Source: Fragilaria crotonensis (taxonomy: Eukaryota; Bacillariophyta; Fragilariophyceae; Fragilariales; Fragilariaceae). Taken from it: DNA of 51,822 nucleotides. This document shows, in pieces, positions 1 through 51,822 of the stretch; within the stretch, counting starts at the first letter, position 1; each line of letters starts with the position of its first letter. Where the stretch lies: NCBI GenBank assembly GCA_022925895.1, contig JAKSYS010000447.1:1-51822 (forward strand). The letters run 5' to 3'. The notes under the pieces are model-generated. The model did no database searches, was not told where the DNA came from, and worked only from the letters and a program-made list of their open reading frames with translations. The position numbers and the translations under genes were made by a program.

Positions 1-218
1 CACAACATCAACCATGAAAGGGAGGGCCCCTGGCCCTCTCAAGTTAAATCATTCAATTCAAAACATGTCAAACACACCAATGAAGAAGTTTCTACAATGA
101 AAATGAAGATTGAACAGAAGTGGAGGAGGAGATTGAATTGCAAGATAACTGGTATTTTCCAGAATCGAAATTTTTCTGACAGAATCTGGTATATTTTCTC
201 GGCGTCGACCAATCATCC

Positions 219-767
219 ATGGTGATCTTTTCTTATTTCATCAAACTTCATCAGAGCACACCAGGTTCTTTGATCCAAGAGCCAAGTTTCTTTCACAAGC
301 AGTCTAATCAAGAGCAGAGCCAACCTTTAGGAAGGCATCAAAGTCACATTCAAGCAGTAAGTTACCAAGAGAAGTGGATTCCAAGTGATCCAGAAAAGAG
401 ATTAAGTATTCGAGAGCAGAGTTATCCTATTCAAGAGTGGAGTTTCCGTATTGCAGTGAATCGATTTCTTCATACTGTGCAGCAAAATCAGCATGAAGCA
501 GCCATGATGCAATTGATACATCAATCACCGAAGATCCAGTACATTCCAGAGCAGGGCCAACCTTTAGGAAGGCAAAAAAGTCATATTCAAGCAGTAGTAA
601 GTCACCGAGTGAAGTGGAAATCTTACTCCGAGAAGTGGTGGATCTTCTTTCCACATTACAGCCACCCTCCCTACCGAGCAGCCATCACCACCAACAAGCA
701 AGAAAGTCAAAGTATCAGAGCATGCAGTCCTAGAGAAGTCTTTCTGGGTTGCAAGATAGTCGGGTAG
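219..767 (+). CDS. Repetitive hypothetical ORF in X-family retroposon copy A
   Basis: A 182-residue ORF of unknown function. It contains an internal repeat: QPLGRHQSHIQAV near residue 36 is echoed by QPLGRQKSHIQAV near residue 114, each followed by a Lys-Trp element. Near residue 145 it carries FFPHYSHPPY, almost identical to FFPHFSHPPY at the end of the ORF at 30016-30435. Both ORFs sit immediately upstream of the same conserved poly(T)-ended tail, so they belong to one dispersed family. No catalytic domain, signal peptide or membrane segment is visible. The conservation might act at RNA rather than protein level; whether this is translated is uncertain. Confidence 0.35.
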   Translation: MVIFSYFIKLHQSTPGSLIQEPSFFHKQSNQEQSQPLGRHQSHIQAVSYQEKWIPSDPEKRLSIREQSYPIQEWSFRIAVNRFLHTVQQNQHEAAMMQLIHQSPKIQYIPEQGQPLGRQKSHIQAVVSHRVKWKSYSEKWWIFFPHYSHPPYRAAITTNKQESQSIRACSPREVFLGCKIVG

Positions 768-904
768 TGCAGCATTGCACTACTCATTATTTCCAGGTGG
801 CCTCTAGTACTGTACTCCAGGGTAGCGGTCATCCGTGTGGGTCGAGTTCCGTTTTTGCCCGGGACAGCGGCAGCACGTAAAATAGATTTTAGGTTTTTTT
901 TTTT
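640..904 (+). mobile_element. 3' end of X-family retroposon, copy A
   Basis: The conserved 3' part includes CCGTGTGGGTCGAGT at about 834-848 and CGGCAGCACGTAAAATAGAT at about 869-888, and ends in a run of T near 904. The same tail is present at 19093-19299 and at 29994-30578. The copy at 19093-19299 has a target-site duplication, which shows that the family moves. The left end of this copy cannot be placed and may lie at or before the window start. The A-run after the T-run (905-914) may be part of the tail or of the target. Confidence 0.6.
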
Positions 905-993
905 TAAAAAAAAAGGTACGGAAATGATATCGGGAAATGAAGTTATCCAATGTTCGTTTTATATTGAAACAAAGAACCATGAACCATGAAGTA

Positions 994-1008
994 TACAGCA
1001 GGTTTCAT
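994..1008 (+). repeat. Left terminal inverted repeat of the Tc1/mariner-like element
   Basis: TACAGCAGGTTTCAT, the exact inverted match of 4520-4534, preceded by the TA target dinucleotide at 992-993. Weaker inverted similarity continues inward for about 35 bp. Confidence 0.85.
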
Positions 1009-1135
1009 GCTAGACCGTCCTGGCGTACCCCACGCACAATTTATACTAAGTATACAAAGTCCCACAGTAAAATTCTGAAAGATTTTTTGCAATCGAACTC
1101 CCTCCTTGACGAGCGACGACGTATCATAAAGAGCA

Positions 1136-4100
1136 TCATTCCACATCTTCATCAGGACTGCTTCTTGCTTCATTTGCTTCCCTCAACTGAGAATTGACAA
1201 AGCCACGGTCAAAATCAAGGGCGCATCGGTGTCCTTTAAAGGCTTTCATGAGCCTCTCAATCTCATTGTACAAAAGCTCTTGTTTTATATGAGTTGGAAT
1301 GGCAGCGTGAGTACCAGCACCAGCTGAATTCGCTTCTTCAAGTTTCTGATCAAGATAGTGGTAAGTGCAAATATATGCACGCGCTCTTGCAGCGAACTTT
1401 TCTATTCTCACTCTGCTTAGAACATCCACAGGGCATGTGCATTCTCTTACAAGTTCTTTGAAGTTCTCTCGCCCTCGCTTTCGGGACACTGGAACTCGTC
1501 GGTAGAATGACTTCGCATGTGCCCAGCTGTATTCTATGCCTTCACCAGCAAGTTCAGAATGAAATTTTGGCGTCAGCTCAACACGAACTCAAGTTGAGTG
1601 CCCAAATATTGGAAGCAGTTTCCTCTGTCTTAAAATCCACACACTCCGCCATAAGATGCCGAAGGGAGTATTGTAAGTCGACATGTCCTGATGTTGGATC
1701 CTTGCGTCCGTCAATGTATACCTCCTAATGACCCTTCCAAATCAACCCTGCTCCCAAAGGACTTGCAGAAGGCCTTTAGGCTTTCCTTGCCACCCTGCGA
1801 TGACTCCTTGCTTCTCTTCGAACACGTCGATGCCATGTCGCCTTGCAAATGTTTGTAACTCTTTCCTTGTGTAGCCCCGTTGTTCTGGCATCTCAACTCC
1901 AGCTTCGGACAGAGCTTTGATTAAGAGCTTCTTTGACCGTTCAACTCGCCTGCTCGTCCCTGTTGCTGTATCATGTCTCTGAGCTTCTCTCTGATCATGG
2001 GAGAGGTACCATGGACCAGAATCGTGTGGTTGGAAAACCATGGACTGAGTGTCGCCAACGTTTAGTTTTGGTGAGTGCGAGCCAAGGTAACCATCTGCTT
2101 GTAAAATCATTGTGTCTCTCATCATTGGCTGTGCCCCTCCGAAGGTTCGTGACATATGAAATGCACTCAGAGCTCCGCTTCGCTTGCGTGCGTGACCCTG
2201 ACTATGATCAAACAAGAAGACAAAATTGTATTCAGAATATAGAACCTGCAAACAATCCACGACATCTTCGAATTGCAAGCTCATGTGATAACTGTTCCAA
2301 TAACCCTTGTTGTTGGCTCCGATGTAGAGATACTTGACAAACGGCGATTCAGTTAACAGCGGTTTTTGGGTCGTCTTTAAAATCTCCATGGCAAGGTAAG
2401 TCTTGTGTGTTCCTCGCCTTTCATCATTGACCTTCGCTAACTCTTCTGCCGTCATCTCCCGTCCGAAGCCAAACTCTCTCGCAACGAAGGCAGAAAGCAT
2501 ATAGCCGTCGCCATCGGACTTCGGGAGCAACGGGCGTTGCCCTTTTGGTCCTGTCCATGTCTTGCTTCCAAGCAAGTACTGAGCGAAGACGCTCTCGTCT
2601 TGGCCAACTATCATCAAAGGCCGTGCCTGCAAGGAAACGCGAATGCTTTTTGTTGGTGTTATCTTGTCGGTGTTGTCGTGATCAGCAGTCCTCTCGTTCT
2701 TTCTTGTTGCTTGATTCCAGTAGTCAATATGGAATTCAATCCTGTCCTGGTTCCCGATAATATCATGATACAAGAAATAACCGAATGTGAGATTAAGATT
2801 CATTGCCTTTGCTTCATCAACCGATACTTGCACCCAGCGTTTACAGTAGGGCTCAAATTCTGTTAGATAACGTTTGCAGAATGTTTGCCGATTGGCTACC
2901 ACATCATCACGTTCATGGCCGTCAACGTATAAGCTCTTTTTCCTTGAATCGTAGTTAAAACCGAGACATCGCATCCACCGCCAAGTTGTCGTCAAACCTA
3001 CAGACTCCAGTCTGTGAGCATTTAAGAAGGAACGGATTGGTGTGTTGGCATCCTCATCTGGCAGTTCAGCACCCGCAGCATTGCCTGTAGTAGTGTCAGT
3101 AGTACTCGCTGGTTGTGTCACCACATTTTCTTCCGCCAAGTTCTTGCTAGCCTTGGAATCACTGATGTGACGGAAATCGTGAACTCGCTCTATAGTTAGT
3201 GTTGCTAAGTTCTTGATGCCAAAGGAGACAATCTGGTCCTTGGCATCGGGAAACAGTTCGAGCAACCGCGGGAGTGGACGTTTTCCACATTGAACGTACG
3301 GATTGGGGTGCGGAAAACCCTCAAATTGCCTGAACACCTTGTTCCAATTTGCAACGGTCTTGAAGAACGTTGCCTGACGGAGTCAAGGCTATTCAGAACC
3401 TTGCATGCCTGCTTACAACAATCATGCCATGTTATCTGATTCATGTTGGTCAACTATCTGGTACGCACAACAAAGGAAGGTCGCCCGTTGTCGAATCTCA
3501 AATATCTCGACCTTGGTGCAGAAGTTCTCGTCCTGCCGATTAATATGTTTCTCCAGCCGTCCTCACAGTCATGCAGATTGTAGCAGTCCTATCCGTCGCT
3601 TAACTGCCTCATGTGCAGTTTCGTTGCTGCATTGCCTCGCCTCGCCGCCATCGTTGTCGGTACTGACAGCTGGTGGTGGTGTCAAAGCTCTCGTTATCCT
3701 TGTTGTTGGACGAAAGAGTCGACGTGCTTCAGGGCTATCAGGCCAGTATGACATTGGTACAGAATCCTCCTCCCTATGCTCTAATCTTGGGCGTTTCTGT
3801 GGTGACGGCTGTTCGTTAATTGCTTCTGCACACACATCATCCAAATTGGTAGATTCAGTCGTGTCGACACGAGTTGCGAGAGTGATTGCTGGTCTCGCTC
3901 TTGTTGAAGGAATGATAAGGGCATTTGATGCCGTTTCCAGCACTCTTTCCTTCCAAGCCTTATTCAAGGGATACGGATAGCTTACCTGCCTTGTTTCATT
4001 CGTCAAATAATAAAAGTGTTGATGATTGTAGTTGATTCTGAAGACTCCGCTCTGATTTGACCCGTCAAATCTTGACATGACGGATCCGAATGTAGCGGCC

Positions 4101-4303
4101 TTGGACATTGCCGTATTAAACTTTCGAACGTCAATGACAATTGCGGGATCAATGTGTCCCGTTTTTTTAAGTGCTTCAACCCATGTTGACGCAGGGAGCC
4201 AGCAGTTTGACAATCGAGGTCCGTACACAGGATCGGCGCGAATCAACATCACAGCATTCACAAAAATAGTGTAAATGCCTTGGTCAGCCATCTTGACTAT
4301 CAA
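1136..4303 (-). pseudogene. DDE transposase (IS630/Tc1/mariner-like), frameshifted
   Basis: The gene would cut and paste the surrounding element. It reads on the minus strand in at least three frames: an N-terminal part (3569-4303), the main body (1742-3337) and the C-terminus (1136-1489), with coding sequence continuing in other frames across the gaps. The body has YVDGHERDDVV near its residue 128, the first catalytic Asp in GQDESVF (about 245) and the second in LFDHSQGH (about 375). The third acidic residue is probably the Glu of a Glu-Gly-Ile-Glu-Tyr-Ser-Trp stretch read from about 1530-1561, the usual Tc1 position. The C-terminus (RVRIEKFAARARAYICTY) has the basic-aromatic pattern common at IS630-type ends. 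The DGHER motif is known from fungal and algal DDE proteins. Function has probably been lost. Confidence 0.75.
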
Positions 4304-4519
4304 CCCAACTTCGTCAGATCGACTCTAAAGTGTATTGAGAAGGCAATTGTCAGGGTTGGGTTGATAGATCAGAGTGCAATGTTGTGTTGAGCGGCATGAA
4401 ACTCATTGTGGAATGCCTTGCTTCCAACACGAGAATATTCTCATTTGATTACGTCATGACTAAAATTCTATTGGCTACACGTATGTTTTGTACTGGGTGC
4501 TGCGCCAGGTTTCTTGGTG

Positions 4520-4534
4520 ATGAAACCTGCTGTA
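4520..4534 (+). repeat. Right terminal inverted repeat of the Tc1/mariner-like element
   Basis: ATGAAACCTGCTGTA, the exact inverted match of 994-1008, followed by TA at 4535-4536. Confidence 0.85.
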
Positions 4535-4536
4535 TA

Positions 4537-4939
4537 CAGTATAAAAAAGAGAGGAATGTGGGAATCGCTTAGGTAGCGCATTGCGTAGGACCTAACGTAT
4601 TAGTACTACTCCATTACGTAGTACAATACATAGAGTATGCTAGTACTCCGAGTGCCACGTACCACGAACATGACGGTGAACATGACGTTGCACGTTATGC
4701 AGTGCATTCCCTTGTAAATTCAGTATTCCATTACGCATAGTAAATTGCGTAAAGTATTCAGTACTACATTCCGTAGTACATTCCGTGGTACAGTAGTGCT
4801 TTAGGTTCTACTAGCTAGTGTTAGCTACAGTAGTACTTATGACACAACTTGTAATCCAGAGTCCAGATACACTTAACGTCGCTATGACCTGCAATCTGCA
4901 ATGCACAACTCTGTCGGATTGTTCTCATGTCTCCTTTGG
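4537..4939. other. Intergenic, rich in TAGTAC/CGTAGTAC words
   Basis: No gene seen. From about 4590 to 4840 the sequence is AT-rich, with many imperfect repeats of TAGTAC and CATTCCGTAGTACA. It looks like degenerate simple repeat rather than a defined element. Confidence 0.5.
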
Positions 4940-5440
4940 CTAGAGTCCATTTATTCCTCCCCAATTCTGGACCATCACTGGTGGATATGCAAAGTTTTGC
5001 TTCTTCATGTGGCAGTTTGGACGAAACACTTCGAAGGAAATCAAATCAATTGACAGCCCTGAAAGTGAGCAAGAGAAGGCGCCAGACACCACATCCTCAT
5101 CAATTATGTCCTTTGCAAGGTACATGGCCAAAGGCGGGAAGAAGCAAATTGTCGGTGTACTGCGTTCAGTAGACTCGTTGATGGATGATGAATGATGACT
5201 CTCTTTGAATCCGCGAGATCCTTTTCCACTATGTAGGGAAGAACGCCAATCCATTGCCTTGATGCAAGCCTTTTGTCCACAACAGTCCACCGGACTCGCA
5301 AGTAGGCACGGCCTTGGCGCAAGGTTTTCTGGATACCTTCCGCACCCGAAGCCTCCTGTTTTGACGAGGGGAGGAGTAGCACGATGTGGTTTCCTACCGA
5401 ACTCGGGTATGGAGACATTTGTACCGCAATCGCATGTCAT
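4940..5440 (-). CDS. Unrecognised ORF, doubtful
   Basis: A 166-residue minus-strand ORF beginning MTCDCGTNV, Cys-rich in its first half. An overlapping minus frame (5104-5418) has an equally plausible composition, so a frameshifted remnant of an unknown gene is possible. No family is recognised, and no signal peptide or membrane helix is evident. It lies between the Tc1-like element and the WbsX-like gene without obvious linkage to either. Confidence 0.2.
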   Translation of the reverse strand: MTCDCGTNVSIPEFGRKPHRATPPLVKTGGFGCGRYPENLAPRPCLLASPVDCCGQKACIKAMDWRSSLHSGKGSRGFKESHHSSSINESTERSTPTICFFPPLAMYLAKDIIDEDVVSGAFSCSLSGLSIDLISFEVFRPNCHMKKQNFAYPPVMVQNWGGINGL

Positions 5441-5768
5441 TCGTATGGTTGTCTATCAAAATGCACAAGAGTAATCGGTGAAACTCAACAAGAGGCACGA
5501 TACATTTACACACTTCGGGACCAAGTCTTGCACGACCACCAAGAGGATTATGTTCTAATCTTAAGGAGTTCATCAAGACAAGCACTCATGCACACCTCAA
5601 GAACTATATCTCCAACTAGAGACAACCCATACGGTCCAGCATTCAGTTCGACCCCTTAAAATGTTATTCATATTACATGTATAAACTAGACGATAATCCA
5701 ACCAAGGGCAGATGTAGCGTATTTCAAAGTGTTCTTTGGGATACACTGGCGGCATCTCGATATGTAGT

Positions 5769-7178
5769 CTAGCGCAAGCTGCTGGTGTCATTTAATGGTG
5801 GCATCTCGTTCAGGTTAGAGGTGCTCAACCGACAATCCCGCAGCGCCTCAAGATATTCATAACCGTATATGTCGCTTGGCTCCAATGCCGCCTGCTCACT
5901 CCACTCATTCCAGGCAAAAAACAGAACCGCTTTTTCTGACTTGGTCTGATTGTACCAGGCACGAACACGGGAAATGCAGCGCTCTCGGAACTCCTTCGGC
6001 GTTGGTTGATGGGCTGGTAACGTCCGGTTTTTGGTCAATGCATGTGGCAACCCTTCAGGGTTGCCCTTCGACACGCGTGGCGTGTTGTCAAAGTTCAAGC
6101 TCATACCAAGCTGATAGTCATCTACGTGATCCCACTTATGGTAGCCGTAAAAATCCCCATTGCCAGTATTGGGCGGGAATTCTGCATATGCATCCGCAAA
6201 CTCAATCTTCGAGACCTGGTTACGCCAGAGCTGGATGGAAGCAATAATATAAAGCTTTGGCGCACCCTTTTCAATGAGCGTGTCCTGAAGCTTGTGGATG
6301 TACTCCGTGGGTACATCCGTCGCAACGTAGACGTAAAGGATCGGGCGACCATTGATTGTGATGTACCGTGGATGTGTGACAAATGGCAGCAACACATTTG
6401 CAAGCAATTCCGCTTCATCGTAAACGCTTTCCTTGCCAGCGAACTCTTCATTCACCCAATAAAGGGCGAAGTCCGTGTCGGGTTCCCCATCCAAAAGCAT
6501 TTGCTTATTGACATCCGAGAGAAACCACTCATTTTCGGGGAAGTAAAAGTAATAAATGAAACCATCCAACAAGTATTTCTTGGCCAGGGCAGCCTGGGTG
6601 CGGCGCTGCTCTAGGCATCGTGGATCATAGTAGATGTTATTGAGTGGTCGGGACATGAAAACCGAATTCCGATTCATAGTGAAATTGGGGTTTTGAAAGT
6701 ACCTCCAGTCATCCAAGTTGTCGTTCACAGGGGATGGGTACCACTGCGGAAAATATAAAGCCAGAAACTTGACGTCGACTTTGTCCAGTACCGGGTTGGG
6801 TGGCGGATCGGGATGGTCGATGTACCAGGGCCAAGTTTTATTCTGTGGAGGGTTCGTGCCATTCAAGCAGATGTCCCTGTGCGTGCCAAGGTCCATCTCA
6901 AACATGTTCAATGTCCAGGTGACATTGCTCTCATCTCGCAGACGAGAGAGTTGCCATTTTTCTACATCCGTCACTAGCTTTTGATGGTCAATAGAGAAAG
7001 AGACAAAGTTGAAGAGAACCACAGCTATGGCAAACATGAACACCCCCCCACAGCGAGGAATGGCACCGCCGTTCCGCACAACATAGGAAAGAAGGGCTTC
7101 GAACGGTGTCCCAAACAACCAAAAGCAGACCACCGATACAGCCAACAAACATACGAATTCCAAGATGTGCAGCACCAT
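5769..7178 (-). CDS. WbsX-like / GH99-like glycan enzyme, membrane-anchored
   Basis: A single uninterrupted 469-residue ORF with host-like composition. The N-terminus has two hydrophobic segments (about 5-23 and 44-63), consistent with a signal anchor that places the catalytic part in the secretory lumen. The body matches the glycosyltransferase WbsX family (GH99-like TIM-barrel fold): VKFLALYFPQWYPSP starts near residue 137, WVNEEFAG follows in the middle, and the C-terminal signature FFAWNEWSEQAALEP sits near 420. Bacterial WbsX proteins act in lipopolysaccharide O-antigen synthesis; eukaryotic relatives probably trim or build cell-surface or secreted glycans, substrate unknown. Several Asn-X-Ser/Thr sites fit a lumenal location. 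The first Met at 7178 directly precedes the hydrophobic segment, which supports that start. There is no sign of decay, unlike its transposon neighbours. Confidence 0.85.
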   Translation of the reverse strand: MVLHILEFVCLLAVSVVCFWLFGTPFEALLSYVVRNGGAIPRCGGVFMFAIAVVLFNFVSFSIDHQKLVTDVEKWQLSRLRDESNVTWTLNMFEMDLGTHRDICLNGTNPPQNKTWPWYIDHPDPPPNPVLDKVDVKFLALYFPQWYPSPVNDNLDDWRYFQNPNFTMNRNSVFMSRPLNNIYYDPRCLEQRRTQAALAKKYLLDGFIYYFYFPENEWFLSDVNKQMLLDGEPDTDFALYWVNEEFAGKESVYDEAELLANVLLPFVTHPRYITINGRPILYVYVATDVPTEYIHKLQDTLIEKGAPKLYIIASIQLWRNQVSKIEFADAYAEFPPNTGNGDFYGYHKWDHVDDYQLGMSLNFDNTPRVSKGNPEGLPHALTKNRTLPAHQPTPKEFRERCISRVRAWYNQTKSEKAVLFFAWNEWSEQAALEPSDIYGYEYLEALRDCRLSTSNLNEMPPLNDTSSLR

Positions 7179-8691
7179 TTGTAACTTTTACCATTAGCCG
7201 AGAGTATGTCCGGATTGAGGTATAAAAAAAATGTATGGCTGGATTCATGACGAAGATTCGCGAGGTATGTACAGCTCTACTCATCTGTTCCAGAATTTAT
7301 GCACGGACAAAAAAATTCACGCCGTAGGATAAAAGTGTGCAGCTGTGACTTGTACGTGAATGGTCGTACAATTTCTACGATTTGTTGGGCTTGCGACCGA
7401 TATTTAGACAATAAGGCGCCAAACATTTCATATACTATGGGTGTGCATATGATCATCATGAATGAGATTCCTTTTCTGTTGAGACATATATAGAGCATTG
7501 CTCTCTGTGGGGTGCATTCCGGCTTTTTGGTATCTTCATCACTATTTACTGATATATTCAAATATTTTAAATGCCGAATGATTTCATGAATATACGCTTA
7601 TATACGATATATCCTTGCACACGTTTGTTCTGAACGAAGAATAGATGCATACCGTTCGGAAGGGTGCATTGGACTTCATTTTTATATCCATGTTTGTATG
7701 TGAAACTGTATTAACATAGAAGTTCTTATTTTGCTTTTGGCAGTTTGTGCATTCACACATGAAACGTGTTTGCAGAAGCTGACACGACCTCGAGCAAAGT
7801 TTCCCGAAACATTAACCCTTCGCGCACCTACAGGCGGGATTCGTGGCTCTCCCGCCTCAGCGGCTGCTTGACTCTACAGTCCTCAGGAATCTAGCTAAGT
7901 GGCTAGTAGTAGGTAGATTTTGATTGGGGTCTTGTGACTATGGAATTGTATGTTTGAAACTGGTATTATACCAGTGGTATAATACAGCTGTATTGTACCA
8001 CCCAGTTTTGGAATTGTATTTTAAAATGTATTTTATGGCAATTACTCCGTAATCAAGAGCCTGAGACTCATTGGCTGAAGCTCCCGCAACAAAATTCACT
8101 TTGGGAGTTAGTCTTGGTGTTAGCGACATAAGTTAATGTGCAATTTAGGATGCGATCACATGTTATCTACTAGTGTTGAGTTACACAAATCAGAAGTACT
8201 TTATGTTCTGAGCCGCTGATCAGTTGCACTATAACAGCCCAAGCATTGACTTTCATTACCAGAGCTTCTGTAAATGAGTTTCAAGCGTTTGTTGATGGAG
8301 TAAATGCCATTTTTGGATTTCTTAATAATCCAAAATTGATTGAGTATTGATCATTTTTGTGTATTTATTTGTTATCATTTTTGCATCAAAATTGAATCTT
8401 CAAGAAGTCAATGAGCATAAAAGGTTGAGAGGATCTCAGGATACCATCACTACAATCCATACACACTCAACAAAACACAACAGCACAATTCTGCATAATA
8501 TTAATGTCTGACTGCAGAATGTTCATTTAACTGAAAGCCCTGTATCAGCAATTGTGGCAAATTATGTACTGAATTGCACACTAGTCAATGGGTATATCTA
8601 CCCACTCCAATCAAAGGATACCGTCGGCATCATCAATGCATACTTGACAAACCCTAGCAGAACATTTTTTCTGCATTTCTAATTTAGGACT
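7179..8691. other. Intergenic region without recognised gene
   Basis: Short ORFs on both strands look like chance. Visible structure is limited to a palindrome cluster at 7959-7999 and a 36-bp segment at 7232-7267 that reappears inverted at 43451-43486. The promoter of the minus-strand gene ending at 7178 should lie at the left end of this stretch. Confidence 0.5.
7959..7999. repeat. Two abutting palindromes
   Basis: ACTGGTAT-T-ATACCAGT (7959-7975) is a perfect interrupted palindrome, immediately followed by a 24-bp near-palindrome centred on CAGCTG (7976-7999). The word GGTATAATACAG recurs near 9730. These could be transcription-factor sites or the core of a degenerate MITE. Confidence 0.5.
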
Positions 8692-9222
8692 CAGATTTTG
8701 CACTACAAAGGGGTCCCCGCACCCTGTATATCTGGGACTTGTGCGTTGACTTTTCTTTCAACCAATGAGTAAGCTCACTACAAACAATCCTAGGGTGTCA
8801 AAAACATTTCTGATACACCGTTAACAATCATTGACAGAAGATTTGTTCTGCAACTCCAATACAGCCCTCAGATTTTGCATTACAATGGGGACCCCACACC
8901 CTGTATATTTGGGGCTTGTGCTTTGACTTTTCTTTCAACCAATGAGTAAGCTCACTACAAACAATCCTAGGGTGTCTAAAACATTTCTGATACACCCTTT
9001 ACAATCCTTGACAGAAGATCTGTTCTGCATCTCCAATGCAGCCCTCAGATTTTGCATTACAAGGGGACCCCACACCCTGTATGTTAGGGGCTTATGCATT
9101 GACTTGTGTTTCAACCAATGAGTAAGCTCATTAAAAAATCCTAGGGCATCATGAACAACACCAATGCAACTGAAAGAAATATTTATAGGATCATCTTCTG
9201 CATCTCCAAGTCTGACCACAGA
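8692..9222. repeat. 177-bp tandem satellite, three copies plus a degenerate fourth
   Basis: CAGATTTTGCA starts at 8692, 8869 and 9046, giving an exact 177-bp period twice. The shared blocks include ACCCTGTAT, CAACCAATGAGTAAGCTCA and ATCCTAGGG. A much weaker fourth unit follows near 9190-9222. The minus-strand ORF spanning 8935-9219 is only a shadow of the repeat. The unit is close to one nucleosome repeat, as in many satellites. Confidence 0.9.
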
Positions 9223-10494
9223 CTCTGCTTAGTATGCAGTGTCTTTGATCAGAGCACACAAACAGGCAGCAAATCCAACCACCAGCATAGAATTCCATTG
9301 CCGCTAGTGATGATCCTGCATCTTTCAGCAGCATGGAACCAAGCTCCTTATTGGCCAAGCCTAAATCTGTCAACTTTGCAGTAGTAGGTGAGGAAACACG
9401 GTGGTGTGGAGATATTCTCATTCCACACTGCGGCCTAAATTGCTGGTTATGTATGATGAAGAATCACCCCTACCCAAAACACACAAGTTAAACACATCAA
9501 TGACCATGACAGAACCATTTTACTAGGTGAATTAGGTCTTTAATTGCAATTTTTTTGACTTTCTATGCTATGTTAGTATACTTGTTAACTAAGCTCCAAA
9601 AAGGGACGAACTTGGAAGCCCTGCTCAGGAAAGTTTTCTGCATGTGGCGGGCTAACCCCCAACCCAGAGCACGTAGCACGGTAGTAGTCTACTCGGTACT
9701 GTACTGTAGTGCTGTTTAATACAATATGGTATAATACAGTAAAATACGGTATAATACACCCTCCATCTCAACTATTTGTTTAATACAATTCGATAGTTGT
9801 GACATCCTATGCTAGGATTTACCGTACCCGCCATCTACACGGACGGTAGCGCGCTTGCCGTTTCGTGCGGAGTGGGCGGGCGGGCTTCAAAAACGCGAAC
9901 TACGTGTATGTGCTTGCCTACACACTGTGTCGGTGGACCTGGCTTGTGCTGGTGCGTCGACGCTTCGTGCGGGTAGTCTAATCGTTGCCTCACGGGTATC
10001 CACCTGGCTCGAACAACAATATGCAATATGCAGAGTTAAAGCGTTTCGTCTGTTCAAATGCCAGTTTTCGCTCCTACCTAGCTCCCACATGTGTTGTGGT
10101 ACTGGCCGTATTCTGTTCCCAAGTGTCGTGCGTCTGGCTGGAGCATTTGCGAATGACGCACGTACTGTACCTGACTTTCGGTCTCCACTGCCGCTATTGG
10201 TCAAGTTGGATACTGTCGCACAGGCAACAATACACCGGTAACTATAAACAAGTATTGATTCGACTTAACTCAATGATCATTTTGCTAATTTATTCATCGT
10301 CGTTTTGAAGGTCACACTGAATGTCTCTGACTCCGGTGAACTACGAACACGTTGACGAATCAGGTTATCCTCGTAGAGGAATGATTCAAGATCGTTGTTG
10401 AGAGATAATGACCAGCCATCAGGTTACGTAAGGGATGTCTCTCAACCTGGAAACCATGTCATACGAAGAAGCTGGTATTCAGGTCGGCTTCGTC
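9223..10494. other. Intergenic, no supported gene
   Basis: Several ORFs of 60-130 codons overlap in different frames between 9835 and 10310, but none shows recognisable motifs. A small inverted repeat (CAACTAT...ATAGTTG, about 9769-9799) and TATAATACA-rich DNA near 9718-9766 are the only structure noted. Confidence 0.4.
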
Positions 10495-10572
10495 GAATCT
10501 GATTACCAGTTACTTCAAATGATTGGTATCAAGGAATCTGATTACCAGTTACTTCAAATGATTGGTATCAAG
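10495..10572. repeat. Perfect 39-bp tandem duplication
   Basis: The 39-bp unit starting GAATCTGATTACCAG occurs at 10495-10533 and is repeated without change at 10534-10572. It lies about 130 bp upstream of the gag-like ORF, in its likely leader. Confidence 0.95.
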
Positions 10573-10702
10573 TCTAGGTTTGAAGACATCGGAGCGAGTC
10601 ATCGCTCACTCTTTTTGGCTCTAGCAGCTTTTATCTTTGGACCGTACATCCAAGGCCTATCGCTAGCCAGGCCATCAAGCAGTTTTTTCCTTTTCTTTCA
10701 TC

Positions 10703-13059
10703 ATGTCGGACGCGGACTCTATCCTTGACTCTCTTATGGATGACGCTACGGGCGTATCCTTTGTTGTGGTGCCCGGTGGGCCTTCGAGTGCCGTTGGCAC
10801 TCCCTCGCCATCTGTATCGGCTCGTATGATGGGGGTTGTCAGAAGTGAAATCCAAGGTACGAATATTGGTGGTAAGGTTTACTCTGTTGTTCGCGTCTGC
10901 GGTTCCGATAGTTCTTTGTGTTTCGGCATTGTCGGAAAAGGTGGAGGGGCATTTTGTATCAAAAGGAATTGTGGATTCAGCTCGCACGCAGATGCGAAAC
11001 TCTCTTTTCAGGGAAGGGACGAAACGTGCTTCTTCATTTGCCGCGGAGGAGAGGGCAGCTCCACTATCTATTCTCAGCCTAGCATTGATGAACGGCGTGT
11101 GCCAGCAGGGAAGGTAAAAGATGAGTGGAACGGCCAGCAGCGGACGTTGGCGGAATGGAGAATGGCTTTTCGTGCTGTGGATAACGCTGATGACGCAGGC
11201 GCCACTGTCGACGACATCAAGAAAGAGGTGACTTTCCTAAGCGAGACGTCCAACTTCCGGACGCCATCAAAGAAGCGTAAAGAGGTTACTCTGGAGGATG
11301 ATGGTGGGTCCTTGGGAAATCTTGAATTTGTTGGACACGTGAGAACTCTACCCGAGGACTTGACTCCGGAGCTAGACGAGGTAATTACGAACACCATGGC
11401 GAAGGGTTTGTTGACCAGGATAGTAGCATGACTGGAATCCAGTATGGTATCTCAAGGGTCGGCTTTGGAAGCAATCGCGGAACTATCCTACAAGAGATTT
11501 TTGGCCAACGAAAGCGATCTTCGCAGTGTGTCTGGCGCAGTCCAGAACGTCCAAACTTCGGTGGGAACGCCAATTGAACTGGATCCCAGGTTTGATGCAC
11601 AAACCTTGTGGAGCGCAACGTCTTTCGTTGCCGATGAGGTGGTCAAGTTGGCGGATGGACTAAAGGGGGTGGAAGGATCATTGATTCCAATCACGTCAGG
11701 ACTCAAAGCCGTCAACGCGGAATGCTCCCAGCTCGCTAAGTCAGGCCAAGCGGCAAAGATGTTAAAGGTCCTGGTTATGTTGTCTGGAAGGGTGAAAGAG
11801 GCGTCGAGCGAAATCATCGGTCTTAAGGAAAAAGTCGGAATTACTAGAATCAGATTTGAGGATGGCAACAAAGCATCGAGGAAGTCATGAAGTGGAAGAT
11901 GCGAGTTCGGAGCCTGGCGACGAAATGGATGAACTGATGGATATGTTCGGAACCAGTCGCATGAGGACTACACCCGCAGTGGCGACAGAAAGGAGGAATG
12001 CTCCGGGCGAAGTTGAAGCCATGGAAGGTATGATCCTCAAGCTGACGCGGCAACTCAAACAAGTGGTTGAGGATGTTGGACTTCTCAAGGCTGGAACAGA
12101 GGACAAGTCGGTCAAGTTTGCCGGATTGGGGTGGAGATCGATATTGGACTGTCACGAATGGATCAGGGTTAACTTTCCAAGCAACCGTTATGGATCCTTT
12201 GTTGATGCTCGATAGGGTATTCGGATCAGATGATGTGGAAGCCGACAGTCAGTTCAAGACTCTAGAGTCCAGAGTAAAGTTGAAGATTGCTACCGGTGCC
12301 GAGGCGGCGGCGATCAAGGCTCTTTATTTCAAGCGACCAAGATTATTCCACAAGGGGCAGGTTTCCATGGCTACCGATCGAAACAAGTCGAAGCTGAATA
12401 AGTTGGCGGATCACAAGGTGTGGAAGGCCGGTGGAGAGGGAGTTCATAACTACATCGTCGAGAGAATGAATTTGCTCCACACTACCATCTCCCAAGACAT
12501 TGGCTACGTTCTTGGATCGGACCCAAAGGGACAGCTCTTGGCCACGATGTGCTTGAATGCCACAATCACTTTCCTTACTCAAATGTTGGCCTTTGTGGAT
12601 ACAATTTACGATAAATCGGTGATGGCGTCGAAGTTCACTGCTGAGCAGGGATGGTCGCTGACCATGAAGATCCTGGATCGGATTTGCGAGGACTTGTTCG
12701 CTCCGAAGGAAGGCGTCGTCGTGGCAATGAATGTTGAAGACCCAGGCTCCATTTGCGCTCATGTGTTGTGGTCGTGCTTCAAGACTCACGACATCATGGC
12801 CACGTATTTGGAAGTCAACTTTGAAAACCACCCGGCTATCTCAGCGGAATACGTCAAATTTCTCGCAACAAATTCGGGATTCGACAAGGTGGATCGTCTA
12901 GAAACAACGGTGGCGGCATTAAAGGTTCAGGTAGAGAAGGCGGCCTCGGAGTCTGCTAAGGCGAGATCTATTGCGGATGGATCAGCTAGTGCGGCGTCCG
13001 CGGGCACTCGGGCAGTGGCGGACCTTACGAAGCGTGTCACTAAGCTCGAGAGCAAGTGA
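10703..13059 (+). pseudogene. Gag-like coiled-coil protein of a retroelement, broken
   Basis: Starts at ATG 10703 (MSDADSILDSLMDD). The reading frame runs 10703-11431, hits an in-frame TGA, resumes in the same frame at 11444-11890, shifts to 11856-12215 and shifts again to 12067-13059. That makes one premature stop and two frameshifts in an ancestral protein of about 780 residues. The last part has conserved-looking blocks (NVEDPGSICAHVLWSCFKTH, FLATNSGF) and a C-terminal heptad-rich coiled coil (from VDRLETTVAALK). I recognise this as a type of multicopy diatom protein associated with retroelements; a Gag-like structural role is inference. No zinc knuckle is visible. Confidence 0.5.
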
Positions 13060-13212
13060 CAACATGTTGGAGGACAGGCGAACGAGAACTACGTTGACGG
13101 CAATATGACCATTCTGGAAGTTTGCCATAAGCATAGTAGCTTCGAATCGGATGGTGCAATTACATAATGTTCCAAAGCACGTCAGAAAAAAGTTCGCGAG
13201 TCCTCCTCAAGG

Positions 13213-13629
13213 GTGAAGGATCCAACTATCGCAGAGTCGGATTATCAACAACGGTTGAAAATCTGCAAACAAGGTCACCGTGAGGCGATGATTTTTCGAG
13301 TGTGCGGTGTTGCTTTTGAAGGTTTGCCTGTCTGGCTATGGACGATTCGGTTGGGGGAATGGTCGGAGATTTATATTACCGATACAGATGAGGTGAAACT
13401 GCGTCAGTATCATGTGTCAACTTGGGAATTGGTGAATTCCAAACTAGTAATTGTGGATGAAGGGGCATTGCCGAGCAATCCGGCGGTTGAAGTATGGCTG
13501 GTGAGCGGTCCTTTGGAATACGTTGTCACCGTGGAAGGCAGGCTGGGATCATCGATGGTAGGTTGGATCTCGAATGCCACCAGACGGCGCCCCAAAATCG
13601 ATAACCCGCGTTGGGAGTGGACAAATTGA
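13213..13629 (+). CDS. Small hypothetical ORF downstream of the gag-like gene
   Basis: A 138-residue Trp-rich ORF (WLWTIRLGEWSEIYITD, WLVSGPLEYVVTVEGRLG). It starts about 150 bp after the gag-like gene on the same strand and probably belongs to the same element. No domain recognised. The true start may lie upstream: the first Met follows a run of open frame. Confidence 0.4.
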   Translation: MKDPTIAESDYQQRLKICKQGHREAMIFRVCGVAFEGLPVWLWTIRLGEWSEIYITDTDEVKLRQYHVSTWELVNSKLVIVDEGALPSNPAVEVWLVSGPLEYVVTVEGRLGSSMVGWISNATRRRPKIDNPRWEWTN

Positions 13630-13952
13630 ATAAAACCTACCGTTACTACTGGAAATCCATCATTGTGGGGCAGCATGGCATTAGTGATTAGGATAGAACA
13701 AAATTATAAACTAAGTCCGGAGAAACCCCACTTGGTCTGGCCGTAGCCCAATATGACGCAGACACAGTAGAATTCGTTCAGTCCCCGCGAGCAAAATACC
13801 GATCCATCGGTGATTCGCTCGTTCCCATTCGTACTCTCACAAAACACCAAATATCACATAACACCAGAGGCCGTTCGGACATCCATCGCCGAATAGTATT
13901 AGCCCATCCACACCTACGCTTGTAGGCCAACCACCTGCTTCGCAGGCCCAAG

Positions 13953-16837
13953 TCATCCCATTACCATAGGATGCGTTGCGATAAATCGAAGTTTCGGTCC
14001 CGCCAAGAGCTTCGTAAAGATATCCGCCAGGTTAGTTTCACCATCTTCCTTAGCAATCCGCACAGTCCCCGCAGCCTGAGCCTCGCGAGTGCGATGATAC
14101 GCGATTGCCTGGTGCTTCTTCTTCAAAGTTGACTCTGGCCTGGTGGAATTCTTGACGACCGCTTCATTATCACAGAAAACATTGCAAGGATCCTCAACCG
14201 GGACACCCATCATCCTTAACTTGTACCGCAGCCCCTCAATCAACTCAACTGTATCTTCATGGCAATGAACTCCGAGCCAAACGTGGAAGACTCCACCGTG
14301 TTCTGTCGCTTGGAGTACCAAATGATCGGAGCGCGATTGATATAGAGGATCACGCCAGTGTGCGATCGACGTGTCAACTGACATCCTGCGTGATCAGCAT
14401 CAACAAAACAAGTCATCATCACTGGCTTCCCTCGCGGCTCTGGCATGCGTGGCAAAACGTCGCGGGTCGTAGCTTGGCTCCGTGTCATCAAACACCATCG
14501 TCAACCGGTCGTACTGTTTCAAATATGCAAACACATGGAACAATTGCTGAAGATGGCCCTCCCTCGCCGACACAAGATAACGTGACATAAGGGAAACCGG
14601 CATCAGTATGTCCACTCGCCCGAGTTCGCAGATCCACCTCAATACGCCGACCAGCCCTTGGTAATAGTTTAGTCGCTGCGCATCCAACTCTGCCATTTGA
14701 TCCAACTCCGGTCGATAACCCTGACTTAGTGGAGTCGTTGTGCGTTTCGGCAACCCCAATCCCACGTTTTCCAACTCTGTCTCCACGTCCTTGACTGCCC
14801 TCGCCACATACTTGGATGAAGACATGGCCCACCTGATCTTCCCCGGCTCGTCCGACTCGGGTATCTTGAATTGCTTGACTTCGGCCCCAAGATACACATC
14901 AGGCGCCTTGACACTTCCATCCTTCAGCTTGTAGACCTTCGACAAAGCATCCATCACATTCTTCGGATTCGTATTGAGGCAGAGGATATCATCGACGTAC
15001 GAGACATAACTGTAAAACTTTGTTCCATCGGCCTTTGTCGCGGCCTTCATCCATACGTCCGGATCCACTTTGCAACTGACGTATCCCATATCCCGGAGCG
15101 ACGCAGCAAGATGGTCCCTGAACCGTGCCCCCGACGACTTCATTCCATAAAGTGCACGCACAATCTTCGCTGGTCGTCCTCTTAAATCGGGTGGGAACTC
15201 CAATCCGGCAACAACATGTAGCCTCTCCTCGGTCGGTGCCGAGAGATAAGCATTCTGGATGTCCGCCGCCAAGATATCGAGCTCGTTCAATGCCGCAAGA
15301 GTGAATGCGATCCAAACGCTGTCACGTGAAACGACACTCGAGAAGGTCATCTCCTTCGGTACTTCATGCTTCGCACCATTCAGGACGAGTCGCGCCTTCC
15401 GCGTTAGGTCAAATTTGATGTCAAATATCATGTGACATGTCGCCTTCGCGTAACCAACAGGCGGACTTGGATCGTCGCTGAACTCGAATGCCACCATTAC
15501 GTTCTTCATTTCCTTTTCTATGGCATCACGCCAAAAGGTAGTCCCCGTTCTGCGATCGATCGCCAACGCCTCCGCCACTGTCTGTGGCAGCTCGACGCCA
15601 GCATACTTGTGTGACCGCAGCCAATACTTGGTGGACTTCACCTTCTTGATTACACGATCCCGCCAGCGAAGCACATCTCGCACCCACCAAGCGAAGAATG
15701 CAGGTTCTTCTGAAATCTTGTTGGCGACTGCGTACTCCGCCACCTCGACGGGATTCGCTTCTTTCAAGTCCTTTAACGGAATCCAATCCGTGCTGCCATC
15801 CTTCAAAGAGACCAAGAGTTTCCAACCCCTTGTCGTCAACTTGGGATGACGCTGCCCATGACGATTCTCGATGAAACCGTCGTCCTTTGACAGGGCCGAT
15901 CCATCTTTCTTGTGGTCGGTGATCTCTTGTAAAATGGCGAAGTGGCGACCCTCGTCGTCCACTTGTGAATATAGGTTCTTGGCAATCACATTCGCGGCAT
16001 ACGTCGCAGTCGACCCGTCTGGAAACTCAACCTGGTACTCCCTGGTGTCCAAGATAGGATTCGAGTGGCGCATGCCAAGTGGATTACCATCTCTCCCGTG
16101 CATTCGACCAACAACCTTCGCGCGTACCACGTCTTCGCCACGTGGCAGGAGCACGCTTGCCGAAATATACTCGTCCATCGACTCAGGCGTGTAGTCGTCT
16201 GCCTCCTTCCTGGCTGACTCTGGTTCGAACGGTTCGAGGTCGCCCTCCGCATCTTGTTCCGCCTCCCGAACCTCCTCGATCGACGGGAACAACCCGTCAA
16301 AGTCGTCGTCAACCTCAGACTGGCGTTTACTGTTGCCGATCTTTTCTTGCACATGTTCGTCGAAGCCTTCCTTTGCGTCGATCGTGTGCTGCATTCGCTC
16401 AATCTCGTCCCCGATAAGAAAGACCGTTGACCTTGCGATTGGGCGGCAGGAGATCGGCAATACCCAATGGCAGTTGCCACTCCCAATTCCTCTTGCCGGA
16501 CCCAACCATCGACCAAGCTTCACCTCTCCGTCATGATCCATGTAATGTACCCATTGGTACCAACTGAACTGGACGTACATTGAGATGTCGGGCGTGTCAC
16601 CATCCACCCTCTCCGCCGGAACGCGACCATTCAAAACCGGCGTATCGTGCGCCGTCAGTCGCCTCGTCCCAGCGTACCATTCGCCGCAGAAGCACCAAGT
16701 CCGCTTTGGCGATCCTCCAGACTGCATGAACCGTCGAATTCCACGTTTGATAGCGCGAATGGAACTCTCCGCCTTGTTCTGCCACGGACTATAAGGCTCC
16801 GTCAGCGTCTGGCGGATCTGGTAGTCCCGGACGACGT
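13953..16837 (-). mobile_element. 3' half of a Ty1/copia element, cut at 16837 by unit U1
   Basis: The retained part runs from the end of the integrase core through reverse transcriptase and RNase H to the pol stop at 13953. No LTR pair can be identified because the 5' half is gone. The cut is sharp: coding sequence for the integrase (DVVRDYQIRQTLTEPYSPW) runs up to the base where CCTAAGG of U1 begins at 16838. A 3' LTR may start shortly left of 13900 but cannot be proved without its partner. Confidence 0.8.
13953..16837 (-). pseudogene. Copia pol remnant: integrase end, RT, RNase H
   Basis: The main open frame covers 14400-16837 on the minus strand; two further frames (14240-14491 and 13953-14384) complete it after frameshifts. 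Integrase ends at SPWQNKAES. A chromo-like linker follows (VEFPDGSTATYAANVIAKNL). Reverse transcriptase shows RLVLNGAKHEVPKEMTFSSV, DILAADIQNAYLSAP, the LYGMKSSGARF block and YVDDILCL near 15000. RNase H retains all four acidic positions: FVDADHAG, SEFIAM, CDNEAV and NLADIFTK. These are standard Ty1/copia signatures. Frameshifts in the RNase H region and loss of gag, protease and most of integrase make it inactive. Confidence 0.85.
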
Positions 16838-16896
16838 CCTAAGGGGGCGGGCTTTTTTGTATATAAAATATCTTAAGATATGGTTACTTTTACTAC

Positions 16897-17006
16897 ATAC
16901 GTCGTGAGGGCCTTTTGTACGCCGGGAGGGACGGTTTTGTACGTCGAGAGGGATTTCACAGTACTGATTTCTACGTCGGAGGCTCGATTTAGTACGTCGG
17001 GAGTTA
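16897..17006 (+). promoter_or_regulatory. U1 motif array: five copies of TACGTCGGGAGGG-like site
   Basis: Sites begin near 16897, 16917, 16939, 16971 and 16992, so centre spacing is about 20, 22, 32 and 21 bp, whole turns of B-DNA. All contain ACG followed by a variant of TCGGGAGGG or TCGGAGG. The position 60 bp inside the unit start and upstream of transcribed-looking sequence suggests protein binding; the binding factor is unknown. Confidence 0.7.
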
Positions 17007-17179
17007 CGTAACATCCCCGTAGATTTATGTACCATGTCAAGGATTGTCACAAGAGCTTTGAACTTTGAAGTATGTAAAACTTGGTATGCTCACTTTTACT
17101 TTGCTGCCCATCTTTCGACTTGTACCATTATCACATCACCATAATGAAGACCACTTGATGATTTGGTTTTCATCCTCAT

Positions 17180-17460
17180 CAGGTTTATTTCGTTCGAAGA
17201 CCTCTTATACAACTTTCTTTGCTTTGATGTTGTCGCAACTACTATTGGTTCAGATTCAGAATTGGTCTTTTTTCAGCGAAGATACAGTATGAAATGCGAC
17301 GTTGGTCGCCATTCCAGTCATGACTGAAAACTCGAAATTCGTCGTCCTTATGGCTGTTTTCAGCCTCAGTGGGTACGTTTCGTACGAAGACCTGTTGTAC
17401 AACTTTCTTCGCCTTTTCATGTTCTCAACGTTCGTCGTTTCAGATTGAGAATCGTATGAT
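17180..17460 (+). other. U1 tandem exon/intron-like modules
   Basis: Two copies, about 191 bp apart, of a block holding GAAGACCT.TT.TACAACTTTCTT, then a pyrimidine-rich stretch and TTCAG (ending 17252 and 17443), then ATTNAGAAT and ATGAAATGCGA.GTTGGTCG. The second has GTACGT upstream (about 17373), so a 70-nt intron is plausible. The same architecture recurs in U4. Confidence 0.5.
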
Positions 17461-17967
17461 TTTTGCTTTAGATAAAGTATGAAATGCGATGTTGGTCGTC
17501 AAAGGATGCAGTGTTGCAGATAGATTCAATAATTTGCATGTGAGTGAACTCTGCTACTCGTACCGGTTGTAGTGTGAGTAAAAGTGTGTGTATTGGACGG
17601 TATTGTTTATGATCCAACTAAATACATACGGTAGTACGGTCGTTCCGTACTAGTAGCACGTCGCATTGTTTGTTTCATTACTACTATCATAGTGTCTATG
17701 GCTTATATCGCTTCGTTGCAAAATGTAGTGCAACTCGGGTAGGAAATGTACAAAATCCGTGACGTCTTCGTTTTATGCCAGGGGATGGCAGCCTCACACA
17801 TTGAAACAAGACGATCAAAACCACATAAAAAAGTTGTGCGGACCATGATATTGTAACGACAACTTCACCACCTTATACTTCGTTACTGCCGAGCCCTAAG
17901 GAGAAGGCCCTAAGGGGGCGGGCTTTTATGTCAATAAAATATCATAAGGTATGGATACTTTTATTAG

Positions 17968-18077
17968 ATACGTCGTGAGTGATTTTTGTACGTCGGGAGG
18001 GACATTTTTGTACGTCGAGAGGGATCCCCCAGTAATTATTCCTACGTTGGACGCTCAATTTTGTACGTCGGGAGTTA
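17968..18077 (+). promoter_or_regulatory. U2 motif array: five copies of TACGTCGGGAGGG-like site
   Basis: Sites begin near 17968, 17989, 18011, 18043 and 18064: spacing 21, 22, 32 and 21 bp, matching U1 almost exactly. The array lies about 115 bp upstream of the helicase start codon, so it is probably its promoter or operator. Confidence 0.7.
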
Positions 18078-19078
18078 CGATCGATCCACGTAGAATTCGG
18101 TACTATCGAAATTGGCGCGGCCCCCGACTGACTTTATTTCACAGGCACACAAACAACACGGCTCATCCATAACAAACTCATCATTCCCATCATGCCATCA
18201 TCAAGCACTCCTCCAACACAAATGGTTAACGGAAGTATCAGTCCTGTTGTTTCCGTCCGTCTTCCGGTGCAAAGCACCGAGATCAACCCCCTTGATCCTA
18301 TTCGAGAACTTTTCACTTTCTCACCATTCGGCCGTTGCTGCCGTCAATGCAATGCTCACAACAAGATTAACATGGAAGAGAGATCCATCCGCGATCACCT
18401 TAAAAAACATCACATGGACAGTAGAATGTCTACAGTCCGTTCCGTGTTGATCGAATTTACTAAAAGAGTACTCGTTGCGAAGGAATCCTGCACCATAGAG
18501 CCGTACCGTAGTGACAAAAAAAACTTATACAGGATATTCCTGCACTTGCGGTTCCGTCTTTCCGAGGAAAGATAATGCTCTTCGACATTGCAAAAATATG
18601 GGTTGCAATGAGTTGCAGCTGCAGAAAGTTGAACTCATCAAACTCTGCTGTGGTCGCTACATATCAGAAAATCAAGTTTGCTTGTTTTTCGAGGAGAGAC
18701 CAGCATCACACAGCAGTTTGATTATTGTGAAGCGAGAGGTGTTCTACAACCCTTTTTTCTGCAGAGAGAGAAACATGATCATACATACACTCATATGTAC
18801 ACCCCTCTTATAACCCAATGCGGTGGCGCAATGCGTTTTGCAATGAAAATTGAAAACGACTTTAAAGCCATCCATTCCCCACCAGATTCACTCAATGAGT
18901 CTATGTTGATAAAGATCCACGAGCTTGCCGAAATTTGGCTCCTGAACTTTGCCCAAATGAACATCATGATGGTCCCAGGCAATCTCCGTGCAGGATTACA
19001 AGAAACATTTGAAGGTGGAGAAGTCGATGATGTGTCACAACGCTGCACTTACGCGATGCAACATGATCCATCAACTTT

Positions 19079-19092
19079 ATTTATTGAACTCA
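19079..19092 (+). repeat. Left target-site duplication of retroposon copy B
   Basis: ATTTATTGAACTCA, identical to 19300-19313; belongs to the helicase coding sequence. Confidence 0.95.
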
Positions 19093-19299
19093 CGTGAAAG
19101 TATGCGGCGTGCAAAAGACAGGGCTATACAAGGTGTACGATCATTGCATTCTTATTTTCCGTCCATGTCTTAGGCGTTACGGCGTAAGAGAGCGTGTTAC
19201 TTGACAGTATTCGCACAGGATACTGTTGAGTCGTGTGAGTCGATTCTTCTTGTCTGTGAGGATAGCGGCAGCACGTAAAAAGATTTTAGGTTTTTTTTA
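19093..19299 (+). mobile_element. X-family short retroposon (copy B) inserted in the helicase gene
   Basis: A 207-bp insert flanked by a perfect 14-bp duplication, ATTTATTGAACTCA, at 19079-19092 and 19300-19313. It ends with the family tail CGGCAGCACGTAAAA, GATTTTAGG and eight T. Removing 221 bp (insert plus one duplicate) restores the helicase reading frame (LFIEL followed by KKLLS, as in the paralogue). A 14-bp duplication and simple 3' tail indicate target-primed reverse transcription by a LINE. GTGTGAGTCGATTC is mildly similar to a pol III B box. It is either a SINE or a 5'-truncated copy of the longer X element. Confidence 0.85.
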
Positions 19300-19313
19300 A
19301 TTTATTGAACTCA
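19300..19313 (+). repeat. Right target-site duplication of retroposon copy B
   Basis: ATTTATTGAACTCA, identical to 19079-19092. Helicase coding resumes directly after it. Confidence 0.95.
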
Positions 19314-20657
19314 AGAAGCTCTTATCTTTTGCATACCGACGAGGCCTTTTCGTCGCCAAACCTTTGGACCACCAAGATGCATTTTCAATCCCATACTTTT
19401 TGAAGGATCTGATGCTTGAAATCCCATCGTCAGTCCAATATCATCCCCTAGCCGTTGAGTTCTGCTTGATGTCGGGATTCCGTGTTCAAAAGGCAGATTC
19501 CAAAATCAAAATGATCTCATGCGACACTGTTTCCTCTGTTATTGCAAAGGTAGCATCAGTCTTGAAAGCTGCAATTTGTTCAGTTATAGTATGCTCATTC
19601 TCAGAAGACACTTTCACGATACACGGTCCCGCACTTATCACAACAGTACGAAAATCTCACGTTCTCCATAGTCTGTCACCGATGCTCCGTCAAATTCGCG
19701 AAATGCACCGTCGACTACCCAAACGGAGGAAAACAACACTCGATGAAACTGGAAACATTGTGGTAGATCAGTTTTCGTTTCTTTTTGACGACTGGTCCAA
19801 AATTGTTCCTAAGACTGTGCTCTTGATGAAGGTTGCGGTTTCAAATTTGGCAGATGGGATCTGGTGGGAGCCTGTGGTTGATGTTCTTACCGATATAAAT
19901 GTTCACGCGGATCGTGACACGGGTGACCTTTTTCTAGCAGATGTGAGTCCCGTGTGGAAACAAGGTTCTCTTTTTCCAATGGATCATTTTGACCATTTCA
20001 TGGCACTTTTAGAAATGTCTTTCCACGGTTTCGGCGGGGGCTCTGCTCGGTTGAACGAGCTTCGTGAACCTACAATGTTCAACTGCCTCTTCACAAACAG
20101 TACGGTGTACTACACACTGTCTTCCTTGAAAGGTTTCAACAGCTCATCACGACGCACTAGTAAGGAAATCGAACGCAAGCTACCACCCGTTATCTCCAGA
20201 TACTTCCTATTGTTTCGATCTCTGATCCAAACAAAAGCAAGTATGTTCACCAGCAACAGCAACATTAACAATCTCATGTTCCCTACAAGGGCGAATCCTT
20301 CTGCCATCCGACCGTCACACATCATCCGAGATCTCTTTTCGCTATCGTCAATTCCAAACATGACACAAGTTCGACACTTTTGGGCTGGTGTTTCCAACTT
20401 CGTGACCGGTGGTCACGACAAGCCCAACCACTTTTTGTCGTCGAATTCCATGGGAGCTTCCAAAATGGGTCATTCTTCATCAACTCATTCCTTTGCCTAC
20501 TCCAGCCAGCAAGTCGGTTCAGAAGAGGCACACTTCAACTCCTATCATTTTGCAATTGGTGACACCTCGTATCAAATATCCAAATTCACCGAAAGACTTT
20601 CCTTGGCAGACCTTCGCAATGCAGTGCGACTTCGGTTTCCAAATTTGGTAAGTCCGA

Positions 20658-21045
20658 GTAATGGTCACGACCACTATTTGTGTGTGCAGCAAAAAGAGTT
20701 GGTTGAGTTTGGGTACAGTGCCGAGTTCAAGAACAAGCCACAGCATTGCATTGCTCTACTCGCTCCAGGTGAGGGAAAGTCGGAGTCCTATATAATTCCA
20801 ACTATCGCTCGAAACCTTGCCAACCATAAATCAAAGACAATCATCCACATTTCACCATTTCGATTCTTGGCTGGGTATCAGTTTGCAATGGCATCAGCGG
20901 CATTCGAGATGCGTAATGGTCACGACCATTATTTGTCTGTGCAGCAGAAAGAGTTGGTTGAGTTCGGGTACAGTGCCGAGTTCAACAACAAGCCACAGCA
21001 TTGCATTGCTCTACTCGCTCCAGGTGAGGGAAAGTCGGAGTCCTA
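20658..21045 (+). repeat. 133-bp duplication of the helicase motif I segment
   Basis: 20658-20790 recurs at 20913-21045 with only a few substitutions. Both start GTAATGGTCACGACCA and end GTCGGAGTCCTA. The second copy ends in the CCTA that is also the start of U3. The repeat encodes the stretch from NGHDHYL to GEGKSES, so the translated remnant has two motif I regions. Confidence 0.9.
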
Positions 21046-21394
21046 AGGAGAAGGGGCTGTTTCTAGATAAAAAGTCTTCAAGTATGAATGCTTTTACTTG
21101 ATACCACTGGTGGTGTTTTTATTTAGGATCACATACCACCGGTGTAGATTTTCGTACCACTGGTGGGCCTTTTTAACTAGCAATATATACCACTGTTGGT
21201 ACCGAGCTCCATACTACCAATGCACTGTGAACAATCCTGGTAATGCTTTTTTATGTAGACAATTTTTCAAAAAACGAGTGAGTATTCCATTGGGACTCGC
21301 CATGCAAAAAATCTATCACACCCCATCATCATCATGTCTGCAAAAACAAATGCAACTATTGAGGTTGAACCAGTAATGCTTTTCACTTTCTCTC
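21042..21394 (+). repeat. Unit U3 of the CCTAAGG family (promoter plus gene start only)
   Basis: Begins CCTAAGGAGAAGGGGCTG. It is nearly identical to the first 350 bp of U8 (46234 onward), including the ATG of the helicase gene (MSAKTNATIEVEPV near 21333) and coding up to LFTFSP. It is then cut at TCTCTCCCT by the start of U4. Confidence 0.85.
21101..21220 (+). promoter_or_regulatory. U3 motif array: ATACCACTGGTGGT palindromes
   Basis: Sites begin near 21101, 21133, 21154 and 21186, with a degenerate fifth (ACTACCAATG) near 21212. Spacing is 32, 21, 32 and 26 bp. The core ACCACTGGTGGT is a perfect palindrome, unlike the U1/U2 motif, but the helical spacing is the same. Confidence 0.7.
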
Positions 21395-21453
21395 CCTAAG
21401 GGGGCGGGCTGATTTCTATATAAAATTATTTCGGGGATAGATTTTTTTACTTG

Positions 21454-21555
21454 ATACATCCGGTGGGATATTACTATGGGGAAACTTGCATCGGGTGTGT
21501 CTTTTTCAGCATTGGGTGGTACAATTACAAAGGAAGGGGTTACATCGGGTGGTAC
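21454..21555 (+). promoter_or_regulatory. U4 motif array: ACATCGGGTGGTA-like sites
   Basis: Four sites begin near 21454, 21487, 21509 and 21541: spacing 33, 22 and 32 bp. Variants are ACATCCGGTGGG, GCATCGGGTGTG, GCATTGGGTGGTA and ACATCGGGTGGTA. The motif differs from that of every other unit here. Confidence 0.65.
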
Positions 21556-21661
21556 AGAGCTTTGCCCATAGAGGTCAGTATGTTGCCGTCATCATGTCAT
21601 CAGCAGCACAAACATACATTGCGGCACCATAATCATCCACAACAAATGAGTTCTTGAATTG

Positions 21662-22289
21662 GTAAGTTTTGTTTAAGCGTCTGCTTATAAACATTCTTTG
21701 CAGTGGCTGCAACGCTCTCAATAATGCTCGTTTCAGATTTGTAATTGGAGCATATTTAAGTTAAGAAACGGTCGGAAGTATGAAATTGGTCGCCATTCTT
21801 CACGTCTTAACAACGACCGAAAACTCCCAGATCCGGCTTGCAAATCGTTGTTTCCTTCGTCACCTGGTAAGTCTCGTTTCAAAGTCTTCTACTAACTAGT
21901 ATTCTTCGTATTGTAATGTACTCAAAAACGCTCGCTTCAGATTTGTAATTGAGTGACTGGGTGTCATGAAATTCATACTCCAACCACGACCGAAGATTTG
22001 GTTTCCGGTTCGCAAATCGTTGTTTCGTTTCAAAGTCTTCTACAAACTATTCTTTGTATTGTAATGTGCTCAAAAACGCTCGTTTCAGATTCGCAATTGA
22101 GTAAATTTTAGAAAAGTAATGGTTGGAAATGCGAAGTTGGGTGTCATGAAATTCATGCTCCAACCCCAACCGAAAATTTGGTTTCCGGTTCGCAAATCGT
22201 TGTATCTTTTGTCACCTGGTGCATCTCCTTTAAAAGTCTTTTACTTAACATTCTTTGTATTGTTTTATGATCACCAGCGCTTGTTTTAG
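21662..22289 (+). other. U4 tandem exon/intron-like modules (four copies)
   Basis: Intron-like segments end in TTCAG or TTTAG at 21736, 21940, 22088 and 22289. The second (21867-21940, 74 nt) begins GTAAGT, has TACTAAC at 21890-21896 and ends CTTCAG, a textbook spliceosomal pattern. Exon-like blocks of about 130 nt share ATTTGTAATTGAG, GGTCGGAAATG and CCGGTTCGCAAATCGTTGT. No frame stays open across the blocks, so a spliced non-coding RNA or untranslated leader is more likely than a protein. Confidence 0.5.
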
Positions 22290-22476
22290 ATTTTTAATTG
22301 AGTAATCTCTAGCAAAGTTATGGTCGGAAATGCAATGAGGAGCATTGTTGGAGGTTCCGATTGTAGTAACATGCCGTGGCATCTCATACAAGTGAGTAAA
22401 AAAAATTCAGTACCGGTAGATAATCGGATAGTTAACTTTCTTACTGAATTAAGTCAAAAACCACTGAATTCAGTTA

Positions 22477-22707
22477 CCTAAGGAGAAGGGGCTGTTTCTA
22501 GATAAAAAGTCCTCAAGTATGAATGCCTGGTGGTACCGAGTTCCATACGACCAATGCAGTGTGAACAATCCTGGCAATGCTTTCCATTGGACTTGCTGTA
22601 TAAAAATCTATCTCACCCCATCCTCATCATGTTTACAAAAACAAATGCAATTGTTCTTGTGGATCACCCACCAGAGTTTGAACCGGTAACGCTTTTCACT
22701 TTCTCTC
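22477..22707 (+). repeat. Unit U5 of the CCTAAGG family, array deleted
   Basis: Begins CCTAAGGAGAAGGGGCTG like U3, but jumps from GTATGAATGC directly to CTGGTGGTACCGAG, losing most of the motif array; one motif remains. It includes a gene start (MFTKTNAIVLVDHPPEFEP near 22629) and is cut at TCTCTCCCT by U6. A second copy is at 38259-38489. Confidence 0.8.
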
Positions 22708-22735
22708 CCTAAGGCAAAGGGGTTCGAACTGGTTA
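22708..22735 (+). repeat. Unit U6 stub of the CCTAAGG family
   Basis: CCTAAGGCAAAGGGG start, only 28 bp before X copy C begins. The continuation is seen after the second copy at 38490. Confidence 0.75.
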
Positions 22736-23091
22736 TAAATTTACTCGTATCGTTTCTACGTACATAAGAGCACATCTAAAAGGATGAACGAAGGGTTTCC
22801 AGAACTCTTTCGTATCGACTCGACCATTGCCAACGGGACTTTATACTCCCACAATGATGCCAAAACAAACACAACAAAGAATGAGCGGAAGGGAGGCGCA
22901 AAAACTCATCGGTTGGATGGTGAATTTTCACCATCATCGTTCAATTCCTACACACTCTCATGGTATTCTCTCTACACAGTTGATCCACCCATTGTTGCAG
23001 CGAAATGTTCAGGAGTGAACGATACTGTGCACCTACCTACTACTGGTACCGTGAATGTACCTACCATGAGCAGCCTTCCTACCGTGCACCT

Positions 23092-23247
23092 GGCATGTCC
23101 GAAGATCGGGAAAGGACGGGCAGTCGCCATCAGACAGACGAACACGAGACACAGACAGACGAACACCACGACACAACACAACACAAGATACGAATTGCTC
23201 ACAATCCGAACGAACTCGAATCGACAAAGACACTACTCTAGTTAATC
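23092..23247 (+). repeat. Split direct repeat A1 of the Ngaro element
   Basis: Starts GGCATGTCCGAAGATCG and ends CTCTAGTTAATC. It matches A2 at 29454-29607 except for a 2-bp gap near the start. Confidence 0.9.
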
Positions 23248-23553
23248 TGGCCTCTCCCCCGACCCGACTTGAACCACAGACGCAATGGAGGGGTCAGACG
23301 ACGCTCGCTCACCGATGACGATGACCTTGACGTGGTTGGACGTTTTCAGGAAGCTCGACCAGTGGGAGGTCGTCGAAAAGCTCAGCGCTTTGAATTCGAA
23401 GACGAACTCGGTCAGTACAAATTCTACAGGATTCGTACACTTGTGCTCTCCGGAAGTCGCCCACCTTATGGTAAACACGCACGGAGTCATCCGACTCTTT
23501 CACCACTTCCACCACGACGCTGACGATGGACTCAACGACGGGACGAACGCCCT

Positions 23554-25483
23554 TTGGGCACTGATGGGGCTGGCGGCTTCGCCGCCGCCATGGCGGTCGA
23601 CACGAAACAGGTCGTAGAGCGACACATCGGAACGCCTTTTGATTGGTCGAGGATGCTCTCGTGGAATTCTACGTCGGACGTACTGGCGGCGATCAATGAA
23701 TCTCTGACGACACGTGCCCAGGTGTCAGGCGTCAGCACCGGAGCCACGCGCGAAGCCGAGCCAGCCGGCACCCTGCCGACTGCAACCAGAGGACGACCGA
23801 AGAAAGGAAGCGGAACGAAGCACCGGGCGAAGCCAAGCAAGCCAGTCGAAGCGAGCGAGGACGACACAGACGACGTCACGGTCGTCGGGTTCACGATGAA
23901 GCCCACCGTCCCGGTGCCGGCCTTCATCGCAGCCGCCATCATGGACACTTACGTCACCGCGCCAGAGGAGCTCGCCCTACTGATCGTCAACGCCATTAAA
24001 CAGAGAGCGAGCGAGGACCCAGACCCGTCCAGAGCAACCATCCGCGCGGAGGCAGCCTCTTACATCCCGCGGTGGGTCCTCAGCGTAGCGGTAAACTCGA
24101 GGAGGACCCGGGACCGACAAAGCGAGGTGGCGGCATCAAACGCATACTCCAAACGATCGGACGAATGGGCGAAATCGCTACACCTCAAGCATCTGGCGGT
24201 CAGAGCTAGGAGCCTCATTCGGACGGACGACCATGCCAGCACGCCAGGACGCACAGAGGACGCCATTCGAAACCTGTCAACGTTACTGGAGCGACAGGCA
24301 GCAAACGCAGCGACCTCGTCCCCCCAAACGTCGAAGACAGGCTTTGACTCTTTCCCGCCGTCGACGAAACGAATGGTCCTTTTCGTGTCCGAAAGGGACG
24401 CCGACAGGATGATTCGCAGCCGCCCGGTCCAGTCTTTCTCGGACATCCTGACGCTTAGCAACGTGGCCTACGTACAAAACCACATCCACCACTTCTTGAG
24501 GAACACCAAAGGTCGAGACGCGTTCATTCCCATGGGCTTCTGCGCCGCAATCCGCACCGCTTCTTTCACGGCCGACACACCTGACCGGCCAGGGGCCTTC
24601 AGCCTCTTCTGTTGCGGTCCCCAGACGTTCGCCCGAGCAGCAGCGATCGGGCGAGAAGCCTCTGATCACGCCAGCACCCTTGTGCAAATGCAACTCAAGA
24701 CGACCGACACGACCACGGGCTTCTCGGAGAAGGACATCAAGAGCATGACAAAACTCAACTTCACGGTGCCGAAAGATTTTCACGAACTCGCGCGGCTTAT
24801 CGAGAACATGAGCGGAGTGCTGGAGCTCCTTTCGGAGCCAATTCCCGCTCACACACATGTTGGACGAGTGGAGCCGTTTCCTGACCAGGGCGGTCGGCTC
24901 CACACTGGCGACGCCCGCCAGCTAGCGCACGCTGACCCTCAGCCGCGTGCAGGTTAGGTTGGTTCATCGAAAACGCATGCAACAATACCTAGTTCTCTGC
25001 GCTGGAGTCGAACACGAGGACGAGATCAACCCAGCACTCCTAGAATTCAGGTCCACCCGGCAGCAGTTGGAGGACGGCGCCTTTGTCTTCCCGGCCTGCG
25101 ACTTCCTCAAGGAGCGGCTGGGACGTGGAGTCGACCAAAAGGGCGACTCGCAGCCTGTAGCCGCCGCCGGGAGCGCTCGAGCCGGACGTCGCGGGCAACC
25201 CGCGGACGCAGTCACAAACCCACAGCAGGACCTTTTCCCGAGAGACGCGAACGACACTTGGCAGGTGTTCCTCGATCACGTCCGAAGTGGAGGACCGATC
25301 CCGAACATGTGCTGCAGGTGGCACCTAAACGGGAAGTGCGTCAAGAGCTGTTTCTTGAGCGCCTCGCACGTCGCCCTCACGACCGAACAGACGACCGCCG
25401 TACGAGCGTGGATAGAGCAGTGCCGGGCGCGCATGCGCCGCCCTCGTCCGACGCGACGCCGCCCAGCAAGAAAACAAAATTAG
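23554..25483 (+). pseudogene. Ngaro gag-like protein with CCCH-type finger, frameshifted
   Basis: First part 23554-24957 (467 codons), then a frameshift near 24880-24950 into 24947-25483. No enzyme motif is seen; position ahead of RT indicates a Gag-like nucleic-acid-binding role. A Cys/His cluster near 25310-25365 (CCRWHLNGKCVKSC then H five residues on) resembles a CCCH finger. The N-terminal third is Ser/Thr/Pro-rich with a basic patch (RGRPKKGSGTKHRAKP). GC-rich codon use sets it apart from the AT-rich surroundings. Confidence 0.6.
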
Positions 25484-25962
25484 GACCCTCTGCATCTGCT
25501 TACTTCCAGCCCGCCTTCGTCGCACAGCCGTCGCAATGGGCGTTCGACCAGGAACGGTCGACGGCCGAGTTCCACAACAGACGCCACGTAGGACGCCCCG
25601 GACTTTATCGGAATCTGCCGCCCGAGACAGTCCCGCGGGAACCCACGCGCACGAACCTTCTCGCCCCGCCACGTCGCCGACGCCCCGCATCTCGCCAGCC
25701 CGCGACGACCCGTCACGAAACGAAGTCGGGCCTGAGCGCTACGCTCCCGCCCTCGACTCGCCACCGACCGACCACCCGTGGCGCGCGCATTGTCGCCCGG
25801 AGACGCCCACGACGCGCCGACATCAGCCCTCGCAGACACGCCACGCCCGCTTCCCGGTAAGTTCCCATCGTTGGTGCCATTGCCGACGATCCCGCTCCCG
25901 AACGTCGACTCGCCGTTCCCACGACTCCCGAACCACGCCTGGCCGATGCCCTTGCCACTATT

Positions 25963-28366
25963 TTGCACTCCGGCCAACCGCGCACCCACGCGACGGAGTT
26001 TCGCTTCGACTGGACGCACGACGCCGCCCGCCACAACCTCGCGGTGCTCAAACGGTACGCCCTCGACCTCGACGCCGCCCTTCGGGCCCAGCCGTTCAGC
26101 GCCCTGACGCCGGGATCCGAGTTTCGCCCCACCGAACTTCTCGCCCCGCTCCTGTCCGCCCACCCCCTCTGGCCGCGTTTTCAGGAGCGCATCTCCGAAG
26201 GGGCCGAGTTCCCGCTTCGCGAGATCTCGGATTCTGACCGCCTCGCGGACGTGCGCGCCAACTTAGCTCGCGGCAATCACAAATCGGCCCGAGGCCACGA
26301 GGCAAAGTTGATATCCATGCTGAAGGACGAAGCCTCAAGGGGTTGGCAGCTACCACTGCCGCGAGAAGCCGCCTTAGAGATCAAGGGATGCGAGGTCGCG
26401 CCTCTGGGGATGGTCGCGCAGACGTCGATCGACGAGAAAGGAAATTCAATAGAGAAACTCCGACTGACACATGACCAGTCATTCAGCCCGAGCGGAGTGG
26501 CAGGACGAAGCGTAAATGAACGCGTGGACACATCCCAACTGACAGAAGCACGTTTCGGAAAAGCATTCAGCAGACTCATGTACCACATCTCGTTCCTGCG
26601 CCAACTATGGCCAGACGAGCCTATCTGGATGACGAAGGTCGACTGCAAATCCGCCTACAGACGAATCCATCTCAAAGCAGCCACAGCCATGAAGTCCTGC
26701 ACGAGTATCGACGACCTGCTGTTAGTGGCGCTGAGGATGACGTTCGGTGGAGCGCCAAACCCATCGCAATGGAGCGACGTGTCGGAGATGATCACGGACT
26801 TGGCAAACGACCTTGTCCGCAGGGACGACTGGGATCCGAGCGTCTACCACTCGCCGCACCAGCACCTCCTGGACACCGAAGGGGCAGTGGACAATGACAA
26901 AGGGTCGGTCGACAAAATGAGTGTTTTCGGCAAGGCGGACTACTTCGCAGTGAACTATCCACCCTACGACGACCTCCCTCGCTTCGACTGCTACCTGGAC
27001 GACATTTTTGGGGCCTTCAACCCCCGCGACGCAGAAAAGAGCGCTGCCGCGATCCCGCTGGCGCTCCACCTGGTCGGGAGGCCTTGCGACCCCGAGGTTA
27101 AGGAGACTTTTCCCAGAGACGATATCCTTGCGATCCCAAAGTTCCTGGCCGAGGCCAAACCATCCGAGAGGAAGATGATCCTCGGATGGATCGTGGACAC
27201 ACGCCGCTTCGTCGTCGCACTGCCTCACGATAAGCACATGAGCTGGACGCAAGCCGTTGACAGGATGCTGACGCACAGACATGCCTTCGTGACGACGAGA
27301 CCTAGAGACGACCCTCGGACGTTTTAGCCACGCCGCCTACGTCATCCCTTACGCAAGACACTTTATGGGAAGGCTATACAAGGCCTGCGAGCGTTCGAAG
27401 CAGGCCGGGAAGGCGAGACTGACCAAACCCCAACTGGACGACCTGATTCTGTGGAAGGCTTTCCTTCAGAAGGCGTCGCGAGGTATCTCGATCAACAGGC
27501 TGGTTTGCCGGTGGCCGACGCGCATAGTGAGGGTGGACGCATGCCCACAAGGCATCGGAGGCTACTGCCTCAAGAGCGGCCTGGCGTGGCGATATCAGCT
27601 ACCAGAGCACCTGCTGGGGCGAGCGACCCTAAACACTCTCGAGTTCCTTGCTGCCTTTGTGGGGATGATCGTGGAATTCCACGAAGGGGCCGCGTGGACG
27701 GACGAAGACGTTCTGCTCAGTCAGGGAGACAGCACCTCAGCAGCGGGATGGCTTGCTAAGTCGAACTTCAACGACGATTGTCCGCTTCACCTGACGATAG
27801 CCCGAGCGTTCGCTGATTTCTGCCTCACGCACGAGATAGACCACTACACGCAGTGGTTCCCCGGGAAAGAGAACAAGGTGGCGGACATGCTCTCCCGAGA
27901 TTTCGCTCTAGACGACGCGGCACTGACAGACTTGATCACGAAAACTGCTCACCGTTTGTTCCACAGAACTTCAGGATCATCCCTTTGCGGCCAGCCCTTA
28001 TTTCGCAGATTGAGGCTGGCTGCAGCTGCTGCCCAAAACGCAGCTCTTGCCGACTCAACCCGTGCCAAGCGCGATAGCAGCTGGCGCTGTTACGAAAGAT
28101 TCCTCGGACGAATCGACGGAGTCGGAGGGAGCCTTTCTCCAAGGACTCGGACGAGAAGCGAAAGCAGAAACGTTCGCCTGCTTCGCCGCCGCCCTTCGGG
28201 ACGGACGGCTTCGCCCCGACAACCTCAGGAAGCTGGCAATGGACCCTTGTCCGGTTCCATTCGTGCCACCCTCGACGGTGTGGCTCAGGCCTTCAGGCTT
28301 AACAAATTTGAGAGCCCAATCCACGACGCCGCCGGACGACTCGACCCCTTCTGGCTTTACAACTGA
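25963..28366 (+). pseudogene. Ngaro reverse transcriptase and RNase H, frameshifted
   Basis: The RT part is open from 25963 to 27327 and may extend upstream in frame. Motifs: LRLTHDQSFSPSG, VDCKSAYRRIHL with the first catalytic Asp, and FDCYLDDIFGAF with the YLDD box near 26990. A frameshift near 27300 moves to 27365-28366, which holds RNase H: VRVDACPQGIGGYCL, the TLEFLA Glu, LSQGDSTSAAGWL and the terminal ENKVADMLSRD. All RNase H acidic residues are present. The DIRS/Ngaro RT lineage is supported by the arrangement with a recombinase immediately downstream. Confidence 0.8.
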
Positions 28367-28369
28367 AAC

Positions 28370-29260
28370 GTTACGCCGACGAGGACCCAGGACCTACCCC
28401 ACAGCAGGCGCTGCCGTTAGAGGTGATTCAAAGGTTCGATCCTGGGCAAGAAACGAGACGGACATCGCTATTGGACAACTTGTGGTGGTCGCGTTCTTTT
28501 CGCCATGAGGTCGTGCGAATATTCCGATGTCGGAAGCCGACGGACGACATCAGTGATCAGAGTGGACGACGTTCGTTTCCGACAGAAGGGACAGGACCTG
28601 CAGACAACCGACCGAGGACAACTGGAGAATGCCGACACCGTGTCGATCACCTTCCGGCGACAAAAGAACGGGGACAAAGGCGCGACAGTGACTCAGCATC
28701 GAAACGACAGGCAGGGACAAACGGACATCTGCCCCGTCCGCGTGCTAGCGGACCTGACGACGAGGGTACGGAGTTACGATTGCCATTCACGGACGAACCC
28801 GAAGATTAACGCCGTCAGGACGCAGGACTCAGACGAACCCCAACACATCTCTTCCAAGTCCATACTGAGGCAGCTCAGGATGGCGACGACTCTCGCAGGG
28901 GAGGAGAGGCTTGGCCTCCAGGCGAGTGGCATCGGCACTCACTCGATCAGATCAGGCGCCGCGATGGCCATGCACCTCGCCGGAGTTCCAAGTGAGACGA
29001 TTCAGATGGTGGGGAGGTGGCGAAGCCAGACGTTCATGAGATACCTCCGAATTCAAGTGCCGGACTCGACACTCGGAGTAGCCGCACGCATGACGAGTCG
29101 ACAATCTTTCTACACGATCGCCCCAGATTCTGCGGACGAACGACAACCGGAAAATGGCGGAAACCAGGTCGACTCACAATCGCGCGACGGACCCCCGCTA
29201 GATAACTATCACGGGACCGACACCGCGAGACGAACCAGGAGAGAGAGACAAAACTATTAG
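28370..29260 (+). pseudogene. Ngaro tyrosine recombinase
   Basis: Catalytic residues are in the expected order: Arg in MRSCEYS (about 28505), the H-X2-R box in GTHSIRSG (about 28940), the GRW position, and the nucleophile Tyr in RYLRIQV (about 29040). The N-terminal part lies in other frames upstream; a one-base shift in a T-run just before 28505 separates it. The last 104 bp of the gene lie inside direct repeat B1, so the repeat carries the recombinase C-terminus. It would integrate circular cDNA. Confidence 0.8.
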
Positions 29261-29453
29261 GACCAGATTCCGATGCCATCTATTTATTTCTACTAGTCTC
29301 ACGAGCACAAAAGAGAAACGAGAATGACCACAGACAACACACGAATCGACGCGACAGTGCGCGAGACAACGGTACGACGAAACCACGAAGCAGACGACTC
29401 ATCCGACTAAACGGACTTAGAGAAATTTGGACAAGACTCGGAATTTATTTCGT
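29157..29453 (+). repeat. Split direct repeat B1
   Basis: 297 bp, identical by eye to B2 at 29697-29993. Ends AATTTATTTCGT, directly followed by A2. Confidence 0.95.
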
Positions 29454-29607
29454 GGCATGTCCGAAGATCGAAAGGACGGGCAGTCGCCATCAGACAGACG
29501 AACACGAGACACAGACAGACGAACACCACGACACAACACAACACAAGATACGAATTGCTCACAATCCGAACGAACTCGAATCGACAAAGACACTACTCTA
29601 GTTAATC
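29454..29607 (+). repeat. Split direct repeat A2
   Basis: Matches A1. An 89-bp unique spacer separates A2 from B2. Confidence 0.9.
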
Positions 29608-29696
29608 CCACCCACCCACACCTCCTCTCCTGGCCCGATGCCTAGGTTCATCGGCGCCCCTGGCGCCGGTTACCTCCTGGCCATGCTCTGCATGGG

Positions 29697-29993
29697 GCGG
29701 AAACCAGGTCGACTCACAATCGCGCGACGGACCCCCGCTAGATAACTATCACGGGACCGACACCGCGAGACGAACCAGGAGAGAGAGACAAAACTATTAG
29801 GACCAGATTCCGATGCCATCTATTTATTTCTACTAGTCTCACGAGCACAAAAGAGAAACGAGAATGACCACAGACAACACACGAATCGACGCGACAGTGC
29901 GCGAGACAACGGTACGACGAAACCACGAAGCAGACGACTCATCCGACTAAACGGACTTAGAGAAATTTGGACAAGACTCGGAATTTATTTCGT
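29697..29993 (+). repeat. Split direct repeat B2, right end of the Ngaro element
   Basis: Identical to B1. Its end, TTTATTTCGT at 29993, is followed by the interrupted X sequence ACCTACTGCG. Confidence 0.95.
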
Positions 29994-30007
29994 ACCTACT
30001 GCGAACC

Positions 30008-30140
30008 TGCCTACCGTGACCCTGCCTACCGTGACCCTGCCTACCGTGACCCTGCCTACCGTGACCCTGCCTACCGTGACACTGCCTACCGTGACCCGGC
30101 CTACCGTAACCCTGCCTACCGTAACCCTGCCTACCATGAA
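30008..30140 (+). repeat. 15-bp minisatellite CCTGCCTACCGTGAC
   Basis: About nine near-perfect 15-bp copies. Related CCTACC(A/G)TG repeats lie left of the Ngaro insertion (23020-23091), so the array was split by that insertion. It encodes five-residue repeats in whichever frame is read. Confidence 0.9.
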
Positions 30141-30435
30141 CCCAACCATCCAGTATGAGTACTCCAAGTACACCCTTGTTCAGCAATGTGACTACCCTCC
30201 TATTCAGTATTGCAAGTACACACCTTTCCAGTACTCCACCAAGAACACACCTACCCCTATTCAGTACTCAAAGTACACCCATATCCAGTACTCCGAGTGC
30301 AACCCTGTCCAACACTCCAAGTGCTACACGAACCCACCTCCCAGCATGAACAAGCATATGTTTTTCCATGAGCAGTATTGTTTGGAACCCTTCTTTCCTC
30401 ATTTTAGCCATCCTCCCTACATCACATTGGGATAG
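30016..30435 (+). CDS. Repetitive hypothetical ORF in X copy C
   Basis: A 139-residue ORF: an N-terminal (Leu-Pro-Thr-Val-Thr) repeat from the 15-bp minisatellite, a middle rich in QYSKYT-type repeats, and a C-terminal FFPHFSHPPYITLG that matches the ORF at 219-767. Before the Ngaro insertion the frame could have continued upstream. Function unknown; coding status uncertain. Confidence 0.35.
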   Translation: MTLPTVTLPTVTLPTVTLPTVTLPTVTRPTVTLPTVTLPTMNPTIQYEYSKYTLVQQCDYPPIQYCKYTPFQYSTKNTPTPIQYSKYTHIQYSECNPVQHSKCYTNPPPSMNKHMFFHEQYCLEPFFPHFSHPPYITLG

Positions 30436-30669
30436 TTCTCATCTTCAGTGGCACCTCCCAGGTGCCTTTTTCTCTGTTGGCCGTGCTCCCTCGGGGGTCG
30501 TGTCTAACCGTGTGGGTCGAGTGTCTCCAATCATAGGCACCGCGGCAGCACATAAAATAGATGTTAGGTTTTTTTTTTATTCTTTGTATTGTAATGTGCT
30601 CAAAAACGCTCGTTTCAGATTCGCAATTGAGTAAATTTTAGAAAAGTAATGGTTGGAAATGCGAAGTTG

Positions 30670-31084
30670 TGTGAGACCCTCTCTAGTACGGCAGATCCAC
30701 AAACCTTGACCCGCTTGGGAGTCGGGTTAGTGCGGAACCGACGGGAACAGAAGAGAGGGAACACGACAACACAATGAACAAGAGCGTGGCGATGTTGAGA
30801 GGTGCGCGTCGCAAAGGGGTCGATGTCGGTGATGGTGATGTCGTGTGTCGTTGGCGTGGACGAAGCAATAACTGTACCTCTTCACCCTTACGATCGTAGA
30901 CCGGCAAGAATGCAGTGGAGGTAATAGTTTTAAGCTAAGTTAGAAGTTGTGTGCCGATGAAGTACACCGGCTTAAACTATACTAGTCGGAGTGGCGCGTC
31001 ATACAAGACACGACCATAGATGGTATACTGTGCGCAGTTGAACAATAGCACAGTATCCAAGAATGTAGGAGATATGCACTGACA
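30670..31084 (-). repeat. 3' LTR of the copia element
   Basis: 415 bp, TG...CA ends on the plus strand. Aligns without difference to 37501-37915. Confidence 0.95.
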
Positions 31085-31095
31085 CACTCCCCCAT
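31085..31095 (-). promoter_or_regulatory. Copia polypurine tract
   Basis: Reads ATGGGGGAGTG on the minus strand, immediately before the 3' LTR; it would prime plus-strand synthesis. Confidence 0.75.
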
Positions 31096-31149
31096 TGTAA
31101 GCCGAGGCATGCAATGAGCAACAGAAGTGCATCTTGATAGAGAAGAACA

Positions 31150-34100
31150 TTAGGGAGCCGGGGGGGACCAAGGAGCACCGTAATGACCCATGAGACGACG
31201 AACGTGGCGGTGGTGGAGCGTGGAACCGAGCGACTTGGTCAAGGAATCGGCGGAATTGACGACGCCAGGAATATGTGACAGGACAATCTCGTTTGCGGCT
31301 TTCCACTCCTGAAGGGCAAAGTGTTGAATATCGATGTGACGAGCACGCGGTGTGGGGCGACTGGCGTTGACCATGAGGATCGCAGCAGCGTTGTCTTCAA
31401 AAAGCGTGGTCGGACCTTGTTGAGGATATCCGAGCTCCGAAAGAATCGATCGAAGGTACTTGGCAATCTTGGCAGCGTGGACGGCGGCAAGGAATTCGGC
31501 TTCGGTGGAGCTTGTGGAAACCGTGGACTGAATCTTGGACTTGTAGGCCAGGGGACCTCCACAGAACATAAAAACAAGCCCAGTAATTGACCGGCGCGTG
31601 ACAAGGTCCGTTGCATGCGCGGCGTCGACGTACCCAGCAAGTTCAATCGAGGAATGCGGTTGCGGGAAGTCAGGGGAGAGTAGGATCAGGAGTGAGAATC
31701 TGGAAGTCGCCATGCGGAAGTGTTGCCAGAAACTTGTTTCGCCAATAGAGCAAACCCCAATTTTTCGTCATGCGTAAGTACCGGGCGACACGACGTAACG
31801 CGTCGTAGTGTACTTTCGCAGGATGATCGGAGAACCGTGCAAGTGTTGTAACCGCGTATCCGATGTCCGGACGAGCAACCACATAGGCGTAGATTAACGC
31901 GCCCAAGACACTTCGATACGAAAATCCAGCAGCCGTTTCGATGTCACAATATTCGGGTGTTCCGTCACGAGGCGCAGTGATGTAATCGTCAAACATCTGC
32001 TGTGTCGTTGAGGCGGCAAGAGGCTCGATAGGTTTCTCGTCGGTCTCGCGTGAGCCAGAGGAAGACCATCCATAGTGCGCAAGTAGTTTATCGATGTACG
32101 ACTCGCAAGTTATCTTGATGTAGCGGTCGCGTTGCGCGATGTCGACACCGTTGAAAGACTCCAAAATACCCTCGTCGCGGAGGTCGATACCATCTTCGGA
32201 ACATATCACACGAACGAGATCTTTAACAGCGTTGACATCGACACATCCGATAGCCAAATCGTCAACCTGACGACAGATAAGCATCCGATGCCCATTGTAT
32301 ATTCCTTGATACAAGCTGCGTTCGTGAGTCGTTGAAGTAAAACCATGACGAGCGATGACAGCATTGACAAACTTTTCCCAGAGAGCACCTGATTCTGGAT
32401 GGCCTTGGAGAGCGTGCTGAACAGGGAGCACCATATTTCGAGGAACGGATGTACCATGGCGAGCAAGATGCCAGTCGGCGTATTGATCGTCGATGATCAC
32501 AAACGTTGGTTGGTTTGGAGGCGGTGAGTTTGCATAAGCATTAGTCGCATCCACTTTCAAACTGATATATCCCTCGTGTGCACATAAAGCAAAGAAAAGA
32601 CGCATGCAAGGTTGTTCGATGCAGCTAGAGTAGGTGTTAGCCAACTTTAGCTGCGGGCTGCACGAGGAGAGCCATCGCAGCAATTTCGTGCCTTTCGGGT
32701 GCCGTCCCCTTGATAGCATAATTCCAATGCTGGCGAAGGACGATTGCGTCTTTCGAGCGACGACAGGGGCTCCATACATCTCTTGCTTTGCCATCGAGTC
32801 AAGTTGTTTGAATTCAGCGTCCTGCCATTCCTTCCAATTTGGAAGGCGCCGGAGTTTACGCCGAGTGAAACTTCCCAGGCTTTGCTCTGCAGGTGTCCCA
32901 TGGGTCGTTGTGTTCAGGGATCGAAGCAAAGCTGGACGTGATCATCGTCGAGCTCGCCAGATTCGCCGGGAAAACGAGACTGTTGTCGAACGGCTCCGGT
33001 CGCGGGGATGAGGACATGGACAGGATTGTCGAGACAGTGCGCAACTGATCCACGGAAAGATGAAGCGGTTGGTCGAGATGACGATCGACGACAGGGATGT
33101 ATCGATCCGGTGCAAAAACTATCTTGAAGGATTGTTCTTCGGATGTGGCGGCAGCTTGGAGTGCTTCCAGGATGGACGCTGCGGTGAAAACAGCGACATC
33201 ATTGATTGAAACGACGAAGGCGCCGATATATTTCCGACGAACGTTCCGGATGCGGGATGCGGTGGTGTTGGGTATGATGCCAGAGACAAAACCGCGTTTC
33301 CGAATGTGACATTCTTTGATCTCGAAGCCAAGGCTGGGATGTTCACAAGTGTTGGGAGGGGACAGTTCATCGAGCCGGTCGAATGGATCATCGGAGACAT
33401 CCAAATCGAAAGGGGGGTAGGTCCAGACGATCAGGATCGACAACGCCGCCGTCGGCCAAATTGCGCAAGAGCTTGACATTGGGGGGTGGTTCATCAAGAT
33501 CGTTCATTCCCTCATCGAATCGCGCATGGGTGGCGGTCTTGACGGTCGAGCTGCCAAGGTCAAAGTAATACATGACCTTCAGGGAGCGCGAGTACCCAAG
33601 AAAAATACCGAGACGTGAGTTTGGGACGACACGACCATATCGAGCAGTCGTTGGGCGAACGTGGATACGACACCCAAAAGTTCGAAGCTTCGCAAGGTTT
33701 GGAAGCGGGGCACCACACATCTCGTACGGGCTTGAAGGTCGATCGCCGTGGGGGGACGAAGTTGTACAAGCGAATGTAGTGGTAGAACGCATACGGCCAG
33801 AAGTTTGGTTGCAGATTTGCTCCAGAAAGCATGGTGCGAAGGGCGTCACCAATGGTTTGGTGCGGTCTTTCTCCTGGTCCATTTTGGTGCGACGAGTCCG
33901 GACCCGTGAGTTCCACAACATATCCGAAGTTTGCGAAGGTGCGGTGAATGTCTCGACACTTCCCGAGTTCGCCACCTCCATCCATTCGGACATACTTGTC
34001 CGGGCATTGTGGAGCGTTGCTGGCAAGCCAGCTGTTGATCCAATCGACGGGTGGAGCCTTGGTGGCAAAAGCGCGACCAAAGATTCGACCGCTGTAGTGA

Positions 34101-36577
34101 TCGGTCAATAGGACATAGCAGGTCTCACCGTTGAGTCCGACGAGAGTGTTATGTCGAATTGAGTCGCGGCTTTTCTGCACCATGAAACCAAAGTCAATTG
34201 ACAGGCCTTGGTTGCATGTCGTTGCCCGCATCGTCGTCCCTGTTCCCGAAGGGGCTTTTCGGAGCTTTGATGCAAGGCAAATCGGGCATCCTTCAATCTC
34301 GGTCGGGACTGTGAACTGAGGCATGCCTTTTACGAAGCGATGCATCTCTGACAACCGACGAAAGTTGATATGTCCGAGACGTTGATGCCACAACATTCTT
34401 AACGCCGATCGGCTCAACGAACGAATGGTATACGCTTCGTTGGAGGCCGAGGAGAACTCTGGAAAGGGATCCATGGCGTCGAGGAGCTCGGGGCGTTGAA
34501 CGATGAGGTTTGGTGAGTCGTCAGTTGTGATGACGCTGGTGGGCGTTGGTGTATCAAACTGATTGACAGCTGCCATTCCATTTCCATAAATGTAGCGTCT
34601 TGCTGAAGTGTCGGCAGGCGGAGAGTGACATGCTTCACAGGTCATGCCGTCGACGGGGTCGAGGATTGTAGCGGCGGTGACGGGAGCATGCTCAGTACAG
34701 AGCTTGCGGATGACTTGATTGGACGGAAGAGGCGCCAGATGGGCCTCAGGAGTCGGAGCGATCAGGGCCTCGGTGAACGTCAGCCCTCCACGGTTCGCCG
34801 TTGGTTGCAGGATGATGTAGATGTCTTGCGATCGACGAATCTTGTTCGGAAAATGGATGTGCCCAACGCCTTCAGTGAAACTGGACATGTGGTAGCCATC
34901 GGTGCCAAGTTGCTTGGATATCGCCGCATGCGAAATGATGATGCCCGGGATTGTGGGAGTGTAGTATGTCCGAATGAAAACGGACGTCGGTCCGCCGGCA
35001 TTTCCACGGTTGTCTACAGGCACACACAAGAAACCGACGCCAACTGGATGGTGTGCATGATGACCAGCATCGAAGAGACGCACATTGGTTCGATGAAGCG
35101 GGCGGTAGGCAAATAACAGATGGCGATCGTTGGCAGTGCAAGCCATGGACCCGTTGTCAGCGTGGGCGAACGAGAGGTGGCGGGCGCTGTCATACGTTTC
35201 TGCTAACCGACGCAGCAGGATGGGATCCGAAGCATCGTCGAGTAGGACCGTTTCTGATGGCGGGAGAGCAGGCGTGGTGTCAGCGACTGTCACGACGATG
35301 GAATTAATCGTGGGGATGTCGAAACAAGCCTCGAAGTCCAGTTCGTCGTCTGCAGAAGTGGCACGAAGGGAGTTCTGTTGGTAACCAAGGATCTCCGAGC
35401 CTTCATTCTCTTCATCGTCGTCCTCGTTGCCATTGTTGTGGATCGCAGGTGCGTCACCGATGGGCTCGTCCTCTAGGATGCGTCTCATGGTGCGGTTGGT
35501 GCTAGGAGCACCGTTGGACGGGCGATCACGAACACTGGCGGAGGTCAAGCGGCTTCGGAACTGTTTGTGCGAGTTCGCGATTTGGGCCTTGAGTTGGGGG
35601 TTGCGTTGAGCTAACCCTTCTGCGACGATGAAATCGACAAAACGGTTGCAGTCCTCCAACTTGTGCCCGGGGTGGTGGCAACCCAAACAGACAGCCGAAG
35701 CATCTTGGTTCTGAGAGATGGCACGGACCATGAGATCGATGGCGTCATCATCAAGAGTGGTGTCGGACGCGAAAGAGAACTCGGGGGATGCGGTCTCGAT
35801 GCGACGGATGATGGACGTCGGCGTGCGACCTGACGATGCGGAGGGTGGGTCGCGACCGATCTCGGAGGCATACTCGACGAACGTCGTCGCGAGTTGTGCC
35901 AACGAGAGCTTGAAAGGAAGAGCTCCGTCGTGTCCGGTGCGCTTATCACGCTCGACCAAACGTCGGATTTCAGGTCGCCACTCAGAGGACAAGTTGCGAA
36001 CTGAGAGATCCAAAGCCTCTGATTCCGTGTACGTTCGGGTGGCCTGGCGCTCACGTACCATGAAATCCTGCAGTCGACGGATGTACAAACTGAAGGGCTC
36101 TGTTCGACGTTGTCGAGGGATTTCGCTGGCAGTCGAAAAGACAGAATGCAGAAGGGGGTGATGGAGGCGGAACAAAGAGTACACTGCATGGTACCCTGCT
36201 TGAGGTGGACAGCCCTCAACGGCGCCTTGCTCTCTTGACCCAGCGGGGAAAGTGGACTCCTGGTTTAGGGCGGTGTAGATAAGCCCGGACATAAAAGCAT
36301 CCTTCTCGCGAACGGAAGCCGGTAGCCAAGTCCACCACTTGCCGTGAATGGAATCTTCTTGCGCAGATTCGTATGGCGGGCACCACACTCCCCATTGGAG
36401 ACACGTGGAACAGAACAACTTGTACCAGTGTACAAATGAATCGTTCCGGGTGGAGTCAAATTTTGGGATGCTAGCTTTGCGAAAATCCTTGAACTTAACC
36501 TCGCCGCACATAAACTGACTCATATAATCCTCAAACGACTCGGCACCGAAAGTTACTTCAGCCGAGAAGGGATGCAT
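31150..36577 (-). pseudogene. Copia gag-pol, frameshifted
   Basis: Main frame 33560-36577 (1005 codons). Gag ends in a zinc knuckle, CLGCHHPGHKLEDC (about residue 296). Protease has a DNGS active site near 473. Integrase has an HHCC finger ending CPIC near 762, then catalytic acids in LSIDFG, VRMDGGGE and GPGERPH (about 793, 865 and 902). A frameshift near 33750 moves integrase to 33388-34080. A PDZ-like segment lies in 32856-33497. RT is in 31670-32929, with VDATNAYANSP and QVDDLAIG (near 32260). RNase H is in 31150-31713, with YVDAAHAT, STEAEF, FEDNAA and SADSLTK. Domain content is complete, but at least four frame changes prevent one polyprotein unless some are sequencing errors. Confidence 0.9.
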
Positions 36578-37477
36578 ACGAGTGGGCGTTCGGGTAAGCG
36601 TTCCAGTGCGTGCCGTCGCCGCCGAACCAAAAGTGGGCGGGGTGGGGCATCGTCCGGAGGACTTTGAAAGCGGCCAGCAGCCACTGCTGGCGGTCCATGT
36701 CCACCAGTAGGTCGAGTGTCGACCGGTTGTCCGCGGAATGTCTGGGCGGCGGCGACGGCAGGGTCCGGAGTCACATCAACGTTTACATTTGGTGGGCGGG
36801 AATCGCTTCGTTCCTGGAGGCTTCCGTAGCAGCTGGTACCTCGACTTGAACCGACGTATCAATCACCGATGGCGGGCCTGCGTGAGAACGTCGGGAGCGA
36901 CTTTCATGTACGCTGTTGGACGTCGCAGAGGAGCCTGGGGCCTGGGGATATCGACCCCGGGCATCATGAAACGGATCAAAATAGGAACATAGACGACGTC
37001 CGATGGACGAGGACGATCCTTGAGACGTTGGATAATCAATCGTTGAAGTGCCGGCTTTCGCAACGAAATGATGGAGTTGCGATCGCGGGCATGATACATG
37101 CTGAATCCGGAATCCGTTAGCAAAGGCACCAAATCCTCAGAAAGCCAGGTGGTGTCTTCAAGTTGATGGAGGACTGACTCGCGGATTGCTACATGATAGT
37201 TCTCAAGAAGTGTCATGGTAGAAATATCGAAGACTTCTGTGAGTGGGATTTCTGCCATTGGGCAGTCCGCAATATCGACGCTGATAACGAGACAGTCATC
37301 GTCGTGTCGAATCTCCCCGGCGTCCGACATGTTAATATCAGGTTTCGGAAATATGCGGTCCCGGATGGTTGACCGAGGAGGTGTTCTGACTCGGGAGTGG
37401 TTACGTGGTTCCTGGTATCGTGTGACACAAAGAACATGGAGGAACACCAGATTTGTCGGAGTGGGCGCAGAATGCAA
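36553..37477 (-). pseudogene. Copia gag N-terminal region
   Basis: A 204-codon ORF (36863-37477) with a central segment from MSDAGEIRHDDDCLVISVDI, followed in another frame by sequence such as DRQQWLLAAFKVLRTM leading to the main gag-pol frame. It starts just inside the primer-binding site, as expected for gag. No known fold is evident. Confidence 0.5.
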
Positions 37478-37486
37478 TCGTAGACT

Positions 37487-37500
37487 TTGGGCTCATAACC
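37487..37500 (-). promoter_or_regulatory. Copia primer-binding site, initiator-Met tRNA anticodon arm
   Basis: The minus strand reads GGTTATGAGCCCAA directly after the 5' LTR. Its complement, TTGGGCTCATAACC, contains the eukaryotic initiator tRNA anticodon arm with the CAU anticodon. Drosophila copia is known to prime from a cleaved initiator tRNA at this same internal region. Confidence 0.8.
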
Positions 37501-37915
37501 TGTGAGACCCTCTCTAGTACGGCAGATCCACAAACCTTGACCCGCTTGGGAGTCGGGTTAGTGCGGAACCGACGGGAACAGAAGAGAGGGAACACGACAA
37601 CACAATGAACAAGAGCGTGGCGATGTTGAGAGGTGCGCGTCGCAAAGGGGTCGATGTCGGTGATGGTGATGTCGTGTGTCGTTGGCGTGGACGAAGCAAT
37701 AACTGTACCTCTTCACCCTTACGATCGTAGACCGGCAAGAATGCAGTGGAGGTAATAGTTTTAAGCTAAGTTAGAAGTTGTGTGCCGATGAAGTACACCG
37801 GCTTAAACTATACTAGTCGGAGTGGCGCGTCATACAAGACACGACCATAGATGGTATACTGTGCGCAGTTGAACAATAGCACAGTATCCAAGAATGTAGG
37901 AGATATGCACTGACA
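37501..37915 (-). repeat. 5' LTR of the copia element
   Basis: 415 bp, identical by eye to 30670-31084. Followed by the AGTTG target duplicate. Confidence 0.95.
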
Positions 37916-38258
37916 AGTTGGGTGTCATGAAATTCATGCTCCAACCCCAACCGAAAATTTGGTTTCCGGTTCGCAAATCGTTGTATCTTTTGTCACCTGG
38001 TGCATCTCCTTTAAAAGTCTTTTTACTTAACATTCTTTGTATTGTTTTATGATCACCAGCGCTTGTTTTAGATTTTTAATTGAGTAATCTCTAGCAAAGT
38101 TATGGTCGGAAATGCAATGAGGAGCATTGTTGGAGGTTCCGATTGTAGTAACATGCCGTGGCATCTCATACAAGTGAGTAAAAAAAATTCAGTACCGGTA
38201 GATAATCGGATAGTTAACTTTCTTACTGAATTAAGTCAAAAACCACTGAATTCAGTTA

Positions 38259-38489
38259 CCTAAGGAGAAGGGGCTGTTTCTAGATAAAAAGTCCTCAAGT
38301 ATGAATGCCTGGTGGTACCGAGTTCCATACGACCAATGCAGTGTGAACAATCCTGGCAATGCTTTCCATTGGACTTGCTGTATAAAAATCTATCTCACCC
38401 CATCCTCATCATGTTTACAAAAACAAATGCAATTGTTCTTGTGGATCACCCACCAGAGTTTGAACCGGTAACGCTTTTCACTTTCTCTC
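38259..38489 (+). repeat. Unit U5', second copy of U5
   Basis: Same as 22477-22707, including the deleted array and the gene start, as part of direct repeat D2. Confidence 0.85.
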
Positions 38490-38698
38490 CCTAAGGCAAA
38501 GGGGTTCGAACTGGTTAAAAAATCCTCATGTATACTTTTACTTCATACGCCCGGAGTGGTGATTTCACGCCCGGAGGGGGATTTTTCATGCCCGGAGGGA
38601 TATTTTACTTAGGAATTACTACGTCCGGAGGAGAATTACTCGCCATACGGAGACAATATTACACGTAGTTACATGGTATTGTCAGAATGTTTTTGCAG
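38490..38698 (+). repeat. Unit U6' of the CCTAAGG family, longer copy
   Basis: Starts CCTAAGGCAAAGGGG and continues past the point where U6 at 22708 stops. Contains an array at 38545-38652 and is cut by U7. No coding sequence. Confidence 0.8.
38545..38652 (+). promoter_or_regulatory. U6' motif array: ACGCCCGGAGGGG-like sites
   Basis: Sites begin near 38545, 38566, 38587, 38620 and 38641: spacing 21, 21, 33 and 21 bp. Variants are ACGCCCGGAGTGG, ACGCCCGGAGGGG, ATGCCCGGAGGG, ACGTCCGGAGG and CCATACGGAG. Confidence 0.7.
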
Positions 38699-38758
38699 CC
38701 CTTAGGGGGCGGAGTTCAAACTACATTTATTTTATTTGTGAATGATTTTGTTTACTTG

Positions 38759-38856
38759 ATACCACGGGAGGGACTTCTATTTAGGAAGATGTACCACAGG
38801 AGGGATTTTCCTTGCCATGGGAAGGACTTTTACTTAAGGACTAATACCATGGGAGG
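38759..38856 (+). promoter_or_regulatory. U7 motif array: TACCACGGGAGGG-like sites
   Basis: Sites begin near 38759, 38791, 38814 and 38843: spacing 32, 23 and 29 bp. Variants are ACCACGGGAGGG, ACCACAGGAGGG, CCATGGGAAGG and ACCATGGGAGGT. Confidence 0.65.
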
Positions 38857-39017
38857 TATGGAATTCATCACACTCTCTATCGCCCTTGTAGTGTGAAAAT
38901 CAGTGCGCCAATTTTCAAATGAAAGCCATATCATTCATCCCTCAACTCCATTCTCAACAACCACAACAAACCATGGACTTTAATGTGTCTCAGACGACAA
39001 GCACCAAATGAAAGGCA

Positions 39018-39374
39018 ATGGTCCTTCAAGACATTCCACAAGAGGATTCAGACCCCATGCTTCCTATTAGGGATCTTTTCACATTTTCTCCTTTTGGTTT
39101 ATGCTGTCGGCAATGTAAAAATAATTCAATTATTCAGCGTGATGAGCAATGCATCTCCCGGCATTAAAAAAACATGGTATGGCCAGCAGAGTTGCTTTGG
39201 TTTGTGCAACTTGAAATTGCAAAGGCCTCAGGATCCACTGAATCATACCGAAGCGACAAGAATACCTACACTGGTTATTCCTGTAGTTGTGGGATTGTTT
39301 TTCAATTAAGAATAGACAACGCACTTCGACATTGCAAAAGAATGGGTTGTGACGCATCCAAACTGCAAAAACTT
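39018..39374 (+). pseudogene. N-terminal fragment of the zinc-finger helicase gene in U7
   Basis: From ATG 39018 (MVLQDIPQED) the frame reads LRDLFTFSPFG-type sequence with CRQC and ISRH, the same N-terminal finger as U2 and U8, then meets a stop and shifts frame. A second piece gives ESYRSDKNTYTGYSCSCG and ALRHCKRMGCDASKL. The rest of the gene is absent because another element starts at 39375. Confidence 0.7.
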
Positions 39375-39900
39375 CGAAATAAATTCCGAGTCTTGTCCAA
39401 ATTTCTACACGCAGTGGTTCCCCGGGAAAGAGAACAAGGTGGCAGACATGCACCTCGCCGGAGTTCCAAGTGAGACGATTCAGATGGTGGGGAGGTGGCG
39501 AAGCCAGACGTTCATGAGATACCTCAGAATTCAAGTGCCAGACTCGACACTCGGAGTAGCCGCACGCATGACGAGTCGACAATCTTTCTATACAATCGCC
39601 CCAGATTCTGCGGACGAACGACAACCGGAAAATGGCGGAAACCAGGTCGACTCACAATCGCGCGACGGACCCCCGCTAGATAACTATCACGGGACCGACA
39701 CCGCGAGACGAACCAGGAGAGAGAGACAAAACTATTAGGACCAGATTCCGATGCCATCTATTTATTTCTACTAGTCTCACGAGCACAAAAGAGAAACGAG
39801 AATGACCACAGACAACACACGAATCGACGCGACAGTGCGCGAGACAACGGTACGATGAAACCACAAAGAAGACGACTCATCCGACTCGGAATTTATTTCG
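39375..39900 (+). mobile_element. 0.5-kb deletion derivative of the Ngaro element with inverted ends
   Basis: 39405-39450 matches 27843-27889, and 39451-39883 matches about 28973-29405. The join lies at the shared word CATG. The right end repeats the B terminus after a further 30-bp loss between GACT repeats. The left 30 bp (39375-39404) are the reverse complement of the B terminus. So 17-bp inverted repeats bound it: CGAAATAAATTCCGAGT at 39375-39391 and its complement at 39884-39900. It keeps the recombinase H-X2-R-distal and Tyr region only. Confidence 0.85.
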
Positions 39901-40059
39901 ATGCCTGTTGCTTGTCCCCAGCAGCAGGTACTTGTACTGTGCTGTTGATATGTGAGCAAGAAAAGTTGCTCCTGTATGATAGTCTGCATTGCATAATGTA
40001 CAATGTGCAAAGTACTCCGAATTGATCTTCAGACGTGCTCCAAGTACTTATGCATGAAT

Positions 40060-41568
40060 TCAAACTGCTATGTGGTAGACTAAACGCCGCTCGCCGCCTG
40101 CAAGTTTTTTCTCGTGCCGCATCCTCAGTGCTGTGTTAGCTCCTTTCGATGCCCTCAGCTTCTTGATGTGCGCTTCCAAAGCCTGACCAGATTTCATGCG
40201 TTCCTCTTCACTAGCATACACTTCAGGGATTTGCGAGGAAAGAATGCCTCTTCCCTTCGCCCTCCACGTATCAACTACTTGAGAAGCAATAAAGTCTCCA
40301 AAAGCGCTATCCCCACGCACGACTGCATCACATTGCTTTGCAATCTCGAAGGTCCCAAGAATCGCAATCACCTCATCTTTGGGTGTAGGCTCCGTAACAT
40401 GACGCATAAATTCTGCTTCTGTACCTCGACTTCGCGTCCGGTTGATCCAGTGCCAATTGATATGCGAATGGAATTCCCGCGCTTCGTCAATCGCGTTGGC
40501 GTCGTCCGTCAACAAAAATATATTGGACCCCGGTTGGCGGCGTTCCTTTGGGAGCTGATTGAGGTAATCAGATATTGGGTGATAGCCTCGAAATCGTGTA
40601 AACCTTTTTTTTTGAAGAATGACATCACCTCGTCGCACGTGCATCACAGTGCAGGATGCATTTGACGGAAACGGTGGCCTTTGATCGTCCACAAAATTCA
40701 CAACAGCTCGACGAATCCATTGCTGGCCCCGACTAAGGTATTGATACACCCACGGCCATTCTTTCACGTCACGCCGATGCACTGCCTTGTTACCTTGAAA
40801 TGCACGCGAATGATTGACCTTGCATTTTGTAATTGGGAGAAAGTAGCAATTGAGGTCTTTTGAGGCGCAAGTCGCGTTGGAGCCATCCCTTGCAGCAGCA
40901 TATTGCCACACCTGCTTTTCGTTGCCAGGGTTGCATTGTACAATCATTGGCTTTTGTTCCGCTAGGGCAGTTAACAAACCTTTCCCCAAAGCATTGAAAT
41001 CCGCACCCCATCCTGAGCTTATCAAGTTCTGCGGGAGCACCGTATCGCATTCTGTAGGAAACTGATTCCTATGCACTTTTCGTAGAAAATCCAACTTCTC
41101 TGGGTTGACTTCCAATTCGAAGCATTGATGTGTCGAATTTTGGTGCCCAATGACAAAATCAGGATGATGCGTCCACCATTCGTCAATATCGAACGTATCC
41201 GTATCCACGTCCCACCCCAAACAAAATCGATCGATACTGGCGTTCCGGATCTGCGAGATGACAATGCTTGCTGCGGCGTCGGCCGCTAGGGGCGACACTC
41301 CACTGGTGGATGATGTGAACCACCGTGGACTCTTGACACGATTAACCCGTGTTACTGCGTCTGGTCTCATTTGCACGTTCACGTTCCTAACCAGCTGCAT
41401 CATGGCCAGCATCACGGCGAACACTGATAAAATCGAGATGGCTACTTTGATAGGCCTGCATTTCGTCGCCCGCATCTTGAATGGCATCCTTTCACATTCA
41501 CAATTCACAGGCCACAAACTACCGGTACCAGGGTATTTTTGGATAAATAGGGCTATGGGTCTGTCCAA
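40060..41568 (-). CDS. GT23 fucosyltransferase-like type II membrane protein
   Basis: An intact 502-residue ORF. A hydrophobic segment at about 41-60 (VAISILSVFAVMLAMMQLV) after basic residues marks a type II Golgi or ER anchor. Met28 or Met32 would give a shorter, more typical cytosolic tail, so the start could be internal. The lumenal part has CTVMHVRRGDVILQKK near residue 310, matching the nucleotide-sugar-binding HVRR(T/G)D motif of GT23 and related fucosyltransferases. NIFLLTDDANAIDEA and AIAKQC/DAVVRGDSAFG-type blocks follow, also typical. FUT8-like enzymes add fucose to N-glycans; acceptor here unknown. No coiled coil or SH3 region characteristic of animal FUT8 is evident. Several N-glycosylation sites are present. 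The ORF is intact, so probably a functional host gene. Confidence 0.7.
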   Translation of the reverse strand: MDRPIALFIQKYPGTGSLWPVNCECERMPFKMRATKCRPIKVAISILSVFAVMLAMMQLVRNVNVQMRPDAVTRVNRVKSPRWFTSSTSGVSPLAADAAASIVISQIRNASIDRFCLGWDVDTDTFDIDEWWTHHPDFVIGHQNSTHQCFELEVNPEKLDFLRKVHRNQFPTECDTVLPQNLISSGWGADFNALGKGLLTALAEQKPMIVQCNPGNEKQVWQYAAARDGSNATCASKDLNCYFLPITKCKVNHSRAFQGNKAVHRRDVKEWPWVYQYLSRGQQWIRRAVVNFVDDQRPPFPSNASCTVMHVRRGDVILQKKRFTRFRGYHPISDYLNQLPKERRQPGSNIFLLTDDANAIDEAREFHSHINWHWINRTRSRGTEAEFMRHVTEPTPKDEVIAILGTFEIAKQCDAVVRGDSAFGDFIASQVVDTWRAKGRGILSSQIPEVYASEEERMKSGQALEAHIKKLRASKGANTALRMRHEKKLAGGERRLVYHIAV

Positions 41569-41599
41569 TGGGGGAATTCGATTTTGTTGTGAGTTGTGA

Positions 41600-43491
41600 C
41601 GTTGTGACCGCCAAACCGCTGACTATGGCTGGATGCATATTTTGGGTACACGAGGTAGCTCTACGTAGGCCTAGTATTAATTTTTTTATTTCCGACGTCA
41701 AAAGTATACCAAGGTTACGGTACAGCTACTGAATTGGTGATTCTAATCGGGTTGTCAGTGCAGCTTTTGTTCATCTAGCCGAAATAGACCCCAACTGTGG
41801 CAATGAAGAAGTAGCTAGTCTAGTCGATGTACAATATAATGTTCGAGAGTTTCAGAACCCGCGACGTGAGCGCCAGCGTGACGAGATCTGCACCAACAAA
41901 GCAAGGTAATGGCAACAAGATGGTGAGCAGTCATGAGTCATGACCAGGAGGAATGAGCCCACAGTCGAACACCAAGAAAGGGTATGCTGAAATCAAAGTG
42001 ATTCCATCTCATCCGCCATGCTCTTGATTGCCCGGCTTGTTGGATAAATATAGTGAGGTCTGCTTTAAAGAAAGCAGCATTATGATTGTACGCAACATGA
42101 TTGCAGGCGACCGCACCCAACAAAATACATCCGAGATGTGCCATAGTAGCATATTCGTTCAAATTTCTTGGCAGGGTGAGGCAGCCACTCAGAAAGTAGC
42201 ATTTGATCTTTCAATCAACACCAATCAATTTGAAGTTGTTGACAATTAGGTTTGTATTGGGCAGCAGGATTGTGTAGTTCATGCCAATCTTGTATGAGAT
42301 ATCTTGGCTGGTCATTGACATATCCTGACAAATCGAATACTGGCCAAGAAGTCCGGTTATTCAAATTGATATTGACATATATCAGCCAATTCTGTCTCTC
42401 CCGATTCATGAACTTGAATGGGCAGAGAATTGGCAACTTCTGGATAGGTTTTACAGCAAAATCTCGAAACTTGCGCACCACCGCCGTGTCGGGTGACAAA
42501 TGCAAGTGAAGGGCTCCCAGCGTCAAGAAGTTCCTCACACGCGGTGTCCATGACTCGAGTCCTGCAGGATGATGATGGGTGATTCCTTATCTCTTAGCAG
42601 TGACAACAGATCACGAGATGCCGTGATGCATTGATCCAGCGATGGAACCAGGATTGGGCTCTAGTAGCCAAAACGTTTGGAGCTGCTTGCTAGCACCATC
42701 AAGGAGCACACCAACAACAGAGGCTTCATCGGTGACAGTATCAAATTCATCTTCCCTGTTAGTCTGCTATGACCTTCATCTGTATCCAGGCAATGCATGC
42801 CCAACTCATGGCACTTCACATGTCACGTCGTGAGAGCAAGCCATCGGTCGACACATCGACAGCCAACAAATTGATCCAACGTCTGGGAGCAAAAGTTCCG
42901 AGGAGTGACATTCTGTGAGCCTCTTCCGTCCTTATTTTGAAAGGAAAAAGTAGGAATGGTGAAAATGCTTCCAAGAATGTTCCAAACGGAGTTCACCACG
43001 TGTTCGCCTCGGGTGGGGATGCTCTAAGGGTTCGAATCTGGATCCATCCCAAGATCCACTGTCATCGTCATCATGGTTCGTGACATTTGGTATGACTGAC
43101 ACCAACACTCAATTGGGCAACATGCTGGTAACTGTTCTCTTCATCAGACAACGTTTCTGGAATCACAAGAGAAGAAGGTGCTCCCTTTACTGCCATCTCC
43201 TGGCGCGTGATCAGTAGAAATTGGAATGGTCGTGAATTTATCAAAACTGCGTTTTCTGTGGAGCTTCAATGTGCTTTCACTCATGAAGAGCAAGGAGATG
43301 ATGTAGCTTCAAGAAGCTCCACGGAATATCAAGAATTGGTTGAGATATTCACTGCCATGGTCAATGGAATGAAAAGCAAGTGATTTGGCGTGTAAATCAA
43401 TTTTCAATATGCGAGCGCTAAAAAAATAGTGGTACTAGTACGTAGAGCTCTACCTCGCGAATCCTCTTCGTGAATCCAGCCATACAGGGCA
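41600..43491. other. Mostly unassigned region between the GT23-like gene and U9
   Basis: No convincing gene. One minus ORF at 42215-42538 has protein-like composition and is listed separately. The right end (43451-43486) holds a segment also found, inverted, upstream of the WbsX-like gene. Confidence 0.4.
42215..42538 (-). CDS. Unrecognised ORF, possible gene remnant
   Basis: A 107-residue ORF with a natural-looking composition (FKFMNRERQNWLIYVNINL, PVFDLSGYVNDQPRYLIQDW). Upstream minus-strand sequence in the same direction also looks coding but contains stops, so it may be the C-terminal end of a decayed gene. No family recognised. Confidence 0.25.
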   Translation of the reverse strand: MRNFLTLGALHLHLSPDTAVVRKFRDFAVKPIQKLPILCPFKFMNRERQNWLIYVNINLNNRTSWPVFDLSGYVNDQPRYLIQDWHELHNPAAQYKPNCQQLQIDWC

Positions 43492-43777
43492 CCTAAGGAG
43501 AAGGAGCCGTTTCTATATAAAAAGTCTTCAAGTATTAATGCTGTTACTTGATACTACTGGTGGTGTTTTTATTTATTAGGATCACATACCACCGGCAGTG
43601 TTGATTTTTGTACCACTGGTGGGCCTTTTTAATTTGCAATATATACCACTGGTGGTACCGAGCTCCATACTACCAATGCAGTGTGAACAATCCTGGTAAT
43701 GCTTTTTTATGTAGACATTTTTTCAAAAAAAGAGGGAGTATTCCATTGGACTTGCCATGCAAAAAATCTATCACATC
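43492..43777 (+). repeat. Unit U9 of the CCTAAGG family
   Basis: Begins CCTAAGGAGAAGGAGCC and is close to U3 and U8. It is cut at ATCACATCCCT, about 10 bp before the helicase ATG seen in U8, by U10. The palindromic array at 43551-43658 has spacing like U3. Confidence 0.85.
43551..43658 (+). promoter_or_regulatory. U9 motif array: ATACCACTGGTGG sites
   Basis: Sites begin near 43551, 43587, 43610 and 43643. ATACTACTGGTGG, ATACCACCGGCAGTG, TACCACTGGTGGG and ATACCACTGGTGGT. Small indels alter the U3 spacing slightly. Confidence 0.65.
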
Positions 43778-43935
43778 CCTAAGGAAAAGGGGTTCAAAGT
43801 AGATAAAAAATCCTCAAGTATATATATTTTTACTTGAGGCCTCCGGAGCAATTTTATTTAGAGATTTTAGCTCCGGAGCCAATTTTGAACCTCCGGAGCT
43901 GACTGTTTACTTAATGAAATGTGCATTCGGAGCTA
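43778..43935 (+). repeat. Unit U10 of the CCTAAGG family
   Basis: Begins CCTAAGGAAAAGGGG. Array of CTCCGGAGC palindromes at 43841, 43871, 43891 and a variant at about 43926 (spacing 30, 20, 35 bp). The right boundary is unclear; the sequence beyond 43940 shows no family similarity. Confidence 0.7.
43841..43934 (+). promoter_or_regulatory. U10 motif array: GCTCCGGAGC palindromes
   Basis: Three exact CTCCGGAGC sites plus ATTCGGAGCT, arranged with the family's spacing of about two and three helical turns. A different motif from all other units in the window. Confidence 0.65.
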
Positions 43936-44095
43936 CACAGGGAGGCACAGAGCTCATCGTGTGTAGTTTTCTGGAAGGTCCGGCAATACACGCTTAGTCG
44001 TGAATCAAGGTCGAATTCACGCTGGCCGGAGGCGAACATCATTTCCGTTCTGTGTCTGGCTGGTGCTAAACTGGTTATGCCAGCGTCATCGTCGT

Positions 44096-44366
44096 TTTGC
44101 TGACACTTGCTGACGAAAAGACAGATCTGCTGACATCCGCTGACAAAAAACGAATTTGCTGACGTCTGCTGACGAAATTCGAATCTGCTGACATTTTCTG
44201 ACATATGATGACGAAAACGAGTTTTTTCCAGTACAAAAGCTACGGTGATGCTGACATCTTCTGACGTTTGCTGACGAGAATCAAGTTTGCTGACATTTGC
44301 TGACGAAAAGCAAAGCTGCTGACATTTGCTGACGAAAAAGAAATCTGCTGACATTTGCTGAACCTT
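44096..44366. repeat. Degenerate repeat of CTGACATTTGCTGACGAAAA
   Basis: About nine imperfect copies of a roughly 20-30-bp unit with paired TGAC words. TGACG-type cores are bZIP-like, so a regulatory array is possible, but it may be a plain minisatellite. The minus-strand ORF over it (CQQ-rich) is a repeat shadow. Confidence 0.75.
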
Positions 44367-44649
44367 GCCAGCTCGAATGATACGACAAAGATCCTAACAA
44401 GCTCTCATCACGCCGGCCGGTCATTGGCTGGCGCGCACATCCTTAAGGTAAATCTGTTAATCGCGAAACGTGCTTGGGCCGGACCTTCCTGGTAATAACT
44501 TCTTGCGTAGCCACTTTTCCACCAAAGAAGTGGAGTATGACATCCAGTAATCTAAATACGTACAGTGTCATACCGCTGTAACGTACAATACTGTAGTTTT
44601 TAAACGAAATACAGTTGATTCATCATACTGTTGTCTGCATTTGTCACAT

Positions 44650-45368
44650 ACAAGTACCTACTAGTACAAGTACCTACTACCGTATTTCACGGAGATTTGT
44701 ACCCCGCGCATTCCTGTACCCACCCCTCCCAAAATTATGCACATTTTCGAACCACTCGACTCAAAAATGAACGTCCATTTGTTATCCTTTGGCAGAAAAA
44801 TCCTGGCATTTCACCGAAACGTCAGGTCATTTGAATTCCACTCGATGAAAGCTAGTTATGCATGTATAACTCTAATGATCAGAAGACGAGTTTAAATATT
44901 CATTTTCCTTTTTTTCCGTAGTCAGCCCGACATAAATTTTTCACGGATTCCCTTTATCCATCTGACATTTTCGATGAAAATTTGGTGGGATTCCGGAACC
45001 CCTCGATGAACATTTGGTCGGTACAAATCTCCGTGAAATACGGTAGTACAAGTACCTACTAGTACAAGTACCTACTAGTACAAGTACCTACTAGTACAAG
45101 TACCTACTAGTACAAGTACCTACTAGTACAAGTACCTACTAGTACAAGTACCTACTAGTACAAGTACCTACTAGTACAAGTACCTACTAGTACAAGTACC
45201 TACTAGTACAAGTACCTACTAGTACAAGTACCTACTAGTACAAGTACCTACTAGTACAAGTACCTACTAGTACAAGTACCTACTAGTACAAGTACCTACT
45301 AGTACAAGTACCTACTAGTACAAGTACCTACTAGTACAAGTACCTACTAGTACAAGTACCTACTAGTA
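44650..45368. repeat. 16-bp minisatellite AGTACAAGTACCTACT, split by a MITE
   Basis: About two copies at 44650-44679 and about twenty uninterrupted copies at 45044-45368, nearly all identical. The MITE at 44680-45043 separates the two parts without phase change. Confidence 0.95.
44680..45043. mobile_element. 364-bp MITE with 24-bp TIRs and TA duplication
   Basis: Left end starts CCGTATTTCACGGAGATTTG (24 bp, to 44703); the right end (45020-45043) is its exact reverse complement. Both sides are flanked by TA (44678-44679, 45044-45045). Removing the element and one TA restores the minisatellite phase. No coding capacity. The TA target suggests mobilisation by a Tc1/mariner-type transposase, but its TIRs differ from those of the element at 994-4534. 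Confidence 0.9.
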
Positions 45369-45497
45369 AAAAAACTAGAATTCAAATTAACGTGCTATCG
45401 CTACGCCCAATACGAGAAGACGTTCGACCCGCACGGATAGGCACTGTACTGGAGTATACAGTAGCTATCGTCGCTTGTTCAACCTGAGAAGCCACCT

Positions 45498-46233
45498 CTA
45501 GCGCACCCCAAAGTAGTCTCGAATCGACCTCATACCAGTAGTCGCTCTCCGCTTAACTTGGCGATAGCTCTCGCGAAAGATCGGGGCATTCATTGCCAAC
45601 CAATTCTGAGTAACCCACAAGGAATGCTGTTCATGTTCCGTCGCATCAGCGTGTAATAACTTCTGAACATGTGTTTCATAAAGTGTGCGGTGTCGGTATA
45701 TCTCCGAGAGTTGTCGCCTCACCCTCGCGAGTAGTTGTCTCCAGCCTGGTACGTTCTGCCATGTCCGTGCACTTCGATTCCTTTGTTTCCACAACTTATA
45801 CCACTGTTTCCACAAAGTAAAATCACGCTCGCTTGCCATGTTGAACTTTGCCCTGCCGTCGTTTCTTTGCCGTGTTGAGTCAAATGATATTGTCGCTGTT
45901 GAGATTCCCAAGCCGCACTAAACCGCCTGAGTAGTACTTGTGCCCATCCGATCTTGTTTTGTTGAAGAACAATTTCGCAATGTAGGGTGATACCATCTGG
46001 ACAAAGGATGATGTCGTTGTCGGAAGAATCAAACCATTGACGCAACCCATCCAGCATTAATTCACACAGCATCGGTGATGTATTCGAGTGAATGAAGGAG
46101 TCTCGGAGTCGCGCCAGGAGCTGTGTCCGCCATTCGCCACGAGTGCTGTGCTGACATCGGATGATGTGAAAATAATCCTCGTCGAGGGAACCGCACATCG
46201 CGCACTTACGATTCCCCCCGTCGAATTTGTTTG
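45498..46233 (-). pseudogene. C-terminal fragment of a reverse-transcriptase-type retroelement protein
   Basis: Two minus frames (45719-46198 and 45498-45911) join after a frameshift near 45890. The start has a zinc-binding pattern, CAMCG...HIIRC, followed by QQNKIGWAQVLLRRFSAAW and a Trp-rich WKQWYKLWKQRN. This layout (CXXC...H...C, QN.IGW, W..RN) is typical of the C-terminal domain of non-LTR-like RT proteins common in diatom genomes; this is family recall, not a search. The rest is cut off at 46234 by the start of U8. Confidence 0.5.
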
Positions 46234-46292
46234 CCTAAGGAGAAGGCCCTGTTTCTAGATAAAAAGTCTTCAAGTATGAATGCTTTTACTTG

Positions 46293-46413
46293 ATACCACT
46301 GGTGGTGTTTTTATTTAGGATCACATACCACCGGTGTAGATTTTTGTACCACTGGTGGGCCTTTTTAACTAGCAATATATACCACTGGTGGTACCGAGCT
46401 CCATACTACCAAT
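46293..46413 (+). promoter_or_regulatory. U8 motif array: ATACCACTGGTGGT sites
   Basis: Sites begin near 46293, 46325, 46346 and 46378 (spacing 32, 21, 32 bp) plus a degenerate ACTACCAATG near 46404. The pattern is the same as U3, about 110-230 bp upstream of the helicase ATG. Confidence 0.7.
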
Positions 46414-46524
46414 GCACTGTGAACAATCCTGGTAATGCTTTTTTATGTAGACAATTTTTCAAAAAAAGAGTGAGTATTCCATTGGACTCGCCATGCAAAA
46501 AATCTATCACACCCCATCATCATC

Positions 46525-49500
46525 ATGTCTGCAAAGACAAATGCAACTATTGAGGTTGAACCAGTAATGCTTTTCACTTTCTCTCCCTTTGGCCTATCCT
46601 GTCAGCAATGTACAAACAATTTCACTATTCAGTTGGATACAAGATGCATCTCCCGTCATCTGAAAAAACATGGTATGGACAGCAGCATTGCTACTGCTCG
46701 TTCTCTTTTCAACACATTCCAAAAAGAACTTGAAGTTGTGAAGGCGTCTGGCACAATGGACCAATACCGAAGTGATATGAAAACTTACAGTGGTTATTCC
46801 TGCCTCTGCGGTCAAAATTTCAATTCAAGAAAGGATAGTGCACGTCGACATTGCACAAGGTCAGGTTGTGATCCTTCTAAATTGCTGAAGGTCAACCTCA
46901 TCAAGCTCTGTTGTGGTCGATATGTATCAGAATCTCGTTAAGTTTTTTTGAGGATCAACCACCGCGTATCAGGGAGCAATTTGATTACTGCCAGGCAAGA
47001 GCGGCTTTGCTTCCCTTCCTTCCACCAAGGAAAAGCAAGATCATACGTACACTACATGTACACCCCATCATTGCTGGTTGTGCTCGTCCACAAGACTTTG
47101 AAAGAAAGATTAAAATGACTTCATTTCTATCCATTCTCCACCGAGTCAAACTCTTGAGTCAGTTCTGATCAAAATTCATAACCAAGCTGAAAATTGGCTA
47201 TTAAATTTTGCACAGAAGAATATTTTGATGGTGCCAGGGAATCTCCGAGCTGGACTTCAAAATTTTGATCGTGGTGAAGTCAATGATGTTTCACAAGGAA
47301 AGACCTATACAATGCAGCATGATCCAACCAGCTTACTACCTGAATTGAAGAAGCTTCTATCCTATTCGTTCCGCAAGGGCCTATTTGCATCAAGTGGTTT
47401 TGATGAAAGTGATCAATTTGCAGTTGCATATTTTTTGAAGGATTTTTTGCTTGAAGTTCCACCATCAGTTGCCACGCATCCCTTTGTGGTGGAATTCTGT
47501 CTCATGTTTTGTATCCGCTCAGGAATCAAAAATCTCTCTGATATCCTGTGACACGGTGTCGTCTTTATTCGCCAAGGTAGCATCGCTTCTGAAAGCAGCA
47601 GTATGCTCCGTCATCTGTTCTTTTTCAGAGCAGTCATCCACTCATTCTGGAGATTCGCTTGTGTCATCTGTTCGCAAGGCTCCTGTACTACATATTCTTT
47701 CACCAATGGTTCGACAAATAAGAGGCACGAACGACTACCAAAAGGCAAAAACTATGATTGACTCAGGTGGAAATATCATTGTTGACCAACATTTCCATAC
47801 GACATCTGGTCACGCATAGTTCCCACAGCTGTCACCTTGATGGGAGTCATTAACTCATTTGGCTGATGGTTCCTGGTGGGAGCCTGTGGTTGATCCATCA
47901 ACATTTGTCAGAATCCATGTCATGATGACACGGCAGACATTTCATTGCTCGATGTCACCCTGTTGGAATGTTGGACTTTCTTTCCTTGTTGATCAGTTGG
48001 ATTGTTTTATGGCACTGTTGAAGATGGCATTTCATGGTTTTGGAGGAGGATCTGGCAAGGATGAGAGAGTTGACAGAACCGACTATGTTCCACTGCGTGT
48101 ACAGCAATGATGCTGTTTATTACTCCATGACGTCACTGAAGGGTTTTAACAGTTCTTCGTCGTCGGTTCAAGAAAGTCGAGCGAAAACTCCCTCCTGTTA
48201 TCACTCGATACTTTTTGTTGTATCGATCTCGTCAATGCGAATGTAAATCTTTTGAGCAATCCGATTCCTTTGATTTTTCCAAAGCGGAGAACACCTTCAA
48301 ATTTTGGTGTTCCAAATGTGATCAGGAATATTTTCAATTTGGATTCATCACCCGATATGCGGCAGATTCGACAGTTTTGGGCTTGTGTATCGAATTTCGT
48401 TACTGGTGATGATGAGGATGGAAAGGCCTTTTTGACGTCCACGGCAAGCTCTGTGGCGGCATCAAAAATGGGGCACTCCAAGATGACACATGGTGTTGCT
48501 TATTCAAGCAAACGACTCAGGGCTGAGGAATCACACTTCAATGCTTATCACTTTGCCATCGGGGACACATCATATGAGATGTCAAAAACCAATTGTGCAA
48601 ACTCTCATTGGGTGATATTCGGATGGCAATGTCACCGGGTACCGAAGGCTATTTCATCAGATGGTCACAACTATCTTTCATCTCAACAGAAGGAACTTGT
48701 TGAGTTTGGATATGGTTGTCACGATGACTCAATGCAGATGCAACAACATTGCTTTGACTTCTCCCCTGGTGAAGGAAAATCTGAAGTTTTCATTATTCCC
48801 ACCATTGCAAGACGGATCGGCAATCAAAGAAGCAAATGATAATTCATGTGTCGCCCTATAATTTTTGGCTCTCTACCAATCCAATAATGCAACCACTGCT
48901 TTTGACAAAGTCGGCTTTGGAACAAGCATTTCCACTTGCATCTTCACTGGCGGGGACATCAATGTTGGATTGTTACCCGATGAGCTTTCCAACAAGGAGG
49001 ATCTCCCAAACATTCTCTTCAACCTGGACGCTCTCTTCAACTTGTTCACGTTTCATTTTGAAACATTCAAGTCATGGATTGACGTCATGGATAAGATTGT
49101 TATTGATGAGGTCCATACTTTTCTTACAGAATTAAGCTTTCGGGAGAAGTATCAGGTTTATTGGAGACTTGCTGTTCTTGGGATTCCGATTGTGGCATTG
49201 AGTGGATCAGTCCCTTTGTTCATTCTTTCTAAATTTGCAATGCGACTTTGTTTGTCTCGTGACAAACAGATGAATGACATCAAGATTATTCACGGCGGTC
49301 CTTTTGGACATTTTCCTCATGGATTCCGAATCAAATTTTCAGTCACACCGAGATACATACACCAAGTTGCCAGTTTTGCTATTCATCGTGTGCATGAGGG
49401 TGTGGGAGCAGTTCATATCTTTGTTGTTGACAAGTGTGATGGAGAACTTCTTGAACAGCGCATTACATCCAAATCTGTAAATTGTGTCTTCATATCGTCT

Positions 49501-50488
49501 GATACCCCCGCAGAAGATTTGAAGGCTGTTGCTAAAAAATGGGGCATGGGAGGATTCGACATCCTGATATCAACCTCGATTGCATTAGTTGGGAATGAAA
49601 ACCCTGCTTGCCGATCGTTGTTTGCGCTGGGTACCTGTTCGATGCTATGCAGGTTATTCAAGGGTTTGGTCGCCTTCGACAGTACATGAGAATTCCTAGC
49701 GGCCAAATCTTCTTTGCGGCACCAGAAGCCTTGTCAAACGAAGAATCAAGGACGATGAACAGCGATTCACAAGGCTTCTGAATGAAAACCTTGTATCTGA
49801 GGGGATCATGCACTTTTAGACAAACAATGACTTCGGGCGGTGTACGTGACTGGACCATGGATGCAGCATCAGAAACCGTGACTGTGCATTGAAGGTTATG
49901 TCACAGTCATTTGGAAAGAGATGGAGAATTGCGGTGCTTGCCATTTTGTCGCCACATTCCAACCCATAATGCTCAGGCTGAGGCCACCAAACGGATGGCA
50001 ACTGAAAGGCGAAACGAACAAGCGACTGAACGAGTCCTTCAAAAGCTTTGTGTTGTCTTGCGGCAACAAGACTTATTGTCGTGGAACTCCTTATTGAATG
50101 GGAAGGGCAGCAAATCACTGCCTGAGAATAAAGGTTGTTGTTTCCTCTGGAAAACTGTTATCAATGCGGTGTGAGTTCTCATGACCGCCAGCTTTGTTTT
50201 GATAAGACCTATTTGAATAATGTGGCTTGTTGTGAGTGTTGGGTTTTCAAAAAGGTACCAGGCTCTAAACATCACGCAAAGACAGATTGTGAAGTAAAGG
50301 GTAGGTTGAGGCGGTTGTTGTCACATCATTTTGTTAACACCAAGGTTAAGGGATCATTCAAGGACTTCCTTGAGGGTATCTACACTTCCTCGACCTCGTT
50401 CTGTGAGTTCATGGCTGTGATTGATAGTACTTACAATACAAAAATAATTCTATTTAGAGAAGAGCTAAGTTGTTGGAAGGCACTGTAA
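46525..50488 (+). pseudogene. Zinc-finger/RecQ-like SF2 helicase gene, longest copy, multiply frameshifted
   Basis: Starts at ATG 46525. Residues 16-49: LFTFSPFGLSCQQC then ISRHLKKHG, a C-X2-C...H-X3-H finger (Cys26, Cys29, His45, His49). A second Cys/His element (YSCLCGQNF...RRHC) is near 95. Middle blocks (MVPGNLRAGLQ, WWEPVVD, HFNAYHFAIGDTSYE) match the U2 gene. Helicase motif I SPGEGKSE at about 48766, the DEVH box in VIDEVHTF at about 49104, motif III LSGS, motif V LISTSIALVG, and motif VI QGFGRLRQ at about 49660. The C-terminus (50135-50488) has CYQCG, CCECW and H/C pairs suggesting a zinc domain. At least eight frame changes make it a pseudogene. Finger plus RecQ-like core plus Cys-rich tail resembles fungal telomere-linked helicases, an inference from architecture. 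Confidence 0.75.
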
Positions 50489-50741
50489 TGTTTTGTTCGA
50501 GTAGCCCGCGGAGATTTACTGTCCGTCAACCGGGGAACGCGGGCACTGGAATGTTGTTCGAGTAGCCGCGGAGATTTACTGTCCGTCAACCGGGGAACGT
50601 GGGCACTGGAATGTCTTGTTCGAGTAGCCCCGCAGAGATTTACTGTCCGTCAACCGTGTAACGGGGCACTGGAATGTTTTGTTCGAGTAGCCCCGCAGAG
50701 ATTTACTGTCCGTCAACCGGGGAACGCGGGGCACTGGAATA
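50479..50741. repeat. Four tandem copies of a 60-65-bp repeat
   Basis: GGCACTG(G/T)AATG begins at 50479, 50542, 50602, 50665 and 50730 (last partial). Each unit holds TTGTTCGAGTAGCC, GAGATTTACTGTCCGTCAAC and a GC-rich end. The first copy overlaps the helicase stop codon (50488). Confidence 0.9.
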
Positions 50742-50817
50742 TTATCAAGTAATCATGAAGTGCGTAACAATCATCCAGATTGTTTGCACCTGTAAACACA
50801 CAACTACTAAAACAGAG

Positions 50818-51800
50818 CTAATTCAAACTATTATCATTCTTACCAACCACAGCCGTTTTCAGGTACAAGGACAAACAAAAGACATCCACACTTTGAAATG
50901 CAGAAGTACGAGAGGACAAACAGTGGTGATACAGCGGATTGAAAATCAGCATGTCACCTGGTCTCAATGCAACAGCGATTCCTTGTTCGGCAAAAGTGAA
51001 ATAGTTACTGACATCAGCATCCATGCTGTACCTGTCAATGTCTTGCTGCAGTCGTGCTCAGAAGTAACGGTTGTCAAAGAATAAAAGAAATCCTCATCAA
51101 CATGGGAATTCAAATAGTAGTTCCGCCACAAGCAAGACTTCCCAGATTGGATTGGAGGACACTCCACTGATCTCCTTCCACTCACCAAGTACTTGTGCAA
51201 TGCGCAGACCACGGAGTTCGTTTGATGGAATGTAGCCCTTGGCAGCTTCCTCCAACGTGCCATTAACTTTCTAATTGAGTTCCTGTCAGCAATGTTCAAT
51301 TTCTGCGGCCAGATCTCAGAAACGCCCACAGAGCCTCGGTTTGGTTTCAATCCCACTGTCACATACTTGCCATTGTCTTCCGCCACTGTGATTCGAGTCT
51401 TTCCACGCACTTCAGCTGCTCGCTTCGCATCATCTAAGGCATACAGAGAAGCAATTGTCTTTTTCACATGTGTCATTTTATGGATTGCATCGTGACGGGG
51501 GATCAAGGTAAACACAGTGTCACCAGCAGCAGACTCCATTCTGGCTCCAAAAATGGTGTCGATTACCTTTAGATCTTCCATTGCTGAAAGCATAATGCCA
51601 TTGTCAATGGGATTGGGGAGACTTCTCCTGGGTGTCCCACTATAAAACACAGGGCGCGTGCCCAAGAATGACCTTCCCATTGCGTGCACATTTGATGGCA
51701 ACACCTCCTGAAGGCTGGCGATTTTCTTTGACTTCTTATTATCTCTACGTTTGCCCAGCTTGCTATTTGGCGTATCTTTTGTCGTCGATGCATCGTGCAA
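50818..51800 (-). pseudogene. 2OG-Fe(II) dioxygenase-like protein, one frameshift
   Basis: The first frame (50964-51800) runs from MHDASTTKDTPNSKLGKR to NSHVDEDFFYSLTTV; a shift near 51040 continues in 50818-51024 with YFTFAEQGIAVALRPGDMLI, FNPLYHHC and SLYLKTAVVG. HVD supplies the His-X-Asp metal ligands and HHC a plausible distal His, with a PGD turn between, as in jelly-roll 2OG oxygenases. Similar proteins are common and multicopy in diatom genomes. The substrate is unknown; distant resemblance to JBP/TET-like enzymes is only an idea. The N-terminal 60 residues are basic and disordered-looking. The start at 51800 is near the window edge, so more could lie outside. Confidence 0.5.
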
Positions 51801-51822
51801 CCATCACTCTGTGACTCAATTT

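Follow-up and report, generated by a model that had tools for sequence, protein, structure and literature searches.

CCTAAGG-anchored, telomere-facing units in Fragilaria crotonensis as candidate mobile chromosome ends

What kind of DNA keeps its left end fixed and its right end variable, and stacks its copies head to tail? The question is raised by the stretch of the Fragilaria crotonensis genome analysed here (the window), a complete contig of 51,822 bp in which units beginning with CCTAAGG lie in one shared orientation. The word occurs 13 times against 3.1 expected, a count reached in 0 of 100 shuffles; 12 of these are on the plus strand and the remaining one is the CCTTAGG unit at 38700. 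About 74 bp can be aligned across the left ends (nine from the window and one from contig C588), and all of the starts which the initial annotation had listed as sharing one word are present, the 14-bp stub at 17895 included. A chance origin of the pattern was ruled out by the shuffles, by a reversed-pattern control and by the orientation counts given below.

Unit boundaries within the window

The initial annotation held that a copia pol ending at 16837 and an RT gene ending at 46233 were severed precisely at a unit start, and this is borne out by one unbroken genomic copy of each; the RT-like gene (45719–46234, recognised by eye and with no match in Pfam) is a broken target lying outside any unit. 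Its further claim that each unit stops where the next begins stands for the exact joins (21042 to 21395; 22477 to 22708; 38259 to 38490 to 38700; and 43492 to 43778) but not for every long interval, as 22740–38258 and much of 38700–43491 and 43778–46233 hold other elements and genes. The tally of units also needs amending: the starts at 38259 and 38490 exist, but they are a later duplication of 22477 and 22708 and not independent events, because 22134–22739 and 37915–38521 form a 99.7% segmental duplication which was afterwards split by a copia LTR element. Nor does the array end near 50488, since the last unit continues, its match to a relative on C578 extends to the contig end, and the 63-bp repeats near 50488 are internal to it (Table 1). 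The relative itself extends ~1.7 kb further, into satellite, and stops short of telomere repeats. The opposite-strand cargo gene looks dioxygenase-like by eye from the HxD...H motif of its relatives, and solved-structure searches with it gave no relevant match.

Table 1. Units and other features of the 51,822-bp window.
Feature	Position	Strand	Remark
Unit 1: left end with CCTAAGG and 22-bp subterminal repeats, cut by next unit	16838..17894	+	Unbroken copia copy has CCT at join
Unit 2: 14-bp stub of CCTAAGGAGAAGGC unit	17895..17908	+	Relative at 46234 goes on CCTGTTT
Unit 3: left end, then first and middle parts of zinc-finger/helicase gene, cut within gene	17909..21041	+	Distal search: remainder not found
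Open frame with conserved R, K, R, H, Y and first helicase motif	19301..21046	+	PF00270, E 0.013, below curated cut-off
Unit 4, cut at CCTTTGG in own gene start	21042..21394	+	
Unit 5	21395..22476	+	
Unit 6 (left-end region with internal deletion)	22477..22707	+	
Unit 7, broken off after 32 bp	22708..22739	+	
Segmental duplication of 22048–22739, copia LTR element inside (LTRs 30670–31084 and 37501–37915)	30578..38521	+	
Unit 6 duplicate	38259..38489	+	
Unit 7 duplicate, running on into its repeats	38490..38699	+	
Unit 8, beginning with the variant CCTTAGG; gene start, then other DNA	38700..43491	+	
Unit 9	43492..43777	+	
Unit 10, then repeats and part of RT gene (by eye)	43778..46233	+	
Unit 11, the outermost one, with left end, zinc-finger/helicase gene (broken frames), 63-bp repeats, partial opposite-strand gene; runs off contig	46234..51822	+	98.1% over 5,672 bp with C578:30202
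Cargo gene	50964..51803	-	Relatives: invariant HxD...H pattern

Left ends, telomeres and broken targets across the genome

A pattern search of the genome, the collection of unit starts for which the initial annotation had called, found 88 left ends on 30 contigs and none with the reversed control pattern. As the pattern requires CCTAAGG it is itself blind to left-end variation; a left-end profile able to show such variation gave no match at E < 0.01 starting beyond model position 2, and CCTTAGG was the only variation that its matches added. No fixed right end was seen, in agreement with the proposal of a constant left and a variable right end. Orientation is far from random, being uniform in all 18 contigs carrying at least two units (76 units; ~10^-17 under independent orientations). 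Among contigs whose length is known, the outermost unit points toward the nearer end in 16 of 17 and the outermost helicase piece in 16 of 19, the three against the trend being C12 (inward), C347 (farther end) and C841 (marginally farther end). Four contigs ending in telomere repeats were found, and all four carry units pointing at that telomere. The full unit runs from CCTAAGG through the helicase gene, cargo genes and satellites to the telomere, which explains the 'truncated right end', and on C411 telomere repeats are trapped behind a truncated unit. Chimeric joins among subtelomeric repeats might be suspected in a draft assembly of 881 contigs, yet an assembly artefact is very improbable given the uniform orientation of 88 left ends spread over 30 contigs, the unit series common to C588 and C783 and to C121 and C411, and one identical join present on both C588 and C783.

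C490 and C754 share a telomere-capped unit of 10,023 bp at 99.6% identity, from CCTAAGG through the telomere, with no match between their flanks. The outermost unit of the window and its relative at C578:30202 are likewise alike from base 1 (Table 1) with no extended match between the flanks, and at C23:1482 and C122:30232 two different units adjoin the same flank. These copies do not look like Y' elements, which move by way of homologous flanks or telomere repeats, as both pairs examined begin their identity at CCTAAGG and have unrelated flanks. The earlier suggestion of repeated telomere capture is supported by these relatives, namely by the telomere-facing contigs (4/4) and by the 10-kb telomere-ended unit on two unrelated ends.

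The remainder of the severed target was sought distal to the join in six tests and found in none, and C754, C490 and C592, each read from its join as far as the telomere, hold nothing closely matching the target remainder. Target duplications had been named beforehand as telling against the initial annotation, and no resumed target was seen in the six tests. Cut-and-paste elements have terminal inverted repeats and a target duplication; here the target is not resumed, so no duplication can be defined, and scanning both strands of the window and of the unit stretches covered with the 74-bp left-end profile gave no inverted copy (this profile cannot exclude a very short inverted repeat). Cryptons and other tyrosine-recombinase elements would have two ends and spare the distal flank on insertion, and here there is no right end before the telomere and the remainder is absent in 6/6 tests. 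Nested ordinary DNA transposons, with their right ends and displaced flanks lying beyond the contigs, would account for the fixed left end, the short target match and the transposon-like gene, but they are scarcely credible and were rejected: no broken target was found to resume distally in the six tests, the three contigs read to the telomere included, and orientation is uniform in 18/18 contigs.

Target bases at the joins and the unit protein

Where a closely similar copy without the break exists, at 16 joins, the target has CC in 16/16 and CCT in 12/16, each target being read from the closest usable homologue (CC(T) is often absent at that place in more distant homologues). Among these 16, C490:10243 was read from L049 (96%), five loci at 91% having TCT and L020 (99%) having an indel just before the join with CCTCTACC one base off, and C592:14300 was read from 94 bp at 93% (L022). 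Four joins with distant homologues only were excluded: 22708 = 38490 in the window (CCT, 66% homologue), C754:10445 (CCT in the nearest copy of a repeat, at 85%; CTT or AAA in other copies), C271:28667 (CCA/CCT at 82–85%; CCC/CCA in others; no CC in L023 at 74%) and C84:82099 (CCA, 76% homologue). The target of 43492 in the window is absent from the count as its flank stops in a common repeat ~4–7 bp before the join, and the C592:13728 flank was left out as a tandem repeat. In the search that included the 43492 flank, 40 of 144 candidates were scored; among these, the flanks of C23:3690, C588:14661, C269:57353, C578:30202 and 17895 in the window matched only themselves, and the flanks of C588:14249 and 22477 in the window matched only join-carrying copies.

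Short shared bases at the readable joins would also be expected if host repair moved the ends, with the donor cut or nicked at its left end and then joined, or copied by break-induced replication, onto a broken arm exposing CC(T), and the unit protein at most cutting or unwinding. Under free-end joining one would expect ends to be trimmed and joins to occur at which no bases are shared, whereas the donor end is nearly invariant in the left-end profile and CC is lacking in 0/16 readable joins; we consider host repair unlikely, although the missing distal remainder, the copying of an entire end through to the telomere and the helicase encoded in the unit all fit it.

The unit protein has helicase matches (PF00270/PF00271; DEAD/Helicase_C, SF2), and in clean rows it conserves R (23/23), K (21/21), R (20/20), H (19/20) and Y (21/21) at a spacing which is XerD-like but for one longer gap; in the C578 copy these residues are R539, K566, R645, H680 and Y689. 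This pattern was picked after inspection and is contained in 11 of 20,000 shuffles, and at the HxxR position the usual histidine is T or R. As read from the sequence, the protein appears to fuse a tyrosine-recombinase-like residue pattern to a helicase, which suggests a recombinase role. The middle part of the protein was searched in four copies against Pfam, PHROGs and NCBIfam, and nothing matched even with E values of up to 10 allowed; hhalign gave a probability of 0.13% against E. coli FimB, FimE, XerC, XerD, IntS and a cut IntA, and 0.05% against the DIRS recombinases of the F. crotonensis genome, with two other parts of the protein at 0.1–0.4%, so that the recombinase scores are no better. 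The single-sequence AlphaFold2 model has a pLDDT of 32, a solved-structure search returned general helicases only, and no relatives were found in viral and prokaryote collections. Known tyrosine recombinases have a 6–8 bp spacer, and the 2–3 bp overlap at the joins is short beside this or the 4–6 bp repeats of Cryptons (PMC3212892), which counts against the recombinase reading. Helitrons have an HUH Rep nuclease and an SF1 Pif1 helicase; the unit helicase is SF2, with no Rep domain in the Pfam-scanned frames.

HeT-A and TART are telomere-attached retroelements encoding a reverse transcriptase (RT). The likeness to HeT-A drawn in the initial annotation holds for the geometry, with the fixed end inward and the variable end outward as in HeT-A, Terminons and MoTeR, but it fails in that the gene runs outward, the join is at internal CC(T) and not at telomere repeats, and no RT, which all three encode, was matched by Pfam in 10 frames scanned (C578, C592 and C754) or apparent on reading through the list of C578 frames. 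This last result speaks against a HeT-A-like mechanism, and membership among HeT-A-like retroelements was rejected on it. RNA-templated end addition of the HeT-A/Terminon kind, in which an antisense RNA ending ...CCUUAGG would be reverse-transcribed from a 3' CC(T) end and the right ends would be 5' truncations, fits the geometry and a 2–3 nt priming match; it is quite unlikely, with the main gene in the opposite sense, a 10-kb copy intact to the telomere and no RT in these frames.

A possible mechanism and its relatives

Given their one-ended structure, their outward orientation, the CC(T) rule, a remainder that was not found and one capped unit standing on two unrelated arms, the units are probably mobile chromosome ends, joined by their left end to CC(T) and replacing what lay beyond, and the unit's own protein may make the join. 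A unit would consist of a fixed left end (CCTAAGG and short repeats), a zinc-finger/recombinase-like/helicase gene, cargo, satellites and telomere repeats, with no right end of its own. The left end of a copy would join a CC(T) site in a different arm through tyrosine-recombinase-like strand exchange by the unit protein across the 2–3 bp overlap; the DNA distal to this site would be lost and the arm would then be capped by the telomere of the unit. Afterwards the unit would lose sequence on its right side, through erosion, through telomere healing or through arrival of the next unit, so that fixed left ends pile up head to tail. Copies might multiply either through exchange together with segregation or through replication starting at the join. 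More tentatively, these units could constitute a new class of mobile DNA, one-ended with the telomere as its other end, which amputates the target arm by self-encoded, site-specific tyrosine-recombinase-like exchange at 2–3 bp of CC(T).

Whole ends are also swapped between trypanosome expression sites, but that exchange is via long homology, and bacterial telomere resolvases are recombinase-like enzymes acting at ends, but these make hairpin ends. We know of no fungal telomere-linked helicase (TLH) genes that are mobile with a defined inner end. The likeness of the units to TLH genes, as these appear in the FoTeR paper, is one of position, both having a telomere-proximal helicase gene. HeT-A and TART, too, form head-to-tail arrays at chromosome ends, with the fixed end inward and the variable end outward. 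Terminons, MoTeR and FoTeR are described as telomere-attached retroelements which encode RT and attach to telomere repeats (PMC6431247, PMC12857005). With these the units share head-to-tail terminal arrays with the fixed end inward and the variable end outward, and with Terminons cargo genes and telomere repeats at truncations; they differ from Terminons, MoTeR and FoTeR, as described there, in the frames scanned having no RT, in the internal CC(T) join and in bringing the unit's own telomere (PMC6431247, PMC12857005). Yeast Y' elements are like the units in being subtelomeric, carrying a helicase gene, forming arrays and spreading to other ends. They do so through homologous recombination, of which break-induced replication is one form, and their copies are often separated by telomere repeats, whereas copies of the units begin at one exact base with unrelated flanks (PMC13177704). 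Fungal and stramenopile Cryptons mostly have two ends and 4–6 bp direct repeats, with circle movement proposed; Cryptons and other tyrosine-recombinase elements resemble the units in having no inverted repeats (in the units, as far as the left-end profile shows), short shared join bases and tyrosine-recombinase-like residues, but the units are one-ended with the telomere as the other end (PMC3212892).

If this reading is true, a chromosome end can itself act as a selfish mobile element, selfish DNA would have a new means of spreading, and every jump would swap a piece of arm for a working telomere, so that the element would be retained by the end it caps. It would explain the fast turnover, gene loss and stacked histories of subtelomeres without homologous recombination or reverse transcription, and would make testable why helicase genes adjoin telomeres in unrelated eukaryotes. 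A site-specific end-swapping enzyme would also be a tool for trimming and capping chromosomes.

Unit left ends and their relation to telomeres

The window contains 13 copies of CCTAAGG, the word at which units begin before running outward toward the telomere, compared with 3.1 expected, and this number was reached in none of 100 shuffles (the window is contig C389 in full, 51,822 bp, from a eukaryotic assembly of 62.1 Mb in 881 contigs). When aligned, the left ends have ~74 bp recognisable in common followed by class-specific short repeats, which are 21–22 bp long in three left ends according to Tandem Repeats Finder. The exact abutment of each unit start with the preceding sequence claimed in the initial annotation was confirmed at the positions given. 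However, the starts at 38259 and 38490 are not independent, as they are copies of 22477 and 22708, respectively, carried by a segmental duplication (99.7% identity), and the window is therefore a record of 11 joins (points where a left end abuts target DNA) and not 13. The last unit had been thought to end at ~50488, but the 63-bp repeats near 50479 lie within it, and the match with its 98.1% relative on contig C578 passes these repeats and reaches the contig end.

A pattern search of the genome identified 88 left ends on 30 contigs with none in the reversed control, including one match (C199:61917) whose word is unlike the others and which may be false. This is a lower bound, since the pattern needs CCTAAGG and so misses some classes, and a 74-bp left-end profile picks up CCTTAGG units and units of other classes at the loci scanned (sets of 33 sources and 9). 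A single orientation is seen in all 18 contigs with at least two units (76 units), with a chance probability of ~10^-17 supposing independent orientations. The outermost unit points toward the nearer contig end in 16 of the 17 contigs of known length counted, the exception being C783 (a further 13 contigs are outside this count). Searching with the helicase part of the unit gene matched 49 pieces on 20 contigs, and the outermost piece again points to the nearer end in 16/19 contigs of known length; the contrary pieces are C12:497, which points inward on a 308 kb contig, and those on C347 and C841, which point to the farther and the marginally farther end, respectively.

Two exact telomere patterns located terminal arrays on four contigs, all of which have telomere-facing units (see table), and internal arrays on C411 and C427. 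On C23, an internally deleted short unit of ~0.8 kb passes directly into TTAGGG(G) repeats. On C411, a unit that breaks off within its gene (by eye) precedes 27 bp of outward-sense telomere repeats, 429 bp of other DNA and then another unit, an arrangement that looks like an earlier chromosome end that became trapped. The C427 telomere-repeat blocks (loci L080 and L081) are internal, contain non-telomeric filler and have mutually opposite orientations, and the pattern gives no left end on this contig.

Coordinates of the features discussed (window positions unless a contig or locus is named)
Feature	Location	Remark
Readable joins	16838, 17909, 21042, 21395, 38700, 43778, 46234	17909: flank is a 14-bp stub only; 38700: target read from match endpoint
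Readable joins, other contigs	C269:57523, C269:58092, C551:31157, C551:33308, C588:14492, C508:701, C490:10243, C754:12075, C592:14300	C269:57523: just four target letters known, CCTA; C490:10243: homologues disagree on target
Remainder tests	16838, 21042, 46234, C754:12075, C490:10243, C592:14300	46234: just 5.6 kb of distal DNA available
Telomere-facing units, C23	1482, 3690	
Telomere-facing units, C490	10243, 12938	
Telomere-facing units, C592	13728, 14300, 23077	
Telomere-facing units, C754	10445, 12075, 12757, 15168, 16386	
Telomere-repeat blocks, C427	70101–71000 (L080), 96951–97400 (L081)	
SRA-domain frame	L049:1379–2161 (C578)	On the opposite strand to the helicase gene; ~40 bp before next unit start, L049:2202
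Helicase-gene repeat	20658–20790, 20913–21045	
DIRS-like retroelement	22740–30577	Split repeats 29156–29453 = 29696–29993
692-bp segment	22048–22739, again in 30578–38521	
16-bp repeat array	45044–45368	
DDE transposase-like long frame (by eye)	1742–3382	(-) strand

Chromosome ends common to different arms, and the join site

Contigs C490 and C754 have 10,023 bp in common at 99.6% identity. This stretch begins exactly with base 1 of CCTAAGG and reaches the telomere-proximal satellite, and there is no same-sense match between the flanks (1.26 kb and 2.06 kb). The window unit at 46234 and that at C578:30202 are 98.1% identical over 5,672 bp from the first base, and there is no extended match between their 200-bp flanks, which are an RT-like gene and the neighbourhood of an SRA-domain gene, respectively. 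At C23:1482 and C122:30232, two different units are joined to one flank at one position, and these align over 1,578 bp at 96.7% (1,500 bp of flank, of which the final 250 bp are identical, plus left ends of ~77 bp). As judged from these alignments, the unit moves as a whole chromosome end. When units are given class letters (allowing at most 5 differences), the series E-F-F-C, counted from the inner side, is common to C121 and C411 before they diverge, where the first word is one base different and labelled R on C411 and the spacings differ widely. C588 and C783 similarly have T-169-L-243-U/W in common (U and W are one base apart) and diverge after this; as they are also unlike on the inner side, other exchange between ends also occurs.

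The target was readable at 16 joins, using an unbroken flank homologue of at least 93% identity or, where the flank is short, an exact match, and has CC in 16/16 and CCT in 12/16 cases, the others being CCA, CCG, CCA and CC plus a mismatch. Some readings are thinner than others, among them C269:57523, 38700 and C490:10243 (see table). The chance probability for the first 14 joins (14 CC, 11 CCT) is ~10^-18. CC(T) is frequently missing at the join place in more distant homologues, as expected if the target was resembled by the closest ones alone. No close match to the remainder of the broken target was found distally at six joins, and for the three on other contigs distal matches are of 63–70% only and lie inside the new unit's own gene. 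It should be noted that this test is uninformative at 21395 and C551:33308, since a further close copy of the gene concerned lies downstream.

The unit protein, cargo and neighbouring elements

The C578 copy has a 1,254-aa open frame with the gene carried on in a second frame, and the protein ends as a DEAD/Helicase_C-type helicase (PF00270, E 7e-10), with a C..C...H...H finger in the first part and cysteine clusters in the tail (both by eye). Residues R539 (23/23), K566 (21/21), R645 (20/20), H680 (19/20) and Y689 (21/21) are conserved in the middle in clean rows (of 27 in all; at each site, frameshifts or excessive divergence exclude 1 to 5 rows, and 1 to 4 lack data), but this alone proves little as many further residues are invariant. 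Their spacing is 27-79-35-9, compared with catalytic spacings of 28-91-23-9 in Cre and 24-75-23-9 in XerD (where the residue letters were checked). We refer to the protein as recombinase-like and not as a recombinase, since the pattern was picked after inspection, occurs in 11/20,000 shuffles and has support from no profile method. A 133-bp helicase-gene repeat is found twice in the window, 255 bp apart and 96% identical, and the second copy stops at the 21042 join.

On the telomere side of the helicase gene, the units carry as cargo a gene on the opposite strand whose HxD...H pattern is invariant (C592, C578 and C551), an SRA-domain gene in another C578 unit (PF02182, E 1.3e-11), and other large frames (C592 and C754). 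There was no Pfam match to reverse transcriptase in the 10 frames scanned, which are a subset of the unit frames.

The window also contains a DIRS-like retroelement (by eye) whose tyrosine-recombinase-like frame has 153 genome matches. It is flanked by a 692-bp segment, the second copy of which is split by a copia element, and this repeat would be accounted for by an unequal exchange involving two DIRS insertions. Elsewhere, an array of about twenty exact copies of the 16-bp repeat TAGTACAAGTACCTAC has a 98% copy next to the C592:13728 unit, immediately on its inner, centromere-facing side.

Known elements and a proposed mechanism

In published descriptions, short telomeric repeats truncate most Terminons on the 5' side, and these elements are arranged head to tail with the 3' end attaching to telomere repeats (PMC6431247); FoTeRs are oriented with their 5' end facing the terminus, and telomere-linked helicases often co-occur (PMC12857005); Cryptons are without inverted repeats, those of fungi and stramenopiles being associated with 4–6 bp terminal direct repeats (PMC3212892). 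In contrast to the units here, none of these as so described unites a single end, a telomere in place of the second end, joining at an internal CC(T) and arm loss. No account of an element of this sort emerged from full-text searches of open PMC papers, a set which lacks subscription papers and most bioRxiv preprints.

A site-specific enzyme is suggested both by the CC(T) rule and by a donor base that is constant across the copies seen. We infer that the evident candidate for this enzyme is the protein encoded by the unit itself. The donor end may be either exchanged or copied. We propose that the left end of a unit would become attached at CC(T) on a different arm, whose part beyond CC(T) would be lost, giving an arm terminated by the unit and the unit's telomere, and that repeated joining would lead to a stack of units.
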